Assembly (NCBI RefSeq): GCF_001888185.1
Contig: NZ_CP016364.1
Coordinates: 1,054,001 to 1,118,000 of the forward strand
Source: Phaeobacter porticola
GTDB lineage: Bacteria > Pseudomonadota > Alphaproteobacteria > Rhodobacterales > Rhodobacteraceae
Length of the DNA stretch: 64,000 bases
Direction of reading: 5' to 3'
Shown here in pieces: positions 1 to 64,000 of this stretch. The notes below the pieces were generated by a model, which saw nothing but the letters and a program-made list of their open reading frames with translations, was not told where the DNA came from and did no database searches. Positions within the stretch are counted from its first letter, which is position 1; each line of letters opens with the position of its first letter. The position numbers and the translations under genes were made by a program.

Positions 1-387
1 GCTGCTGTTGGGTTCTTCAGCGATACCAACATTTTGAATGCTGAGGTGAACGGGGCACTGGCAGAAACACCCTTTGGTCAATTTCTGGCACCTGGCGTGC
101 CTGACGGAACCGAGGTAGAGATTGTCTTTCGCCCGCAGCATGTGCGTATCGATTTTGACCGCAATGGCCGCGGACCGCATCCAACCCCAAGTGATGGCGT
201 CGCGGCACGTGGCGTGGTGAAAAGGGCGCGGTTTCTTGGTCATGAAAGCTTGGTGGAATTCCGCATGGACTTCGATGGCAGCGTGCTAAAGGCGACAGTG
301 CCAAACGTGTTTCTGCCCGACGCTGGACGGGTCATGTGGCTGACCGTGCGCCGCGACCGCTGTTTCGTCTTCCCGGCACAAGGCTGA
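1..387 (+). CDS. ABC transporter ATP-binding protein, C-terminal end (partial)
   Basis: The reading frame is open from the first base, so only the last 128 residues are present. They contain no Walker or signature motif. They show the beta-rich composition of a TOBE-like regulatory domain, including a VFRPQHVRI segment and a VKRARFLGHESLVEFRM segment, as found at the C-terminus of FbpC/PotA/CysA-type importer ATPases. The substrate cannot be told from this part; iron(III), thiamine or polyamine importers are possible. The gene ends 47 bp before the convergent WYL regulator. Confidence 0.75.
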   Translation, partial: AAVGFFSDTNILNAEVNGALAETPFGQFLAPGVPDGTEVEIVFRPQHVRIDFDRNGRGPHPTPSDGVAARGVVKRARFLGHESLVEFRMDFDGSVLKATVPNVFLPDAGRVMWLTVRRDRCFVFPAQG

Positions 388-433
388 CTGACAGCCGGGT
401 ACGTCTGTTTGTGTCAGTTCCGGGGGGCTGGTC

Positions 434-1111
434 TCAGGAATTGGGATAGGGGTCATAGTCGGATAGCCGCTTGCCCGGCTCATCCACGAACAGCTCGGGC
501 AGGGGCTTTGCATGCTCAATCAGGTCAACGCGGAACACGCGGAAATCGTCACGGGTTTCACACCAGGCCGTCAGCGTCCAGACACGTCCCCAATATTCCA
601 TGTGCAGCGGGCGGATGACCCGTTCGGTCCGCCTATCGTCGATACTGCGATAGATGAGTTGTAGTTTTTGCCGTGCCTTGATCGCAGCGCGAAGAGTCGG
701 CATCTGCGCAAAACCCCGTGCCACATCTGCAAATGGATATACGGCAAATTTCCACGCATCGGCTTCGGCGATGGTGCCCTCTGGAAGCACCGCATCAACC
801 TTGGCCGCCAGGCTTTCGGCTGCGGCCTTCAGATCCGGATCAGCGGCCTCTGCCACGATGGCCATCCCAAGGTTCAGTGCCTCCAGTTCCTCGGTCGTGA
901 GTGTGAGCGGCGGCAGGGTGATCGCCTCGCGCACCATATAGCCAACGCCGCGCGCGCCCTCGACCGGCACGCCACTGGCGACCAACGTATCCATGTCACG
1001 ATAGATCGTACGGGTGGATACCTCCAGCCGTTCGGCCATATCCTGCGCGCGGTGCAACTTGCCGTCGCGCAGAATTTGGATGATATCAAAAAGGCGATCA
1101 GTACGGCGCAT
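434..1111 (-). CDS. YafY/PafC-type HTH-WYL transcriptional regulator
   Basis: The 225-residue protein starts with a DeoR-like winged helix (about residues 4-58, with STRTIYRDMDTL as recognition helix). It ends with a WYL domain (about 145-210, containing LIYRSIDDRRTERVIRPL and WTLTAWCETRDDFRVFRVD). WYL domains bind small ligands or nucleic acid and control transcription. The length is normal for the YafY subfamily. The start is an ATG at 1111. The neighbouring minus-strand gene at 1178-1486 ends just upstream and may be co-transcribed or be a target. The ligand is unknown. Confidence 0.85.
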   Translation of the reverse strand: MRRTDRLFDIIQILRDGKLHRAQDMAERLEVSTRTIYRDMDTLVASGVPVEGARGVGYMVREAITLPPLTLTTEELEALNLGMAIVAEAADPDLKAAAESLAAKVDAVLPEGTIAEADAWKFAVYPFADVARGFAQMPTLRAAIKARQKLQLIYRSIDDRRTERVIRPLHMEYWGRVWTLTAWCETRDDFRVFRVDLIEHAKPLPELFVDEPGKRLSDYDPYPNS

Positions 1112-1177
1112 GACCTAGCCTTGATACGGTGACGGCAAGAGGTCAAGTGTGCCGCCTGCCGTCCCCAATGCCGATGG

Positions 1178-1486
1178 TCAGGAGACCATCATCCACAGCA
1201 CCTGTTCATGCCGCATTTTGGCTGTGTCCGGTGCAATGGCCGCCATCACCTCTGGTGCGAACTCTTGCTGCATGAAGCTTTGGGCGACGGCTTGCGCGGT
1301 CGCCATGTCCTGCCAGATTACATAGTCGGTCCAGCTGCCATCCGCACCTTGGCTCAGTTGACGATGTATAAAACCGGATTGGGCGCGCACAAAGGCTTCG
1401 GTTCTTTGCATCAGCGCCACGAACTCTGATGTCTTGGCCCCATCTGCCAGGCGGAAGGTCACGATCTCTGCGACATGTTTGTCCAT
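1178..1486 (-). CDS. Small alpha/beta-barrel (ABM-like) protein, function unknown
   Basis: A 102-residue protein with the pattern of a dimeric ferredoxin-like alpha/beta barrel. It has a first strand (AEIVTFRLADG), a helix, a GFIHRQLSQGADGSWTDYVIWQDM stretch broken by turns, and a C-terminal QVLWMMVS strand. This resembles the antibiotic-biosynthesis-monooxygenase/NIPSNAP-like superfamily. The start at 1486 is supported by a strong AAAGGAGAC ribosome-binding site; the longer open frame upstream antisense to tatA is not coding. It lies just upstream of the WYL regulator on the same strand and may form an operon with it. Confidence 0.7.
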   Translation of the reverse strand: MDKHVAEIVTFRLADGAKTSEFVALMQRTEAFVRAQSGFIHRQLSQGADGSWTDYVIWQDMATAQAVAQSFMQQEFAPEVMAAIAPDTAKMRHEQVLWMMVS

Positions 1487-1709
1487 CACTTGTCTCCTTT
1501 TGCTCTGTGATGGGCTGGCAATATCCAAGTCCAACTGACATAAACCTGTCAGTTGAATGCGCGCCCTGCCAAGAAAATGCGTTTTGGAGTAGATTCCACC
1601 TATTGCGTAAGGGCTCAGATCTTTGCTGCACCAGAGCGGGGGCGTAAAACGGTCATCAGATGACATCTGCGGGCCATCACCCGGTCCGCACGCAGAAGGA
1701 GACACTCTC

Positions 1710-1928
1710 ATGCTTAACAATATCGGCCTTCCGGGCCTGCTGCTCATCGCTGTTGTCGTGCTGGTCCTGTTTGGCCGCGGCAAGATTTCGTCGCTGATGG
1801 GCGAAGTCGGCAAAGGCATCACCGCCTTCAAGAAAGGCGTCAACGACAGCACCAAAGAACTGGAAGAAGAAGACACCGCCGAGACCGCGCGCGACGTGAC
1901 CCCCGAGACCGAAAAAGACAAGGTCTAA
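1710..1928 (+). CDS. tatA: Twin-arginine translocase subunit TatA
   Basis: TatA oligomerises to form the protein-conducting element of the Tat system, which exports folded, often cofactor-containing proteins. The 72-residue protein has one N-terminal membrane helix (residues 8-21), the [17 protein letters not shown] hinge and amphipathic helix, and an acidic C-terminal tail. An AAGGAGA ribosome-binding site fixes the ATG at 1710, well inside the longer open frame. tatB follows after 6 bp and tatC overlaps tatB, giving a complete tatABC operon. Confidence 0.95.
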
Positions 1929-1934
1929 GCCGCG

Positions 1935-2420
1935 ATGTTTGATCTTGGGTGGACCGAACTCATGGTTATCGGCGTTGTGGCGCTGATTGTTGTCGGACCC
2001 AAGGACCTGCCGGTTTTGTTCCGCAATGTCGGGCGGTTCGTGGGGAAGGCCAAGGGCATGGCGCGCGAATTCAGCCGGGCGATGAATGATGCCGCGGATG
2101 AGACGGGCGTCAATGACATAGCTAAGGGGCTGAAGGCGGCAGCCAATCCAATGAACACCGCCATGGATGGTGTCAAACAGGCGGCACAGGATATGGCCAA
2201 GTCGATTGACCCGACCAAATTCGACCCCGACAGCGAAACCGGGAAACTGGCGGCTGAACGGGCGGAAGACGCGAAGAAAATCCAGGCTGCCACCGCCCGT
2301 GCAGCGGCAGACCGCAAGGCACGCGAAGCCGCTGAAGCGCAGGCTAAGGCGGCTGAGGCGGAGGCGGCTTTGGCAGCCCCAGACACGCCGACAACGCCGG
2401 AAAGTGAGACCAAGACATGA
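1935..2420 (+). CDS. tatB: Sec-independent translocase subunit TatB
   Basis: TatB pairs with TatC to form the receptor for twin-arginine signal peptides. The 161-residue protein has the typical start [22 protein letters not shown], in which E8 is the TatB-type acidic residue of the membrane helix and is followed by the GPKDLP hinge. An amphipathic helix follows, then a long Ala/Lys/Glu-rich tail predicted to be helical. Its stop overlaps the tatC start by 4 bp, which indicates translational coupling. Confidence 0.95.
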
Positions 2421-3391
2421 GCGCGTCTGAAGACATCGACGACAGCACAGCGCCGCTGATTGAGCATCTGGCTGAACTGCGCACCCGCCTGATCCGGGCG
2501 GTGGGCGCGTTCATTGTGGGGATCGTGCTGGCCTTCACTGTTGCAGAACCGATCCTGCAATTCCTGCTGGGCCCGATTGAGGAAACTCTGCGCAATTTGG
2601 GTGATCCATCGCCGACATTGCAATATACCAGCCCGCAGGAATATCTGTTCACGCTGTTTCGCATCTCCATGGTGTTTGGCTTTGCGCTGTCTTTTCCGGT
2701 GATTGGCTTCCAACTCTGGCGCTTTGTGGCGCCGGGGCTCTACAAGACGGAAAAGAATGCGTTTTTGCCCTTCCTCATTGCCTCTCCGGTGATGTTTCTC
2801 TTGGGGGCCAGCTTTGCGCATTTCGTAGTAACACCGCTGGCGATGGCATTTTTCCTTGGCTTTGCTGATGTGTCGTCGATCTTTGCCAATCTGATGTCTG
2901 GTGCGGTGAGCAACCTGCCAGCCGATGCCGCCGTGGTGCCGGAAACCACTGACGGGGTGCGGATCACCTTCTTTGGCAAGGTGAACGAATCTCTTGATAT
3001 CACGCTCAAGTTCATCATGGCTTTTGGTCTGTGTTTTCAGTTGCCGGTGCTTCTGACCCTGATGGGCAAGGCCGGCCTGGTCAGCGCCGACGGGCTTGGC
3101 AGCGTCCGCAAATATGCGGTTGTCGCGATCCTTGTGCTGGCTGCGCTGGTAACCCCGCCGGATGTGATCACCCAAGGGATCCTCTTCACAGTGGTTTATG
3201 GCCTCTATGAAATTTCTATCCTGCTGGTGCGTCAGGTGGAAAAGACCCGTGAGGCCAAGCTGCGCGCAGAAGGCTATTACGATGACGAAGACGATATCGG
3301 CGAGGAGATGGACAGACATCCCGAAGACGATCCACTGATGGACGAGTTCGATGAGGATGACGACACTGACGATGACGGCAAGGTCAAGTAA
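2417..3391 (+). CDS. tatC: Twin-arginine translocase subunit TatC
   Basis: TatC is the polytopic core of the Tat receptor. Residues 12-24 carry the conserved [14 protein letters not shown] region, and six membrane segments follow, including the [21 protein letters not shown] and [14 protein letters not shown] regions. At 324 residues it is longer than E. coli TatC because of a very acidic Asp/Glu-rich C-terminal tail (about 280-320), a common Rhodobacteraceae extension. The start overlaps tatB by 4 bp. A rho-independent terminator follows within 25 bp. Confidence 0.95.
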
Positions 3392-3412
3392 TCCCTGCCA
3401 GAACCGACCAAG

Positions 3413-3444
3413 AAAGGCGCGCTGGAAACGGCGCGCCTTTTTGG
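3413..3444 (+). terminator. Rho-independent terminator of tatABC
   Basis: A perfect 10-bp stem (AAAGGCGCGC at 3413-3422 with GCGCGCCTTT at 3431-3440) has an 8-nt loop and continues into a T-run. It lies 22 bp after the tatC stop. Confidence 0.9.
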
Positions 3445-3553
3445 TTGTGGCGGTGTCTTAGGCGGTCAAAGGGGGCAAGGCGCGGCCCGCTGCCCTCTTG
3501 CCCGCCCAGCCGGAACATGCTTTGACCCTGGCAACTCACCGACGGAGACTCCC

Positions 3554-4009
3554 ATGGACCAGACCAAACCCACCCGCGTTGTTCTTTCCAGCGACCATGC
3601 AGCCATTGAGCTGCGTCAGGCCATCGCTGATCATATCGCTGCAAATGGCTATGAGGTGGTCGATATCGGCCCGATAACAGCAGAAAGCACCCACTACCCC
3701 AAGCACGGCGCAGCCGCAGCGGAGCGGGTGGCCTCTGGCGATTGCGAATTGGGCATCATTCTTTGTGGAACTGGCCAGGGCATCATGATGGCCGCAAACA
3801 AGGTAAAAGGCATCCGCTGCGGCGTGTGCTCCGAGACATTCTCGGCGAAGATGATCCGTCAACACAATAACGCCAACATGCTCTCTATCGGGGCGCGTGT
3901 CGTTGGCGACAGCCTTGCGGTTGAAATCGTCGATACCTTCCTAAGCACCGAATTCGAAGGTGGCCGTCACGCAACCCGTGTCGACATGATCGAACCGCAG
4001 GACAGCTGA
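3554..4009 (+). CDS. rpiB: Ribose-5-phosphate isomerase B
   Basis: Interconverts ribose 5-phosphate and ribulose 5-phosphate in the pentose phosphate pathway. The 151-residue protein has the RpiB/LacAB fold markers: SSDHAAIELRQ near the N-terminus, the catalytic loop LCGTGQGIMMAANK (Cys about residue 74) and RQHNNANMLSIGARV. Sugar-phosphate isomerases of the LacAB type share these motifs, so a different sugar phosphate is possible. It follows the tat terminator and has a GACGGAGAC ribosome-binding site. Confidence 0.9.
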   Translation: MDQTKPTRVVLSSDHAAIELRQAIADHIAANGYEVVDIGPITAESTHYPKHGAAAAERVASGDCELGIILCGTGQGIMMAANKVKGIRCGVCSETFSAKMIRQHNNANMLSIGARVVGDSLAVEIVDTFLSTEFEGGRHATRVDMIEPQDS

Positions 4010-4063
4010 TCGCGGCCGCAGGTTGCGACAGATCCTGACCCTGCCACTAGACGGAGGCCCGTT

Positions 4064-4906
4064 ATGGACGAGACAAGCTTGACCCGCATCGCGCAAGCAT
4101 TGGAGCGGATGGCACCGGCACCGCTGGATGCACCGGATTTCAACGCGGCCTCCGCCTTTGTCTGGCATGTATCGCCGGACCGGCTAGAGCCTGTGACGAC
4201 CGTGAACCGGGTTGCTCTGGAACTGTTGCTGGGTATTGACCGGGCCCGCGATACACTCTTGGGCAATACACGACGTTTCGCAGCCGGGTTTGCGGCTAAT
4301 AACGCCCTGCTTTGGGGCGCGCGGGGAATGGGAAAATCCAGTCTGGTGAAGGCTATCCATGGCCAGTTGTCACCGGAATTTCCCAAACTGACGTTGGTGG
4401 AGCTGCAGCGCGAAGACCTGCCGTCCGTGGCGCGGTTGCTGAACCATCTGCGCGCTGCCCCCGAACGGTTCATTCTGTATTGTGATGATCTCTCCTTTGG
4501 CCATGATGATCAGCACTACAAAAGCCTGAAAGCGGTGCTGGATGGCGGTATCGAAGGACGGCCTGAAAATGTGCTGTTCTACGCGACCTCCAACCGTCGC
4601 CACCTGATGCCACGCGATATGATCGAAAACGAACGTTCAAGCGCCATTAACCCCTCCGAAGCGGTTGAGGAAAAGGTCTCTCTGTCGGATCGTTTTGGGT
4701 TGTGGCTCGGCTTCCACCCCTGTGATCAGGATGAGTATTTGGCCATGATCTCAGGCTATTGCGTCGCCTATGGCGTTGATGTCTCGGATCAGGCTCTGCG
4801 GGCAGAGGCAATTGAATGGCAGGCCACCCGGGGCTCTCGCTCGGGTCGTGTAGCATGGCAGTTCTTTACCGATCTGGCGGGCCGACATGGGGTCAAGGTG
4901 ACCTGA
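4064..4906 (+). CDS. DUF815-family AAA+ ATPase
   Basis: A 280-residue P-loop ATPase of the DUF815 family. The Walker A is GARGMGKSSLVKAI (about residues 86-99) and the Walker B is FILYCDDLSF (about 137-146). The sensor region FYATSNRRHLMPRDM and the C-terminal VAWQFFTDLAGRHGVK are typical. The length is usual for the family. The cellular role of DUF815 ATPases is not established. The gene is 54 bp downstream of rpiB and shares a bidirectional terminator with the convergent NlpD-like gene. Confidence 0.8.
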   Translation: MDETSLTRIAQALERMAPAPLDAPDFNAASAFVWHVSPDRLEPVTTVNRVALELLLGIDRARDTLLGNTRRFAAGFAANNALLWGARGMGKSSLVKAIHGQLSPEFPKLTLVELQREDLPSVARLLNHLRAAPERFILYCDDLSFGHDDQHYKSLKAVLDGGIEGRPENVLFYATSNRRHLMPRDMIENERSSAINPSEAVEEKVSLSDRFGLWLGFHPCDQDEYLAMISGYCVAYGVDVSDQALRAEAIEWQATRGSRSGRVAWQFFTDLAGRHGVKVT

Positions 4907-4940
4907 TAGATAGTTTGCGCCCAGTTAACCGTACGATGGT

Positions 4941-4993
4941 CAGAACAAAAAAGCGGCGCCCAGGATTTAACCGGGGCGCCGCTTTTTGTTCTG
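4941..4993. terminator. Bidirectional terminator between convergent genes
   Basis: Long inverted repeat: the arm at 4941-4960 pairs with the arm at 4975-4993, with a 14-nt loop and one extra A in the left arm. The GC core is flanked by A6 on one side and T5 on the other, so it can terminate both the DUF815 gene and the gene at 5012-6232. Confidence 0.9.
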
Positions 4994-5011
4994 TGGCCAA
5001 AGTTGGTCAAG

Positions 5012-6232
5012 CTACTGTAGATAGGGCAGCGGATCGACGCTTTCGAAACCGTTTCGTACTTCAAAATGCACATAGGCCGAGGACTCATCGCGCAAGGTGG
5101 CAATGGTCTGGCCGCGTTTTACGGTGTCGCCTTTGTTGACCTCGATCTTGTCGACATTGGCGTAGACGGTCAGCAATTTGGCGTCATGGCGGATCACGAT
5201 GATCGGGATATTGTTGGAATCCTTGGTGATCGCGGCAACGGTCCCGCCATCGGCAGCTTTGACGGGTGCGTTGGCGGCTGCGGCGATATCAATGCCGTCG
5301 TTCTTCCCCTTGGCATAGGTGCGGATGATTTTGCCCTGAACAGGATAGCTCATCGCGGCGGTGGAGCTGCGGGTCGGAGCCGGGACTTCGACCTTTGGCA
5401 AATCCTTGGGCACCACGGCGGCCGGAGCCACAGTTTCGCTCGGCAGTGGTTTCGTCGCGCTTGGCGGGGTAGGTGTGCTGGTGCCCTCGCCTGGTGCTGT
5501 GACCGCAGTCGCGACAGGTGCTGCGGAGGCTTCTTGGCGCGGAACTGGGCGATCTTTTAACGGGATCAGCAGAAACTGACCTTCACGGATCGCAAAATCG
5601 CTGCCCAGACCGTTCCAGTCTGCCAGTGATTTCACCGGCACTTGATAAAGACGCGAGACGGTATAGGCGGTTTCGCCGCGCTTTACCTTGTGGCGCACGG
5701 GTTCCGGTCCGCTCTGAACCTGTGGCTTGTTGGCTGATGTTTGCGGTGCCAGTGACGCGGTACTGACTTGGCTGCTCGCGCTGGGGCTGGTCGATGGCGC
5801 ACTGTCGATGGCATCGCCTGCAAGTGACGCAATATCTACGCCGCCGTTGCCTGCCGTCGCAGAACCGGGCGCGCGACGGGGCAGGGCGATGATTTCCCCT
5901 TGACGCAGCGGGTCTTCGGTCTTCATGCCGTTGAAGCGTGCCAATTCGCTGGCGGGCAACCCAATGCGGCTGGCAACATCGCCCAGCGTATCGCCCCGGC
6001 GTGCGACAGCCACCTGATAGGATGGATAGGTGATCAACCCCTTGTCATCAGGCTTGGGGCGGCTTGCGGTTGCAGTCTGCGCTGCCTTCGTGGTGTTGAA
6101 GGCTCCGATCTGGCCGCGCAGGTCATAATCCAGCGGGGCTTCGCAGGCGGCCAATACGGCCACCAGCGGCAAGGTCATCAGCGCCTTACGGCCTGCCATG
6201 CGATTGGGGCGGGTGGGTGCTGTTACTGTCAT
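5012..6232 (-). CDS. NlpD-like LysM/M23 lipoprotein with degenerate peptidase domain
   Basis: A 406-residue murein-associated lipoprotein. An N-terminal signal with lipobox LAAC (Cys about residue 30) is followed by two LysM repeats (about 72-118 and 179-225), a Pro/Ala/Thr-rich linker, and a C-terminal LytM/M23 domain (about 305-406). The M23 metal site is degenerate: the usual His before the GxD motif is Asn (KNDGIDIA), and only HFEVR remains of the HxH region. This matches NlpD/EnvC-type proteins, which activate amidases during septum splitting and do not cut murein themselves. It lies downstream of pcm-surE, as NlpD often does. Confidence 0.85.
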   Translation of the reverse strand: MTVTAPTRPNRMAGRKALMTLPLVAVLAACEAPLDYDLRGQIGAFNTTKAAQTATASRPKPDDKGLITYPSYQVAVARRGDTLGDVASRIGLPASELARFNGMKTEDPLRQGEIIALPRRAPGSATAGNGGVDIASLAGDAIDSAPSTSPSASSQVSTASLAPQTSANKPQVQSGPEPVRHKVKRGETAYTVSRLYQVPVKSLADWNGLGSDFAIREGQFLLIPLKDRPVPRQEASAAPVATAVTAPGEGTSTPTPPSATKPLPSETVAPAAVVPKDLPKVEVPAPTRSSTAAMSYPVQGKIIRTYAKGKNDGIDIAAAANAPVKAADGGTVAAITKDSNNIPIIVIRHDAKLLTVYANVDKIEVNKGDTVKRGQTIATLRDESSAYVHFEVRNGFESVDPLPYLQ

Positions 6233-6367
6233 TTCGCTCTCCTCGGAACGCCGTTCCCGTCTTGCGGGCCCCCATTATCCCTGGGGCTTGCCAATAGTTC
6301 TGTCGGCCAGCCACGAAAGGACCACGACATCGTGCGTGGCTTGGGATGGGCGGATCTCGCCCTTCCC

Positions 6368-7015
6368 TTACGTGTCTTTGCCGATCCCCTCAAGCAGGGG
6401 AACAAAACGCACCGGGCGCAATTCGTCGTATTCCAAGCCGCTGTCGGTTTTTTGAACACGGATCAGCGTCTGGACTGTGTCGGACTGGCCAACGGGCACC
6501 ACCATGATACCCCCGGTCTTTAGCTGCGCCAAGAGCGGGCCGGGGGGGTCCTCGGCAGCGGCGGTCACGATGATTCGATCAAAGGGCGCCTGTTCCGGCA
6601 ACCCGTGACTACCATCGCCAACAAGGGAGGTGATATTGGACAGATGTAACTGGTCAAAGATCTGCCGCGCCTCGCGTACGAGGCGGGCATGGCGGTCTAC
6701 CGTATAAACCCGGCGCGCCAATTTACTAAGAATCGCGGCTTGATAACCTGACCCAGTGCCCACCTCCAGAACCGTATCACGCGGCGAAATCTGCAAGGCC
6801 TGTGTCATCAATCCAACGACCGAGGGTTGCGATATGGTTTGCCCGCAGGCAATCGGCAACGGCATGTCCTCATAGGCACGAGCGGAAAACAGCCCACGCA
6901 CGAAAGGGCCGCGATCAATTTGCTCCATCGCGTCCAGGACCTGCGCATCCGTCACCCCGCGCGACCGCAGGGCAAAGAGGAACTGCATCTTAGTTTCAGC
7001 AGATGGGTCGCTCAT
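6368..7015 (-). CDS. pcm: Protein-L-isoaspartate O-methyltransferase
   Basis: Methylates L-isoaspartyl residues with S-adenosylmethionine to start repair of aged proteins. The 215-residue sequence has the SAM-binding motif [15 protein letters not shown] (about 78-92) and the family motifs [13 protein letters not shown] and [13 protein letters not shown]. The start codon overlaps the end of surE by 4 bp, giving the common surE-pcm operon. Confidence 0.93.
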
Positions 7016-7794
7016 TCAATGCCCTTCAGACGCTCCAGCGCGTCCGTCGCTGTAAGATCCGCCCGCATTGGTGTCACGGAGATATAGCCCGCAAGGTTCT
7101 GCGCCGCGTCGCTGCCCTCGGCGGTGGCGATATGCTGATTGCCCCCCCGGATCCAGAGATAGCGCCGTCCATTGGGGGAGGTCTGTTCCTCAGCGGAGAA
7201 ATGGCTGCCACGCCGGAATCCCTGTGGCGCGATCCGCCGTCCCTTTACACCCTTGGCAGGCACCGGTGGGAAATTGATGTTGTAAAACAACCGGTAATCC
7301 GCGTCGTCCCTGGGCTGCGCCTCAAGAATGGAGCGAATGAGATCGGCGCCGTGCTGGGCGGCTGCTTCAAACGGGGTCTCTAGCTGGGCATTATCAGGCC
7401 CGAAATACTGCGACAGTCCCATGGCGGGAATGCCCTGTAAAGCTGCCTCCATCGCGCCGCCAAGTGTACCGGAATATAGCGCATTTTCAGCCGAGTTGTT
7501 GCCGCGGTTGACGCCCGACAGCACCAGATCCGGCCGGTGGTCCTTCATCACCACATGCAGGCCTGCCAGCACACAGTCGGCGGGGGATCCTTCCGCCGCA
7601 AATCTGTGCTCGCCCAGCTGGCTCAGCATAAAGGGGCGGGTGTAGCTGATGCAGTGGCCAACGCCCGACTGCTCAAACGCGGGTGCCACGGTCCAGACCT
7701 CGCCACCCGGGCCTGCCACATCGCGGGCAATCTGTTCCAGAACGGCCAGACCGGGCGCGCTTATGCCATCGTCATTGGTGATCAGAATTCGCAT
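7012..7794 (-). CDS. surE: 5'/3'-nucleotidase SurE
   Basis: Metal-dependent survival protein that dephosphorylates nucleoside monophosphates. The 260-residue protein starts with [16 protein letters not shown], which contains the metal-binding NDDG, and has the [18 protein letters not shown] active-site loop. The start at 7794 places NDDG at the usual position with a GAGG ribosome-binding site; the open frame extends about 30 codons further upstream without support. pcm follows with a 4-bp overlap. Confidence 0.93.
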
Positions 7795-7983
7795 GTAGGG
7801 GGCCTCTCGTCTTGCTCTGGCTGGCTGTATCGGGGGCGTGAACATGCCGGTCCGCATCTCAGACCTGAATAAGATGTGGGGCAAAAGGGGGCAAGTCTTT
7901 CCCCGCGGTGACCATAGGCAAGGGCTGTGGCAGCGGCCCCTGCGGCACAGAGGTCACAGGTTTGTCGCGCAACGATCAAAATG

Positions 7984-8017
7984 AAAACGCCCGGTGCCCT
8001 GACAGGGGCGCCGGGCG
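7984..8017 (-). terminator. Rho-independent terminator after the SDR gene
   Basis: Read on the minus strand, a GC-rich stem (CGCCCGG arms at 7988-7994 and 8011-8017, with an imperfect inner stem) is followed by TTTTC. It lies just downstream of the SDR stop at 8047 and separates it from surE. Confidence 0.7.
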
Positions 8018-8046
8018 CGGGAAATCAACCAGGTTTCGACATCGAA

Positions 8047-8700
8047 TTACTCCGCAGCGGCCAGGATCTCTGCCAACAATCGTGCGGCCTCATCCTGCGG
8101 CGTCGCCAGTGCATCGCGGTCTTCGCCGGGGAAGAAACGTGCGCGCAGGGCTGTGCCCATAGGGTTCGGGGTCAGTACCTGCACTCTGGGACCTGTTTTG
8201 ACGGTCTCGACCTGCCAGCTGTTGGCCAGTGACATCTGTGCCGCCTTGGTGGCGCCATAGGCACCAAAGAACTTGTCGCCCGCACGTGGATCGTCAAAGA
8301 ACACGGCACCGCCGGTTTGACCTAGTAAGGGGGACACATAGGGGATCAGCACGGATGTGGCAGTGGCGTTGATGGCCATGGATTTCTGCCAATCCTTGGC
8401 GGCGACAAAATTCGCAGGGCTAAGGGGGGCGGCATGGATCGCCGTGTGCACCCATAGATCAAGATTGCCCCAGCGGTCGTGGATGCCCCGGCACAGGGTG
8501 GCCATGGCCTCTGGCACGGTGATATCCATGGGAGCTAATGTGGCAGAGCCGCCGGCGGCCTTGATGCGGTCGTCCAGCTCTTCCAATGCGCCGGTTGTGC
8601 GGGCAACGGCGACAATATGATGGGTTGGTGCCAGTGCCTCAGCGAGCGCTGCGCCCAGGCCACGAGAGGCCCCGGTGATAAGAGCAAGTTTCTGTGTCAT
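8047..8700 (-). CDS. SDR family oxidoreductase
   Basis: A 217-residue classical-type short-chain dehydrogenase. The cofactor motif is TGASRGLGAALAEAL (about residues 9-23), with an AMDI-like DIT motif at about 60, and YGATK carries the catalytic Tyr and Lys (about 148-152). The usual active-site Ser strand reads VFFDDP, so the Ser seems to be missing. The start at 8700 puts the Rossmann motif at the usual place; the upstream open frame is not supported. The substrate is unknown. Confidence 0.8.
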   Translation of the reverse strand: MTQKLALITGASRGLGAALAEALAPTHHIVAVARTTGALEELDDRIKAAGGSATLAPMDITVPEAMATLCRGIHDRWGNLDLWVHTAIHAAPLSPANFVAAKDWQKSMAINATATSVLIPYVSPLLGQTGGAVFFDDPRAGDKFFGAYGATKAAQMSLANSWQVETVKTGPRVQVLTPNPMGTALRARFFPGEDRDALATPQDEAARLLAEILAAAE

Positions 8701-8790
8701 GAAGGTCTTGTGCGGCGCGGCGCGGGCCGGGTCAAGAGGCCAAAGCCGCACAGCAGCATCAGCCCCGCCCATCAACGGGGCGGGCTTGGG

Positions 8791-9063
8791 TTAGCTGCCC
8801 GGCATTTCGAGACGAGAGGCCTTGCCGTTCTTTTGCAGGATCAGCCCTTTGGCGTCGATCGCGATCACCTCGCTACCTGACAGGCGACTGCCGCGCTGGA
8901 CAACCTGCGTGCGACCGCTGGGCATCCTCACCATCGCGTTCAGGTTGTTGCTGGCACCGTATAGTCCCAGAAGGCTCAGCGTATTGCGGCGCAATGCATC
9001 CTTTTGGGTGGCGTGGCCTGCGACATTTGCGGGGGTTTTGCCGCCGCGTTCACGATTTGCCAT
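8791..9063 (-). CDS. Small hypothetical protein, PilP/GspC-like C-terminal motif
   Basis: A 90-residue protein. After a polar start (GGKTPANVAGHAT), the C-terminal half reads like the beta-hairpin motif of PilP/GspC-type or pilus-assembly proteins: NAMVRMPSGRTQVVQRGS and GLILQKNGKASRLEMPG. No signal peptide or membrane helix is visible. It is unlikely to be a full pilus protein and may be a small stand-alone domain. I do not recognise a precise family. Confidence 0.55.
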   Translation of the reverse strand: MANRERGGKTPANVAGHATQKDALRRNTLSLLGLYGASNNLNAMVRMPSGRTQVVQRGSRLSGSEVIAIDAKGLILQKNGKASRLEMPGS

Positions 9064-9291
9064 TCTGCGGTCATCTTCTTTCTTGGGTCATTTGTCCGGT
9101 TCGCCGCCGCGCTATCAGCTCTGGATGTTGGGAAACAGGGGGGGCAAAAACAGTGGCAAGGCTCTGCTGGTCGCGCAGGGTGTCCTGCGCGATCTGCTGC
9201 CCATCATCGCAAAACCGGTCGCCCGATTGCGCACAGCCCCTTGAAATCAGATCGGCGCGTTCAGCTGTTGGCCAATACCGGTGGTGAGGTG
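9064..9291. other. Intergenic stretch without a supported gene
   Basis: 228 bp between two minus-strand genes. Short plus-strand frames cross it, but none has a ribosome-binding site or family resemblance. It probably holds the promoter of the small gene at 8791-9063 and the end of the DUF2199 transcript. Confidence 0.4.
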
Positions 9292-9855
9292 TCAGGCGTC
9301 GTAGACCAATGATGGCAGATCATGGCCATAGGCGTAGAGCAGACCCAGCAGCTCTTCCAGCGTCGCGCCGACCATTTGCAAATTATACAGCGGGTGCTCC
9401 GGGTCAGAGATCTGCAGCTCCGGGTATTGGCCTTCGGGGCGCATGTGCAGCATGGCCTCAACCGCTTCGGTGCCGTCAGGCGGGATCGCATTGGCCAACC
9501 AGGCGCGCTGGCTGTCCAAATCTTCAGCCTCCTGCATCTCAAAACGGTCTAGGAATTCATCGAAATCCTCGCGGCTAAGCCGCGCCCAGGTGCCAAGGAT
9601 GAATTCTTCGCCTTTGGTGTCCGCTAGCGGCACCGCCAGCACCGCGCGCACAAAACGCAAACTGCCCAGACGGCAAAAATCCTCAGTCAGTACATCGCCG
9701 GCCTGCGCCGAAAGTGCCGTATTGTCATGTACAAACATGTCTTCCGGGCAAGCGTCGGGCCGGTCGCAGCTGAGGCTCAGCAGCTGGGCGAACGTCGCCC
9801 CACAACAGCGGCATTGGCGCTGTGAGCCGAGCATACGGGCGAGATGTGGATCCAA
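9292..9855 (-). CDS. DUF2199-type protein with CxxC motif
   Basis: A 187-residue cytosolic protein. It has an N-terminal CRCCG zinc-ribbon-like motif, a VHDNTALSAQAGDVLTEDFC segment, FILGTWARLSREDFDEF, and a C-terminal HPLYNLQMVGAT stretch. This order fits DUF2199, a family without a known function. The start at 9855 is a TTG with an AAAGG ribosome-binding site. An ATG at 9834, immediately before LGSQRQC, is the alternative. Confidence 0.7.
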   Translation of the reverse strand: MDPHLARMLGSQRQCRCCGATFAQLLSLSCDRPDACPEDMFVHDNTALSAQAGDVLTEDFCRLGSLRFVRAVLAVPLADTKGEEFILGTWARLSREDFDEFLDRFEMQEAEDLDSQRAWLANAIPPDGTEAVEAMLHMRPEGQYPELQISDPEHPLYNLQMVGATLEELLGLLYAYGHDLPSLVYDA

Positions 9856-9879
9856 AGGGCGGCCTTTCGGGGCAGGGAC

Positions 9880-9917
9880 AAAAAGGAAAGAGGCGCCGAT
9901 CCGGTGATCAGCGCCTC
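9880..9917 (-). terminator. Likely terminator of purF
   Basis: On the minus strand a 7-bp stem (GAGGCGC/GCGCCTC; arms 9911-9917 and 9890-9896) with a 14-nt loop is followed by TTTCCTTTTTG. It starts 29 bp after the purF stop. Confidence 0.65.
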
Positions 9918-9945
9918 ATGAGTCGAACTGATGTCGGCTGCGCTC

Positions 9946-11403
9946 TTACTCTGCTGCGGACTTCATTTCAAACCCCCGTTCCACCATGTCGGCGGGAACG
10001 ACGGGGTATTCACCCGAGAAACAGGCATCACAATACTGCGGGCACTTGCTGTTGCGACCCTGATCCTGGCCAACAGCGCGGTACAAACCATCCAGCGAGA
10101 TGAACTTTAGACTGTCGACAGCCAAATGTTCTGCCATCTGGTCCTCGGTCATGGTTGCCGCCAACAGCTTGTCACGTTCAGGCGTGTCCACGCCGTAGAA
10201 ACAGGGCCACGCAGTAGGCGGTGAGGCAATGCGGAAGTGCACTTCGCTGGCACCGGCATCAAGGATCATCTCCTTGATTTTACGCGATGTTGTGCCCCGC
10301 ACAACCGAGTCGTCAACCAGGATAACCCGCTTGCCCTGGATCAGCGCGCGGTTCACGTTCAGCTTTAGACGCACGCCCATGTTGCGGATCTGCTCCGTCG
10401 GCTCGATGAAGGTCCGGCCCATATACTGGTTGCGGATGATCCCCATTGCATAGGGTATGCCCGATTGCAGCGAATATCCGATAGCCGCCGGGGTGCCGCT
10501 GTCAGGCACCGGGCAGACCAGATCAGCCTCAACCGGGTTTTCGTTGGCGAGCTCGCGGCCGATGGCTTCGCGGGTTTCATATACAGAACGCCCGCCAAGG
10601 ATCGAATCAGGGCGGGAAAAATAGACATGCTCAAAGATGCAGAACTTGGAGGACTGGCGACGGAACGGGAAATGGCTCTCGACACCTTTGTCAGTGATCA
10701 CCACCATTTCGCCGGGCTCGATCTCGCGCAGGAATTCGGCACCGATGATGTCCAAGGCACAGGTTTCGGAGCTCAGCGCATACCCGTCACCCACTTTGCC
10801 CAGCACCAGCGGGCGCACCCCAAGGGGATCACGGACACCGATCAGCTTGGTTCGGGTCATGGCGACCACAGAGAAGGCCCCTTCGACACGGCGTAACGCG
10901 TCTTCCATCCGCTCAGGGATGTTCCGCTGCAGCGACCGGGCCATCAGGTGGATGATGCATTCACTGTCGGAAGAACTTTGAAAGATGGAGCCGCGCTCGA
11001 TCAGTTCGCGGCGCAATGCATTGGCGTTGGTGATGTTGCCGTTGTGCGCAATTGCGGCCCCACCCATGGCGAATTCGCCAAAGAAAGGCTGCACATCACG
11101 GATCGCGGTCTGACCTTTGGACCCGGCGGTGGAGTACCGCACATGGCCAATTCCGATGGGACCGGGCAGGGTGGACATCACGTCCTGCGAGGTGAAGTTG
11201 TCACGCACATAGCCAAAGCGGCGGGCACTCTGGAAACCTTCGACAGAATCGTGGGTAACGATACCACCGGCCTCCTGTCCCCTATGTTGGAGGGCGTGCA
11301 ATCCAAGGGCAACGAAGTTGGAGGCGTCTTTGACGCCGACGACGCCAAAAATGCCGCATTCTTCGCGCAGCTTGTCATCGTCAAACGGGTGGGCGGGGGG
11401 CAT
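9946..11403 (-). CDS. purF: Amidophosphoribosyltransferase
   Basis: Catalyses the first committed step of purine synthesis, PRPP plus glutamine to phosphoribosylamine. The 485-residue protein has the N-terminal Ntn nucleophile in REECGIFGVVG, preceded by a short propeptide, and a type I PRPP motif VILVDDSVVRGTT. Four Cys at KFCIFE, AWPCFYG and YCDAC suggest the [4Fe-4S] type seen in B. subtilis PurF. ATGs at 11403 and 11412 are both possible starts; 11403 is chosen from the family's usual short N-terminus. Confidence 0.93.
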   Translation of the reverse strand: MPPAHPFDDDKLREECGIFGVVGVKDASNFVALGLHALQHRGQEAGGIVTHDSVEGFQSARRFGYVRDNFTSQDVMSTLPGPIGIGHVRYSTAGSKGQTAIRDVQPFFGEFAMGGAAIAHNGNITNANALRRELIERGSIFQSSSDSECIIHLMARSLQRNIPERMEDALRRVEGAFSVVAMTRTKLIGVRDPLGVRPLVLGKVGDGYALSSETCALDIIGAEFLREIEPGEMVVITDKGVESHFPFRRQSSKFCIFEHVYFSRPDSILGGRSVYETREAIGRELANENPVEADLVCPVPDSGTPAAIGYSLQSGIPYAMGIIRNQYMGRTFIEPTEQIRNMGVRLKLNVNRALIQGKRVILVDDSVVRGTTSRKIKEMILDAGASEVHFRIASPPTAWPCFYGVDTPERDKLLAATMTEDQMAEHLAVDSLKFISLDGLYRAVGQDQGRNSKCPQYCDACFSGEYPVVPADMVERGFEMKSAAE

Positions 11404-11551
11404 CTGCGGCATCGGCAAGGCGGTGTGGCTCCGAATCCGGTTGTCAGGATGCTCCCCACATAGAGGGTCCGCCCGCACATGTCACCCAAGGATCATGGTT
11501 TCACGACAGTTGGACTAAAAAACTGCAATTCTTCCTCAGGCAGCGTTTGCG

Positions 11552-11584
11552 TCAAAACAAAAGGCCTGCGGATTTCGCAGGCCT
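11552..11584 (-). terminator. Rho-independent terminator of the Hint-domain gene
   Basis: A perfect 9-bp stem (AGGCCTGCG at 11562-11570 with CGCAGGCCT at 11576-11584) has a 5-nt loop. On the minus strand it runs into TTTTGTTTTG. It terminates the gene at 11684-12385 before purF. Confidence 0.85.
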
Positions 11585-11683
11585 GCCGGAGGTGTTCAAG
11601 TGCCTATTTAGCAGCATCTGGATCGCGGGACACAACAGCCCTTGCGGTGCTTTGGAGTGAGGCGCGCTTGCCTTGTTTGACGA

Positions 11684-12385
11684 TTAAGCCGCCAGCAGGC
11701 CGCGCAGCATGTCAAAGGCCGAGATTACATCAACGTTGTCTTCTACGCTCTGGTCATCCTCTGCCTTGCCCGCATCCGTGAGCGCGCGACCGTCTTCGCT
11801 GGCAAGGATCTGGCGGGTTTCCGCCAGCGACAAATCACGAAAGGCGCTGTCGTTAGCGGCAGCACCTGCCACATGCACCAACATGCCGCATTCTGCCCAG
11901 ATCATCTCTTCTTCAGAAAAAGAGAGATAGATACGGGCCATCTTTTCCGGCATGGCCGCGGAAATACCTTTGTGACCGATCAGCGAGACGACCTTGGTCA
12001 TTGCGGTGGGCACATCAAACAGACGTTCAACAGCGGCCAGCTCCAGGCCAACTTTCTGGTCAGCAGGCAACAGCAGCGCATCATCATTTCCCAACGCACC
12101 AGCCGGCACATGCACCAGCGATGTCAGACGCGGCACCGCGTGCTTCACGGCAGTCACTTCCTGGGCACCTCCATCAAGGGTATAGACCATGTCGCCGGGC
12201 TTAACGTGACGGGCCTGCACAAAACCACGGTCGGTTTCCACCATCATGTGCGGCAGCAGGCCACCCGTACGAGGACGCGGACGTGCGCGGCTGGCAGCGG
12301 ATATGGCCGCCAAAGAGGCCGGGAAATCCATCAGGAGGCCAACAGGCTGGCAGTCAGCAAACGATGTCGAGTGATCCAGCAACAT
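11684..12385 (-). CDS. Hint (Hedgehog/intein) domain protein
   Basis: A 233-residue protein of the Rhodobacteraceae Hint-domain type. After about 40 residues it shows HMMVETDRGFVQARHVKPGDMV, which matches the TxxGxxxVxxLxxGDxV start of a Hint fold. Later it has the strand pattern VPAGALGNDDALLLPADQKVGL, in place of the usual SPQHRM box. The Cys/Ser that normally begins the Hint domain is not obvious (LLPHMMVET), so self-cleavage activity may be lost. The C-terminal 50 residues are acidic and helical. The role is unknown. Confidence 0.7.
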   Translation of the reverse strand: MLLDHSTSFADCQPVGLLMDFPASLAAISAASRARPRPRTGGLLPHMMVETDRGFVQARHVKPGDMVYTLDGGAQEVTAVKHAVPRLTSLVHVPAGALGNDDALLLPADQKVGLELAAVERLFDVPTAMTKVVSLIGHKGISAAMPEKMARIYLSFSEEEMIWAECGMLVHVAGAAANDSAFRDLSLAETRQILASEDGRALTDAGKAEDDQSVEDNVDVISAFDMLRGLLAA

Positions 12386-13531
12386 GATGTCGTCCTTCTG
12401 AGCGGTGTGCCTGACGTTCTGTCCGGCGTTTTGTTGACACCAATGTGCGCTTCGAAATTGGACGGAAATGGGGCAAGGGTTGGGCCGATTGGGACAACTG
12501 CGGGGTTTTCGGCCTTCAATCCTGCCTCAATCGCGACTTTGTTGCCCAAAAACACCGGGGATCGCAGGATTTGTTAACTTTTATCAGTCTCGCCTCGGCG
12601 CTGAACACGGGTCTGGAGCGTGATCTCATACGAAATTGAGTGCGATTCTTAATGGTTAATAAAGCGTTAAGGTGTCTTTTTCATGTTAGGAATGGTAAAC
12701 GTTGCCTCGGCAGGGAATGTCGAAATGTGAAAATTTCTATTGGCTTTTGATCCGGTGGTTCAGGGTGGATAGGCAAAACTTTGGTCTCCGTCGTTGCGTG
12801 ACGACGTCATATAACCAGACCAGCAGCCCCCCACCCGATCACAAAAAGAGGGCGCCAGATAGAACGCCCCGCCGGGGGGATCGGAATTAATTGGAAGGGT
12901 GAGCACAGGGCAAATTTGAACGTGGCCTTCGGGTGTATCGTGAAAGCCCTGTGTTTACTGGCAAACCCAATTGGGCGGTTCTTTCCACCCTTCGGGCGCT
13001 GCGGCGCAAAATAGATTTTATGACTGCCGTTGATTGCCGCATGATGCCAGATGCGGAAACAAATCCTCTCACCATTCGTGCATTTAGGCCACCACCCGCC
13101 CGATGCTGGTTGGCTCCCCATTGGAAAGGTCAATCTGGATCGGGGCATGCCGAGTGTTGTCACTGCAAAGATAGCACTCGCTCATGAGTTGCAGCAGAAC
13201 ATGTGCACGCATTTTGTTCGGCGACAACGAATGCGAAAGAAAATCCCATTTCTTGCTCTGATTTCCTCGGCTTCCCCCTCCCATGCCTTCTTTGGGGGGA
13301 GTGACAATCCCGTGCGGAAAGCGATTGGTGATGGCCATATTGACCTGCCTCTGAGCTAGTACAAAGAGGGCGAGCCGAAGGATCGCCAGGAGCTGATTGC
13401 AGCGCAGACAGAGGGCAAGGGCCTCGTCTTTGTCTCGTCTCTGAGCCGTTGCGAGGTCCTCGCTGACCCAACCGGGGCGGATGCCGGTGCCATAGCGGGC
13501 CAGCAGGGATTTCATCTTCTGATCACAGGAT
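12386..13531. other. Gene-poor region before a phage relic
   Basis: About 1.1 kb with no supported gene. 12560-12760 is AT-rich for this genome and holds the CtrA-like site and probably the promoter of the Hint gene. Several overlapping frames of 60-200 codons exist on both strands between 12800 and 13690, but none has a recognisable domain, and their composition is low-quality (Arg/Ser/Pro-rich on one strand, mirror images on the other). The right part is probably decayed prophage, since a late-control gene D fragment begins at its end. Confidence 0.6.
12656..12670. promoter_or_regulatory. CtrA-like binding site (TTAA-N7-TTAA)
   Basis: TTAA at 12656-12659 and TTAA at 12667-12670 are separated by exactly 7 bp, the full consensus of the alphaproteobacterial cell-cycle regulator CtrA. 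A third TTAA lies at 12649-12652. The site is about 270 bp upstream of the Hint-domain gene. A single match in AT-rich DNA can occur by chance. Confidence 0.4.
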
Positions 13532-14120
13532 AAGCGGGCACCCAAGGTGGCCGAGCGCCTCAATGGCATCAAACATGAGTATCTGGCCCAACGAGCCGAA
13601 AGCGACCTCAATTTTCTGGCCCGGATCGGCCAGGAATATGACGCCATCGTGTCGGTCAAAGAGGGCGGCTTGCTGTTCATCGGCAAGGGAGAAGGGCAAA
13701 TCCGCCAGTGGCACGGTGGTCCTGCCGCAAATCTGGGTGTTCAAGTCCCAGCTGATGCCCGGCTGCCGCGTCAGCAAGGACAAGGCCACCGCATACAAAG
13801 GTGTGAAAGCCATCTGGCACGATAAGAAGCTGGGGGAGAAAAAGACGGTGACCGGGGGCGAGGGATCACCCGCCTATGAGATGACCCATCCCTATAGAAC
13901 GGAAGAAGCCGCCCAGCGGGCGGCCAAATCCAAACTTGATAAACAGACCCGTGCTGGGCACTCAATCAGCCTCATTCTGGTTGGCGATCCGATCCTGCGG
14001 GCTGAGGGTCAGGCCCTGGTTGTCGGACTGCGCCCCAGTATTCCGCCGCTCTGGTCGATCACCGGAGTGACCCACCGGCTGGGCAGCGGCGGTTACACCA
14101 CCCAGATCCGGGGGAATTGC
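13532..14120 (+). pseudogene. Decayed phage late control gene D (tail tip protein)
   Basis: Two frames together give the C-terminal half of a P2 gpD-like late control protein. 13532-13697 encodes RAESDLNFLARIGQEYDAIV and KEGGLLFIGKGEG. A frameshift near 13695 moves the reading to the frame with SASGTVVLP, YKGVKAIWHDKKLG, EGSPAYEMTHPYRTEEAA and a final SITGVTHRLGSGGYTTQI. These are the expected gpD landmarks in order. The N-terminal part is missing, with an in-frame TGA just upstream at 13520. No other tail genes are recognisable, so it is an isolated prophage relic. Confidence 0.75.
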
Positions 14121-14263
14121 CAAAGCGCGAGGGATGACCTGACCGGCGCGCGTTCAAATTTTAAATGCGCTCCAGTCAGAGAGTTTTCGGGCCGGTCCAG
14201 CGTTTCTACTGTATGATGTCTCAATGCTCCGGGCCTAAACAGGCAGTTTCTGGCGGCGCGACC

Positions 14264-14818
14264 TTACTCACCGCAAGAACCGATCAGGCTTTCGTACTGA
14301 GCGGTGACCCAGCCAAGCGCCTGCTCAGGATTGCGGTCTTCGATTTTGCCGATCATCCGTTCAAACACCACCGCCGAGCGGCTTTCGTCCACGATGGTAA
14401 AGCTCTGCCCGGTCATGACGACATTATAAAGGAAGAAGGCAATCGCCACCAACAGGATGCCGCGCAGCACCCCGAAGAAGAAACCGATACCCTGATCCAA
14501 CCCGCCAAGCGCCGAACGCTGCACCAACGACGAAAACAGCGGCGTAAAGAACGACACCACAATCAATGCCAGGGCAAAAACCGCAGCAAAGGCGGCGATG
14601 ATCGACAATTCGCAGCTGTCCGCGATGAACTCCCCGATCACCGGGATCTCGGCCATCAGCGGCTCGACCTGCGGCGCAAACAGAAAGGCCAAGATGGCTG
14701 CGGCAATCCAACCGGCGATGGCCATGGCCTCGCGCACGAAACCGCGCGAATAGGCCAGCAACGCCGATACAACAATGACAAGGGCCACGACCCCGTCGAT
14801 AATGGTGAAACCTTCCAT
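14264..14818 (-). CDS. cvpA: CvpA family membrane protein
   Basis: A 184-residue protein with four predicted membrane segments (about residues 5-20, 30-47, 70-92 and 108-130). The GGLDQGIGFFFGVLRGILLVA motif of the CvpA/colicin V production family is present. CvpA homologues affect envelope homeostasis, but the mechanism is unsettled. In Rhodobacteraceae it commonly sits next to radA and purF, as here. It is 40 bp downstream of radA on the same strand. Confidence 0.85.
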   Translation of the reverse strand: MEGFTIIDGVVALVIVVSALLAYSRGFVREAMAIAGWIAAAILAFLFAPQVEPLMAEIPVIGEFIADSCELSIIAAFAAVFALALIVVSFFTPLFSSLVQRSALGGLDQGIGFFFGVLRGILLVAIAFFLYNVVMTGQSFTIVDESRSAVVFERMIGKIEDRNPEQALGWVTAQYESLIGSCGE

Positions 14819-14858
14819 GTCCCTCGCCCGTTAACCTGCGATTAGAATTCTTGCGACT

Positions 14859-16223
14859 TTAACCAGCCCCGAAGTAGTCGCCGACAAAACCGGCAAGATC
14901 AGAGGCCTGCCGCAGGGCAAGACCCTCAACCGCGACGGATTTACCACCACTTGGAGCTATGGCTGCGGTGAAACCAAGTTTTTGCGCTTCTTTCAACCGG
15001 TTTTCGGTCTGCGGGGCGGGTCTGAGGGCTCCAGACAGCGATATTTCTCCGAATACAACCGTATCGGCTGGCAAGGCAGTGTCTTCTCGCGCACTGAGCA
15101 GGGCCGCAGCCACCGCCAGATCCGCTGCCGGCTCGGAGATCTTCATGCCGCCGGCAACGTTGAGATAGACATCAAGCCCGGCAAAAGGAATGCCGCAGCG
15201 GGCCTCTAGCACCGCAAGGATCATTGCCAGACGCGAGCTGTCCCACCCGACAACCGCCCGGCGTGGCTGCGAATGCGGCGAGGGGGCAACCAAGGCCTGC
15301 ATTTCAACCAAAACGGGGCGGGTGCCTTCAATGCCGGAAAATACCACGGACCCGGGCGACGGCGCACCGCGCTCGGACAGAAACAGGGCCGACGGGTTTC
15401 GGACTTCGCTCAGGCCCCCGCCAGTCATCTCAAAAACGCCGATCTCATCGGCCGGTCCAAAGCGATTCTTTACCGCGCGAAGAATGCGGAACTGATGCCC
15501 GCGCTCGCCTTCGAAATATAGTACCGTGTCAACCATATGCTCGACCACGCGTGGACCAGCAATCTGGCCGTCCTTGGTGACATGGCCGACCATGATGATG
15601 GATACGCCATTGGTCTTGGCAAATGTCGTCAGCTCATGCGCGGCAGCGCGTACCTGACTGACAGATCCAGGGGCGCTGTCCACGTGATCTGCCCACATGG
15701 TCTGAATGGAATCGATGATGGCAAGCTGCGGTTTCTCCGCCTCAAGCGTGGTCAGGATATCGCGCAGATTGGTCTCTGCTGCCAACTTTACCGGTGCCTG
15801 GGCCAGCCCCAGACGTTGCGCCCGCATACGCACCTGCGCGCTGGCCTCTTCGCCGCTGACATAGATTGTCTTGACGCCTGATCGCGCAAATTGTGCCGCC
15901 GCCTGTAGCAGCAGCGTCGATTTACCGATGCCAGGATCGCCGCCTACCAAAATCGCCGAAGCTGGCACAAGCCCGCCGCCCAGCACCCGGTCCAGTTCAC
16001 CCACGCCGCAACAGCTGCGCGGTGGTGGCGCTTCCTCCGTCGCAAGATCGCTAAGCGGGATTGTTTTGCCACGCCGCATGCCCAGCGATTTCGACGCCGG
16101 TCCGCCCTTGGACAGGCCCTTGTCTTCGGTGATGGAATTCCACTCGCCGCAGCCATCGCAGCGCCCGGACCATTTTGAGAAAGATGCTCCGCAGGCAGAG
16201 CAGGAATATGTTGTTTTTGCCAT
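14859..16223 (-). CDS. radA: DNA repair protein RadA (Sms)
   Basis: A RecA-like branch-migration ATPase acting in recombinational repair. The 454-residue protein has the N-terminal C4 zinc finger CSACGASFSKWSGRCDGCGEW split over residues 7-27, Walker A GGDPGIGKSTLL (about 93-104), the RadA-specific KNRFGPADEIG motif, and a C-terminal Lon-protease-like domain. The ATG at 16223 places the zinc finger at the usual position; the extra 16 codons upstream are not supported. Confidence 0.93.
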   Translation of the reverse strand: MAKTTYSCSACGASFSKWSGRCDGCGEWNSITEDKGLSKGGPASKSLGMRRGKTIPLSDLATEEAPPPRSCCGVGELDRVLGGGLVPASAILVGGDPGIGKSTLLLQAAAQFARSGVKTIYVSGEEASAQVRMRAQRLGLAQAPVKLAAETNLRDILTTLEAEKPQLAIIDSIQTMWADHVDSAPGSVSQVRAAAHELTTFAKTNGVSIIMVGHVTKDGQIAGPRVVEHMVDTVLYFEGERGHQFRILRAVKNRFGPADEIGVFEMTGGGLSEVRNPSALFLSERGAPSPGSVVFSGIEGTRPVLVEMQALVAPSPHSQPRRAVVGWDSSRLAMILAVLEARCGIPFAGLDVYLNVAGGMKISEPAADLAVAAALLSAREDTALPADTVVFGEISLSGALRPAPQTENRLKEAQKLGFTAAIAPSGGKSVAVEGLALRQASDLAGFVGDYFGAG

Positions 16224-16296
16224 GCGGTAGATCTGGCAGATGTTTCTGGTTTGTTCAAGTGTTGCGGGCACTCAGGCCGGGGGCAGCGCCCCGTTT

Positions 16297-16743
16297 CTAG
16301 TCGTCCTGCTGGCTAACCTGGCGCGCGGTCAGAAGAGACAGGACAATTGACGCCAGAATACAGCCCGTAAACAAATAAAGCCCCCAGGCGGTCTCAATCG
16401 TTGCATAGCCAATCCCCTTGGCCAGCGTGATATAGAGCGCGATCAGAAACACATCCGCCATCGCCAGCTTACCCAAGACATGCAGAACCGGTTGGACGCG
16501 CGTGTCCAGCAGGCCCCATTGCACCAGCGCCAGTCCGATGGTTTTGAGATACGGCGCAAAGATCGCGAAAGCCGTGACCGTCAGCGCCAAAATGACGTTG
16601 CTGCCCCAAAGGCTTTGCAAGCCGGTGATCACCGAGATTTCACTGAGGCCGAATATCGGCAACAATCCCGCCCGCATCAGCGGCGCGAACCAGGCGACAG
16701 GGTAGAGGATAAGCAGGGAGAGGGTAAGGAGGCGGAGGGTCAT
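16297..16743 (-). CDS. Paraquat-inducible protein A (PqiA) single-domain protein
   Basis: A 148-residue inner-membrane protein with four hydrophobic segments and the PqiA motif HVLGKLAMADVFLIALYI. E. coli PqiA has two such domains of about 200 residues each with zinc-ribbon cysteines; this protein is a single domain without CxxC pairs. PqiA proteins work with MCE-type lipid transporters. The nearby Mla-like ABC genes (16925-18468) may therefore be functionally linked, although a 181-bp gap separates them. Confidence 0.8.
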   Translation of the reverse strand: MTLRLLTLSLLILYPVAWFAPLMRAGLLPIFGLSEISVITGLQSLWGSNVILALTVTAFAIFAPYLKTIGLALVQWGLLDTRVQPVLHVLGKLAMADVFLIALYITLAKGIGYATIETAWGLYLFTGCILASIVLSLLTARQVSQQDD

Positions 16744-16924
16744 GGTGGCTCGTTTTCTGTGGGCTCGCCAAGACTTGTGGGTTTAGAACCAGATTTGGAA
16801 GGGGCAAAACGTTAAGAAAAGACACCAACCGTCAGATATGCCGCAGGTTCGACGATCAGGAGCCGGGTGAAGGTCTAAATGAGCACCTGCCGCAGCGAGA
16901 GCTCTACGCCAAATGCGGGTTAGT

Positions 16925-17671
16925 TTACCGCACCGCTTCAATCGGGCCCTCCGCGCGGCCGTGGATGAATTGCTCCATATAGGGATCGCCTGACTGGTCC
17001 ATATCTGCCACGGGGCCGGTCCATTGGATCACCCCGTCATGCAGCATCGCCACATTGTCGGCGATCGCGCGGACCGAGGTCATGTCGTGGGTGATGGTCA
17101 TCGCGGTGGCGCCCATCTCGACCACGATCTCGCGGATCAGGTCGTTGATCACCCCGGACATGATCGGGTCAAGGCCGGTGGTCGGCTCGTCAAAGAAAAT
17201 GATCTCCGGCTCGGCAGCAATAGCGCGGGCCAGGCCGACGCGTTTCTGCATGCCGCCCGACAGTTCTGCGGGCAGGCGATCCGCCACATCGGCCTTCAGC
17301 CCCACTCGGCGCAGTTTTTCGATGGCAATTTCGCGCGCCTCATCCACAGGGCGCTTCAGTGAGCCGCGCAGCAGACGGAAGGCGACATTCTGCCAGACGG
17401 GCAGGGAGTCAAATAGGGCGGCACCCTGAAACAACATGCCAAAGCGTGCCAGAAAGGCGTCGCGGTCGCCACTGGCTGCGGGTTTGCCATCAACCAGAAT
17501 CTGCCCTTGATCCGGTGTGATTAGTCCCAGAACAGATTTCAGCGCGACAGATTTGCCGGTGCCAGATCCGCCGATGATCACCATGGAGCTGCTTTTGGGG
17601 ATCTCAAGCGTCATGCCTTGCAGAACCTTGTTGTCGCCAAAGGCCTTATGGACGTCATTCATCTGGATCAT
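16925..17671 (-). CDS. MlaF-like ABC transporter ATP-binding protein
   Basis: The 248-residue ATPase has Walker A GGSGTGKSVALKS (about residues 34-46), signature AELSGGMQKRVGLARA and Walker B EIIFFDEPTTGLDPIMSG. The GGMQKRVGLARA form and the GLDP-IMSG ending are typical of MlaF/Ttg2A ATPases that move phospholipids across the envelope. It overlaps the permease gene by 4 bp. No MCE-domain substrate-binding gene is seen next to it, so that component must lie elsewhere or be replaced. Confidence 0.88.
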   Translation of the reverse strand: MIQMNDVHKAFGDNKVLQGMTLEIPKSSSMVIIGGSGTGKSVALKSVLGLITPDQGQILVDGKPAASGDRDAFLARFGMLFQGAALFDSLPVWQNVAFRLLRGSLKRPVDEAREIAIEKLRRVGLKADVADRLPAELSGGMQKRVGLARAIAAEPEIIFFDEPTTGLDPIMSGVINDLIREIVVEMGATAMTITHDMTSVRAIADNVAMLHDGVIQWTGPVADMDQSGDPYMEQFIHGRAEGPIEAVR

Positions 17672-18468
17672 AGCGAGAAGAAAATCCCTGTGAGGACAAA
17701 ATTTGCGGCAAGGATCAGCACCGCAGCGGCCTCAACCGACCCTTTGGTGGCGCGACCGACGCCCTGCGCCCCGCGGCCTGACTGCATGCCGTAATAGCAG
17801 CCCATGGTTGCGGCAATGGTGCCAAAAGCAGCGCCTTTCACAAGGCTGGAGACGATATCGCGCAGCTCGAGGAAATCGACAGTGTTTTTCAGATAGGCTG
17901 CCGGATTGAAGCCGAGGTTCTGCGTGGCGACCACATAGCCGCCCATGATGCCGATGATGTCGCCGACACCCACCAGCACCGGTACAGTGATCAGCGCGGC
18001 CAGAACGCGGGGTGCGACCAAGTATTTCATCGGATGGGTGGAGAGCGTGACCAGCGCGTCAATCTGCTCGGTCACCTTCATCGTGGCGATTTCAGCCGCG
18101 ATAGAGGAGGTGACGCGCGCAGCAATCATCAGCCCGACCAGAACGGGGCCGAGTTCGCGCACCATGCCGATGGCAACGATCTGCGGGACCACAGCCTCGG
18201 CGTTGAAGCGGGCCCCCCCGGCGTAGATCTGCAACGCCAGCGCCGCACCAGTGAAGATCGCAGTAAGGCCAACCACCGGCAGCGACAGCCAGCCCACCTG
18301 CAACAGCGCATTGAGCAGCTCGCGCGGATAGTAAGGCGGCCGCAGCATATGGCTGAAGGTCGAGAGTGCAAACAGCGTCACCCGTCCCACAGCGCCCAGG
18401 CCGGCAAGGACCATCTGTCCCAGCCGGGCAAGCAGGCTAAGGGGCGAAAGACGCGAAAATGTGCTCAT
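17668..18468 (-). CDS. MlaE-like ABC transporter permease
   Basis: A 266-residue MlaE/YrbE-type integral membrane protein with five to six membrane segments. The characteristic [26 protein letters not shown] and [20 protein letters not shown] motifs are present. It forms the membrane part of a phospholipid transporter with the downstream ATPase. Genes alr, mlaE-like and mlaF-like overlap by 4 bp each, so they form one tight transcript in which cell-wall precursor synthesis and lipid transport are co-expressed. Confidence 0.9.
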
Positions 18469-19502
18469 CCGGTGTAGCTCCGTGCGTAACGGCTGCCGAG
18501 AGAGGTGAGGATCTCATAGCCAATGGTGCCCGCCGCATCCGCCAGCGTGTCCACGGTCTGGCGCTCGTTGAGGATGCTGAGGTGGCTAGGATCGTTGCTG
18601 AGATCAGTCACATCGACAGTGATCAGATCCATTGAAACGCGGCCCGCGACCGGGCAGGGGGTGTCACCTGCGTAGACCTGGACCTGGCCACTGCCAAGTG
18701 CGCGGTGCAACCCGTCGGCATACCCTGCTGCGACGGTGGCGATGCGGCTGGGGCGCTGCGCCGTCCAGCCATTGCCATAGCCTACGGTTTCGCCCGGATC
18801 GAGGCTGCGGATCTGGATTACCGGCAGGTCCAGCTGGGCCACAGGCAGCGCGTCGCCAAAGGGCAGGCCGCCATAGAGGCCGATGCCAGGACGACAGAGA
18901 TCAAAGTGATAGTTGCGCCCCAGCAGCAGGCCCCCGGTTGCGGCGAGGGAGCGCGGCAGATCAAGCCCCTCGGTCAGGTCAAGAAAGTTCTGCAATTGGT
19001 GGGCGTTCATCGGATGATTTGAGGCATCCGAGCAGGCCAGATGCGACATCAGCAGAACCGGCCCCTGACTGAGTGCTATATCGCGCACAGCGGCCCATTC
19101 GGCGGCCTCCATGCCAAGCCGGTTCATGCCGGTATCAAGCTGCACGCCAAAGGGATGGCCCGGCAGGCTCTCAAAATGGCGCAGCATCTGGTCGAGCGAA
19201 TTGAGCATCGGCGTCAGCTGGAAATCGCGCAGCAGTTTCGCATCGCCCTCCATATGGCCGGCAAAGACCGAGATGCCGGGGCCTGGACCGATGGCGCGGC
19301 GCAGCGCCACGCCTTCCTCGGCGATGGCCACAAAGAAATTGCGCGCGCCAGCCTTGGCCAGCGCTTTGCCGACGCGGCCCGCGTCCAGCCCATAGCCATT
19401 GGCCTTGACCACAGCGGCGGTTTCGCAATTGGTCAGCGCATCGAGGTTCCGCCAGTTGGTCACCAGCGCATCCAGATTGAGTGTCAGTCTTGCAGTCGTC
19501 AT
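18465..19502 (-). CDS. alr: Alanine racemase
   Basis: PLP-dependent conversion of L- to D-alanine for peptidoglycan. The 345-residue protein has the PLP-lysine motif [16 protein letters not shown] (Lys about residue 33), the TVGYGNGW loop and the C-terminal catalytic region [13 protein letters not shown]. At 345 residues it is slightly short for the family but complete. It is first in an operon with the MlaE- and MlaF-like genes. Confidence 0.92.
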
Positions 19503-19759
19503 GCGCTGTTCATGACATGGGGGACACAGGGGTCAAGGGGGAAACCGCACCGCAGGCCGTCGCGTCGAGCGATGCGCGGATCTTTGGCAGGGTATCGCAG
19601 GGGGGGCACGAGGATATGAGGCTCTGTCCCCTCGGCTGCGCCTCACCCCAAGGATATCTGGAAAAAGATAAAGAGAGGGAGCAGGCAGATTGCGGGGACC
19701 TGGCCCAATTGGAGCGCGACATATTTTGTGTCGCAGCTCCGTAGGTAAGGCACGCAGTC

Positions 19760-21280
19760 TTAGTAGTCGGGAGTGTGGTCCTGCTGCCAGGCTTTGGCGA
19801 GGTTACCAAAACGGGTAAACTGCGCCTCAAACGACAGTTCCACGGTGCCAATGGGGCCGTGACGCTGCTTGCCGACGATGACCTCGGCCTTGGCGTGCAG
19901 ACGTTCCATGGCCTGCTTCCATTCTTCCATCTTGTCCAGTTCGTGATCGCCGGGTTTTTCGCGTTCCTTGTAATATTCTTCGCGGAACACGAACATCACC
20001 ACATCAGCATCCTGTTCGATCGAGCCTGATTCCCGCAGATCCGACAGCTGTGGGCGTTTGTCTTCACGGTTCTCCACCTGACGCGACAGCTGTGACAGGG
20101 CTACGACCGGGATTTGCAACTCCTTGGCGATGGCCTTCATACCCATCGAGATTTCCGCGATTTCATTGACCCGGTTTTCGGCCATGCCCCGGCAGAGCTG
20201 CAGGTAGTCGATGACCAAGAGGTCAAGCCCATGGGTTCGTTTCAGGCGGCGCGCACGGGCCGCCAGCTGCGAAATCGGCAGGGCAGGCGTGTCGTCAATG
20301 AATAGCGGGCAGCTTTCCAGATCCTTGGCGGCCTGCACAAAGCGGCGGAATTCTTCCTCGGTCATGTCACCCTGACGGATTTTATGCGAAGAAATCTCTG
20401 AGGCTTCGGCCAGAATACGCCCCGCCAGCTGCTCTGCCGACATCTCCAGTGAGAAAAAGCCAACGACGCCGCCATCTACCGCGCCTTCGGTTCCATCCGG
20501 TTTCTGGCCGCGTTTGTAGGCTTTGGCGACGTTGAAGGCGATATTGGTCGCGAGCGAGGTTTTCCCCATCGAGGGACGTCCCGCCAGGATCAGAAGGTCC
20601 GACGGGTGCAGGCCGCCCAGCTGTTTGTCGAGATCGGCCAGTCCGGTGGAGATCCCCGCCATGCCGCCGCCGCGTTGGTAGGCCTCATTGGTGACATTGA
20701 CCGCTTCGGTGACCGCCTTGAGGAAGGATTTGAAACCGCTTTCGGTCTGACCTTGTTCGGCCAGCTTATATAGCGACTGTTCCGCCTCGACGATCTGCTC
20801 CTTGGGTTCGGAGGCGACATCGACGCGGCGCGCCTTATCCGCGATACTGCGCCCCAGTGCAATCAGCTCGCGCCGGATCGCAAGGTCATAGATCATCTGC
20901 GCATAGTCGCGCACCGCAAAGGCCGAGATGGATGCGCCCGCCAGTTTTGCCAGATAGGCCGGGCCGCCCAACTCCTTCAGGCCCTCGTCATCCTCCATAA
21001 AGGCCTTCAGCGTCACCGGCGAGGCCAGCGCATTTTTGGAAATCCGCGCGGCGGCAATTTCGTAGATGCGGGCATGAACCGGGTCGTAGAAATGCGCCGA
21101 TGTGATGATCGATGCGATGCGATCATAAACGTCGTTGTTGGTCAGGATCGCGCCCAGCAGCTGCTGTTCAGCCTCAACGGAGTGCGGCAGGATGCTGGCG
21201 TCGTCGCCCGTCGCCTCGCCATTGGCAGCAGGCTCCGGGGCGGCGGGCAGATTGGGATCAAAAGGCGTAATATCGTTCAT
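19760..21280 (-). CDS. dnaB: Replicative DNA helicase DnaB
   Basis: Hexameric 5'-3' helicase of the replication fork. The 506-residue protein has the N-terminal DnaB domain (about residues 28-130, with LPHSVEAEQQLLGAIL) and the RecA-like domain. That domain carries Walker A AGRPSMGKTSLATNIAFN (about 231-248), Walker B LLVIDYLQL, and the QLSRQVENR and DLRESGSIEQDADVV motifs. No intein is present. The length is normal for alphaproteobacteria. Confidence 0.95.
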   Translation of the reverse strand: MNDITPFDPNLPAAPEPAANGEATGDDASILPHSVEAEQQLLGAILTNNDVYDRIASIITSAHFYDPVHARIYEIAAARISKNALASPVTLKAFMEDDEGLKELGGPAYLAKLAGASISAFAVRDYAQMIYDLAIRRELIALGRSIADKARRVDVASEPKEQIVEAEQSLYKLAEQGQTESGFKSFLKAVTEAVNVTNEAYQRGGGMAGISTGLADLDKQLGGLHPSDLLILAGRPSMGKTSLATNIAFNVAKAYKRGQKPDGTEGAVDGGVVGFFSLEMSAEQLAGRILAEASEISSHKIRQGDMTEEEFRRFVQAAKDLESCPLFIDDTPALPISQLAARARRLKRTHGLDLLVIDYLQLCRGMAENRVNEIAEISMGMKAIAKELQIPVVALSQLSRQVENREDKRPQLSDLRESGSIEQDADVVMFVFREEYYKEREKPGDHELDKMEEWKQAMERLHAKAEVIVGKQRHGPIGTVELSFEAQFTRFGNLAKAWQQDHTPDY

Positions 21281-21583
21281 CGCTGCTCTCGTCTGCGGCC
21301 GACGTTATGTGGCCCGCGTGATTTGGCCTGTGTATACCGGCGGGGCGCTCGGTCTGGCTATCTGGAAAACTCTGAGGATAAGCTGTGAACAGCCTGTGGA
21401 TATCCGCAGGCTGACCTGTGTGTCGTTTTTGCAGAAGCCCGGTTGAGGTCTGGGTAGTCTATATGATGGGGTGCATTCTGGGAAGCTGTCTATATCTGCG
21501 CTGGTGCGCGTGCCCCCGAGACGATTCGGGGCGGCCCAGTCCACAGGTCGCCCCAGATAAGATGCGCGTCACATAGAAGGTGA
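21281..21583. other. pyrE-dnaB intergenic region
   Basis: 303 bp between the pyrE end and the dnaB start, both on the minus strand, so it should hold the dnaB promoter. The notable element is the palindrome at 21391-21412. No small gene is supported. Confidence 0.5.
21391..21412. repeat. 22-bp near-perfect palindrome
   Basis: AGCCTG at 21391-21396 and CAGGCT at 21407-21412 surround a central GGATATCC; only one position pair mismatches. It lies about 110 bp upstream of dnaB. It may be a protein-binding site or a hairpin; the TGTGGATA inside resembles part of a DnaA box. Confidence 0.35.
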
Positions 21584-22264
21584 TCAGGCGGATTTATGCG
21601 CCTCTTGCCAGGCGCGCGGATCTTTCAGGAAGCGCTCCACCTCATCCAGCGTTTCCTCGCTGAAGCTCTTTTGCGCCTTGGCTTCGGCCAGAACATCCCA
21701 CCAGGTGCAGAGATAATGCAGCTCAACACCGTGGTCGCCGAGGCGCTGGGTGGTTTCGGGGAAGATGTCGTAATAGAAAATCACCGCAGTATGGCCGCAG
21801 CTGGCGCCGGTCTCGCGGATCGCATCGACAAAGGACAGTTTGGAGCCACCATCGGTGGTCATGTCTTCCACCAGCAGCACGCGCTGGTCTTCGGTCATGA
21901 CCCCTTCGATGCGGGCATTGCGGCCATAACCCTTGGGTTTCTTGCGCACATAGGTCATCGGCAGCGCCATGCGCTCTGCCACCAACGCGCCAAAGGGGAT
22001 GCCTGCCGTTTCACCGCCTGCAATATTGTCAAACGCCTCAAAACCGGCATTGCGCATCACCGTGACGGTGAGGAAATCCATCAGCGTCGTGCGGATCCGC
22101 GGAAAAGAGATCAGCTTGCGGCAGTCAATATAGCTGGGCGAGGGCAGGCCGGAGGCCAGCGTATACGGCGTATCGGTGTTGAAATTCACCGCGCCGATTT
22201 CCAACAGCATGCGGGCAGAGAGGCGGGCAATTTCTTCAGATGAGGGGTAGGAGGAGGGGATCAT
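21584..22264 (-). CDS. pyrE: Orotate phosphoribosyltransferase
   Basis: Converts orotate plus PRPP to orotidine 5'-phosphate in pyrimidine synthesis. The 226-residue protein has the PRPP-binding motif [16 protein letters not shown] (about residues 122-137) and a typical [20 protein letters not shown] loop. pyrC lies 71 bp upstream on the same strand, so the two probably form one pyrimidine transcript. Confidence 0.93.
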
Positions 22265-22335
22265 TCTATCATCCTTTTGGTCGGCGCGAGACGCCGGTGG
22301 CAGAAGCCTCCGGCGGGGTATTTGGGGTCAGAAGA

Positions 22336-23376
22336 TCAGGCGACCTTCCAGAACACATCAAAACCGGGATCGAAGACGGTAACCAGGCCTTCCTCGGTGC
22401 TGATCTGGTCGGGGAAGATGACCGGGCTGTCCTGTTTTTCCAGCGTCAGGCGCGCGCTGTTCACCGGCAGGCGGTAGAAGGCTGGCCCATTCTCGGATGC
22501 AAAACCTGCCAGCTTGTCCAGCGCGCTGTCTTCCTCAAACACATGCGCCAGCAGCGGCATGGTGTTGGGGGCGGTGAAACAGCCGGCACAGCCGCAAGCG
22601 CTGAGTTTGTTCGGGTCGGTGTGCGGGGCCGAATCCGTCCCAAGGAAGAACCGTTTGTCGCCGGAGGTTGCAGCGGCGCGCAGGGCCAAACGGTGCTCTT
22701 CGCGCTTGGCCACCGGCAGGCAATAATAATGCGGTTTGATACCGCCAACCAGAAGATGGTTACGGTTGATGATCAGGTGGTGCGTAGTGATCGTGGCCCC
22801 CAGATCGCTGTCCTGACTGGTCACATAATCGGCCGCGTTCCTGGTGGTGATATGTTCCATCACCACACGCAAGCCGGGAGTTGCCTTGCGGATCGGATCC
22901 AGCACCCGGTCGATGAACACCGCTTCGCGATCGAAGATGTCGATGTCACTATCGGTGACTTCGCCATGGGTGCACAGCGGCAGGCCGATGTCGGCCATGG
23001 TCTCCAGCACGCCGCGCACCTTGTCGAAATCACTGACGCCAGAGGCGGAATTGGTGGTGGCCCCGGCCGGGTAGAGTTTCACGGCCTTAATCAACCCGCT
23101 GGCGTGGGCCGCTGCCACATCTGCCGGATCTGTGTCCTCGGTCAGGTAGAGCGTCATCAGCGGCTCAAACGTCATATCATCTGGCAGGGCGGCCAGAATA
23201 CGGTCGCGGTAGGCGGCGGCCTGATCGCCTGTCACCACCGGCGGTACCAGATTCGGCATGATGATGGCGCGGGCAAAGTCGCGGGCAGTTTCAGGCAGAA
23301 CGGCCTTCAGCATTGCGCCGTCGCGCAGATGCAGATGCCAGTCATCGGGGCGGGGGATGGTCAGCTGAACGGTCAT
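22336..23376 (-). CDS. pyrC: Dihydroorotase (class II type)
   Basis: Zinc amidohydrolase that cyclises carbamoyl-aspartate to dihydroorotate. The 346-residue protein has the metal-binding [10 protein letters not shown] (about residues 11-20), the carboxylated-lysine motif [16 protein letters not shown] (about 95-110), the HGEV and HITTRNA metal ligands, and GTDSAPH. Length and motifs match E. coli PyrC. The ATG at 23376 is used because the conserved region begins 11 residues later. Confidence 0.93.
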
Positions 23377-23489
23377 GGCGCTCGCGTAGCACATGGCACC
23401 GGTCAGGGGAAGCGACCGGATGCGCTCGTGATAGATCCGCTAGACACTCGACCCAAGGACCGGGACGTGGTGGGCAAAGCCGACGGGGT

Positions 23490-24449
23490 TTAGAATTCTG
23501 GCGGCAGTTTTACATGGCCCTCTTCGGCGCTTTTCTGCAGTTCCTGCCAGCGGCGGCGGAAGCGGGGCGCGCGCAGCCTGCTTGCAACATTTCGGCACAG
23601 CAGCGCCACCAGATAGAGCCGATCATCCTGATCAAGCCGCGCCAACAGTCTACGTAGGTAGGGGCCATTGTTGCGGCGCGCGCGGTAGAGCTGGAAAAAC
23701 CGCCGTTCTGTCAGCTTGTCTGTGCCTGCCAGAGCGATGATATTATAGAGGATTTCCATCTCGATCAGCCGGGTCTGCACGGTGCTGCCAAGATTGGGGG
23801 TACGTAGGCGGGTGACGTTCTTGCGCGCAAACAGGGCCGCATGCATCGAATCCAGCCGCTCGCTGGGATCATAGATCACAAAGCCCTGCTTGGCCGCATC
23901 CATCATGTCGGGGGCAAATCCGTAGCGGTCGGAGAAGTTGAGACGGCGCATTTCCGTAAACCGGTCGTCCCAGTCCGTGAGGCGGGGATCCAGTGTCGCC
24001 TGAGGCTGGATAGCCACGACGGTAGAGCCGGGAGCCGCCACAGAGAATGCCGCAGCAGCATAGCCACAGGGACCTGCGCCGTAAAAGACAACTTTGTCGA
24101 ATTCATCAAAGAAGCCGTCATCAATGAGTTGGTCGAAAAACCCATAAATCCGTTCATTGCGAAACCAGGTGTCGCCGTTGGAGATGATGCACAAATGCGA
24201 CCAGCCGAGGTTCTTAACCAGATCAAAGCCCAAAGGCTGCGCCAGGTCAGACAGGTTGTGAATGCCTTGAATCGTTTCGAAACTGACCAGCAAGGTATTG
24301 CCCTGATCGATAAAGCTGGCGAAATGACGATTGCCCAGCGGTTGATACATGCCGTTTTCTTCGGCAAGTGCTGCCATACGAGCCTGCCACTGTACGGGTT
24401 TCAGCCCGGACAGGTCTTCGTCCAGCGTATCCATCGTGTCCTGCTGCAT
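23490..24449 (-). CDS. Conserved Rhodobacteraceae protein with hydrolase-like motif, function unknown
   Basis: A 319-residue protein. The middle contains VVFYGAGPCGYAAAAFS and VVAIQPQATLDP, which resembles the nucleophile elbow and following strand of alpha/beta hydrolases, but with Cys at the usual Ser position. The C-terminal third is Arg- and Leu-rich and helical. Homologues in related genomes are often labelled PAPS reductase, as I recall, but no PP-loop or reductase Cys motif is visible here, so I do not use that name. An internal ATG five codons downstream is an alternative start. Confidence 0.6.
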   Translation of the reverse strand: MQQDTMDTLDEDLSGLKPVQWQARMAALAEENGMYQPLGNRHFASFIDQGNTLLVSFETIQGIHNLSDLAQPLGFDLVKNLGWSHLCIISNGDTWFRNERIYGFFDQLIDDGFFDEFDKVVFYGAGPCGYAAAAFSVAAPGSTVVAIQPQATLDPRLTDWDDRFTEMRRLNFSDRYGFAPDMMDAAKQGFVIYDPSERLDSMHAALFARKNVTRLRTPNLGSTVQTRLIEMEILYNIIALAGTDKLTERRFFQLYRARRNNGPYLRRLLARLDQDDRLYLVALLCRNVASRLRAPRFRRRWQELQKSAEEGHVKLPPEF

Positions 24450-24652
24450 CGCATCATCCTCTCGTCCCGCCTTTGGGGTGGCGGGTTTCTTTGATCAGTA
24501 TCTAGGGACGAAATATGGCTAAAGTTGGAAATTGTAAGGCCGGTTTGTCGGCCAAGCGGCCTGTGCCGCAGTTGCGATCCGCGGCGTAAGACTGACCGAA
24601 TACAGCCCCATTAACACATTCTCATGTCAGGAGAGGTGTCAGGCCAATACCC

Positions 24653-25732
24653 TCAGTCTGCGGTGTCGTTGGGCCTGCTGATGGCGTCACGTGTGCCGTG
24701 TCGCCCCAGAGTGGCAAACCCGGTAAGGGTGCGGGCGGTCACCGGGCTGATCAGCCGCGATGGCGGGGTCATCAGCAGGCGCGAGAACAGCGTGCGATAG
24801 GCGTCTTGCTGCATCAATGTTCGAAAATGACTATGACGCCAGTCCACGGAGTGTTGATGCTGCCGTGCCAGTTTGACGTCCTCGCGCAGCAGATCAGAGA
24901 TGGCCACACGCGCAGGACGATACCGGGCAATGCTGTCATCCTCATCGGTGTTGAAATTCCGCTCGACCCAATAATCCATGCCCAGCTCGGTTTGCCGGTT
25001 GATCCGGCCGCGATCCGCCTTCAGCACGTAACTCTCCATCGCGCCAAGGGGGTAGTGATTCAGCTGCACAAGATCAAAATTGGGCTGACCGTAATTGGAA
25101 TAGACCCGCTGTGTCTTAAAACTCTGATCCAATTCTCGCCCCGCACCATCGAACCAGCGAAACGGATCTACGGCACCAGTGTCTTGCGGGTTGCGGGGGC
25201 GGTGCACGCCAAGTTTGCGATAGGTGCCATCGTTGCGATAAAGCGTCTTAAACATCGCAGCACGCCAGGGCCAGTGAATGACTTGTGGGGCGCAGCGGGT
25301 GAACTGCTCTGTCACCGGCTGATCCTGATACCGAACAGTTTCACTATTGCCAAACAGCCGCCAGGTGAGGGTGATTGCATCCGCATCGGGCAGGGCGGCG
25401 TGCAGATCCGTCAATTTGCCGTCACCGACATGAATGTTCACAAACTCATCGACGTCCAGCGTCATGACCCAGTCCGCCTTGCGCACAAGGCGATGTTTGT
25501 CAGCCTTCTTCAGGCCAGTGAACTGGATACCTGCCTTGTCATAGGGACCATCGTTGCGCAGGTGGGTGATATGGCCCAATTCGTCCAGCCGGTCCAGCAT
25601 CCGGTCGCTGCCGTCTTGGCAATCGTTCGACAGGATCAGAATATCGGTAAAGCCAACAGCTTTGTGATGGGCGATCCACTCCAACAGGAATGCGCCCTCA
25701 TTCTTTACACATGTCACGGCCACTGTGCGCAT
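24653..25732 (-). CDS. Glycosyltransferase family 2-like protein
   Basis: A 359-residue soluble protein of the Glyco_tranf_2_4 type. It begins with TVAVTCVKNEGAFLLEWIAHH, the NE-containing donor-binding start, and has ADWVMTLDVDEFVNI, whose DVDEF serves as the DxD metal site at about residues 106-110. The LVQLNHYPLGAMESYVLK region is typical of this subfamily in Rhodobacteraceae surface-polysaccharide loci. The ATG at 25732 has a GGAGACACC ribosome-binding site; the 51 extra upstream codons are not supported. The substrate is unknown. Confidence 0.82.
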   Translation of the reverse strand: MRTVAVTCVKNEGAFLLEWIAHHKAVGFTDILILSNDCQDGSDRMLDRLDELGHITHLRNDGPYDKAGIQFTGLKKADKHRLVRKADWVMTLDVDEFVNIHVGDGKLTDLHAALPDADAITLTWRLFGNSETVRYQDQPVTEQFTRCAPQVIHWPWRAAMFKTLYRNDGTYRKLGVHRPRNPQDTGAVDPFRWFDGAGRELDQSFKTQRVYSNYGQPNFDLVQLNHYPLGAMESYVLKADRGRINRQTELGMDYWVERNFNTDEDDSIARYRPARVAISDLLREDVKLARQHQHSVDWRHSHFRTLMQQDAYRTLFSRLLMTPPSRLISPVTARTLTGFATLGRHGTRDAISRPNDTAD

Positions 25733-25943
25733 GGTGTCTCCTGCCGGGTCGGTGCCGCTCCCGCGCAGGGGCGGATGGCGTGCAGAAGACATCGCATTGC
25801 TGCACCGGGCGGTCAATGTTGCATCGGGACCGGTGCCCGCGTTGTCCACCGCGTGTGGCCTATTGGACCAAAGTGGCATGGGCAAACGCTTGACCCGCTA
25901 GGGGTGGACATGGCCTGTTGGGTGCGAAGCGAAAGGGTGCCAG

Positions 25944-26918
25944 ATGTCGCAGGCCACAGAGATTATCCAGCCGAACAGCTCAACGAACCCGACTTTGAGC
26001 GGGGGCAGGGGGGTGCCGGACTCTATTGATACTGTCGAAACGCTGCTTGCAGATGCGGGCTATGTCGCGGACCGGGGGGTGGCGACGGTGGTGTTCTTGT
26101 CGCTGCGCCTTGGCCGCCCGCTGTTTCTGGAGGGCGAGGCCGGGGTGGGCAAGACCGAGATCGCCAAGACGCTTGCCGCCGCATTGGGCCGTCGCTTGAT
26201 CCGGTTGCAATGTTATGAGGGGCTGGATGCTTCCAGCGCGGTCTATGAATGGAATTTTGCCGCCCAGATGATGGCCATTCGCACGGCTGAGGCCGCAGGG
26301 GCCGGATCGGATCGCGCAGGGCTTCAGGCAGAGCTCTTTAGCGATGACTATCTCATCCGCCGCCCGCTGCTGGAGGCGATGCAACCGGATCCGGCAGGCG
26401 CTCCGGTGCTGCTGATCGACGAGCTTGACCGCACCGATGAGCCTTTCGAGGCTTTCCTGCTAGAGGCGCTCAGCGATTTTCAGGTCACCATCCCCGAACT
26501 CGGCACCATCAAGGCGCCGGAACCACCCATCGTGATCCTCACCTCTAACCGCACCCGCGAGGTGCATGACGCGCTGAAACGGCGCTGTCTCTATCATTGG
26601 GTGGATTACCCGGATTTCGACCGCGAGATGGAGATCCTGACCGCCCGCGCGCCCGGTCTGGCGCCGCGTCTGTCGCGGGAGGTCGTGGCCTTTGTGCAGG
26701 CTTTGCGCACCGAGGATCTCTTCAAACATCCCGGCATTGCCGAGACAATTGATTGGGCCAATTGCCTCTTGGCGCTGGATGTCATTGATCTGTCGCCAGA
26801 GGTGATTGCCGAGACATTGGGGGCAATCCTGAAATATCAGGATGATATCAGCCGCCTGCATGGCTCCGAGGCGAAGCGCATTCTCGATCAGGCCCGTGCC
26901 ACGCTGGGTCCGGCGTGA
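25944..26918 (+). CDS. MoxR-family AAA+ ATPase (CoxD-like)
   Basis: A 324-residue AAA+ ATPase with Walker A EGEAGVGKTEIAKTLA (about residues 58-73), Walker B APVLLIDELDRTDEPFEAFLLEAL and the sensor VILTSNRTREVHDALKRRCLYHW. This matches the MoxR/CoxD group, which remodels metalloenzymes or other protein complexes together with a VWA partner. The partner gene follows after 18 bp. It is divergent from the glycosyltransferase gene. Confidence 0.88.
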   Translation: MSQATEIIQPNSSTNPTLSGGRGVPDSIDTVETLLADAGYVADRGVATVVFLSLRLGRPLFLEGEAGVGKTEIAKTLAAALGRRLIRLQCYEGLDASSAVYEWNFAAQMMAIRTAEAAGAGSDRAGLQAELFSDDYLIRRPLLEAMQPDPAGAPVLLIDELDRTDEPFEAFLLEALSDFQVTIPELGTIKAPEPPIVILTSNRTREVHDALKRRCLYHWVDYPDFDREMEILTARAPGLAPRLSREVVAFVQALRTEDLFKHPGIAETIDWANCLLALDVIDLSPEVIAETLGAILKYQDDISRLHGSEAKRILDQARATLGPA

Positions 26919-26936
26919 TGTCGGCGCGACGCGATC

Positions 26937-28205
26937 ATGCCTGAATACGCGCCCCTGCCGCTGCCGGATCAGCCCCGGCTGGCGCAGAATGTTACCCATT
27001 TTGCGCGGGCTTTGCGCCGCGCTGGGCTGCCCATCGGTCCGGGGCGTGTGATCGACGCGGTCGAGGCTGTGGCCGCAGCAGGCTTTACCTCGCGGCGCGA
27101 TTTCTACTGGACGCTGCAAGCCTGCTTTGTCTCTAAACCCGAACACCGTCAGGTCTTTGCACAGATCTTTCGTCTCTATTGGCGGGATCCGCGTTTTCTG
27201 GAGCATATGATGGCGGCGATGCTGCCCGCGATCCGCGGCACGCAGGAGGAAAAAGCCGCAAAGCCCGCCCAGAAACGCGCCGCCGAGGCGCTCTTGGATG
27301 GTGCCGAGGCGCCGGATCGCCCCGACCAGCCGGAGGGGGAGGAACCGCCGGAGCAGCTGGAATTAAGCGCCGAACTCACCATGTCGCGCGAGGAACGGCT
27401 GCGGCAGCTGGATTTTGAGCAGATGAGCACCGCCGAGGTGGCCGAGGCCAAGCGGATGCTGGCCAAGATGCAGCTGCCCATCCGCCCGATCCAGTCCCGC
27501 CGACTGATGGCGTCACCGACAGGTCCCCGCATCGATTGGCGACGCACCATGGGGCAGGCTGCGCGTCAGGGCGGCGAGATCACAACCCTTGCACGCGCCC
27601 AACGCCGGTTGCGCTGGCCCAATCTTGTCGTGATCTGCGATATCTCCGGCTCAATGAGCCAATATTCCCGTCTGATCCTGCATTTCCTGCATGCGGTCGC
27701 CAACCGCAAGGGGCCGGGCTGGGCGCGGGTGCATGGCTTTACCTTCGGCACACGGCTCACCAATATCACCCGCCATCTGGCGCAGCGCGATGTGGATGCC
27801 GCCCTTGCTGCCGCCGGGGCAGAGGCGCAGGACTGGGAGGGCGGCACAAGGATCGGTGCCTGCCTGCATGATTTCAACCGTGACTGGTCGCGCCGCGTCA
27901 TGGGGCAGGGCGCCGTGGTTCTGCTGATCACCGACGGGCTGGACCGCGACGACAGCGATCAGCTCAGCGCCGAAATGCAGCGGCTGCATCTGTCTGCGCG
28001 TCGCCTGATCTGGCTGAACCCGTTGCTGCGCTTTGACGGGTTCGCCCCTAAGGCACGCGGCATCCGCGCCATGCTGCCCCATGTGGACAGCTTTCGCGCC
28101 GGCCATTCCATCGCGGCTCTGGAAGATCTCGCAGATGTGCTGGCTCTGGGCGCTGATACAGGCGAAAAACAGCGGCTGATGCAGATGTTATCAGCGGCAG
28201 GCTAG
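26937..28205 (+). CDS. VWA domain protein, CoxE family
   Basis: A 422-residue protein. The N-terminal helical part ends in an acidic, Pro-rich linker (about 105-140). The C-terminal half is a von Willebrand A domain with the MIDAS motif VVICDISGSMSQYS (DxSxS), a Thr-containing loop GGTRIGACL and VLLITDGLDRDD. CoxE-type proteins act with MoxR ATPases; in carbon monoxide dehydrogenase maturation the pair inserts the metal centre. No cox structural genes are present here, so the client is unknown. Confidence 0.87.
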   Translation: MPEYAPLPLPDQPRLAQNVTHFARALRRAGLPIGPGRVIDAVEAVAAAGFTSRRDFYWTLQACFVSKPEHRQVFAQIFRLYWRDPRFLEHMMAAMLPAIRGTQEEKAAKPAQKRAAEALLDGAEAPDRPDQPEGEEPPEQLELSAELTMSREERLRQLDFEQMSTAEVAEAKRMLAKMQLPIRPIQSRRLMASPTGPRIDWRRTMGQAARQGGEITTLARAQRRLRWPNLVVICDISGSMSQYSRLILHFLHAVANRKGPGWARVHGFTFGTRLTNITRHLAQRDVDAALAAAGAEAQDWEGGTRIGACLHDFNRDWSRRVMGQGAVVLLITDGLDRDDSDQLSAEMQRLHLSARRLIWLNPLLRFDGFAPKARGIRAMLPHVDSFRAGHSIAALEDLADVLALGADTGEKQRLMQMLSAAG

Positions 28206-28325
28206 ACACGGGCCAGGCTGTTTATCGGCAGGCTTTGGCCGAAAATGCTGATCACAAGCAACTTTATTGCGCCCTTGCGGGTTATCTCCTTAGGCTTTGC
28301 ACCGCACAGCGAAAGGAATGCCAAC

Positions 28326-30326
28326 ATGGTTTCGCAACTTCTTCGATCCTCCACCGCACTGGCGGTGATCGTCTCCCTCAGCCTACCGGTCGCCGCTCCG
28401 GCCCAGTCCAAGGCAGACCCAACTGACCTAAGTCTGATGGCGCCAGAGCAGATCACCGAGGCCGTACAGCGCTGCCTGCGCTGGATTAAAAATGGCCGCA
28501 TCAGCCCAGAGGGTGAGATCCTGAAAGGCAAGGGGAAGGGGGCCAAAGCCGAGTTTTGTCAGGCTTATGTCACCGGCGAATTGGATGCTGATCTGGACCC
28601 TGCACTTGCATCCTCGACACTGATGGCGTCTGCCGCCACGCAGGCCCAGACGCAGTTGCAACAAACCGAACCCGCAGTCGAGGATAGCGCCGCTGACGCG
28701 CAGGCCGCCGCTGACGCGCAGGCCGCCGCTGACGCGCAGGCCGCCGCTGACGCGCAGGCCGCCGCTGACGCGCAGGCCGCCGCTGACGCGCAGGCCGCCG
28801 CTGACGCGCAGGCCGCCGCTGACGCGCAGGCCGCCGCTGACGCGCAGGCCGCCGCTGACGCGCAGGCCGCCGCTGACGCGCAGGCCGCCGCTGATGCACA
28901 GGCCGCCGCTGACGCACAGGCCGCCGCTGACGCACAGGCCGCCGCTGACGCACAGGCCGCCGCTGATGCGCAGGCCGCCGCTGATGCGCAGGCCGCCGCT
29001 GATGCGCAGGCCCTCGCCGATGCGGCAACGGCAACCGTTGGTGCGGAGGTTGATCCTGAAATCGAGAGCGCACAAACTGAGACGCAAGTGCCCGAGACTC
29101 CGGTAGAAGTGGAATCAGTGGCCGAGCCCGAGCCAGAGGTAGCACCATTGGACAGTCAGGCGCAGGCCGATGCGCTGGCCGTGGCAGAGGCTGACGAGAG
29201 TGCCACTGCCGCTGCCGCAGCTGCATCCGACACGCAAGAAGAGGCGGAGGTGGTTGAGGAAACCGTCACCGAAGATACCGCCCGCAGCTCGGACGAGGCG
29301 TTTGAAACCGATGTGAATACACCTGCCGCCGAGGCCGAAGTCGCCGTCGAGACCGGCGCTGACACTGATACGCAGGCTGATGCAGCCGCGGATCCCACCG
29401 CAGCCCCAACCGCTGCTCCCTCCGGGGATGATGAAGGGCTCAGCAAATTGCAAAAGGCAGCCTTGCTTGGCCTTGGTGCTGTGGCCATCAGCCAGCTGCT
29501 TAAGCAGGGGGAAACCGTTGTCAGCAACTCCGGCGACCGCGCGGTGGTCGAACAGAACGGCCAGTACCGGGTGATCAAAAATGACGACGCTCTGCTGCGT
29601 CAGCCCGGCAGCAATGTGACCACCTACAAATTCAAGGATGGCTCCACCCGCAGCGTGGTGGTGCGCGAAGATGGGGCCGAGGTGGAAACCATTCGCGCCC
29701 GCGACGGACGTGTCTTACGCCGCACTCGGACCTTGGCAGATGGCAGCACAGTGGTGTTGTTCGATGACACCCAGCGCGCCGACAGTGTTGTGGTCTCGGA
29801 ACTGCCGACCGCTGCCCCTCGCCAACTGGGGTTTAGCAGTGACAGCATCAACGCCGATGATCTGGCATTGGCACTGGCCGCCAAAGAGGCCCCGCAGGTC
29901 AGCCGCCGCTTCTCGCTGAGCCAGGTCCGCAATATTGACGCGGTGCGCCAGCTGGTGCCGGAAATCACCGTTCAGTCGATCAATTTCGAAACCGGATCCG
30001 CTGTCATCCGTGCCGCCGAGGCGGAAGAGCTGGCCGCGCTGGGCAACGCGCTGCGCCAAATGATTGCGCAGAACCCGCAGGAGGTTTTCCTGATCGAAGG
30101 TCACACAGACGCGGTAGGTGCGGCGCCCTACAATTTGGCCCTGTCGGATCGTCGGGCAGAAAGCGTCGCATTGGCGTTAAGTGAGTATTTCAAGGTGCCG
30201 CCGGAAAACATGGTTGTGCAGGGCTATGGTGAAACCGACCTGGCCGTCGTCACGGCCCGCGCTGAACGGGCCAACCGCCGCGCGGCCGTGCGGCGTATCA
30301 CACCGCTTCTGCAAGGCGGCAGCTGA
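28326..30326 (+). CDS. OmpA-family outer membrane protein with Ala-Asp-Gln repeat stalk
   Basis: A 666-residue exported protein. A signal peptide covers residues 1-28 (cleavage after APAQS), followed by a conserved LMAPEQITEAVQRCLRW region (about 37-60). Residues 124-231 contain 18 copies of the hexapeptide DAQAAA. An acidic Ala/Glu-rich stretch and a hydrophobic helix (LLGLGAVAISQLL) follow, and the protein ends in an OmpA/MotB peptidoglycan-binding domain (about 548-662, with FETGSAVI, IEGHTDAVGA and LSDRRAESVALAL). The start at 28326 has an AAAGGA ribosome-binding site. The repeat is probably a flexible or helical spacer between membrane and murein. Confidence 0.88.
   Translation: MVSQLLRSSTALAVIVSLSLPVAAPAQSKADPTDLSLMAPEQITEAVQRCLRWIKNGRISPEGEILKGKGKGAKAEFCQAYVTGELDADLDPALASSTLMASAATQAQTQLQQTEPAVEDSAADAQAAADAQAAADAQAAADAQAAADAQAAADAQAAADAQAAADAQAAADAQAAADAQAAADAQAAADAQAAADAQAAADAQAAADAQAAADAQAAADAQAAADAQALADAATATVGAEVDPEIESAQTETQVPETPVEVESVAEPEPEVAPLDSQAQADALAVAEADESATAAAAAASDTQEEAEVVEETVTEDTARSSDEAFETDVNTPAAEAEVAVETGADTDTQADAAADPTAAPTAAPSGDDEGLSKLQKAALLGLGAVAISQLLKQGETVVSNSGDRAVVEQNGQYRVIKNDDALLRQPGSNVTTYKFKDGSTRSVVVREDGAEVETIRARDGRVLRRTRTLADGSTVVLFDDTQRADSVVVSELPTAAPRQLGFSSDSINADDLALALAAKEAPQVSRRFSLSQVRNIDAVRQLVPEITVQSINFETGSAVIRAAEAEELAALGNALRQMIAQNPQEVFLIEGHTDAVGAAPYNLALSDRRAESVALALSEYFKVPPENMVVQGYGETDLAVVTARAERANRRAAVRRITPLLQGGS
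28695..29018 (+). repeat. 18-copy, 18-bp minisatellite inside the OmpA-family gene
   Basis: The unit GACGCGCAGGCCGCCGCT repeats 18 times in phase with the reading frame. Early copies are identical; later copies differ only by GAC/GAT and GCG/GCA third-position changes, and the last copy has CTC in place of GCC. Such near-identity suggests recent expansion and possible copy-number variation between strains. Confidence 0.97.
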
Positions 30327-30353
30327 CCCGGCATAAGAGCTATTTGACAATAG

Positions 30354-30382
30354 GAAAGGGCGCTCCGATTGGGCGCCCTTTC
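30354..30382. terminator. Terminator between convergent OmpA-family gene and rsgA
   Basis: AAAGGGCGC (30355-30363) pairs with GCGCCCTTT (30373-30381) around a 9-nt loop, extended by one G-C pair. It is 27 bp after the OmpA-family stop and 38 bp from the rsgA stop. It has a T3 end on one side and A3 on the other, so it may serve both. Confidence 0.75.
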
Positions 30383-30419
30383 GCGTCTTTGCCTAAGCAG
30401 CCTCGACCTGTCGTAGCGC

Positions 30420-31505
30420 TTACTTCTTTGTACGGCTTTTGATGGATTTCACGGTTTTCACCATCTTGCCAAAGCTTTTGTCCTTGGCGCGGCGTTGCGC
30501 CAGTGACGCCGAATTGAACGCCTCTTCGGCAGCCAGCTTGCGCCAACGCTCCAACCGGCTTGGATCAACCTCACCAGCGGCAATACCTGCCTGAACCGCA
30601 CAGCCCGGCTCGCTGTCGTGACTGCAGTCGCGAAACTTGCAGCGTGTGGCCAGCTCTTGCAAATCTGCAAAAACATCGCCGACGCCAGTGGCCGCATCGG
30701 TCAGTTGCAATTCCCGCATGCCGGGGGTGTCCAGCACAGCGCAGCCGCCGGGCAGGAAATACAACTGCCGCCGCGTGGTTGTATGACGACCGCGTGCATC
30801 ATCCTCGCGGATGGCTTGAGTTGCGATTTCAAGACCCTGACCCAGTGCATTGGTCAGCGTGGATTTCCCCACGCCTGAGGTGCCGAGAAACGCCACCGTC
30901 TGTCCGGCCCTGACCCAAGGCGCCAGTGCCTCACGTGCGGTGTCGCTTTTGGCATTCAGTGGCACGACATCTACCAAGTCAGATATCGTCCTGGCCTGCG
31001 CAACGTAGTCTTCAAGATTTTCGCAGAGGTCGATCTTGGTCAACACAATCACCGGTGTCACATCGGCGTCAAAGGCCATTGCAATAAACCGTTCCAGCCG
31101 CGCCAGATTGAAATCGGCATTGCAGGAGGTGACCACGAACATTGTGTCGATATTGGCGGCAATCAGCTGGACCTTGCGATCCTTGCCCGGTGCGCGGCGG
31201 CGGATCAGGCTTTTGCGCTCCAGCACCCGACTATGGGTCGGCAGCTCGGCGTCCAACATCAGCCAATCCCCCACAGTGGCCTCAAGGCCGGGGGGGATCA
31301 CAAGATCAATGTCGGCACCCATGGCGCGCAGCCCATTGCGGTTCACTTCAGTGATGCGCACGGGTGGGTGGCTGGCCATCTCATCCAGATCAGTCTGTTG
31401 AGAGAAGAACCCCTGCCACCCGAGGCGATCTAAAGCGCTAAGCGGGCGTTTATCGCCAGTTGCCGGGGTGGGAGTGTTCAGGAATTGGGAATAGTCCCTA
31501 GTCAT
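30420..31505 (-). CDS. rsgA: Ribosome small subunit-dependent GTPase A
   Basis: A late 30S-subunit assembly GTPase. The 361-residue protein has the circularly permuted GTPase order: G4 VLTKIDLCE first, then G1 LGTSGVGKSTLTNAL and G3 DTPGMREL. The C-terminal zinc finger is CKFRDCSHDSEPGCAV. An N-terminal OB-fold region precedes the GTPase. The ATG at 31505 is chosen over the longer open frame, because the upstream 72 codons are Arg/Pro-rich and lack family resemblance. Confidence 0.93.
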   Translation of the reverse strand: MTRDYSQFLNTPTPATGDKRPLSALDRLGWQGFFSQQTDLDEMASHPPVRITEVNRNGLRAMGADIDLVIPPGLEATVGDWLMLDAELPTHSRVLERKSLIRRRAPGKDRKVQLIAANIDTMFVVTSCNADFNLARLERFIAMAFDADVTPVIVLTKIDLCENLEDYVAQARTISDLVDVVPLNAKSDTAREALAPWVRAGQTVAFLGTSGVGKSTLTNALGQGLEIATQAIREDDARGRHTTTRRQLYFLPGGCAVLDTPGMRELQLTDAATGVGDVFADLQELATRCKFRDCSHDSEPGCAVQAGIAAGEVDPSRLERWRKLAAEEAFNSASLAQRRAKDKSFGKMVKTVKSIKSRTKK

Positions 31506-31743
31506 TGGGAATGTCTTTCGTGGTGTGATCGCGGGCCGCACCCGGATCCATGTGTCTGATGAACATCGCGCAAATCTTCCCTGACGTCCGCCGATACGGG
31601 CGGACGGCGTTCTCCGGGGCAATCTGCAAACCGGGGTGGCCTCTGCCGCCCCTTCTTCACCAGGACATAAACTCTCCAATTCGCTGACGCTTGGTCTACC
31701 GGAGCTCGCCTGACTTGGCAAGCGATCGGCCGAAGGCCACCCC

Positions 31744-31773
31744 CCAGTGTCGCATCAGCCAGTGTCGCATCAG
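31744..31773. repeat. Tandem duplication of a 15-bp unit
   Basis: Two exact adjacent copies of CCAGTGTCGCATCAG, just downstream of the VWA gene stop in the space before rsgA. Probably a small replication-slippage event. Confidence 0.6.
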
Positions 31774-31780
31774 GTGGCAG

Positions 31781-32965
31781 CTAGCGTGTCAACTCGCGCA
31801 TGCCGCGTTCCAGCCCCGCCAGCGTCATCGGCACCATCTGATCCGCAAAGATCTCGCGGATCATCTGGATCGAATGGGTGTGGCCCCAATAGGCCTCTGG
31901 AACCGGGTTGATCCACAGATGTGAGGCCCACTGCGTTCGCGCCCGCTCCAGCCAGACCTGACCGGCCTCCGGGTTCCAATGTTCATTGGCGCCGCCCGGA
32001 TAGGCGATCTCATAAGGCGACATCGACGCATCGCCGACAAAAATGCACTTGTAGTCCGGCCCATAGGTGCGCAGCACCTCATGGGTGGGGATCTGCGCAT
32101 CCCAGCGGCGGCGGTTGTCGCGCCAGACCCCTTCATAAAGGCAGTTGTGGAAGTAGAAATACTCCAGATGCTTGAACTCGCTACGCGCCGCCGAGAACAG
32201 TTCTTCCACCACTTTGATATGCGGATCCATCGACCCGCCCACATCCAGAAACAGCAGTACCTTTACGGCATTGTGGCGTTCGGGGCGGGTTTTCACGTCC
32301 AGATATCCGTGTTCCGCAGTGGCGCGGATGGTGCCTGAGAGGTCCAGTTCTTCAGATGCGCCCTCGCGCACCCAGCGGCGCAGACGTTTCAGCGCCACCT
32401 TGATATTACGGGTGCCAAGTTCGACATCACCATCAAGGTTCTTGAATTCGCGTTTGTCCCAGACCTTGACCGCGCGCTGATGGCGGCTTTCTTTCTGGCC
32501 GATGCGCACGCCCTCAGGATTGTAGCCATAGGCCCCAAACGGCGAGGTGCCCGCCGTGCCGATCCATTTGTTGCCCCCCTGATGGCGGCCTTCCTGTTCG
32601 TTCAGCCGCTCTTTCAGCGTTTCCATCAGCTTGTCAAACCCGCCAAGCGCCTCGATTTCGCGGCGCTCATCCTCGCTCAGGTGTTTTTCCGCCATCTTGC
32701 GGATCCACTCTTCGGGAATATCCACCGCTTCCATTACCGCCTCGGCGGGGATCGCCTCTAGCCCGGAAAACGTCGCGGCAAAGGCACGGTCGAATTTGTC
32801 GATATTGCGCTCATCCTTCACCATGGCGGCGCGTGCCAGATAGTAAAAGGCGTCGATATCATAGGTCGCAAGCCCCGCCTTCATCCCCTCGAGAAAGGTC
32901 AGATATTCCCGCAAGGACACCGGCACGGCTGCCTTGCGCAGATTTTCAAAGAAGGGCTGGAACAT
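31781..32965 (-). CDS. VWA domain protein, CoxE-like (second copy)
   Basis: A 394-residue protein starting with FENLRKAAVPVSLREYLTFLEG, which is characteristic of CoxE-like VWA proteins. The VWA domain is C-terminal, but the MIDAS reads FLDVGGSMDPH, so DxSxS is replaced by DxGGS, and VGDASMSPYE follows. This group normally pairs with a MoxR ATPase of the type encoded at 56077-56916. That gene is 23 kb away here, on the other side of the catabolic gene set. A 55-residue membrane protein gene lies 62 bp upstream on the same strand. Confidence 0.85.
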   Translation of the reverse strand: MFQPFFENLRKAAVPVSLREYLTFLEGMKAGLATYDIDAFYYLARAAMVKDERNIDKFDRAFAATFSGLEAIPAEAVMEAVDIPEEWIRKMAEKHLSEDERREIEALGGFDKLMETLKERLNEQEGRHQGGNKWIGTAGTSPFGAYGYNPEGVRIGQKESRHQRAVKVWDKREFKNLDGDVELGTRNIKVALKRLRRWVREGASEELDLSGTIRATAEHGYLDVKTRPERHNAVKVLLFLDVGGSMDPHIKVVEELFSAARSEFKHLEYFYFHNCLYEGVWRDNRRRWDAQIPTHEVLRTYGPDYKCIFVGDASMSPYEIAYPGGANEHWNPEAGQVWLERARTQWASHLWINPVPEAYWGHTHSIQMIREIFADQMVPMTLAGLERGMRELTR

Positions 32966-33027
32966 TACGGTCGTGGTCTCCGTCTGGGGCAGCGCAGGGT
33001 CAGGTCAGCCGCGCGACAGAGGCTGGA

Positions 33028-33195
33028 TCACAGCGCCATGCGGTGAATGATGATTGTGGCGATCAGCCCGACAATAGCAAATCCAATGCCATAGACAGCG
33101 CCATATTGCAGGATATCCGCCAAGCTGCCGCCGCGTTTTTTGGCCGAATAGGCCCCAAGAAGTACGCCAAAGAGCAATGCGCCAATTACGAACAT
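33028..33195 (-). CDS. 55-residue membrane protein
   Basis: A short open frame that length filters would miss. It encodes MFVIGALLFGVLLGAYSAKK, a short KRGGSLADILQYGAVYG stretch, and a second hydrophobic segment IGFAIVGLIATIIIHRM. The predicted topology is two membrane helices joined by a basic loop. Coding is supported by the hydrophobic pattern, the lack of a competing frame and its place between two minus-strand genes in apparent operon order. The function is unknown; it may act with the VWA protein downstream. Confidence 0.7.
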   Translation of the reverse strand: MFVIGALLFGVLLGAYSAKKRGGSLADILQYGAVYGIGFAIVGLIATIIIHRMAL

Positions 33196-33263
33196 ATCAA
33201 GATCCGTCTGATTGAAGGTTCACAGGTCTGCAACGTCGTCGCCCATAGGCGGCCAACGCCGGA

Positions 33264-34709
33264 TTATTGTGGGGGTGCGAGGGCTGCGATTTCCCGCATC
33301 GCCCCACGGACCGCCCAATCCGGTCCAAAGCCGTATCGCGCCCATCCCTGGCTGTCCAGCCTGACCGCATAGGCAGCGTCAGTTTGCCCCTCAAGGATCA
33401 ACGCCTCGGCCTCTAGCAGCATCAGGCTGGACAACAGCACTGCGTTCTCACCGCGTGCAGCAATCGGCAGCGCCGGGCGGATCCGCGTCAGTGCCGTGGC
33501 ACCATAGCCGCGTATGATGTCAAAGGCTGCCATGCGGCTGGCGATCTGAGCACGCAGCAGGGGGCTGTCCTTGCGCCCTTGCAGATAGGTAAGAGCGGTC
33601 TGAAAATGCTGCTGCGCCAATTCGGGGTCATCGCGTTGCAGAATACGCCCCAGTACATAGTGGTTGAAGGCGCGCCGATGATCCTGCCAGCCCAGATCAC
33701 GGGCCATACCCGCGCCGCGATGGGCAGCTTCCAGTCGGCTGGCACGGCTGGTTCCCGGCGTCAGCGCCGCCTCGGTGGCGCGGATCCAGTCACGCGGAGT
33801 TTCCTGCAATGGCAGGGGCGGGCGGTGCTGCCCTGCCGGATTCAATCGTGCCAGGATCGCCGGCAGTCTTGCTGCAACTTCGGCCCGGCTCATCCCGCTG
33901 CGCAGTTCAGATGCGTAGCCTGCGCGCAGGATCAGCATGTCAAAACCGGTCAGAACCGTGTGTATATTATCGTCGTTAAAAACCGAGTCTGACAGCCGGT
34001 ATAGATCATTCAACGGCCCGATCGCCTGCGCCAGCTCCTCGTGCAGGCAGTCTCGGGTTTCCTGCGGACTGACATCATTAGGCACAAAGATCGCCAGCGT
34101 TTGGCGTGCGCGCAGATTGGCCCAATTTGTTTTAGGCTTGCGTTTGTTGCGGCGATACTCAGCCAGTGAACTGACATTTGGCACCACAAAACAGGCCGCG
34201 CGAGGCGAGGCACGGCGGATGGCCTTGCGGGGCACCGCCTCGATGGTGATATTGGCGCCGCCGTCCCCCACCAGGTGCAGATCAATCCCCGCTTCGCGTT
34301 TCAATCGCCGCAGCAGTGCACCCAGGTCGCGGGTCAGGCTCTTGGTGGGCTGCCCGGTGACCCGCAGGGTGATTGGGGTTTCAAACCGCGTAAATACAGG
34401 CAGATCGGTGCCGCCCTCTAATCGGAAATGCAGATCCAGAAAATCGCGGGCGATATCGCTGTTGGCCCGCTGCGGTGCGACCGGATGGGCGCGGGCAAAG
34501 CTTTTGGCCGGGGCCAGCGGCGCTGCGGCCCTATTCGCGCGATTGGGCGGAGCGGTGCCATCAAGCGCGGTGCATCCGACCAGAGCAGCGCCCAGCACCA
34601 GCGCAGCACCCCCATGCCCGAGACGAGACAGCAGCCTGGTGCCGAGGCCCGGTGGCTTTGGAGGAGCGCAGCTTACTGTGGGTCGCGATAGGGACCGGAA
34701 TATGGGCAA
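33264..34709 (-). CDS. DUF2927-type lipoprotein
   Basis: A 481-residue exported protein. The N-terminus has a hydrophobic stretch ending in a lipobox LVGC (Cys about residue 46). The middle (about 80-280) resembles DUF2927, with IARDFLDLHFRLEGG, FETPITLRV, RQTLAIFVPNDVSPQETRDCLHEELAQAIG and LNDLYRLSDSVFNDDN. The C-terminal third is helical and TPR-like. The start is TTG at 34709, supported by an AGGAG ribosome-binding site 8 bp upstream and no usable ATG. The family is found in Rhodobacteraceae; its function is unknown. Confidence 0.75.
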   Translation of the reverse strand: MPIFRSLSRPTVSCAPPKPPGLGTRLLSRLGHGGAALVLGAALVGCTALDGTAPPNRANRAAAPLAPAKSFARAHPVAPQRANSDIARDFLDLHFRLEGGTDLPVFTRFETPITLRVTGQPTKSLTRDLGALLRRLKREAGIDLHLVGDGGANITIEAVPRKAIRRASPRAACFVVPNVSSLAEYRRNKRKPKTNWANLRARQTLAIFVPNDVSPQETRDCLHEELAQAIGPLNDLYRLSDSVFNDDNIHTVLTGFDMLILRAGYASELRSGMSRAEVAARLPAILARLNPAGQHRPPLPLQETPRDWIRATEAALTPGTSRASRLEAAHRGAGMARDLGWQDHRRAFNHYVLGRILQRDDPELAQQHFQTALTYLQGRKDSPLLRAQIASRMAAFDIIRGYGATALTRIRPALPIAARGENAVLLSSLMLLEAEALILEGQTDAAYAVRLDSQGWARYGFGPDWAVRGAMREIAALAPPQ

Positions 34710-34876
34710 GCGATCTCTCCTGCGGCGGGTTGATCCCAGCTTGTGCCAAGACAGGGTTAAAAATCAATGTTATGGCTGGCCATAGCGCAGCAATATGCGA
34801 AAGAGAAGGGCACCGAAGTCACAGTTACGCAACATGTGCGACACATGGGTAAGCTCTTGGAAACGGGGCCATATCA

Positions 34877-34909
34877 CCGGGTCAGATTAGGTTTGGTCAT
34901 TTGACCCGG
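34877..34909. promoter_or_regulatory. Inverted repeat upstream of the toxin-antitoxin pair
   Basis: CCGGGTCA (34877-34884) and TGACCCGG (34902-34909) are perfect inverted arms 17 bp apart, about 50 bp before the first gene of the pair. Type II antitoxins usually bind such palindromes to repress their own operon. It is not followed by a T-run. Confidence 0.45.
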
Positions 34910-34959
34910 CAGCACTGGTGGCCAGCAGACAGCTGAGATAGGTTGAAAAGGCTACGCCA

Positions 34960-35337
34960 ATGGCGTATATACGCAAAGAGACACAGAAATGCCTGCGGGT
35001 GGATTACCGCATTACCCCGGTCGCGGTCGAGGACGCCATTCACGCCTATCTGGACGAGGATGAGCTGGCCCGGCTGATCGCCACCCTGGTGCGCGACCCC
35101 ACTGTTGGGCGCAAGACCGACGAGGATTACCACCATGTCGCCGGGGATCTGACGCTGCGCTATCGTATCCATCAGGCCAGTCCTGATCTGATGATGGTCT
35201 ATGTGCTTAGGATCCACCGACGCCAACCTGCGCCCCGCTTTGGGGGGCGTATGGCGCAGGGGGCACGGGTGGTGAGGGATCTGGCCCTGGATGTGGTCAA
35301 GTCCCGGATCGCAGCACTACTGAAGGAGGGCAATTGA
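34960..35337 (+). CDS. Putative type II toxin (RelE/HigB-like)
   Basis: A 125-residue basic protein directly upstream of an HTH antitoxin gene, separated by 1 bp. Residues 10-90 show a RelE-like pattern: VDYRITPVAVEDAIHAYL, a middle LTLRYRIHQASPDLMMVYVLRIHR and surrounding basic residues. It has a longer C-terminal tail (about 90-125) than typical RelE/HigB toxins. If it is a toxin it should be an mRNA interferase, but the catalytic residues cannot be fixed by eye. Confidence 0.55.
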   Translation: MAYIRKETQKCLRVDYRITPVAVEDAIHAYLDEDELARLIATLVRDPTVGRKTDEDYHHVAGDLTLRYRIHQASPDLMMVYVLRIHRRQPAPRFGGRMAQGARVVRDLALDVVKSRIAALLKEGN

Positions 35338-35338
35338 C

Positions 35339-35689
35339 ATGGCAGAGCATCAAACCGGGACAAATTCTGGACTTGGCGGCCGTATCCGCCAGCAAAGCGA
35401 AGCAGACCGCAACGCCATTTCTCTTCAGCAGATGCAGGATGACATCTCGGGCAAGACGCCGCTTGAAACCATCGCCAGCCGTGAGGTGCCGATGGTGGAT
35501 GTCGTGCGCCTGCGCAAAACCCTCGGCATGTCGCAGGAACGGTTTTGCAGCCACTTCGGCTTTCGCCTCGGCTCTGTGCGCAACTGGGAGCAGGGCCGCC
35601 GCCTGCCGGAACGCCCCGCCCGCATCCTGCTGCGCATGATCGAGGATGATCCGGAACGCGTCGAACGCTTCCTGCGCGAGGCTTATTGA
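35339..35689 (+). CDS. HTH antitoxin/regulator (HigA/MqsA-like)
   Basis: A 116-residue protein. The N-terminal 45 residues are polar and probably disordered or toxin-binding. Residues 50-105 form an XRE-type helix-turn-helix (RLRKTLGMSQERFCSHFGFRLGSVRNWEQGRRLP). This HTH form with VRNWEQGRR is common in HigA/RelB-type antitoxins located second in the operon. The start ATG has a GAAGGAGGG ribosome-binding site inside the toxin end. Toxin-first order is typical of higBA. Confidence 0.7.
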   Translation: MAEHQTGTNSGLGGRIRQQSEADRNAISLQQMQDDISGKTPLETIASREVPMVDVVRLRKTLGMSQERFCSHFGFRLGSVRNWEQGRRLPERPARILLRMIEDDPERVERFLREAY

Positions 35690-36101
35690 CGAACTTCGGA
35701 GTTCGAAACCGTCATCTGCTTGATGGTACCGCGCCCAAACCGAGCGTCCTCCGCACCATCGTCCAATGGTGATGGTGCAGAGGGCGCTGCCTTTTGCTCA
35801 CGCGGCTAGTGCGGACGCAGCATCCAATTGCAGTTGTGGCGCGGTTTTCGCTGCGTCGCAGCCCACGTCACGAGACCGGTCACTCAACGCTGTCGATTTC
35901 GACTGAACCAAGACCGAACTTCCACTGCAACCTGGTCAGAACATCAAGACGCGGAAAAAACCGCCTTGCGTAATCGCAGCTATTGCTGACGCAGAAAGCT
36001 CTTTTATTTGTGGTCTTGCATTTTCGGCTGTGCAGCGAATCTCACCAAGGCAGCTGTTCATCTGGTATGATGTCACACGAGTTCAAACCGTTCTTTTAAG
36101 C
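35690..36101. other. Non-coding left flank of the catabolic gene set
   Basis: 412 bp without a supported gene. It contains an imperfect hairpin around 35755-35790 (GCACCATC and GATGGTGC arms) that may end the toxin-antitoxin transcript. The rest is AT-richer than the surrounding genes. No integrase, tRNA end or insertion-sequence inverted repeat is recognisable. Confidence 0.5.
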
Positions 36102-36995
36102 CTACAGGCTACCGGTCGCACTATCCTGAAACATGGAGTAGAAATCTGCAGCCGTATTGTTGAAAACCGCTTGATGCATCTCGCGCGGAACAATGTCGCG
36201 AAAGGCTTGCATCAGTGTGGCATAGTCGGAATACAATTTATCCACCGGAAAATTTGATCCAAACATCACGCGATTGGGGCTGAATTGATCCAGGCAGGTT
36301 TCGACAATGGGGCGGAAGCTCTCCGAGACCCAGTCATGATCAAACATGCCCAGGCCAGACAGCTTGCATCGCACCTGCGGAAGATCTGACAGTGCAGCCA
36401 GTCCGCCTGCCCAACGCGCCAGACCGTCGCTTGACCGATCATGTGGAGAACCCGCATGGCAAAGGGCGACAGCGGTGTCAGGGGCCCGGGCCAGAAGCTC
36501 GGCGGTTTTTCCCATCAACTCCGGTATCAACTGAAGATCAAAGCTCAGCCCGCGTTCTCCAGCGTTTTGCAGGCCGGCCACAAAAGCAGGGTTGTCTAGC
36601 AGAGTGTTTGTTCCGGTCTCAGCGTCTTCGCCGAGCGCGCGACCAACAATCTGGCGCACGCCGACGACGCTGGGCAGTTCCTGAAATGCATCCAGCCGAG
36701 CATCCAGATCATCAGCAGTGAGTTCAACAAAAACCACTTGTTTCAACGGCCAGTTGGGATTGGCGTCAGCCACGGCCTGAACCCACCGCGCCTCAGCCAT
36801 TCCGTCTTCGGCGCCAACTTGAATATGGACCGATGCGGCAATTCCTTGGACCTCAGCCTCTGAGCGGAATTCATCGATCAGATAATTGCGTTGAATTGGT
36901 GTTGGGTCTCCAAAGAACCGTTCGACACCGCTTGCCATAAGCCATGGATAATGAACCGCAGTTAAATCCCAAAGGTGGTGGTGGGCATCAATCAT
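36102..36995 (-). CDS. Amidohydrolase family 2 protein (lactonase-like)
   Basis: A 297-residue TIM-barrel hydrolase of the Amidohydro_2 type. It has the N-terminal metal-site motif IDAHHHLWD, then VRQIVGRAL, CHAGSP, CKLSGLG and the C-terminal RVMFGSNFPVDKLY with the catalytic Asp. This matches the sugar-lactone/pyrone hydrolases such as L-fuconolactonase and 2-pyrone-4,6-dicarboxylate lactonase. It is second in a minus-strand operon, overlapping the SnoaL-like gene by 4 bp. A likely role is opening a lactone or cyclic ester made by the oxidoreductases of the divergent operon. Confidence 0.82.
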   Translation of the reverse strand: MIDAHHHLWDLTAVHYPWLMASGVERFFGDPTPIQRNYLIDEFRSEAEVQGIAASVHIQVGAEDGMAEARWVQAVADANPNWPLKQVVFVELTADDLDARLDAFQELPSVVGVRQIVGRALGEDAETGTNTLLDNPAFVAGLQNAGERGLSFDLQLIPELMGKTAELLARAPDTAVALCHAGSPHDRSSDGLARWAGGLAALSDLPQVRCKLSGLGMFDHDWVSESFRPIVETCLDQFSPNRVMFGSNFPVDKLYSDYATLMQAFRDIVPREMHQAVFNNTAADFYSMFQDSATGSL

Positions 36996-38029
36996 TTTTG
37001 CGCGCCTCTAGCTCCGGTTTCTTGTCCGGTGGATATCCCTGTGGTGCGTGCCAGAATATCAACGCCCTGCGTTTTCCAAAAATGCAGCAAGTCAATGAAA
37101 ACCCAATTTTCAGTTAGCTTGGCTCCGTCCCGCCGGTAAATGTCGATCACCCGCATTTCACCACGTTCTTCACTGGCGGGCATTCCCATGAAGCCGCCGG
37201 TATGAACAGCCGTGAAGTTTGGCCAGCCGAAAAATCCACCAAAATGCCCCTCGGCCAGTCTGCATATATGTCCGGTTGAAGACCTGTCCGAGAATGAGGC
37301 CCGAAACGGCCCGGAATGCTGTTTGGCATAGCGTTCGATTGTGTAGGTCGCGCCGATGCCTGCGGGTCCCCACCAGATCATGTCGTCATTCCAGGTTCGC
37401 GCCAGTTCTTCTTCCAGCGGCAACCCCAAAGCCCAGGTTCCCAGGTCGCTGATCATTGCATTGATCGCGTCCAACGTTTTACGCCCTTCTTCAGTGTTTT
37501 GAGGGTCAAACATCAGCCCATCGTGCGTCATTGGACCGGGTTGCACCAGATGCGCCGCTGTTTGCGGCGGAAACGGTTGCAGTCCTGCCTGCATCATCAG
37601 GTGAGGGATGTCGAAAAACATCGCGGTTTCGGTGATTTTGCCATTGTCCACCCGATTGAATTCGCAATAGCGCAGCATGGCGATTTTTCCGGTCGGGGGG
37701 ATGCCCAGCCAAGGTTGGTCGAACAGCCCCATCAGATGGCCCATGGAAACCACCCAAACACCACCCTGCTCGGCAATCGAATTCTGCCCGGCCATAAAGA
37801 CGTCAATACGTCGCTGAAGTGAGGTCAGCGCACCTCGCAGGGGCTGCCAAAACGATTCGCCGACTTCTTGCGCCGAGGTGATTTCGTTGAAGGGATGAAA
37901 CCCTCGCCACAGATATTCTGGCGATGTGAATGCTTGCAAAACCTCTGGAATATCCGTCTGGCATGCCTTGTCGAGGCGCGCATAGAAATCTCTAACTATT
38001 TGTTTTTCATTGCTAAAGTTGGTTTTCAT
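36992..38029 (-). CDS. Tandem SnoaL/NTF2-like protein (copy 1)
   Basis: A 345-residue protein made of two NTF2-fold halves. The first has LGIPPTGKIAMLRYCEFNRV and GKITETAMFFDIPHLMMQAGL. The second opens with MIWWGPAGIG and ends with VIDIYRRDGAKLTENWVFIDLLHFWKTQGVDI. Known SnoaL-type proteins are aldol cyclases, dehydratases, hydrolases or isomerases. The ATG at 38029 has a GGAAGG ribosome-binding site; the extra upstream codons would run through the operators. Four related proteins are encoded in the divergent operon, and the WxGPxGxG motif is shared with two of them. Confidence 0.8.
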   Translation of the reverse strand: MKTNFSNEKQIVRDFYARLDKACQTDIPEVLQAFTSPEYLWRGFHPFNEITSAQEVGESFWQPLRGALTSLQRRIDVFMAGQNSIAEQGGVWVVSMGHLMGLFDQPWLGIPPTGKIAMLRYCEFNRVDNGKITETAMFFDIPHLMMQAGLQPFPPQTAAHLVQPGPMTHDGLMFDPQNTEEGRKTLDAINAMISDLGTWALGLPLEEELARTWNDDMIWWGPAGIGATYTIERYAKQHSGPFRASFSDRSSTGHICRLAEGHFGGFFGWPNFTAVHTGGFMGMPASEERGEMRVIDIYRRDGAKLTENWVFIDLLHFWKTQGVDILARTTGISTGQETGARGAQK

Positions 38030-38054
38030 AATTGCGCCTTCCGGTTCTCTCATA

Positions 38055-38074
38055 TTTTGCATTCGCTTGCAAAA
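38055..38074. promoter_or_regulatory. LacI-type operator O1
   Basis: TTTTGCATTCGCTTGCAAAA, a near-palindrome centred on CG at 38064-38065, as LacI-family operators are. Its reverse complement is almost identical to O2 at 38111-38128. It lies 26 bp upstream of the minus-strand SnoaL-like start and upstream of the candidate -35 of the plus-strand promoter. Confidence 0.75.
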
Positions 38075-38079
38075 ATAAC

Positions 38080-38109
38080 TTGCCAAACAAATTACCCGCT
38101 GTCTATTGT
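38080..38109 (+). promoter_or_regulatory. Candidate promoter of the importer/catabolic operon
   Basis: TTGCCA at 38080-38085 (5 of 6 matches to a -35 box) and TATTGT at 38104-38109 (4 of 6 to a -10 box) with an 18-bp spacer. It sits exactly between the two operators, so a repressor on O2 would cover the start site. Confidence 0.45.
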
Positions 38110-38110
38110 C

Positions 38111-38128
38111 TTTGCAAACGAATGCAAA
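38111..38128. promoter_or_regulatory. LacI-type operator O2
   Basis: TTTGCAAACGAATGCAAA, centred on CG at 38119-38120, 55 bp from the O1 centre and in the opposite orientation. The TTGCA-N6-TGCAA form matches the central-CpG palindromes bound by LacI-family proteins. The probable regulator is encoded at 48757-49776. Confidence 0.78.
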
Positions 38129-38160
38129 AAATAGTGCCCGCATTCTATCAGGGGGAAGAT

Positions 38161-39210
38161 ATGGCCGAAATCCAGCTCCGCAATTTGTCCAAACGTTGGG
38201 GGTCGTTCGTGGGTGTTCACGAATTTGACCTCACCATTGCAGACAAGGAGTTCTTGGTTCTGCTCGGGCCGTCGGGGTGCGGCAAAACCACAACGATGCG
38301 GATGATTGCCGGGTTGGAGGACGCGACCGAAGGCGACATTCTGGTCGACGGAGTGCGGGTCAACGATTTGGAACCCAAAGACCGCGACGTCGCGATGGTT
38401 TTTCAAAGCTACGCGCTCTACCCGAATATGAACGTCTACGAAAATATCCGCTTTCCTTTGCGTGTGCGTGGCGTTGACCCGAAGACCCACGATGAAAAAG
38501 TGCGTCGGGCCAGTGCTATGGTTGAACTTGATGATTTCCTGCATCGCAAACCGGCCGAACTATCGGGCGGTCAACGTCAGCGCGTCGCACTTGCTCGCGC
38601 GGTTGTTCGGGAACCGAACGTGTTTTTGATGGACGAACCGCTATCCAATCTCGATGCCAAATTGCGGGTTTCGACCCGCGCGCAAATCAAGAACCTGTCA
38701 CACGAGTTGGCCGTAACGACGATCTACGTGACCCATGACCAGATTGAAGCCATGACGCTGGCGGATCGGGTCGTGATCATGAAGGCGGGTGTGGTGCAGC
38801 AAGTGGGAACCCCCGTTGATATTTATGACCATCCCGCGAATGCATTTGTTGCCAGCTTCATCGGCAATCCGGCGATGAACCTCATGGATGGGGTGATCAA
38901 AGGCGGTGCGTTTACCGCGAACAATGTCAAAATCGCCGGGCTTGATGCTGCAGATGGCGCTGTAACGCTGGGGTTCCGTGCCGAGGATGCCAGAGTCGTC
39001 GAAAGCGGCGGACAGATCAATGCGCCGATCTACACAATGGAACTCTTGGGGGATGCAACCATGGTCAGCGTGCGCATTGGTGGCGCTCTGGTCTCGGTGA
39101 AGGCTGACAAGAATTACAGGGCAGAAATCGACGACGTCGTGTCAATCGAAGTGCCCAAAGAGCAATGTCACCTGTTCGAAGCTGAAACAGGTGCTCGTAT
39201 CGGGGATTAA
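38161..39210 (+). CDS. CUT1-type sugar ABC transporter ATP-binding protein (UgpC/MalK family)
   Basis: The 349-residue ATPase has Walker A LLGPSGCGKTTTMRMIAG (about residues 37-54), signature ELSGGQRQRVALARA, Walker B VFLMDEPLSNLDAKLR and a switch His in VTHDQIEA. A C-terminal TOBE/MalK regulatory region follows. It energises uptake by the permeases at 40602-42513. The ATG at 38161 has a GGGGGAAG ribosome-binding site and is the first gene after the operators. Family membership points to a sugar, polyol or glycerophosphodiester-like substrate. Confidence 0.9.
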   Translation: MAEIQLRNLSKRWGSFVGVHEFDLTIADKEFLVLLGPSGCGKTTTMRMIAGLEDATEGDILVDGVRVNDLEPKDRDVAMVFQSYALYPNMNVYENIRFPLRVRGVDPKTHDEKVRRASAMVELDDFLHRKPAELSGGQRQRVALARAVVREPNVFLMDEPLSNLDAKLRVSTRAQIKNLSHELAVTTIYVTHDQIEAMTLADRVVIMKAGVVQQVGTPVDIYDHPANAFVASFIGNPAMNLMDGVIKGGAFTANNVKIAGLDAADGAVTLGFRAEDARVVESGGQINAPIYTMELLGDATMVSVRIGGALVSVKADKNYRAEIDDVVSIEVPKEQCHLFEAETGARIGD

Positions 39211-39288
39211 ACCCTGCAACTTACCGCTAGTGCGGGGCAACGGATGCAGGCTTCGAAGGTGCATCCAATCACAAGGGAGTGAGAAGAT

Positions 39289-40515
39289 ATGTTTCTTAGG
39301 CATGTAGCACTGGCCAGCAGTTTGGCCCTTATGGCTGGATCGGCATATGCCGATTGTCAGATTTCTGGCAATGTCAGTATTGTCGGAAACGAGTTTCCGG
39401 CCATTCACACAGTGGCCAAAAATGCGGCTGCCTGCACGGGTGGTGAGGTCAAGTCGAACCTGACCGCGGATCACCAGAAGATCAACGTCGACGGCATGAG
39501 CGGCAACCCGGCAGAGTATACCTCGGCGATCATCGCGAACTCCTCGATTGTGGCGCTGATGAACGAAGACCTCGTTCGCCCGTTGAATGATCTTGTTGCA
39601 GAATATGGTCAGGACATTCCCAAGAACCAGCTGATTTCCATCGACGGCAACATCATGGCTGTGGCCTTTATGGCAAACGCTCAGACGCTGGCCTATCGCA
39701 AGGACGTTCTGGCTGAAATTGGCGTTGATGTACCAAGCACCTACGAAGAAGTTCTGGAAGCAGCCGAGAAAATCCGCGCGGCAGGCATCAGCCAGTATCC
39801 TGTTGGTAGCGCTTACAAGGCAGGTTGGAACCTGGCTCAGGAATTCACCAACATGTACATTGGTCACGGCGGCGAATTTTATAAGCCGGGCACACCCGAA
39901 GTCGCGATCAACAATGCTCAGGGTGTGGCAGCTCTGAACATGATGAAAGCGCTGACCGAATACATGAACCCCGACTTCCTGACCCATGACAGCAACGCCA
40001 CCGGCGCCGAGATGGAAGCAGGCAACGTCATGATCATGAACATGTGGGGATCCCGCATGGGCGCCCTTATGGATGACGAAGGCGCAGAAGAGCAGGTCTA
40101 TTCCAATATCACAGTCGGCGGTCCGTTGACCGTTGCAGGTGGTTCGACACCGGCCTCGACCCTGTGGTGGGACGGCTGGACCGTGGCCAAGAACGTGTCG
40201 GATGAAGATGCGGTTGCCACCTTCCTTGCCATGAAGCACGGCACCAGCCCGGCAATCCTCGACGATGAAACCATGAGCCAGGCAGTCTGGATGATCGAGG
40301 GTTATACCCCTGCGCCGGTCAACGACGGTGTGTTCGCGGCAATTGCAGCTGGCACCACGTCCTACCCGATGCTGCCGTACCACGGTCTTTTGCACACTGC
40401 ACTGGGCGACAACTTGGCTGACTTCCTGCTTGGCAAAGAATCCGCAGAGCAAGCACTGGCAGATGCTGAGGCCGCATACACAGCTGCTGCGACTGAAAAA
40501 GGTTTCCTTCAGTAA
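39289..40515 (+). CDS. ABC transporter extracellular substrate-binding protein
   Basis: A 408-residue periplasmic protein of the family-1 (MalE/UgpB-like) type. It has a signal peptide with SAYA cleavage at about residue 21, an unusual N-terminal CQISGNVSIVG strand, then TSAIIANSSIVALMNEDLVRPL and AVAFMANAQTLAYRKDVLAEIG, the hinge crossing typical of sugar binders. Aromatic residues near NMWGSRMG and TLWWDGWTV could stack against a ring or polyol. A good AAGGGAGTGAG ribosome-binding site precedes the start. It should define the specificity of the importer. Confidence 0.88.
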   Translation: MFLRHVALASSLALMAGSAYADCQISGNVSIVGNEFPAIHTVAKNAAACTGGEVKSNLTADHQKINVDGMSGNPAEYTSAIIANSSIVALMNEDLVRPLNDLVAEYGQDIPKNQLISIDGNIMAVAFMANAQTLAYRKDVLAEIGVDVPSTYEEVLEAAEKIRAAGISQYPVGSAYKAGWNLAQEFTNMYIGHGGEFYKPGTPEVAINNAQGVAALNMMKALTEYMNPDFLTHDSNATGAEMEAGNVMIMNMWGSRMGALMDDEGAEEQVYSNITVGGPLTVAGGSTPASTLWWDGWTVAKNVSDEDAVATFLAMKHGTSPAILDDETMSQAVWMIEGYTPAPVNDGVFAAIAAGTTSYPMLPYHGLLHTALGDNLADFLLGKESAEQALADAEAAYTAAATEKGFLQ

Positions 40516-40601
40516 GGAAACGCCTGTGTGCGGGGCAGTGATGCCTGCCCCGCACCACCATATGCATCATCATTTACAACCGCCATGGGGGCTTTTGATC
40601 C

Positions 40602-41624
40602 ATGAAACATAAGTCATTCTTTTGGTTTGTTCTTCCATCCGCCGTTGCGATGATGCTGTTCATCTTCTTTCCCATAATCTCGGTCATCGTGCAGTCGTTT
40701 CATGTCGAGCATGAACAGGTCATCCGCATCGTGGAAACCTGTGATCTGTTCGGGTGCAAGGAATCGACGGCCATTGATCAGGAGGCCACGGCGGCACTTC
40801 GTGCCGAAGCGCCCCTAGGTCAGTTTGCTGGACTAACCACCTATCTCGATCGCAACCATCTTGCGGTTAGTGAGGTTGGCGCCACTTGGAACAACTCCAA
40901 TGGTTTGCGGGATTTTGGTGGGCAGATGCTGAATTTGCCTTTCTACAAGGCCATTGGTTTTACGTTGACGTACACTTTTGTGGTGACACCGCTGGTGATT
41001 ATCCTTGGGTTTGTCATTGCAGTGGCCGTGAACGGCGCCGCAAAGATGTTGCGCGGACCGCTTATCTTTTTCTCTCTCTTGCCGATGATGATCACTCCGC
41101 TGGTCGGGGCATTGATTTTGTTTTGGATGGTGGATGCACGCGGGATCATCGGGGCGACGTTGCAATATCTGGCAGGAGATCCTGACCTTTCCGTAAAGGC
41201 GTCAACCCCGCTGATGTGGATCATGCTTATGGTTTATGGCGTTTGGCACTCGGCCCCTTTTGCCTTCATTGTCTATTACGCAGGTCTTCAATCCGTTAAC
41301 CAAGACACATTGGAAGCCGCGCGTGTCGACGGGGCCAACCGTTGGCTACAAATCCGACATGTTGTTATTCCCCATCTGGTGCCGCTGACAACTTTCATCG
41401 CTCTGATGCAGTTGATGGACAACTTCAGGGTTTTTGAACCGATCGTTAGCTTTGCTGCGAATGCGCACGCGACGTCGCTTAGTTGGTCGATCTTCAACGA
41501 CCTTGGTGGTGAAACGAGGCAATTGTCTTCGGCTGCTGCAACCTCGGTTCTTACAATCATCGGCGTGGCTATTCTTTTGTCGCCGGTACTGGTGCGCACG
41601 TGGCGCGAATTTGATCGGAAGTAG
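40602..41624 (+). CDS. ABC sugar transporter permease (MalF/UgpA-like)
   Basis: A 340-residue permease with an N-terminal membrane helix (residues 8-30) and a periplasmic stretch of about 80 residues containing two Cys (CDLFGCKEST) that could form a disulfide. The binding-protein-dependent permease core follows, with the EAA motif TLEAARVDGANRWLQIRHVVIPHL (about 230-253). The periplasmic Cys-containing insert is not usual for UgpA and may contact the binding protein. Confidence 0.88.
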   Translation: MKHKSFFWFVLPSAVAMMLFIFFPIISVIVQSFHVEHEQVIRIVETCDLFGCKESTAIDQEATAALRAEAPLGQFAGLTTYLDRNHLAVSEVGATWNNSNGLRDFGGQMLNLPFYKAIGFTLTYTFVVTPLVIILGFVIAVAVNGAAKMLRGPLIFFSLLPMMITPLVGALILFWMVDARGIIGATLQYLAGDPDLSVKASTPLMWIMLMVYGVWHSAPFAFIVYYAGLQSVNQDTLEAARVDGANRWLQIRHVVIPHLVPLTTFIALMQLMDNFRVFEPIVSFAANAHATSLSWSIFNDLGGETRQLSSAAATSVLTIIGVAILLSPVLVRTWREFDRK

Positions 41625-41631
41625 GTGAACA

Positions 41632-42513
41632 ATGTCCAGAAAGCTCAAGCGCCAGCCCCCTGCAATTACTCTGATGGTCTTCGTCGTCCTGGCGATCTGG
41701 ATGATCCTGGCCGCATTTCCGTTTCTTTGGACACTTTGGGGTTCCTTCAAAGTCGAGGGCGATTTCTTTTCCAAAGCAAATTGGGCCAACGCCCTCACTG
41801 GCAAGTTGACGGAAGTTGAAACAGGCGGTCAATTTGCGGGCGATGGGTATTTTGGAGCATGGGTCCAAGAAGAGTTTTGGCGCGCGGCTTTGAATTCCAT
41901 CATCGTGTGCTTCTTTGTCGTCACGATCTCGCTGACGCTGGGGACGTTGGGCGGCTATGCGCTGGCCCGTTCGACCTATCGCTATGCGTTCTGGTTCTTG
42001 CTGGCTGCGCTAATTTTCCGGGCCATGCCGCCGATCACCTTGGTGTCGGGTTACCTGCCGGTGTTCTTTCAGTGGAACCTTTGGGGGCATACCGCAACGA
42101 CGGTCATCGTTCTGGTCGCGATCAATCAGCCCTTCACCCTGTGGATGCTGCATTCGTTTTTCAAGAACATTCCCGCCGAGCTGGACGAAAGCGCGATGGT
42201 CGACGGTTGCACGCGGTTTCAGGCGTTCCGCAATGTCATCATCCCCGTGATGTGGCCGGGAGTTATCACCACGGGGCTGTTTTCTTTCTTGCTCGCCTAC
42301 AACGATTTTGCGGTTACTGCGATGCTACTGTCCAAGGAAAACCAAACCATGATCCCGAAGGTCGCCAGCTTCCTTGGGACCACGCAGACCAAGGGCAACG
42401 TGATGTTTGCCGTGTCGTCGGTTGTTTCCGTCACGGCCCCGCTATTCCTCATGGTCTTGTTCTTCCAGCGCCAGATCGTTGGTGGTCTGACCGCCGGTGC
42501 GGTCAAAGGGTGA
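41632..42513 (+). CDS. ABC sugar transporter permease (MalG/UgpE-like)
   Basis: A 293-residue permease with six predicted membrane helices and the EAA loop ELDESAMVDGCTRFQAFRNVIIPVM (about residues 184-208). It is 7 bp downstream of the MalF-like gene. Together with the ATPase and binding protein it completes a CUT1-type importer. The Cys in the EAA loop (DGCTR instead of DGAxR) is a small oddity. Confidence 0.88.
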   Translation: MSRKLKRQPPAITLMVFVVLAIWMILAAFPFLWTLWGSFKVEGDFFSKANWANALTGKLTEVETGGQFAGDGYFGAWVQEEFWRAALNSIIVCFFVVTISLTLGTLGGYALARSTYRYAFWFLLAALIFRAMPPITLVSGYLPVFFQWNLWGHTATTVIVLVAINQPFTLWMLHSFFKNIPAELDESAMVDGCTRFQAFRNVIIPVMWPGVITTGLFSFLLAYNDFAVTAMLLSKENQTMIPKVASFLGTTQTKGNVMFAVSSVVSVTAPLFLMVLFFQRQIVGGLTAGAVKG

Positions 42514-42555
42514 CGCTAATGTCTTTTAGCTTGCCAGATCGACGAGGGGTCTAAG

Positions 42556-43578
42556 ATGAACGCACGCACAAACCGTCCGGCAATGGGAATTGCAACAGAG
42601 ACATCGCACAACAACAAGGTGCTTTATCGCAAACTGTTAGACAGTTTTGGTATGAACAAAGTGGAAGAGGCTGTCTCAAGGCTTTTTCATGAGTCTGCGA
42701 TAGTGAACGCCAGCCACCCGATCAACGAAGCGCAAGGTGGCCATGGCTACCACAAGGACGTCATCGCGCCGATCATGGCGGCGTTCAAGGGGTGCACGCG
42801 GCAAAACTACATTGTGCTGGGCGGTGAATATCTTGGCACTGAATGGGTGACCTCGACCGGATATTTCCATGGGCACTTTTGCGAGCCGCTTTTTGGCATC
42901 CCCGCCAGCGGTAAGCTAGCCTACCTGCGGTTTGGCGAATTCCATAGGATGGAAGAGGGCAAGATCGTTGAAAGCCATGTCTTCCTCGGCTTTGCAGAGA
43001 TGATCATTGCGCTTGGCCTTTGGCCATTGGACCCCAGCCGCGGATACGAGGGCCTTGTGCCCGGCCCGGCCACCCATGACGGGATCGTCCCTGGACCGTC
43101 TGACCTGGTTGCCTCGCGGGCCTCGGCTGATTTGGTTGAAGGCATGCTCAAAAAGCTCACAACCGAAGACGAGGCATGGCGGCCTGACTGGCATGACCGG
43201 ATGGTCTGGTATGGACCGGGCGGGCTTGGTTCCTATGCAACCGTTGAAGGGTTCGCCACGTTCCAACGCCCGTTTGAGAACACTTTTGACGGTTGGGGCG
43301 ATGGCCGCGAAGCGGGTATTTCGGGGGTCGGCGCCGACTGCAAATCCGGTGACGGGAACTACGCGTTCCTGAGCGGCTGGCCGATGATCACGGGCGTTCA
43401 GGTCAAACCGTTTCTTGGTCTCGAAGCAACGGGAAAGCGCGTGTTCATGCGCGATTGCGATTGGTGGCGCTGCGAGGACGGAAAGATCATTGAAAACTGG
43501 TGCATGCTGGATATCCCGCACGTGCTGCTGCAACTGGGCTTTGACGTTTTCGGTGAACTCGAAAGGGCTGCCGCATGA
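42556..43578 (+). CDS. Tandem SnoaL/NTF2-like protein (copy 2)
   Basis: A 340-residue protein with two NTF2-like halves. The first contains FGIPASGKLAYLRFGEFHRM and GKIVESHVFLGFAEMIIALGL. The second starts with MVWYGPGGLG and ends with DWWRCEDGKIIENWCMLDIPHVLLQLGFDVF. The repeated G-K-hydrophobic strand and the final ENW-LDIPH helix are shared with the other copies. The stop overlaps the GMC oxidoreductase start by 4 bp, so they are co-translated. It may act on the oxidoreductase product. Confidence 0.8.
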   Translation: MNARTNRPAMGIATETSHNNKVLYRKLLDSFGMNKVEEAVSRLFHESAIVNASHPINEAQGGHGYHKDVIAPIMAAFKGCTRQNYIVLGGEYLGTEWVTSTGYFHGHFCEPLFGIPASGKLAYLRFGEFHRMEEGKIVESHVFLGFAEMIIALGLWPLDPSRGYEGLVPGPATHDGIVPGPSDLVASRASADLVEGMLKKLTTEDEAWRPDWHDRMVWYGPGGLGSYATVEGFATFQRPFENTFDGWGDGREAGISGVGADCKSGDGNYAFLSGWPMITGVQVKPFLGLEATGKRVFMRDCDWWRCEDGKIIENWCMLDIPHVLLQLGFDVFGELERAAA

Positions 43579-45095
43579 GTACGGATGCAGATTTCATCGT
43601 TATTGGCGCTGGCTCGGCCGGTTGCATCGCCGCTGCTGAATTGGCGCGGCGCGACGTTGGTCGTGTGCTACTTCTCGAAGCAGGCCCATCTGACAATCAT
43701 CCTTTGGTGAAGATGCCCTTTGGCCTCGCTTGGCTGATGGGCAGCAAGAGGGACTGGCGGTTCAAATCGGCGCCGCAAAAAGGGCTCGGCGGCAGACAGT
43801 TGAACGTGCACCGCGGACGCATGCTTGGCGGATCGGGGTCAATAAACTCGATGGTCTGGTTTCGCGGGCGGCGCGACGACTTTGACGGTTGGAACGTCAA
43901 GGGCTGGTCATGGCGCGATGTCGAGAACGCATTCGAAGCGGTCGAAGCCAAGCTTCAGCCAAAGCAAATGACGGGCGTTCATCCTTTGGTTCAGGCGCTG
44001 TCTGGCCTGTTTGGTGGAAACGCAAACGAGGCACCGACGCCGGAATATGAAAGCGCCGGAACTTTCCGATTTAACATGCGTGACGCGCGCCGTTGGTCGG
44101 CAGCAGATGCCTTCATGCGCCCGGCGGAAGAGGCTTATGACCTGAAGGTGAGAACCGGTTCGGAGGTTGATCGCATTGAGTTTGAAGACGGGCAGGCAAA
44201 ACGCGTTATTCTGATCGATGGCACGATACTCACTTCTGCCAAAGGCATTGTTCTTTCGGCTGGTTCCATTGGCTCTCCCGCGATCCTTATGCGATCAGGG
44301 GTCGGGTCGGCGGCACATCTGCAAGAGCAAGGCATTGAGGTCATTCATGACTCTGAAGAAGTTGGCGAAAACCTCCATGACCACCCCGCCGCAGGGTTTT
44401 ACTATGCCGGCCCGCGTTCAGGCTATGGCCTGACACTGTCCCAAATGCCCGCGTGGGTGCTTGCTCCTTTCCGCTATTTATTCGTGCGCAAGGGGCGGTT
44501 TGCGTCACCCACGGTCGAGGGCGGTGCGTTTTTCAACGCGCGCGGCGAAGCGGGCGAGCCGGACGTGCAATGCCATTTCATTCCCTTCATGCTGGATTGG
44601 AGGGGCAGCCGCTTTACCCATGGATCTGGATATTTCGCTGATGTCTGCGTTTGTCGGCCAAAGTCACGTGGCCGTTTGCGTCTGACGTCTGCTGATCCAA
44701 ACGTCGCGCCCGATATCGACCTTGGTCTTTTCCAAGATCCTGATGATGTTGAAATTTTGCTTGCCGGTCTCAAACGCCTGCGCGTGCTGATGAACAAGGC
44801 GGAATTTGGAAAGTACCGCGCGCCGGAGGTCTTTCCAGGGCCAGAGGTGTCCACTGATGAGGCGCTGCGCCGGTATATCAGGGACCGTGGTGCGACCGCC
44901 TATCATCCCGTCGGCACGCTGCGCATGGGCGAAGGCACCGCCCCTGTCACGCCGCGCCTTTCTGTGGCGGGTGTGTCCGGTCTTTGGGTGGCGGATGCAT
45001 CTGTTATGCCGGCAGTGACCTCGGCCAATACCAACGCGCCGTCGATGATGATCGGATATCGGGCGGCAGAATTTATAAGTGAGGATGCAGGATGA
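43575..45095 (+). CDS. GMC family FAD-dependent oxidoreductase
   Basis: A 506-residue flavoprotein of the glucose-methanol-choline type. It has the N-terminal dinucleotide motif FIVIGAGSAGCIAAAELA, the GMC signature GGSGSINSMVWFRGRRDDFD (about residues 78-97) and the second signature SAGSIGSPAILMRSGVG. The C-terminal active site holds AYHPVGTLRMG (catalytic His) and SANTNAPSMMIG (Asn). GMC enzymes oxidise primary alcohols to aldehydes. It overlaps genes on both sides by 4 bp and likely performs the first oxidation of the imported compound. Confidence 0.9.
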   Translation: MSTDADFIVIGAGSAGCIAAAELARRDVGRVLLLEAGPSDNHPLVKMPFGLAWLMGSKRDWRFKSAPQKGLGGRQLNVHRGRMLGGSGSINSMVWFRGRRDDFDGWNVKGWSWRDVENAFEAVEAKLQPKQMTGVHPLVQALSGLFGGNANEAPTPEYESAGTFRFNMRDARRWSAADAFMRPAEEAYDLKVRTGSEVDRIEFEDGQAKRVILIDGTILTSAKGIVLSAGSIGSPAILMRSGVGSAAHLQEQGIEVIHDSEEVGENLHDHPAAGFYYAGPRSGYGLTLSQMPAWVLAPFRYLFVRKGRFASPTVEGGAFFNARGEAGEPDVQCHFIPFMLDWRGSRFTHGSGYFADVCVCRPKSRGRLRLTSADPNVAPDIDLGLFQDPDDVEILLAGLKRLRVLMNKAEFGKYRAPEVFPGPEVSTDEALRRYIRDRGATAYHPVGTLRMGEGTAPVTPRLSVAGVSGLWVADASVMPAVTSANTNAPSMMIGYRAAEFISEDAG

Positions 45096-45619
45096 AGGGA
45101 TTACGTCCAGAACAAGCGGTACTGACACGCGATACTGACATGTCCAAAACAGACGAAACCCGCGCGGTGATCGAAGGCATGGTCGACGGTCTGAATGACC
45201 ACCGCATCGGCGATATTGGCGAGTTTTTCGCTGATAGCTTTCGCTGGATGGGCAATCAGGGGTGCGGCATGAAAACCGGCCTGCGCGAGTTTCAGGACAA
45301 CTGGCAACGCCCGTTTCAGGCGGCCTTCTCTGACAAGGTTTGCATCGACGAAGCGCGGCTATACATGGGCGAATGGGCCGCTGCCTTTGGCCGCCAGGAA
45401 GCGACGCATTCCGGCGACTTCCTTGGCATCAAAGCAACCGGAAAACGGGTCGAAATCCGCTACATGGATTTCTGGAAAGTCGTCGACGGCAAGATCGTCG
45501 ACAACTGGGTGAGCGTCGATTTCGCCCATGTCGCAGCACAACTGGGTGTTGACCTGTTCAACGGTCAGGGCTGGGAAGCCTTTGACCGTGGCGACTGCAC
45601 CGCCCCACGACCTGAATAA
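45092..45619 (+). CDS. Single-domain SnoaL/NTF2-like protein (copy 3)
   Basis: A 175-residue protein with one NTF2 fold: [23 protein letters not shown], then [47 protein letters not shown]. The last 40 residues match the end of the tandem copies closely, so it could be the ancestor of a half or a trimmed copy. The ATG at 45092 overlaps the GMC stop; an ATG at 45140 (SKTDETRAV) is possible but has no good ribosome-binding site. Confidence 0.78.
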
Positions 45620-45633
45620 GCGAGGAGCAAGCA

Positions 45634-46944
45634 ATGGCAATAACCCATCTCAAACACGGCAAACCCGAAGCGGATCGCGCCGAAGACGATGCCAAGACAG
45701 CCGCCGTCGTCGCCGCAGTACTTAAGGACATTGAACAACGTGGCGATACTGCCGTGCGCGAATTGGCCAATAAATTTGATGGCTATGATCGCGACAGCTA
45801 TCGCCTCAGCCAAGACGAGATTGATGCGCTGATCGCCAAGGTCAGCCCGCGCGATCTTGAGGATATCAAGTTCGCCCAGGCGCAGGTCGTCAACTTTGCG
45901 CAAGCACAGCGAGACAGCATGCTTGATATCGAAGTTGAAACAATGCCCGGTGTGATCCTCGGCCACAAGAATATCCCTGTGCAGTCTGTTGGGTGCTACG
46001 TGCCAGGCGGCAAGTTCCCGATGGTGGCCTCTGCGCATATGTCGGTCGCAACGGCCAAAGTTGCCGGAGTGCCGCGCATCATAGCCTGCACGCCGCCTTT
46101 TAACGGTGAGCCGAACCCTGCCGTGATTGCCGCTATGCATCTTGGCGGGGCGCACGAAATATACGTGCTTGGCGGCATTCAGGCCGTGGGCGCAATGGCG
46201 ATCGGCACGGAAACCATCGCCCCTGTTCACTTGCTTGTCGGGCCCGGTAACGCCTTTGTAGCCGAAGCCAAGCGACAGCTCTTTGGCCGTGTCGGGATCG
46301 ACCTCTTTGCGGGTCCAACCGAAACGATGGTCATTGCTGATGAGACCGTTGATGCTGAAATGTGCGCGACCGACCTTCTGGGGCAGGCCGAGCATGGTTA
46401 CAATTCACCCGCTGTTTTGGTGACCAATTCGCGCAAATTGGCGGAAGAGACGCTCTCTGAGATCGACCGAATTCTGGAAATCCTCCCCACAGCAGCTACG
46501 GCGCGCGTGAGTTGGGATGATTACGGCGAAGTGATCCTGTGCAACACCTATGACGAAATGCTGGCGGTTGCCGACGATATCGCGTCCGAGCATGTTCAGG
46601 TGATGACAGACCGCGATGACTGGTTCCTTGAGAACATGACCTGCTATGGCGCGCTGTTCCTTGGGCCACGCACGAACGTTTCGAACGGCGATAAGGTGAT
46701 TGGCACGAACCACACACTTCCGACCAAAAAGGCAGGGCGTTATACGGGCGGTCTTTGGGTTGGCAAGTACCTGAAAACGCATAGTTACCAAAAAATTACC
46801 ACGGACGACGCGGCCGCAAAAATTGGAGCTTATGGATCGCGTCTTTGCCTTCTGGAAGGCTTTGTCGGGCACGCGGAACAGTGCAACCTCCGTGTCCGTC
46901 GTTATGGTGGCCAGAACGTGCCATATGGAGAGGCCGCCGAGTAA
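45634..46944 (+). CDS. HisD-family zinc alcohol dehydrogenase (non-histidine)
   Basis: A 436-residue NAD-dependent dehydrogenase of the histidinol dehydrogenase fold. The zinc ligands of HisD are all present at matching positions: Gln and His in LGQAEHG (about 250 and 253), Asp in [10 protein letters not shown] (about 352) and His in VGHAEQ (about 412), plus the catalytic EH pair in ASEHVQV. It lies in a catabolic operon with no his genes. The closest known role is HpsN-type oxidation of sulfopropanediol to the acid, a four-electron alcohol-to-carboxylate reaction. The substrate here is unknown; a polyol end is likely. Confidence 0.85.
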
Positions 46945-47999
46945 TGAGCAGCCCAGACAGATTACGGGGGCTGATAACGCCCGTTCGAACGGCCATGGCC
47001 AATTTCGACAGCGCATCGGTGCAATCGGCCCTCGGCGCATTCATGTCGCAGGATGCGGCCCTGTATCTAAGCCATCCGTTCGGCGATCTGTCAGGACCAC
47101 AGAGTCTATATGATGAGGCCTACGCTCCACTATTTAACGCGCTCTCCGATCTGGAACGCCGCGACTGTATTGTCACCGCGGGCACGGATACTGGCGGCAA
47201 CGATTGGATCGGATGCGCGGGGCATTATGTCGGCACCTTCACGCGGCCGTTTCTTGATATTCCACCGACCGGCCATTTCGCCCATATGCGGTTCCATGAG
47301 TTCTATCGGGTTTCGGACGATAAGGTCGTGGAGATGCAGGCTATCTGGGACCTGCCGGAGCTTATGATGCAAGCCGCTGCCTGGCCCATGGTGCCCAGCC
47401 TTGGGCGCGAGATGTATATCTCCGGACCGGCAACGCAGGACGGGTTGCATTTTGAAGGGCGCACCGCTGCCCAAGCTGAACAAAGTCTGGAAACCGTGAT
47501 CGGGATGCTGACTGACCTCTCTCGCCACCCAACCGAAGGTGGCCCCGAGATTATGCAGGCGGAGAAATACTGGGATCCGCGCGTCAATTGGTATGGCCCC
47601 GCCGGGATCGGAACTGCACGCGGTCTTGCTGGATTCCGCCACTGGCACCAAATTCCGTTCCTAAATGCGCTGCCTGATCGCAAGGGTGGCACAACGGGAA
47701 CACTCAAATGCCATTTCTATGGTGACGGCGGCTACGTCGTCGCGACGGGGTGGCCAAATATGCAGATGAATGTCACCGGAGATGGGTGGTTGGGGATTGC
47801 CCCGTCCGGGCAGGAAATCACAATGCGCAGCCTTGATTTCTGGCGCGTAGAGCAGGGATTGATCCGCGAAAACTGGGTGTTGGTCGATCTGTTGGACGTT
47901 TATTCCCAACTTGGCGTAGATGTGTTTGCCCGATTGCGTGAATTCAACAAGGCACGCGTGCCGGGTTCTGTTTCATCACCAATTGGAGCCTACCAATGA
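46944..47999 (+). CDS. Tandem SnoaL/NTF2-like protein (copy 4)
   Basis: A 351-residue double-domain protein. The first half has FLDIPPTGHFAHMRFHEFYRV and DDKVVEMQAIWDLPELMMQAA. The second begins NWYGPAGIG and ends DFWRVEQGLIRENWVLVDLLDVYSQLGVDVF. It is most like copy 1 at the centre (GPATQDGL versus GPMTHDGL). The start shares one base with the HisD-family stop (TAATG), and the stop overlaps the SDR start by 4 bp, so it is tightly coupled to two dehydrogenases. Confidence 0.8.
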   Translation: MSSPDRLRGLITPVRTAMANFDSASVQSALGAFMSQDAALYLSHPFGDLSGPQSLYDEAYAPLFNALSDLERRDCIVTAGTDTGGNDWIGCAGHYVGTFTRPFLDIPPTGHFAHMRFHEFYRVSDDKVVEMQAIWDLPELMMQAAAWPMVPSLGREMYISGPATQDGLHFEGRTAAQAEQSLETVIGMLTDLSRHPTEGGPEIMQAEKYWDPRVNWYGPAGIGTARGLAGFRHWHQIPFLNALPDRKGGTTGTLKCHFYGDGGYVVATGWPNMQMNVTGDGWLGIAPSGQEITMRSLDFWRVEQGLIRENWVLVDLLDVYSQLGVDVFARLREFNKARVPGSVSSPIGAYQ

Positions 48000-48760
48000 C
48001 TTTGCCCAAAACTCCTTCATTTCGTCTGGATGGAAAACGCGCGCTGGTCGCGGGGGCAAGTTCGGGCATCGGCTTGGCTTGCGCAGTTGCGCTCGGTGAA
48101 GCAGGCGCAGAAGTTACACTTGCCGCGCGGCGTGTCGATTCTTTGAATGCGCTCGTAGATAAGATGAAGGCCGCGGGCATGTCGGCCAGCGCCTTGCCTC
48201 TGGACGTTTCCAATGTCGCTGCTACGCAAGCGGCTGTGGCATCGAACGGCCCGTTTGATATTCTTGTAAATTCGGCAGGCCTGGCCCGTCACAGCCCTGC
48301 AGCAGATACGACAGAAGCCGACTTTGATGTTGCGGCTGACCTTAATGTCAAAGGCGCATACTTCCTGACCCAAGCCGTCGCCAAGGGATTGTTGGCCGCC
48401 GGTAAACCTGGAAGCCTGATCAATATCTCATCGCAAATGGCGCATGTCGGCGGCATAGACCGCGCCGTTTATTGTGCCACGAAACACGCGGTCGAGGGCT
48501 TTACCAAATCCATGGCCATTGAATGGGGCAAGGCGGGCATCCGGATAAATACGATTTGCCCGACATTTATCCTGACCGATCTGACGCGACCAACCTTCGA
48601 AGACCCCGAGAAACGTGCCTGGATCGAAGACAAGATCAAACTTGGCCGCGCTGGCGAAGTCGAGGACATCATGGGCGCCGTCGTTTTTCTGGCGTCCCAA
48701 GCTTCCGCAATGGTGACCGGCACGTCGTTGTTGGTTGATGGTGGGTGGACCGCAGAATGA
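47996..48760 (+). CDS. SDR family oxidoreductase
   Basis: A 254-residue classical SDR with GASSGIGLACAVALGEAG (cofactor, about residues 20-37), DVSN, NSAGLARHS, the catalytic Ser in INISSQMAH, and YCATK (Tyr and Lys about 159-163). The C-terminal TGTSLLVDGGW is standard. The ARR after the second strand (LAARRVD) favours NADP(H). It overlaps neighbours on both sides by 4 bp. It probably oxidises a secondary alcohol in the pathway. Confidence 0.9.
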   Translation: MTLPKTPSFRLDGKRALVAGASSGIGLACAVALGEAGAEVTLAARRVDSLNALVDKMKAAGMSASALPLDVSNVAATQAAVASNGPFDILVNSAGLARHSPAADTTEADFDVAADLNVKGAYFLTQAVAKGLLAAGKPGSLINISSQMAHVGGIDRAVYCATKHAVEGFTKSMAIEWGKAGIRINTICPTFILTDLTRPTFEDPEKRAWIEDKIKLGRAGEVEDIMGAVVFLASQASAMVTGTSLLVDGGWTAE

Positions 48761-49776
48761 GCAAAAAGCATGTTACCTCTGCCGAAGTTGCCGAACGCGC
48801 TGGTGTCAGCCAGTCTGCGGTATCGCGTACCTTCACGCCCGGGGCATCGGCCTCCAAGAAAACTGCCGAGAAAGTGCGCAAAGCAGCGGCAGAGCTGGGA
48901 TATCGCCCCAATGTTCTGGCCCGTGCAATGGTATCGGGCAAAAGCCGCATTATCGGTCTGGTGGTGGCCTACCTTGAAAACCAATTCTATCCTGAAGCTC
49001 TCGAAAAACTGTCGAATGAACTGCAAAAACGCGGCTATCACCTGCTGATATTCCTGGCCGAGCAGACCGCTGGCCATATCGACATCGTTGTCGATGAAAT
49101 TCTGGATTATCAAGTGGATGGCATTATTGCGGCCTCGGTTGCGATGTCGTCCGATCTCTCTGAACGATGCCGCGCGGCCGGTGTGCCGATGGTTCTGTTT
49201 AACCGTAGTCAGGATGACCCGAACATGTCCGCCGTGACCTCGGACAATTATGCAGGCGGGCGCAAGGTCGCCGAGTTCCTGTTGGCCGCCGGGCATAGAA
49301 AGATTGGACATATTGCAGGTTGGCATGGCGCTTCGACCCAGCGCGACCGTGAGGCCGGGTTCATTTCGGCGCTTGCTGAAGCAGGCGTAGCCCTGCATTC
49401 ACGCGCCGAGGGAGATTTCTCGATGGAAAAGGCGACAGAGGCGACCCGTTCAATGTTCGCTTCAGATCCACCCGAGGCCATCTTTGTCGCCAATGACCAT
49501 ATGGCCCTTGCCGTGATGGACACGCTGCGGTTCGAACTGGGATTGAAGGTGCCCGAGGATGTATCGGTTGTCGGATATGATGATGTGCCGGCGGCCAGCT
49601 GGCCTGCCTACAATCTGACAACTGTGCGCCAGCCAGCTAATCGAATGGTTACAAACACCGTCGAAATTCTGCTCGACCAGATCGAAAACGAAATCAGCGA
49701 AACACGGCGTATCGCCATTGACGGGCCGCTGATCTTGCGCGGATCCGCCAAAATTCCAGAAGGATGGACCACATGA
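48757..49776 (+). CDS. LacI-family transcriptional regulator
   Basis: A 339-residue regulator. The N-terminal HTH is VTSAEVAERAGVSQSAVSRTF (about residues 5-25), followed by the hinge helix YRPNVLARAMVSGKS (about 49-63) and a periplasmic-binding-protein-like ligand domain with VPMVLFNRS, GHRKIGHIAGW and SVVGYDDVPAASWPAYNLTTVRQP. It is inside the operon, with 4-bp overlaps on both sides. The paired CG-centred palindromes in front of the operon (38055-38128) are its obvious candidate sites. Its ligand would be the pathway substrate or an intermediate. Confidence 0.92.
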   Translation: MSKKHVTSAEVAERAGVSQSAVSRTFTPGASASKKTAEKVRKAAAELGYRPNVLARAMVSGKSRIIGLVVAYLENQFYPEALEKLSNELQKRGYHLLIFLAEQTAGHIDIVVDEILDYQVDGIIAASVAMSSDLSERCRAAGVPMVLFNRSQDDPNMSAVTSDNYAGGRKVAEFLLAAGHRKIGHIAGWHGASTQRDREAGFISALAEAGVALHSRAEGDFSMEKATEATRSMFASDPPEAIFVANDHMALAVMDTLRFELGLKVPEDVSVVGYDDVPAASWPAYNLTTVRQPANRMVTNTVEILLDQIENEISETRRIAIDGPLILRGSAKIPEGWTT

Positions 49777-50747
49777 AGGGATTTGACCCGAAGTTCTCCG
49801 ATTTCCCAGATTATATTCTGAAAATCACCAAAGAGATTTGGGAAGATCGCGGCATCGCGACGCTGAACCATTACTACACCGAGAACATTCCAATGCGCTT
49901 TCCCGAAGGCGTGTCGATCGGCAATCAGGGCACGATGAATGGCACACTGGCGACCTTGGCCGAATTCCCTGACCGCGAATTGACGGGCGAGGATGTGATC
50001 TGGTCTGGCAATGAAGAGGAGGGCTTCTTGTCCTCGCATCGTCTGCTGACCATGGGCACGCATACCGGCGGCGGCTATTTTGGCCCGGCCACCGGCAAGC
50101 GCTTTGTCATCCGCGCGATCGCCGATTGTGCTGCGATCAACGACCAGATCAATGATGAATGGTTGATCCGGGACACTGCGGGGATTGTGCTGCAACTGGG
50201 AATGAAACCCAAGAAGTTCGCCCGCAACCTGATCGCGCGCGAAGGCGGGCCTGAAAACTGCGTCAAGCCGTTTTGCCCCGCAGTTGATGTTGAAGGCCCC
50301 TACAAGAACCGCGGCAACGACAACGAATGGGGGGCACGGATGGCCGACATTCTGACCCGGATGATGGACAAGGATTTCGCCGTGATCCGGTCGGAATATG
50401 ATCGCGCCGTGCAGGCCGAGCATCCGGCCTCGACCACCGCGCATTCATGGGCGGATACGGAAAAGCTCTGGATGGGGCTGCGCGCGTCTTTCCCGAATGC
50501 AGAGTTCAAGATTGAGCACCAGATCGGGCGCGAAGATCCCATGCTTTCGCCGCGTGCTGCGATCCGATGGAGCCTGCATGGCAAGCATGACGGATGGGGG
50601 ATGTTTGGCCAACCGACTAGCGCTGACGTCTACGTGATGGGCTTCACCCACGCAGAGTTTGGACCATACGGATTGCGCCGTGAATGGACACTGTTTGACC
50701 ATGTCTCGATCTGGAAGCAGATCCTGATGCAGACGGGGGCGTGCTAA
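49773..50747 (+). CDS. Divergent tandem SnoaL/NTF2-like protein (copy 5)
   Basis: A 324-residue protein with NTF2-like features in both halves. The first has TGKRFVIRAIADCAAINDQINDEWLIRDTAGIVLQLG; the second, after DFAVIRSEYD, has LSPRAAIRWSLHGKHDGWG and GPYGLRREWTLFDHVSIWKQIL. It lacks the WxGPxGxG hinge of the other tandem copies and is the most distant. The ATG at 49773 overlaps the LacI stop by 4 bp. The central strands suggest a ligand pocket different from the other four. Confidence 0.72.
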   Translation: MKGFDPKFSDFPDYILKITKEIWEDRGIATLNHYYTENIPMRFPEGVSIGNQGTMNGTLATLAEFPDRELTGEDVIWSGNEEEGFLSSHRLLTMGTHTGGGYFGPATGKRFVIRAIADCAAINDQINDEWLIRDTAGIVLQLGMKPKKFARNLIAREGGPENCVKPFCPAVDVEGPYKNRGNDNEWGARMADILTRMMDKDFAVIRSEYDRAVQAEHPASTTAHSWADTEKLWMGLRASFPNAEFKIEHQIGREDPMLSPRAAIRWSLHGKHDGWGMFGQPTSADVYVMGFTHAEFGPYGLRREWTLFDHVSIWKQILMQTGAC

Positions 50748-50856
50748 GTGATAATGCGACGCACATCCCTTGATGCCAGTCAGGCGGCACGACGGTTTCA
50801 CACCCACCGCGCCAGTCTGCGCGCGCGTCGGCTAAACAATCGTCCCCCCGGAGGGC

Positions 50857-50877
50857 GGGTTTGAACCACTCAAACCC
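50857..50877 (+). promoter_or_regulatory. Hairpin just upstream of the bicupin gene
   Basis: GGGTTTGA (50857-50864) pairs perfectly with TCAAACCC (50870-50877) around a 5-nt loop. It ends 5 bp before the AAAGGAGA ribosome-binding site of the bicupin gene, in the only gap over 100 bp inside the operon. No T-run follows, so a processing, stability or regulatory role is more likely than termination. Confidence 0.5.
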
Positions 50878-50897
50878 AAACCAAAGGAGATACGAAA

Positions 50898-51860
50898 ATG
50901 AGTAACATTGAAAACCACATCGTTCGCTACGGCGATCTGAAGCCCTGTAAAACTGCATTCATTGACGCCCATACGCCGGGGTCGGATCAGAAGGAAAACT
51001 TCACCATCATCGGTGGCGGTGTGTCTGAAAGCCCTGACCAGCACGTGCATATCGCTGACCAGATCGGGTTCAACATTGGCGCTGCTGGCCAACCACCGCG
51101 CTGTCGCAACTCGCTGCATGACCACAACACCGCCGAGATCTTCTTTGTCCTGAAGGGCAAGTGGCGGTTCTTCTGGGGCCGCTGGGGTGATGCTGGCGAG
51201 GTGACGCTGGAAGAGGGTGATATCTTCAACATCCCGACTGGCATATTTCGCGGGTTTGAAAACATCGGCACTGACTATGGAATGATCATGGCGGTCCTTG
51301 GCGGCGACGACGCTGGTGGCGGCGTGCATTGGGCCCCTCAGGTGATCAAGGATGCGGCGGACCACGGCCTCGTGCTGGGGGAAAACGGCGTGCTTTATGA
51401 CACGAAGAAGGGCGATGTACTTCCCCACAACGTCAATCCCATGCCGCTCATGTCAGATGAAGACCTGGACAAGCGGGCCGAACCGACCACCGCAGACGTT
51501 CTGCCAAATCACGTCGCGCGGTACTGGGACTTGATGGCGCTGTCTGACAATCAGCCTGCTACGGTCATCGGAGCCGATGCGATCCTGCGTGATCGTCCCG
51601 GGTTCGAGGTGGATTTCCTGTCGCGCAACTCGATCTCGCCTGATGTGCACACGCATGATCAGAACACCGTTCTGATGCCTGTACGCGGGCATTGGAAAAT
51701 CAGTATCCAAGGGGAAGAAAGCGTTCTGAACCCAGGCGACACCTGCCTGATCAAAGCAGGCGAGGCGCATTCTGTCACGCCGTCCATGACGGGCGAAGCC
51801 AGCCTTTATCGTATCCGCGCAACAGACGACCCAGCTGGCCTGACAGGTTCCGTACATTAA
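50898..51860 (+). CDS. Double-cupin (bicupin) protein
   Basis: A 320-residue protein with two cupin barrels. The first (about residues 60-145) has RNSLHDHNTAEIFFVLKGKWRFFWG and EEGDIFNIPTGIFRGFEN. The second (about 225-310) has SPDVHTHDQNTVLMPVRGHWKISIQG and NPGDTCLIKAGEAHSVTP. Each holds H-x-H/E-type metal-ligand patterns. This resembles gentisate-dioxygenase-like or isomerase bicupins. It may be a metal-dependent dioxygenase or sugar isomerase; ring cleavage is possible but not shown. It has the strongest ribosome-binding site of the operon. Confidence 0.8.
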   Translation: MSNIENHIVRYGDLKPCKTAFIDAHTPGSDQKENFTIIGGGVSESPDQHVHIADQIGFNIGAAGQPPRCRNSLHDHNTAEIFFVLKGKWRFFWGRWGDAGEVTLEEGDIFNIPTGIFRGFENIGTDYGMIMAVLGGDDAGGGVHWAPQVIKDAADHGLVLGENGVLYDTKKGDVLPHNVNPMPLMSDEDLDKRAEPTTADVLPNHVARYWDLMALSDNQPATVIGADAILRDRPGFEVDFLSRNSISPDVHTHDQNTVLMPVRGHWKISIQGEESVLNPGDTCLIKAGEAHSVTPSMTGEASLYRIRATDDPAGLTGSVH

Positions 51861-51878
51861 TCAAAGAGAGGGCCCACT

Positions 51879-53003
51879 ATGACCAAGATCAAAACAACTC
51901 ATGTGGGCTCTTTGCCGCGCACTCAGGACGTCGTGGATTTCATTTTCGCCCGCGAGAACGAAACGCCATTTGATCAGGCCGCGTTTGATGCGTGTATGAC
52001 TGCGTCCGTCTCGGACACGGTTCGCAAACAGGTTGAGGCGGGGATCGACATTGTCTCGGACGGTGAAACGTCCAAGATTTCCTATGCCACTTATGTGAAG
52101 GATCGCTACACCGGTTTTGGGGGTGACAGCCCACGCAATGCGCCCGCCGATCTGAAGATGTTCCCGGGCTTTTTGCAGCGGCTGGCGGATGACGGTGGCA
52201 CGCCGCAATATGCGCGCCCAATGTGTGTGGGTGAAGTGAAGTCCAAAGGGCAAGGCGAGCTTGAGAAAGACATCGCGAACCTCAAAGCTGCGATGGGCGA
52301 GCATGGTGCGGAACGTGGCTTCATGAACGCCGCCAGCCCCGGTGTGATTTCGCTCTTTCTGCAGAATGACTACTATAAATCGCGTGAGGCTTATCTGGCT
52401 GCGCTGGCCGATGCGATGAAGGCAGAATACGAAACCATCGTTGCCTCGGGGCTGGATCTTCAACTGGATTGCCCAGACCTTGCTCTGTCGCGTCATATGC
52501 TTTTCACCGATCTTTCAGATGACGAGTTCATCAAGGTGGCAAACATGCATGTCGAGGCATTGAACCACGCGCTGTCCGACGTGCCCGCCGACAAAGTCCG
52601 CATCCATATTTGTTGGGGTAACTACGAGGGTCCGCATTGCTGTGACATTCCAATGTCAAAGATGTTCGACACGCTGATGTCGACGAAATCGCGCTATGTG
52701 CTGTTTGAAACCTCGAACCCGCGTCACGGGCATGAATGGACAACCTTCCGCGATCGCAAGGCGGACATTCCTGACGACAAGGTCCTGGTGCCCGGCGTCG
52801 TCGACACCACCACCAACTTTGTGGAACACCCTGAACTGGTTGCTCAGCGCATCGAACGCTTCGCCGACATCGTTGGCGCAGACCGCGTGATTGCGGGGTC
52901 GGATTGTGGCTTTGGCACGTTTGCGGGCTTCGGTGCCGTCGACCCAGACATCGCCTATGCCAAGCTTAAGGCCCTGTCCGAAGGCGCGGCACTGGTCAAA
53001 TGA
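51879..53003 (+). CDS. MetE-like (cobalamin-independent methionine synthase C-terminal family) protein
   Basis: A 374-residue protein corresponding to the catalytic C-terminal barrel of MetE, without the N-terminal half. The zinc ligands are preserved: His and Cys in RIHICWGNYEGP (about 243 and 245), Glu in LFETSNPR (about 276) and Cys in AGSDCGFG (about 343). The start THVGSLPRT is typical. Such stand-alone proteins include methyltransferases and the epoxyalkane:coenzyme M transferase. In this operon it probably removes a methyl group or handles a thiol/thioether of the substrate, with homocysteine, glutathione or another thiol as acceptor. Confidence 0.85.
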   Translation: MTKIKTTHVGSLPRTQDVVDFIFARENETPFDQAAFDACMTASVSDTVRKQVEAGIDIVSDGETSKISYATYVKDRYTGFGGDSPRNAPADLKMFPGFLQRLADDGGTPQYARPMCVGEVKSKGQGELEKDIANLKAAMGEHGAERGFMNAASPGVISLFLQNDYYKSREAYLAALADAMKAEYETIVASGLDLQLDCPDLALSRHMLFTDLSDDEFIKVANMHVEALNHALSDVPADKVRIHICWGNYEGPHCCDIPMSKMFDTLMSTKSRYVLFETSNPRHGHEWTTFRDRKADIPDDKVLVPGVVDTTTNFVEHPELVAQRIERFADIVGADRVIAGSDCGFGTFAGFGAVDPDIAYAKLKALSEGAALVK

Positions 53004-53692
53004 CGCCACTTGTCCTGATCCCCGGCATGATGTGCGACGCGAGGCTGTTTGAGCCCCAGATCGCTGCATTTTCGGGACGTCGGGCTGTCATATGTGCTCC
53101 GATATCGGCGCACTCCAGCGTCGAGGAATTGGCCGCGAGCGTTTTGTCTTATGCACCGTCGCGGTTTGCGATGCTGGGCTTGTCTATGGGCGGCATCGTT
53201 GCGATGGAAATCTTGAGACAGGCCCCCAATCGGGTTGAGCGTATCGCCCTTCTCGACACCAATCCCTTGGCCGAACAAGAGGCGGTAAGAGCCCGTCGAC
53301 TTCCCCAGATGATGGCCGTTCGAGAGGGCAGGCTGTCTTCGGTCATGCGCGACGAAATGAAACCCAACTATCTGAGCGACGTCCCGCGCAAAGTTGCGAT
53401 CCTCGATCTTTGCATGGATATGGCGCTTGGTCTTGGGCCGCATGTCTTTCTGAACCAATCGCGCGCCCTGATGGACCGCCCCAATCAATCCGAGACATTG
53501 CGAAACGCCGATCTCCCCGCATTAGTTCTATGCGGGCGAGAAGATACGCTCTGCCCGGTGTCTCGTCACGAACTGATGGCCGAGTTGATCCAGGATGCGC
53601 GACTCGAAATCATCGAGGGTGCGGGGCATCTGCCGACTTTAGAACAACCGGACAAAACCAATGCAGCGCTTGCCCGCTGGCTGGAGGATTAA
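53000..53692 (+). CDS. Alpha/beta hydrolase
   Basis: A 230-residue hydrolase. The fold starts with LVLIPGMMCDARLF, has the nucleophile elbow MLGLSMGGIVAMEI (Ser about residue 61), an acid in LCGREDTLCP and the catalytic His in IEGAGHLPTLEQP. The lid between them is short. The start overlaps the MetE-like stop by 4 bp. It could hydrolyse an ester or lactone or cleave a C-C bond of a diketone, which would fit between the oxidation and aldolase steps. Confidence 0.85.
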   Translation: MTPLVLIPGMMCDARLFEPQIAAFSGRRAVICAPISAHSSVEELAASVLSYAPSRFAMLGLSMGGIVAMEILRQAPNRVERIALLDTNPLAEQEAVRARRLPQMMAVREGRLSSVMRDEMKPNYLSDVPRKVAILDLCMDMALGLGPHVFLNQSRALMDRPNQSETLRNADLPALVLCGREDTLCPVSRHELMAELIQDARLEIIEGAGHLPTLEQPDKTNAALARWLED

Positions 53693-54388
53693 ATGGACGA
53701 CACGTTTCTGACCCTGCTGAAGAAGGTCGACACGCCGACCGTCTGTAACGCCATCGAAGTGGCGCAAGGCAAACGCGGGTTCAACGCTTTCACGCGTGGC
53801 ACGATGCTGGCCTCACATCCCGATGCGCCCGCCATGGTCGGGTACGCACGCACTGCAAAGATCGCAGCTCTGGCGCCACCAGAAGAACCACCGGAAGCCA
53901 TCAAAGCCCGCCGTATGGATTACTATCGTCATATGGCCGAGGGACCGCGCCCGGCCATCACGGTTGTCGAAGACATCGATTTCCCAAATTGCATCGGCGC
54001 ATATTGGGGCGAGATCAACACCACGGTTCACAAAGGCTTTGGCCTCTCTGGAGCATTGACCAACGGCGTGATGCGCGATCTGGGGGATCTTCCGGATGGC
54101 TTTCCCGTTGTGGCGGGATCAATCGGGCCGAGCCACGGGTTTGTGCATGTAAAAGAAGTCGGCACGACGGTCACTGTCTTTGGGATGCAGGTTGCCGACG
54201 GTGATCTGATCCATGCGGACCGGCACGGCGCTTTGGTTATTCCGCCCGATGTTCTTTCAATCCTGGAAGCGGCAATTCACAAGCTGTTGGACACCGAAAA
54301 GCTGGTCCTTGATCCGGCCCGCCAAGATGGCTTTGATTTCGATGCGTTCGAGGCCGCATGGACGGCCTTTGAAAACGCTCGCACCTGA
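53693..54388 (+). CDS. RraA-family aldolase-like protein
   Basis: A 231-residue protein of the RraA/HMG-CHA aldolase family. It has the family's phosphate/carboxylate loop region GALTNGVMRDLGDLP (Arg-Asp, about residues 121-135) and the C-terminal GDLIHADRHGALVIP. True aldolases of this group split 4-hydroxy-4-methyl-2-oxoglutarate and related acids to pyruvate using Mg2+. It starts directly after the hydrolase stop (TAAATG). It is a good candidate for the step that releases central metabolites. Confidence 0.82.
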   Translation: MDDTFLTLLKKVDTPTVCNAIEVAQGKRGFNAFTRGTMLASHPDAPAMVGYARTAKIAALAPPEEPPEAIKARRMDYYRHMAEGPRPAITVVEDIDFPNCIGAYWGEINTTVHKGFGLSGALTNGVMRDLGDLPDGFPVVAGSIGPSHGFVHVKEVGTTVTVFGMQVADGDLIHADRHGALVIPPDVLSILEAAIHKLLDTEKLVLDPARQDGFDFDAFEAAWTAFENART

Positions 54389-54414
54389 CATTAGAACGCT
54401 AAGGAAAATCTGAT

Positions 54415-55523
54415 ATGCGTGGTTCAAACTTCATCAATGGGTCGTGGTCAGTCGACAAAGCCGGGGCATGTCATTCGGTGATCAATCCCGCCACCGGTGA
54501 GGAATTGGCAAAGGTGGCATAGGCCACCCCAGAACAGGTTGAAAGCGCCATTGGCGCTGCTTCAACCGCATTTCACACCTGGAGCCTTTCTTCGAAACAA
54601 GAGCGGATCGACTTACTTGATGCAATTGTTGCTGGATTGACGGCGCGACAGGAAGAGCTTGGTGAAACAATCCCAAAAGGAAATGGGGTTTCCGATAGAT
54701 GCAGCGGTCTCGCAACAGGCAGGTGGCGGGATCGGTGAGCTTCGCACCATGTCTGAGGCTTTTGCAAAGATGGATTTGCAATATGCTTTTACAGCCGAGG
54801 ATTCCAGCCAGCAAATCTCGCTTGAACCGGTCGGGGTTGCCGCTCTGATTCCCCCATGGAACTGGCCCCTTGCGCAGGTCACGTTGAAACTGGGGGCAGC
54901 ATTGGCTGCAGGCTGCACCTGTGTTCTGAAACCGTCCGAGATGTCGCCATTGGTTGCGATCCTGCTGGCCGATGTAAGGGACGATATTGGCGCCCCCGCC
55001 GGGGTGTTCAATCTCGTACAGGGTGATGGCGCGACAGTTGGGGCACAACTCACCGCCCATTCAAAAGTCGACATGGTTTCGATCACGGGATCAACGCGTG
55101 CGGGGCGGGCGATTTCGATTTCCGCGGCCCAAACGATCAAACGGGTCGCCCTTGAGCTTGGAGGCAAATCGCCGAGCATTGTTTTTGCTGACGCCGATTT
55201 GGACAAGGCCATTCGTGAAACGGTCGGAGCCTGTTTCCACAACACGGGCCAGAACTGTAACGCGCCCACAAGGTTGTTGGTCCAAAGACCCGTCTATCAA
55301 GACGTCCTGAATCGTATCAAAGAATTCGCACCCTCGATCCGCGTTGACATGCCGCAAGCACGTGGCGATCATCTGGGGCCTTTAATCTCCCAAACCCAGA
55401 TGGAACGGGTGCAGGCATATATTGAAGTCGCGAGGGAGGAAGCAATCGGGAAATGGACGCGAAGGTGGCAAATACGGCATCGAAGACTTCCTTGAAGCCA
55501 AGGCCATCGCCGGGTGGCCCTGA
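54415..55523 (+). pseudogene. Aldehyde dehydrogenase, inactivated
   Basis: The gene begins normally with an AAGGAAA ribosome-binding site and encodes FINGSWSVDKAGACHSVINP, then has an in-frame TAG at 54520-54522 (codon 36). The same frame continues as ATPEQVESAIGAASTAFHTW to about 54670. There a frameshift moves reading to the frame with QKEMGFPIDAA, VAALIPPWNWPLAQV, FNLVQGDGATVG, LELGGKSPSIVFADADLD and the catalytic-Cys motif GQNCNAPTRLL. After AYIEVAREEAIGK about 130 residues are missing, but the typical ALDH end KYGIEDFLEAKAIAGWP survives, stopping at 55523. So it has a nonsense mutation, a frameshift and an internal deletion. Confidence 0.9.
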
Positions 55524-56021
55524 GGCTCTCATTGGTCTGCCAATTCGGTTTTTGCGAAAACCTTGGCATTAATCGGTGTGGGACCATTTCGCTTTGGACT
55601 GCCCGCGCTGATCGGGGCTAGACAAAAAACTGACCGTCGCCACGATGTAAATGGGCGTTTTCGACACGTCGCACATGCAGGTGACAACTATTGCTTTACT
55701 CACTGGCCGAGAATTGATCTTTTTACTTGCTCACAGGTCCCCAAGATCCCGCAATCCGCGCAGCGACCGACCCTTTATCGCCACGTATCGCCGAAATGGC
55801 CGGTTCCTGCGCCGCGAGGCAGCTTAAACTATCATGCACCCGATTACTTTTTTCTGCTGCGAGCGCGCGCAGCGAAAAACACAAATTCACAGTAAGGGCT
55901 CAAAGCGGACCATCTCTACGGCGTTCACCTAAGTGGCCTCTTTAAAGCCTGCGCGGATCTCTCAAATCTCAACCCTCGCGCAAAGCTGTCATATTGCTAA
56001 CTGCGCCACAGTCTCGCACCA
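55524..56021. other. Non-coding right flank of the catabolic gene set
   Basis: About 500 bp with no supported gene; short Arg/Pro-rich frames only. Composition is mixed and AT-richer in the middle. No integrase, transposase or tRNA was recognised, and I found no obvious direct repeat shared with the left flank at 35690-36101. Confidence 0.5.
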
Positions 56022-56052
56022 ACAAAAAAGGCCCGCACAGGTGCAGGCCTTC
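56022..56052 (-). terminator. Rho-independent terminator of the MoxR gene
   Basis: On the minus strand, AAGGCCTGCAC and GTGCGGGCCTT form an 11-bp stem (one T-G pair) with a 2-nt loop, followed by TTTTTTGTT. It starts 25 bp after the stop of the gene at 56077-56916. Confidence 0.88.
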
Positions 56053-56076
56053 TTATCTCTCACATTGTCAGGGCGG

Positions 56077-56916
56077 TCAGCGACGCCCTCTCGCCATGAA
56101 GGCGAGCCGCTCGAACAGATGCACATCCTGTTCGTTCTTCAACAACGCGCCGTGCAGTTTCGGCAGCGCATCCGCGCCATCGCGTTTCAGATCCTCAGCT
56201 GTCAGATCCTCGGCCAGCAGCAGCTTCAGCCAGTCCAGCACCTCCGACGTTGATGGCTTCTTCTTCAGCCCAGCGGTGTCGCGGATCTCGTAGAACTGCG
56301 TCAACGCGGTGGTCAGCAGGCTGTCCTTGATGCCGGGGTGATGCACCTCGACGATCTTGCGCATGGTCTCGGCATCGGGGAACTGGATGTAGTGAAAGAA
56401 GCACCGACGCAGAAACGCGTCCGGCAGTTCCTTTTCATTGTTGGAGGTGATGATCATAATCGGGCGCTGTTTGGCCCGGATCGTCTCGCCGGTCTCGTAG
56501 ACGTGGAACTCCATCTTATCGAGCTCCTGCAACAGATCATTCGGAAACTCGATATCGGCTTTGTCGATCTCATCAATCAGCAGAACCACCTTCTCGTCAG
56601 CGTCAAACGCCTCCCAAAGCTTGCCGCGTTTGATGTAGTTTTTGACGTCATGCACCCGCTCATCGCCCAGCTGGCTGTCGCGCAACCGGCTGACCGCATC
56701 ATATTCATAGAGCCCCTGCTGGGCGCGGGTGGTGGATTTCACATTCCACTCAATCATCCGCAGCCCCAGCGCATCGGCCACCTGCCGCGCCAGCTCTGTC
56801 TTGCCGGTGCCCGGTTCCCCCTTGACCAGCAGCGGACGCTCCAATGTAACGGCCGCATTTACCGCGATCTTCAGATCCTCTGTCGCGACGTAATCCTTAG
56901 TGCCCTGAAACTGCAT
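56077..56916 (-). CDS. MoxR-family AAA+ ATPase (second copy)
   Basis: A 279-residue AAA+ ATPase with Walker A VKGEPGTGKTELARQVA (about residues 36-52), Walker B VVLLIDEIDKADIEFPNDLLQEL, and the sensor region IMIITSNNEKELPDAFLRRC. This form is usually encoded next to the CoxE-like VWA protein seen at 31781-32965. It is divergent from dksA. Its client is unknown; chaperone-like remodelling of a metalloenzyme is the usual role. Confidence 0.88.
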   Translation of the reverse strand: MQFQGTKDYVATEDLKIAVNAAVTLERPLLVKGEPGTGKTELARQVADALGLRMIEWNVKSTTRAQQGLYEYDAVSRLRDSQLGDERVHDVKNYIKRGKLWEAFDADEKVVLLIDEIDKADIEFPNDLLQELDKMEFHVYETGETIRAKQRPIMIITSNNEKELPDAFLRRCFFHYIQFPDAETMRKIVEVHHPGIKDSLLTTALTQFYEIRDTAGLKKKPSTSEVLDWLKLLLAEDLTAEDLKRDGADALPKLHGALLKNEQDVHLFERLAFMARGRR

Positions 56917-57110
56917 CTTTTTCCCTGTCTCATTGCCTCGCTACAACCCCTGAGGGCGCGCTTATGCAGGTTTTAACCTTTTGTCCTTACTATTGTGTAG
57001 TGACAATCGCTTGCGCAGGGGATAAACGCTGCGGCATGCGGGGGGAGCCGCTGAGTTTGTAAACAATACCGAGGAAGACCGGCAGTATGGGGCAAACCAA
57101 AGGTAGCGAA

Positions 57111-57533
57111 ATGAAGCAAGAAGTGTTTCTGCCGGATGATTATCGTCCAGCTGATAATGAACCCTTCATGAATGACCGGCAGCAGGAATATTTCCGTCGC
57201 AAGCTGCATGACTGGAAGCAAGAACTCCTGGCCGAGAGTCGCGACACGATTGAGGGGTTGCAGGACAACACCCGCAATATCCCTGATGTTGCTGACCGCG
57301 CCAGTGAAGAAACAGATCGGGCGCTGGAATTGCGCACCCGGGACCGCCAGCGCAAGCTGGTTGCCAAGATCGACTCGGCGATCCGCCGCATCGACGAAGG
57401 GGAATACGGCTACTGCGAAGTCACCGGTGAGCCGATCTCTCTCAAACGTCTGGATGCCCGACCCATCGCCACGATGAGCCTTGAGGCGCAGGAACGCCAC
57501 GAGCGCCGGGAAAAAGTCCACCGCGACGACTGA
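57111..57533 (+). CDS. dksA: RNA polymerase-binding transcription factor DksA
   Basis: DksA binds in the RNA polymerase secondary channel and works with ppGpp. The 140-residue protein has the coiled coil (about residues 18-88, with NIPDVADRASEETDRALELRTRDRQ holding the DxxDxA tip) and the globular end YGYCEVTGEPISLKRLDARP. Only one of the four zinc-finger Cys remains, as in Rhodobacter DksA, which is active without a full zinc site. The ATG at 57111 has an AAAGG site; an in-frame ATG at 57087 would add eight residues. Confidence 0.92.
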   Translation: MKQEVFLPDDYRPADNEPFMNDRQQEYFRRKLHDWKQELLAESRDTIEGLQDNTRNIPDVADRASEETDRALELRTRDRQRKLVAKIDSAIRRIDEGEYGYCEVTGEPISLKRLDARPIATMSLEAQERHERREKVHRDD

Positions 57534-57560
57534 TTTTCTTGCATTTGTAAAAAAAATCAT

Positions 57561-57591
57561 AACGCCGGGGCCTGTTGCTCCGGCGTTTTTC
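57561..57591 (+). terminator. Rho-independent terminator of dksA
   Basis: AACGCCGG (57561-57568) pairs with CCGGCGTT (57580-57587) around an 11-nt loop and is followed by TTT. It is 28 bp after the dksA stop. Confidence 0.85.
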
Positions 57592-57652
57592 GTTTATCTG
57601 GGGGTATCGCGCGGCCAGAACGGACCGGCCTGTGTGCAGATGGCGGGACAAG

Positions 57653-58882
57653 ATGAGACTGACAGACCGAAAAATCACCATCATCGGTGCGGGCATTGGC
57701 GGGCTGGCGGCAGCGCTGGCCTTCAGTCGGCAGGGCGCAAAGGTCACGGTGCTGGAGCAGGCCGAGGCGATTTCCGAGGTCGGGGCCGGTATCCAGATCA
57801 GCCCCAACGGGGTGGCGGTTCTGCGGGCTCTGGGCCTGGCAGATGATCTGGCTTGGGGTGCGCCACGGGCCCGCGCCGTGGTGCTGCGCAGCCACCGGCA
57901 GGGCCGCAAAGTTCTGCGGCTCGATCTGGATCAATATGCCGGCCCGGGACAGAACTTCTATTTTGTGCACCGCGCCGATCTGATCAATCTTCTGGCCGAT
58001 GCGGCGCGTCAGCAGGGCGTCAAAGTACGGCTTTTGCAAAAGGTCGACCGCGTCACAAGCGGTGTGCGGCCCGTGGTGCATCTGGCCAATGGCGCGCAAT
58101 GTGGTGGCGACTTGGTCATCGGCGCGGATGGCCTGCACTCTAAGGCGCGCGCGGCTCTGAACGGCATCACCACGCCGCGCTTTACCGGTCAGGTCGCCTG
58201 GCGCGCCACGGTTGCCAATCTGCAAAACCACCCTGCCGAGGCGCAGGTCTTTATGGGGCCGGGGCGTCATCTCGTGACCTATCCGCTGCGCGATAGCAGT
58301 CTTATGAACATCGTCGCCGTACAAGAGCGTAAGGAATGGGCCGACGAAAGCTGGCACCTCAAGGACGACCCGGACAATCTCAGGGCGGCGTTTCGCGGCT
58401 TTGGCGGCGGTGCAGGTGCAGTGTTGGAGCAGGTGGAGGAAGCCGCGCTTTGGGGCTTGTTCCGTCACCCGGTTGCAGAGGTCTGGCATCAGGGGTCGCT
58501 GGCGATCATGGGGGATGCGGCGCATCCCACGTTGCCGTTCATGGCACAGGGCGCAAATATGGCGTTAGAGGATGCCTGGGTTCTGGTTGATGCGCTGCGC
58601 AAGGGCAGCAGCACCGAGGACGGCCTTGCTGCCTATCAGGCCCGCCGCCGCGACCGGGTCGCAAAGGTCGTCGATGCCGCCACCGGCAATGCCTGGAAGT
58701 ACCATCTGCGTCAGCCACTTGCCTGGCCTGCGCATCAGATCCTGCGTCTTGGTGGACGGCTTGCGCCACAGCGCATGGTGCAGCAGTTCGATTGGATCTA
58801 TGGCCATGATGTCACCGGGGGTACAGCGGCCCCGGCAGAAAATGATCCAGGGGCAGGCGGGCCCATCACCACGCTGGCCTGA
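57653..58882 (+). CDS. FAD-dependent monooxygenase (salicylate hydroxylase-like)
   Basis: A 409-residue class A flavoprotein monooxygenase. It has the GxGxxG motif ITIIGAGIGGLAAAL (about residues 9-23), the DG motif VIGADGLHSKAR (about 154-165) and the GD motif IMGDAAHPTLPFMAQGANMALED (about 283-305). These are the markers of para-hydroxybenzoate/salicylate hydroxylase relatives, which hydroxylate aromatics with NAD(P)H and O2. The ATG at 57653 puts the Rossmann motif in the usual place. The substrate is not known; no aromatic-ring cleavage genes are adjacent. Confidence 0.88.
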   Translation: MRLTDRKITIIGAGIGGLAAALAFSRQGAKVTVLEQAEAISEVGAGIQISPNGVAVLRALGLADDLAWGAPRARAVVLRSHRQGRKVLRLDLDQYAGPGQNFYFVHRADLINLLADAARQQGVKVRLLQKVDRVTSGVRPVVHLANGAQCGGDLVIGADGLHSKARAALNGITTPRFTGQVAWRATVANLQNHPAEAQVFMGPGRHLVTYPLRDSSLMNIVAVQERKEWADESWHLKDDPDNLRAAFRGFGGGAGAVLEQVEEAALWGLFRHPVAEVWHQGSLAIMGDAAHPTLPFMAQGANMALEDAWVLVDALRKGSSTEDGLAAYQARRRDRVAKVVDAATGNAWKYHLRQPLAWPAHQILRLGGRLAPQRMVQQFDWIYGHDVTGGTAAPAENDPGAGGPITTLA

Positions 58883-58907
58883 CCAGCTGATCTGATGACT
58901 GCGCCGC

Positions 58908-59897
58908 TTAGATCGCTGCGGAGCTGAGCGTGTCCAGAACGGGTTTGTTGTTCTTTAGATGGCGCGCGACCAGCTGACGTTGTTGCCGCCCGTTTGGAAT
59001 ATGGCAGGCAGAGCGGATCGCACAGCCACCGTTCAGCACCTGTGGAAACAGCAGTGCGATCTCTTCATGCGCTTCCGGCGTCAATGTCTTCAGCGCTTCA
59101 GCCCCGGTATAAAGGCTCTCGGTTGGCGCCCCCTCAGCATAGAGGATTTCATGCTGGCCAAACAGCAGATGAAAATACTCTACATCGCCGGGACAAGGCT
59201 CAACAAAGATACCGGGCAGGTCCGTCAGGCGAATGGCGGCCACCAGCACTTCGGTCTCTCCGAACATGCGTTCAGCGATTTTCGAAGACACCAGCATACG
59301 GTGCTGCCGCGACACCAGAAGATCCCGTGTCGGCAACCCATTCCCCAAAGCGCCAGCAGTGATCCGGACGGGCCTCAGCTTGATGTTCTCCCGCACCTCT
59401 TTGGCAGATAGGGCGCGGCTCATGACCAGATGCAGCGGTTTGAAATCACCATCAGCGGTCAACACTCTGCTGCCCGCAGTCAGCGCCTCGACGGGCATGC
59501 GCCCCTGATCTGTTTCAATCAGCGTTCCACGGGTGAAGCAGGTGATTTCCGTATAGTTCCAACCTGTTGTGTGGCTTTGGTAATTGCCGAGGGTTGCCCC
59601 CACGGTGAAATCTGAATCCGGTGCCGGCACAAAATACCAGTTTCCACCGGTATTGAAGAAATAGAATGTCTCGACATGCGAGATGCCATTGGTATCCGTG
59701 AACGACGCGTCAATGGCGTAAGGGGTGCTGGATGTACCCCCAAATGGGCCGCCGTTGATGCTGATGGATTCATTCCCATCTCCGCCACCCTGATAGGTGG
59801 CGTCGTCATCATCAAGCGTGGCCGAATAGGAGGTGTTGTACTGGGCATTATATCCCGTACCGCTCCATCTAAATGCTGTGACAGAATACTGTGGCAT
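58908..59897 (-). CDS. Hint-domain protein with N-terminal beta domain
   Basis: A 329-residue protein. Residues 1-118 are rich in Thr, Ser, Gly and aromatic residues, like a secreted beta-sandwich or adhesin segment. A Hint domain starts at CFTRGTLIETDQGRMPVEALTAG (Cys about residue 120), with GSRVLTADGDFKPL, the SRQHRMLV box and VEYFHLLFGQHEILYAEG. The C-terminal 60 residues are helical. It closely follows a short gene on the same strand (4 bp gap). Secretion or autoprocessing is possible; there is no clear C-terminal Asn for splicing. Confidence 0.85.
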   Translation of the reverse strand: MPQYSVTAFRWSGTGYNAQYNTSYSATLDDDDATYQGGGDGNESISINGGPFGGTSSTPYAIDASFTDTNGISHVETFYFFNTGGNWYFVPAPDSDFTVGATLGNYQSHTTGWNYTEITCFTRGTLIETDQGRMPVEALTAGSRVLTADGDFKPLHLVMSRALSAKEVRENIKLRPVRITAGALGNGLPTRDLLVSRQHRMLVSSKIAERMFGETEVLVAAIRLTDLPGIFVEPCPGDVEYFHLLFGQHEILYAEGAPTESLYTGAEALKTLTPEAHEEIALLFPQVLNGGCAIRSACHIPNGRQQRQLVARHLKNNKPVLDTLSSAAI

Positions 59898-59901
59898 GAA
59901 T

Positions 59902-60123
59902 CTATCGTTTCGCCCTGGCTTGCTGATCTTTTTCGTCGGCCAGCGTTTCGAACAGGTGCCGCAGGCCGTGAGAATCCAGTTTGTACTTTATAGAATCCTG
60001 CCCAAGAACCTCTTCGGCCCGCTGGCGCTCTGATACGTCCACATCGACGCTGCCAAGAATTTCAAGCTCAGCACAGAATTCGGTGTTTTTATCTGTCACG
60101 CTTGCGGACCTCTGCTCACTCAT
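59902..60123 (-). CDS. 73-residue hypothetical protein upstream of the Hint gene
   Basis: A small acidic/basic mixed protein (SERQRAEEVLGQDSIKYKL and LRHLFETLADEKDQQ regions), predicted to be helical, without signal or membrane segment. It ends 4 bp before the Hint-domain start, so both probably share a transcript. I recognise no family. Support comes from the spacing and the lack of competing frames. Confidence 0.55.
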   Translation of the reverse strand: MSEQRSASVTDKNTEFCAELEILGSVDVDVSERQRAEEVLGQDSIKYKLDSHGLRHLFETLADEKDQQARAKR

Positions 60124-60314
60124 ACGGACTGAGTCTATTCTGTCGTTCAGAGTCTGGCAACTTTTTCAAACATATAGTTAACGCGTAGTGGCGCGTTTCT
60201 GCAGCGGTGCTGCCATTATGTCTGTATGACGTTTGAGCAGGAATAACAGATTTCCCAGTTTGGATGCTGGTGGAGTGTTGCGCGACGTCTTGCGCAGTGG
60301 TCCTGAACCGCTGG

Positions 60315-61121
60315 TCAAAGATCCAGATCCACCCAGACCGGTACGTGGTCAGATGGTTTATCGCGGCCGCGTACGTTCTTGTCGATCTGGCAATCGCGCA
60401 GCAGATCGGCGGCCTGCGGGCTGAGCAGGAAATGGTCAATGCGAATGCCATTGTCGCGGTTCCACGCCCCAGCCTGATAATCCCAGAAAGAATAATGCCC
60501 CGGTCCCTGATGGCGCGCGCGGAACGCTTCGGTAAAGCCGAGCGCCATGATCCGCTGGAACGCCGCCCGGCTTTCGGGGCGGTGCAGCGCGTCGTCTTTC
60601 CAGGCGCCGGGCGTCTTGGCATCCTCAGCCTGCGGAATGATGTTGTAATCCCCGGCCATCAAGGCTGGCATTTCCTCGGCCAACAGATCCTGTGCACGCT
60701 GCCGTAGCCGCTCCATCCAGGCCAGTTTATAGGCGTATTTGCCACCCTCAACCGGCTGGCCATCCTCGGTCAGTTCAACCGGATTGCCATTGGGCAGATA
60801 CAGCCCGCAGATGCGGATTGCCTGTTTGCCCACCACTGTGGCCTCGATCCAGCGCGCCTGTTCGTCGCTGTCATCACCGGGCAGGCCGCGGCGCACGTCT
60901 TCTAGTGGCAGTTTGGACAGGATAGCCACCCCGTTAAAACTCTTCTGACCGTGGGTTTCGACGTTGTAGCCGCGATCTTCGAACAGCTCGCGCGGAAAGG
61001 CCTCGTCGACAGATTTGATCTCTTGCAACACCACCACATCGGGCTGCGTCTCGTCCAGCCATTCCGGCAGCGCATTGATGCGGGCCTTGATACCATTGAT
61101 GTTGAAAGTGGCGATTTTCAT
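60315..61121 (-). CDS. xthA: Exodeoxyribonuclease III
   Basis: AP endonuclease and 3'-5' exonuclease of base-excision repair. The 268-residue protein has KIATFNINGIKAR, the metal-binding Glu in VVLQEIKSVDEAF, LYLPNGNP, the catalytic GDYNIIP, and the final SDHVPVWVDL with Asp-His. The ATG at 61121 begins directly with the family's first strand; the 39 upstream codons of open frame are not supported. Confidence 0.93.
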   Translation of the reverse strand: MKIATFNINGIKARINALPEWLDETQPDVVVLQEIKSVDEAFPRELFEDRGYNVETHGQKSFNGVAILSKLPLEDVRRGLPGDDSDEQARWIEATVVGKQAIRICGLYLPNGNPVELTEDGQPVEGGKYAYKLAWMERLRQRAQDLLAEEMPALMAGDYNIIPQAEDAKTPGAWKDDALHRPESRAAFQRIMALGFTEAFRARHQGPGHYSFWDYQAGAWNRDNGIRIDHFLLSPQAADLLRDCQIDKNVRGRDKPSDHVPVWVDLDL

Positions 61122-61542
61122 GTCGGGTCTCCTGCCTGCATGGCCCAGAATGGGTGCGCCCGATCTATCGCCCAATCCGGACAAGGGGGCAAGGGCGAGG
61201 GGTTGCGGTGAATGGGAAAGACCAGAGCCAGCCACCACTGTCGAATCATCGCTTGGCGGTGTCCAGCACAGAGCAGCGTTGACCTTTGTAGGGCGGGGTT
61301 TTGCAACCTTGCAGAGATCACCTGTGGCGTGGGGCGATTGCTTTGTATGGCTGCGCGTGTGGATAGGTCTGTGGTCAACTTATGTAGAACTACGGGATTC
61401 GACGTTAGATCAGCGTATTCGACATTGTTTCTCATCCGTTTTTTCATCGTAAAAACAACCAATAGGCGTATTTCTCTATTGCTGATCTGGCAACCTCTGC
61501 CAATCGTCGAGGAGTGTTTTCACCTAGAACGGGAGACGATCC
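61122..61542. other. Divergent promoter region between xthA and the FSSGS peptide gene
   Basis: 421 bp. 61380-61500 is clearly AT-rich for this genome and should contain the promoter of the plus-strand peptide gene. Overlapping frames on both strands lack ribosome-binding sites and family resemblance, so I call no gene. Confidence 0.5.
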
Positions 61543-61779
61543 ATGACCACATCAACCAACCGCCGCCAAACTCTTGCACCACAGGCGGCGACCCCGCTGA
61601 CTGACCTTCATGTGGGCGACGGGGCTGCGATGTTCTCCTCCGGCTCGCTTTGCCGGGATGCCTCTGCTGACATGGTTGAGGGCGGCGGCACATCGCTGTT
61701 TTCCTCCGGCTCGGCGCCGCAGGACGACCGGGCCATGATCTCCGGCGCGGCCAGCGGCCTGTTTTCGTCGGGCAGCTAA
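61543..61779 (+). CDS. 78-residue peptide with three FSSGS motifs, precursor-like
   Basis: A short protein with a Thr/Arg/Gln-rich leader-like start (about residues 1-28) followed by three spaced motifs: AMFSSGS, SLFSSGS and, as the very last residues, GLFSSGS. Spacers are acidic and Gly/Ala-rich, and one contains a single Cys (SLCRDAS). Repeated short cores at regular spacing with one at the exact C-terminus are typical of multi-core ribosomal peptide precursors or of repeated recognition tags. The ATG has a GGGAGACG ribosome-binding site. The next gene, 42 bp downstream, is the likely partner. Confidence 0.75.
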   Translation: MTTSTNRRQTLAPQAATPLTDLHVGDGAAMFSSGSLCRDASADMVEGGGTSLFSSGSAPQDDRAMISGAASGLFSSGS

Positions 61780-61820
61780 ACCACGATGACCCTGTGCCAC
61801 GCCCGATTGGCGATCCAGTC

Positions 61821-63077
61821 ATGACTGTCATTCTGCCATTCGCGGCCCCCGGATCCGGCATCGCCGCTTCGGGGGGGCAATCGCCGGACCCTGAATCTGT
61901 CATTGGACCGGGCGGGGACAGGTCGGCGGCCTCGTCGGTTGCGCAATGGGTCATGAGCTTTGCCTGCCATCGACGCCAGGCGCAAGATGCCTATTGGCTA
62001 AAGGAAAACGCCGAGCTGTTGAGCCTGCTCAACATCACACGGCGTGGCACGCCAGGTCTTGGGGGGACGGCGGGAACCAGGGCTGAGGCAGCCCTGGTTC
62101 CCCTGCGCCCCTTTTACGAGGACGCGGCGCGGACGTTGCGGTTCTTTCCGCAATATTACCGATTCATTCTGTCGATCTGCCTCGATTATGAGGATCTGTT
62201 GGGACACAGCGTACCCGCGGCCTCCACCGGTAGCGCGGCTGGGCTGGCGCATTGGGTGGCCCAGCAGGGGCTGGTCGAGGCTGAGTTGTCAGATCTGCAA
62301 CGGGCTGAGGCCCGCCAGCTGCTGGCGCGGCGCGGTATCGTCTTGCCGGTTAATCCGGGGCTGGATGACCGGTTGCGCCAGTTCACCCGCCGCAGTCAGA
62401 CCTTTGCCATTCCCAATCGCAAAGCCGCCTATGAGCTGACGCATATCGTGTTCTACCTCTCTGATTATGGCCGTCGTGACCCGGGGGTGGACGCGGCAAC
62501 ACAGCGCAGCCTGATCTATGCGGGGCTGGTGGCTGGTCTGGATCAGGATGTCGATTTGCTGTCGGAAATCTGCATTGCGCTGCGCTACTGCGGCGCGACG
62601 CCGCCGCCACTCTGGGAGCAGGCGCTGACCAGGGCGATAGGACAGTTCGTGCTGACCCCGGATGGCTTCAGTGGTGGCATGGATGGCTATCACGCCTATT
62701 TTGTCTGTCTCTGGTGGCAGATGGCGCAACGGGGTGCGAGCCTGCCCGATGGGCTGCTGCCTGCCGCAACGGCGGGGCAGGGTCTGCATATCTGTGCGCC
62801 CAACGCTCAGGGGCTGCTGCGTCCGCTCTCAACCTGCGTGATGGGGCTTGGTAACAATGCCCATGTCTCGCCACAGAAGTTGTGGCAGGGGGCGGTTGAT
62901 CACATCACCGAACAATGTGGGCAAGCTGCGCGGCGGGAATTGCTCCGCCTGGGCAGCAGCACGCCGGAATTTGCAGAGTTCTGGCAGGTCTTCAGCCGTC
63001 CGGGGCATGCCACGACCCGGACACGTGGCATCGGGGCGGATGGTCTCAGCCTGACGGGCCATCCGCGCCGGGGGTAG
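61821..63077 (+). CDS. Large helical protein paired with the FSSGS peptide, function unknown
   Basis: A 418-residue cytosolic protein without signal peptide. The N-terminal 30 residues are Gly/Pro/Ser-rich. The rest looks like an all-alpha fold with conserved-looking blocks FFPQYYRFILSICLDYEDL, IPNRKAAYELTHIVFYLSDYGRRD, CGATPPPLWEQAL and GMDGYHAYFVCLWWQM. The alternating His/Tyr/Trp-rich helices recall terpenoid-cyclase-like alpha toroids, but no DDxxD or equivalent motif is visible. A GTG at 61794 is an alternative start. It could modify, bind or export the upstream peptide. Confidence 0.7.
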   Translation: MTVILPFAAPGSGIAASGGQSPDPESVIGPGGDRSAASSVAQWVMSFACHRRQAQDAYWLKENAELLSLLNITRRGTPGLGGTAGTRAEAALVPLRPFYEDAARTLRFFPQYYRFILSICLDYEDLLGHSVPAASTGSAAGLAHWVAQQGLVEAELSDLQRAEARQLLARRGIVLPVNPGLDDRLRQFTRRSQTFAIPNRKAAYELTHIVFYLSDYGRRDPGVDAATQRSLIYAGLVAGLDQDVDLLSEICIALRYCGATPPPLWEQALTRAIGQFVLTPDGFSGGMDGYHAYFVCLWWQMAQRGASLPDGLLPAATAGQGLHICAPNAQGLLRPLSTCVMGLGNNAHVSPQKLWQGAVDHITEQCGQAARRELLRLGSSTPEFAEFWQVFSRPGHATTRTRGIGADGLSLTGHPRRG

Positions 63078-63086
63078 GCACGGTTT

Positions 63087-63605
63087 TTAAGACCGCGTTG
63101 CGACGCCAGCGATCAGCCGGTCCTCCAGGTTGGTCCCATGCAAGACTGAGATGTCGCCGGTGGTTTCCAGAACCACCGCTCGCACCTCTGACAAGGCCAG
63201 CACGTTTGCCTCGCGCAGCTTGGCCAGCAGATCTCCCTCTGTGACACGTGTGGTGCGCAGTGCGTCATACAGAATCTCGCCGTCCCGCATCAGCATTACA
63301 GGCGTGTTCTGAACCGCTGCCTTGAACCGCTGCGAGGATTGCCGCAACCGGGCCACTCCGTATTGTACGCACAGCAGCATTGCGATGGAGAGGGTTGCCT
63401 GCCCGAAGGCAGTCCAGGATGTGGCCTGAGCCGCCCCGGCCAACAGGGACCCGATGGCAACGGTGACAACGAAATCAAACGCCGTCATTTTTGAAAACGC
63501 GCGCAAACCGATAAGGCGCACGGCGCATATCACCCAGGCGATTGCGATGGAGGACAGGAAAACCGATCTTAGAAACAGGTCCGGTAGGGTCTCTTCAACA
63601 AACAT
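63087..63605 (-). CDS. DUF421 (YetF-like) membrane protein
   Basis: A protein of about 172 residues with three N-terminal membrane segments. The typical DUF421 core is LIGLRAFSKMTAFDFVVTVAIGSLLAGAA, then the cytoplasmic domain with VMLMRDGEILYDALRTTRVTEGDLLAKLREANVLALSEVRAVVLETTGDISVL. The family is widespread and of unknown function; spore-germination-linked YetF is the best-known member. The start is ATG 63605, with GAGG six bases upstream; ATG 63608 is possible. Confidence 0.85.
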   Translation of the reverse strand: MFVEETLPDLFLRSVFLSSIAIAWVICAVRLIGLRAFSKMTAFDFVVTVAIGSLLAGAAQATSWTAFGQATLSIAMLLCVQYGVARLRQSSQRFKAAVQNTPVMLMRDGEILYDALRTTRVTEGDLLAKLREANVLALSEVRAVVLETTGDISVLHGTNLEDRLIAGVATRS

Positions 63606-63813
63606 CATGCACCTCGCAGCGTTGGGTCTGACCGTGGTCGGTGCGTCCGCCACGATCCCAAAGCGGCCACTTCAGGTGCATGGATGGTTAGGGTGTCGAA
63701 ACGGTCCTGCTGAGGGGGCAACGCTTGATCCGGCGGCAGGGTTCCCGGCAGGTCATACAGACTGTTGGCCTTGGGAAGGGGCCATTTGTCCGTGGCACCA
63801 CCCCGGCGCAGGT

Positions 63814-64000
63814 TTACATCGAAAACGAGGTGCCGCAGCCGCAGCTGGAGGTGGCGTTGGGATTGTTGATTACAAACCGCGCGCCGATCAGCTCTTCGGT
63901 GAAATCAATCACCGCGTTTTCCAGAAACGGCAGTGAGACATCATCCACCACCACTTTCTGGCCCTGACCCTCTAGGATCAGGTCATCCGCCTGCGGGGCA
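63814..64000 (-). CDS. erpA: Iron-sulfur cluster insertion protein, ErpA/IscA family (partial)
   Basis: Only the C-terminal 62 residues are inside the window; the gene continues beyond 64000. The end carries FVINNPNATSSCGCGTSFSM, the CGCG signature with the two C-terminal Cys that bind the cluster in HesB/IscA/ErpA A-type carriers. It delivers [Fe-S] clusters to apoproteins. Which A-type carrier it is cannot be settled without the N-terminus, so the symbol is tentative. Confidence 0.8.
   Translation of the reverse strand, partial: APQADDLILEGQGQKVVVDDVSLPFLENAVIDFTEELIGARFVINNPNATSSCGCGTSFSM

Follow-up and report, generated by a model that had tools for sequence, protein, structure and literature searches.

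Organization of the locus

The window, the whole 64,000-nucleotide stretch of Phaeobacter porticola DNA that was analyzed, holds a unit of 18 intact genes (36102-54388) in two divergent operons, and five of the genes encode SnoaL/NTF2-like proteins. An earlier note on this DNA had counted 16 genes; its tight divergent layout stands, but its number does not. Likewise, nearly all junctions had been described as overlapping or shorter than 50 bp, which holds for 12 of the 15 junctions of the rightward operon but not for the other three (78, 86, and 150 bp). Protein families were assigned by Pfam and NCBIfam profile searches, which agreed with the families named earlier, and all five SnoaL/NTF2-like proteins matched PF07366. 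The start of SnoA was corrected by alignment from 38143 to 38029. The features are as follows.

36102-36995, minus strand: Amidohydrolase_2 protein, fuconolactonase-like, likely lactone hydrolase (PF04909, 1.6e-29; PDB 4dlf)
36992-38029, minus strand: SnoA, two-domain SnoaL/NTF2-like (PF07366, two stretches)
38056-38073: putative LacI-type operator palindrome 1, TTTGCATTCGCTTGCAAA (motif recurs in relatives)
38111-38128: putative LacI-type operator palindrome 2, TTTGCAAACGAATGCAAA (55 bp from palindrome 1; motif recurs in relatives)
38161-39210, plus strand: CUT1 ABC importer ATPase, UgpC/MalK-like (NCBIfam PRK11650, 446.4 bits, cutoff 432)
39289-40515, plus strand: CUT1 solute-binding protein (PF01547, 6.5e-22)
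40602-41624, plus strand: CUT1 permease 1 (PF00528)
41632-42513, plus strand: CUT1 permease 2 (PF00528)
42556-43578, plus strand: SnoB, two-domain SnoaL, optional (PF07366)
43575-45095, plus strand: GMC oxidoreductase, optional (PF00732, PF05199)
45137-45619, plus strand: SnoC, single-domain SnoaL (PF07366, 2.1e-19)
45634-46944, plus strand: HisD-type dehydrogenase, apparent third family (neither HisD nor HpsN)
46944-47999, plus strand: SnoD, two-domain SnoaL (PF07366, 3e-22, two stretches)
47996-48760, plus strand: SDR dehydrogenase, gluconate/KDG dehydrogenase-like (PF13561; PDB 4hp8, 4z9y)
48757-49776, plus strand: LacI-family regulator (PF00356 and PF13377)
49764-50747, plus strand: SnoE, two-domain SnoaL (PF07366, two stretches)
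50898-51860, plus strand: bicupin (Pfam match; alignment of 29 rows)
51879-53003, plus strand: MetE-like (Meth_synt_2) zinc protein, accessory (PF01717; HxC, E, and C ligand motifs)
53000-53692, plus strand: alpha/beta hydrolase, PcaD-like (PF12697; NCBIfam below cutoffs)
53693-54388, plus strand: RraA-like pyruvate-type aldolase/decarboxylase, last gene of the unit (PF03737)

The CUT1 importer is complete, with a binding protein, two permeases, and one ATPase within one operon, and the PDB relatives of the binding protein are weak (best E value, 1.2e-9). The regulatory gap between SnoA (38029) and the ABC ATPase (38161) is about 130 bp and holds both LacI-type palindromes. The palindrome motif is present in 53 of the 63 relatives having both flanking genes. 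Across 95 loci, the operator motif occurs in 71, 33 pairs are spaced 54 to 56 bp apart, and the motif matched 110 times versus 0 to 1 times in each of five shuffles. The set had been called LacI controlled, and the regulator gene together with the conserved palindromes of the promoter region supports a catabolic unit under LacI control via these putative operators.

An aldehyde dehydrogenase gene (54659-55495) lies 270 bp past RraA and has decayed into a pseudogene: the piece encoding its N terminus is out of frame with the rest and contains an internal stop. The earlier note was right that it is broken but not that it belongs to the set, as no relative of at least 50% identity was found in the other 95 loci with a HisD-type gene. 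In a few loci (L026, L050, L064, L117, L133, L146, and L243), weaker family members (28 to 41%) have SnoaL or HisD-type genes in their vicinity. We conclude that the gene is a remnant outside the conserved unit.

Distribution and modularity

Named records of Ruegeria, Marinovum, Octadecabacter, and Paracoccus show this gene order again, and thus the arrangement is more than chance. Many Roseobacteraceae carry the set, Planktomarina-type plankton among them, as do gammaproteobacteria and lake betaproteobacteria. A haloarchaeal plasmid carries a relative that includes SnoaL and MetE-like genes. The copy in the window was apparently acquired horizontally from another lineage. The set had been put forward as undescribed, and indeed, we found no paper describing it in the open-licence PMC literature.

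Co-conservation of cluster genes was confirmed in two samples. Among 147 genomes (that of the window included), cluster-type HisD (at least 73% identity) occurs in 45; these include all 36 genomes with cluster-type MetE (Fisher, 3e-26, uncorrected for kinship), as well as every one of the 34 that have a SnoB relative. In a 398-genome sample of the phylum, the HisD-type gene occurs in 30 genomes and in 18 of the 21 with two-domain SnoaL proteins (P = 1.6e-20, uncorrected for kinship). The other 3 of the 21 (G228, G259, and G533) have SnoaL but no HisD-type gene, and thus SnoaL proteins can serve without the HisD-type core.

In 96 HisD-type loci (window included), GMC is found in 7, SnoB in 17, and SnoC in 79; GMC and SnoB are optional. 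Eleven of the 45 genomes with cluster-type HisD lack a SnoB relative at an E value of 1e-10. One of these, G104, carries a locus (L198) with a TRAP importer, HisD-type dehydrogenase, SDR, LacI, cupin, MetE-like protein, alpha/beta hydrolase, and RraA; no SnoaL gene was found at that locus. NTF2-fold ring or isomer chemistry had been proposed as a pathway step, but the NTF2-fold proteins are not part of the core, which L198 has without SnoaL. Moreover, in 12 genomes a SnoaL locus has no HisD-type gene nearby; 11 of these genomes carry one elsewhere, and 11 of the 12 loci have CUT1 genes. Two layers emerge: a core (HisD-type dehydrogenase, SDR, cupin, alpha/beta hydrolase, and aldolase) and separately placed SnoaL/importer modules. 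The asymmetry of co-occurrence, with SnoB relatives missing from some genomes and SnoaL loci standing apart, fits this arrangement.

The HisD-type dehydrogenase

The earlier note placed the dehydrogenase correctly in the HisD family, but its nearest characterized relative, HpsN, had gone unrecognized, and the signature of HpsN is absent. Of the solved relatives, HpsN comes closest (391 bits versus 253 for the best HisD). Zinc and catalytic positions are kept in the alignment, as are Asp352-Lys353 and the catalytic Glu-His positions of HpsN (GDKVIGTNH and SEH). HpsN, the (R)-DHPS 3-dehydrogenase of Cupriavidus and Ruegeria, performs four-electron alcohol-to-acid chemistry beside a hydroxyl, according to portions of PMC11382572 and PMC11131964, and His126 of its GRYxH motif is said to set it apart in the former. 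At position 126, all 12 aligned rows carry Met, and each of the 21 cluster rows carries either Met or Leu, GRYxH being replaced by [KR][FY]P[ML], and 36 of 37 proteins of a first set of loci match both that motif and GDKVIGTNH. The gene neighbors also differ from those of HpsN. With that substitution, HpsN was rejected as an identity. Histidinol dehydrogenase was rejected as well: the motif of the presumed histidine biosynthesis enzyme (A[SN]Y; GDY) is lacking, and the cluster enzymes form a separate group (100/100) away from HisD in a tree of moderate support that carries a long-branch warning. The genome of the window has another HisD (G000:C1:3206977; 37% identical). The three families are told apart by motif, and all three are present within single genomes. 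Judged by sequence, the enzyme is a third family, neither histidinol dehydrogenase nor HpsN.

Companion enzymes

Counts of companion genes come from two kinds of loci: the first set was chosen by SnoaL or MetE similarity, which biases gene counts upward, and includes a few duplicates (L048/L110, L134/L135, and L033/L063), while 49 loci picked from HisD-type matches were selected by hand for diversity rather than at random. SDR is found in 33 of the 49 (28 occurrences adjoin the HisD-type gene), and an aldolase is found in 20 (15 HpcH, 5 RraA, both in none); 16 are without an SDR of the cluster's family, and 29 are without RraA or HpcH nearby. The order HisD-type/SDR/aldolase may hold for only part of the HisD-type family.

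RraA-type CHA/HMG and HpcH/HpaI aldolases are both families of pyruvate-type aldolases, and either is found in the loci but never both. The alpha/beta hydrolase is present in 63 loci of the first set, of which 48 have only RraA, 4 have only HpcH, none have both, and 11 have neither (2 of the 11, L039 and L122, break off within 0.8 kb). This pattern suggests that the two exchange for one another, with P values for exclusivity of 0.0023 in the first set and 0.31 in the second and with the caveat of few independent events. The cluster RraA is only distantly related to characterized RraA-type aldolases, the sole such relative found in the PDB being the CHA aldolase 3noj (E value, 0.0033). All 18 proteins compared have an Arg-Asp pair, which we take to be the RraA-type aldolase motif, in the expected stretch (residues 96 to 145). 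Thus, aldol cleavage to pyruvate-like products, proposed earlier, remains the likely end step, as RraA or, in its place, HpcH/HpaI is found in the loci.

In the first domain of the bicupin, H74, H76, and E80 are kept and position 118 is Arg (alignment of 29 rows); presuming these to be the metal ligand positions, the protein is without the usual fourth ligand. The best NCBIfam match of the amidohydrolase is L-fucono-1,5-lactonase, and its 116.9 bits, against an equivalog cutoff of 400, led us to reject that assignment. An amidohydrolase occurs in 33 of the 96 loci with a HisD-type gene, and in L031 an SMP-30/gluconolactonase gene replaces it at that end of the cluster, on the opposite strand.

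The MetE-like protein has the His, Cys, Glu, and Cys zinc ligands of core-MetE: HxCxG and SDCGF are shared by 26 of the 27 orthologues that are at least 60% identical, and Glu lies at about position 277 of the window protein. Excerpts of PMC12478193 name this ligand set for core-MetE methionine synthases, which share the Meth_synt_2 domain. Unlike them, the MetE-like protein sits in a catabolic operon. The excerpts also report that a Phaeobacter inhibens core-MetE homologue, possibly another gene, did not prevent the methionine auxotrophy of an mtgCDE mutant. Demethylation had been proposed as a pathway step. MetE-like is accessory, however: it is missing from some clusters, and of the 9 whole genomes with such a cluster, 8 have no relative of it elsewhere either (E value, 1e-10). 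MetE-type demethylation is therefore not obligatory.

Proposed pathway and alternatives

From gene content, co-conservation, modularity, operator motifs, and residue signatures, which are observed, we infer the reactions and their order. The set very probably channels a small polyhydroxylated compound into central metabolism. With middling confidence, we favor a LacI-controlled, two-layer unit that would do so as follows. In the peripheral layer, the CUT1 importer would bring in the compound, and the SnoaL proteins, cofactor free, would turn this compound and its relatives into one shared substrate for the core; where a methyl group is present, the MetE-like zinc enzyme may remove it. In the core, the molecule would first be opened or trimmed by the lactonase, cupin, and alpha/beta hydrolase. 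The HisD-type enzyme would then oxidize a terminal CH2OH beside a hydroxyl to a carboxylate in a four-electron, NAD- and zinc-dependent reaction, the SDR would turn the resulting 2-hydroxy acid into a 2-oxo acid, and RraA (or HpcH) would cleave a 4-hydroxy-2-oxo acid, yielding pyruvate plus either an aldehyde or an oxo acid.

Possible but rather unlikely is an oxidative nonphosphorylative sugar pathway. There, the SDR would oxidize C1 of an (O-methyl) sugar, the amidohydrolase would open the lactone, a SnoaL protein would act as dehydratase, the HisD-type enzyme would turn the other end into a carboxylate, and RraA/HpcH would cleave a 2-keto-3-deoxy acid. The L-fucose and L-rhamnose oxidative pathways follow a logic of SDR, lactonase, and pyruvate aldolase, which the cluster shares: its SDR is nearest KDG/gluconate dehydrogenases, and its amidohydrolase is nearest fuconolactonase, a place taken by the SMP-30 gene on the opposite strand in L031. 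CUT1 and BPD_transp_2-type importers also point that way, as do the MR_MLE proteins that 4 of the 49 loci have close to their HisD-type genes. However, Pfam found no known sugar acid dehydratase among the cluster's own genes, and HisD-type, MetE-like, and SnoaL proteins are not known from those pathways. Moreover, the amidohydrolase is limited to 33 of 96 loci, and the SDR stays next to the HisD-type gene in layouts showing no amidohydrolase.

Catabolism of mycosporine-like amino acids or gadusol, UV sunscreens of algae and cyanobacteria, is quite improbable. By this route, the chemistry of which is reasoned rather than drawn from a paper, SnoaL proteins would strip the amino acid arms, the MetE-like protein would take the ring methoxyl, the HisD-type enzyme would oxidize the C5 hydroxymethyl beside a tertiary alcohol, the cupin would open the reductone ring, and RraA would convert 4-carboxy-4-hydroxy-2-oxoadipate to pyruvate and oxaloacetate. 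The last intermediate would be the substrate of 3noj, the hosts are marine and saltern, and PMC3083659 reports that bacteria convert shinorine and porphyra-334. Nevertheless, MetE-like is dispensable although the methoxyl must always go, L198 has a TRAP importer, and lake and soil hosts occur. The literature searched yielded no gene set assigned to the breakdown of mycosporine-like amino acids or gadusols.

Very improbable is DHPS-like sulfonate catabolism, in which the HisD-type enzyme would be HpsN acting on dihydroxypropyl sulfonate or a relative. HpsN is the closest solved relative, its sulfonate-binding Lys is kept, and the TRAP importer of L198 presumably resembles DHPS loci, since uptake of DHPS in hps loci is by a TRAP importer. 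The roseobacter hps gene set described in part of PMC11131964 likewise pairs a HisD-type enzyme with an SDR. The consistent loss of His126 argues against it, as do the separate GRYxH HpsN-type genes in several genomes with the cluster. Moreover, Pfam found no sulfonate lyase among the 18 genes, and unlike the hps set, the cluster has an aldolase, a cupin, an alpha/beta hydrolase, a MetE-like protein, and SnoaL proteins. Finally, polyketide biosynthesis, suggested by matches to the SnoaL polyketide cyclase family, is scarcely credible, as by Pfam the 18 genes include neither a polyketide synthase nor a carrier protein, an importer, LacI regulator, and aldolase are present instead, and solved cyclases are only distantly related to the SnoaL proteins (best E value, 2.2e-7).

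The wide spread of the set in Roseobacteraceae, gammaproteobacteria, and lake betaproteobacteria points to a common, unassigned carbon source. In these genomes, the label "hisD" also covers a third family that is apparently catabolic, with consequences for automatic annotation. Moreover, several two-domain SnoaL proteins gain a testable catabolic setting.

Results

The LacI-controlled, putatively catabolic cluster holds 18 intact genes within window positions 36102-54388. Two are leftward (an amidohydrolase and SnoA), and 16 are rightward: the CUT1 importer ATPase, the binding protein, two permeases, SnoB, a GMC oxidoreductase, SnoC, a histidinol-dehydrogenase-like (HisD-type) enzyme, SnoD, an SDR, LacI, SnoE, a bicupin, a MetE-like zinc protein, an alpha/beta hydrolase, and RraA, of a pyruvate-type aldolase family. 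SnoA to SnoE are SnoaL/NTF2-like proteins; four of the five contain two SnoaL stretches, and SnoC contains one. Family assignment of the 18 genes agrees with the families named in an earlier note, and a PHROGs scan gave no match for RraA. The same note had placed a broken aldehyde dehydrogenase in the set:

54402-55495, right cluster edge: decayed aldehyde dehydrogenase pseudogene, coding split over frames

The gene is indeed broken, but its membership in the conserved unit is rejected because it is a pseudogene and because no aldehyde dehydrogenase gene of at least 50% identity was found in the other 95 loci holding a HisD-type gene. Weaker members of the family (28 to 41%) are present in a few fetched stretches. 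A small pair of adjacent genes (34960-35689), by eye toxin-antitoxin-like (RelE/HigB-like plus HTH), lies immediately to the left of the cluster, close to where an island boundary is presumed. An OmpA-like gene (by eye; 28245-30326, + strand) carries an 18-bp unit repeated 18 times with 98% matches at 28688-29012, encoding a run of AADAQA-type repeats.

The best solved relative of the HisD-type enzyme is HpsN, the (R)-DHPS 3-dehydrogenase (391 bits), ahead of histidinol dehydrogenases (at most 253 bits). PMC11382572 names His126 as the residue distinguishing HpsN. At that position the window protein and 12 of 12 aligned cluster proteins have Met, and the HisD-type enzymes of three lake betaproteobacteria have Leu; membership in the sulfonate (HpsN) family is ruled out by this signature. 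In a tree of 40 sequences, HisD (7 rows) stood apart at 100/100, HpsN-type enzymes took 9 rows, and a third group took 24 (21 cluster, 3 other). The third-group branch was supported at 88/82 with a long-branch warning, and thus the cluster enzymes are only probably a third family distinct from HisD and HpsN. All three types occur in single genomes, e.g., G149 and G150. Moreover, the Asp-Lys pair and the catalytic Glu-His positions are retained, so the enzyme probably acts as an HpsN/HisD-like alcohol-to-acid dehydrogenase, yet belongs to neither family.

The co-occurrence of HisD-type, MetE-like, and SnoaL genes that the earlier note proposed to look for was found. Among 147 related genomes (own genome included; counts taken from listings), HisD-type matches (E 1e-150) occurred in 49, 45 of them at 73% identity or more; MetE-like matches (E 1e-80) in 41, 36 of them at 66% or more; and SnoB relatives (E 1e-10) in 34. 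All 36 MetE-like and all 34 SnoB genomes fall inside the 45 HisD-type genomes. Eleven of the 45 are without a SnoB relative, four of which (G071, G082, G089, and G104) have the MetE-like gene. In a phylum sample of 398 genomes, 30 had HisD-type, 21 had two-domain SnoaL, and 18 had both (p 1.6e-20, kinship uncorrected); G228, G259, and G533 had two-domain SnoaL without HisD-type. Gene order is conserved in Ruegeria conchae, Marinovum algicola, Octadecabacter arcticus, Paracoccus alcaliphilus, and two other Ruegeria records.

SnoD relatives in named genomes number at least 577. The best 80, which were fetched, are by title mainly Rhodobacteraceae/Roseobacteraceae and also include Kiloniella, Nitratireductor, Granulosicoccaceae, Thiotrichaceae, Oceanospirillaceae, and lake Comamonadaceae (L134 and L135 are one contig among the 80, and L048 and L110 are a single locus). 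A plasmid of the haloarchaeon Halobellus limi (L026, 12968-19361) carries five SnoaL genes and then a MetE-like gene, adjoining an ABC importer, with an aminomethyltransferase-family gene not far away. Gene layouts came from mechanical ORF calling, from which genes at contig ends or in overlapping frames may escape, so that absence from a layout is not proven absence; a second check, by tblastn, covered RraA, HpcH (a second pyruvate-type aldolase family), MetE, and other genes in the 95 loci with HisD-type from the first set, chosen by SnoaL or MetE similarity.

A second set comprised 52 further, mostly diverse stretches picked from HisD-type or MetE-like matches, of which three without HisD-type were dropped. 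Within seven genes of HisD-type, an SDR of the window's family was found in 33 of the remaining 49 loci, with 28 occurrences directly adjacent. Within the same range, the loci numbered 26 for LacI, 16 for cupin, 15 for HpcH, 14 for SnoaL, 13 for alpha/beta hydrolase, 8 for MetE-like, and 5 for RraA. The importer varies across HisD-type loci (CUT1, TRAP, MFS, BPD_transp_2 ABC type, or sodium symporter). The two aldolases were together in none of the 20 aldolase-bearing loci of the second set. Among 63 first-set loci with the alpha/beta hydrolase, 48 had only RraA, 4 only HpcH, and 11 neither (two of the 11 end within 0.8 kb). Pfam confirmed the HpcH family in L031 and L195. Exclusivity gave p 0.0023 in the first set and p 0.31 in the second alone, and the four first-set loci with HpcH, from three lake bacteria and one Ruegeria, amount to about two independent events; replacement of RraA by HpcH in some loci is therefore suggestive.

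Neither the SnoaL genes nor the MetE-like gene is constant in this neighborhood. In L198, the genes run consecutively as DctP, DctQ, a DctM-like gene, HisD-type, SDR, LacI, cupin, MetE-like, alpha/beta hydrolase, and RraA; no SnoaL gene was found in the locus, and its genome, G104, gave no SnoB relative at E 1e-10. Conversely, a search covered the genomes of 12 SnoaL loci that have no HisD-type gene nearby, 11 of these loci with CUT1 genes and one (L117) with SnoaL alone. In 11 of those genomes HisD-type is present elsewhere at 76% or more, and the twelfth is a 1.8-Mb assembly. Clusters with cupin and alpha/beta hydrolase were without MetE-like in 11 of 63 cases. Eight of the nine whole genomes that carry these clusters gave no MetE-like relative (E 1e-10), and the ninth has a copy on another contig; the remaining two clusters are from plasmid records, where none was found either. 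Thus, as judged from gene content, SnoaL is a peripheral layer and MetE-like is accessory.

The MetE-like zinc ligands are intact, by motif, in 26 of 27 orthologues. Methionine synthesis is not favored from context. Distant relatives in Sphingobium and Novosphingobium, with an NTF2-like gene, lie near aminomethyltransferase or glycine-cleavage-T family genes, methylenetetrahydrofolate reductase, and other one-carbon genes, stretches that we presume to serve LigM-type O-demethylation. The ligands and these neighbors fit methyl transfer. Sarcosine oxidase or GcvT-type genes lie within three genes in eight loci, a weak hint that they may be part of the system. In the sphingomonad plasmids L077 and L078, a MetE-like gene at 51 to 53% identity is accompanied by an NTF2-like and an IclR gene, and aminomethyltransferase/glycine-cleavage-T family and methylenetetrahydrofolate reductase genes are close by. 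A small methyltransferase-family gene sits between cupin and MetE-like in 14 loci (L035, the one checked by Pfam; L115; and 12 others). A gene for SBP56 (selenium-binding protein, methanethiol oxidase family) adjoins SnoaL genes in L024, L033, and L063, including plasmids of Marinovum algicola (L024) and Phaeobacter piscinae (L033); L033 and L063 are apparently the same plasmid stretch, leaving two independent cases.

The intergenic region separating SnoA from the ATPase contains two predicted operators of the LacI-type plan TTTGCA-N2-CG-N2-TGCAAA:

38056-38073: 18-bp palindrome
38111-38128: 18-bp palindrome

The only exact matches elsewhere in the genome are two distant palindromes with a different center, TTTGCAACCGGTTGCAAA, identical and perfect, about 4.4 kb apart (G000:C1:2533893-2533910 and 2538315-2538332, L191), which probably mark another LacI-type regulon. 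A two-mismatch genome scan gave 15 forward matches versus 10 for a backward control. Of the 95 other HisD-type loci, 71 contain one or more copies of the motif TTGCA-N2-CG-N2-TGCAA at any position within the stretch, as do 53 of the 63 that have both SnoA and ATPase; 33 pairs are spaced 54 to 56 bp. Real loci gave 110 hits, versus 0, 0, 1, 0, and 0 in five mononucleotide shuffles. When the motif was relaxed slightly, most matches were in the interval from the leftward gene (SnoaL or amidohydrolase) to the first gene of the importer.

Discussion

How the window copy arose was approached by comparing five same-genus loci with seven of the best SnoD matches (HTCC2150, IMCC1909, Planktomarina, and others), the latter selected for their similarity. 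In each of the 16 genes that could be compared, the best of these seven was closer than the same-genus loci, with a margin of a single point for RraA, and no SnoB or GMC counterparts were found in the five. Identity to the window copy was 91 to 95% in six of the seven versus 71 to 75% in the same genus for the permease perm2, and 84 to 85% in the closest four versus 61 to 62% for SnoD. The cluster also has lower G+C (56.2%) than its flanks (60.0% and 59.6%). Horizontal gain is the simplest reading.

How the core genes might act together is suggested by their families. HisD-type enzymes such as HpsN and HisD oxidize R-CHOH-CH2OH (or its amino counterpart) to R-CHOH-COOH, and 2-oxo acids with a hydroxyl two carbons on are the substrate type that RraA and HpcH aldolases cleave to yield pyruvate. 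The cluster HisD-type enzyme would oxidize an R-CHOH-CH2OH end to R-CHOH-COOH, the neighboring SDR would turn the 2-hydroxy acid into a 2-oxo acid, and RraA or HpcH would cleave the hydroxylated 2-oxo acid to pyruvate. We infer this order from families and neighborhood; it would account for HisD-type, SDR, and aldolase traveling together with no need of the other genes. Literature searching within open-licence PMC papers, on the cluster itself, HisD-like families, mycosporine-like amino acid (MAA) catabolism, and NTF2-type catabolic enzymes, turned up no description of the cluster. What would be new here is the pathway and the probable third HisD-type family; the building blocks are known enzyme families.
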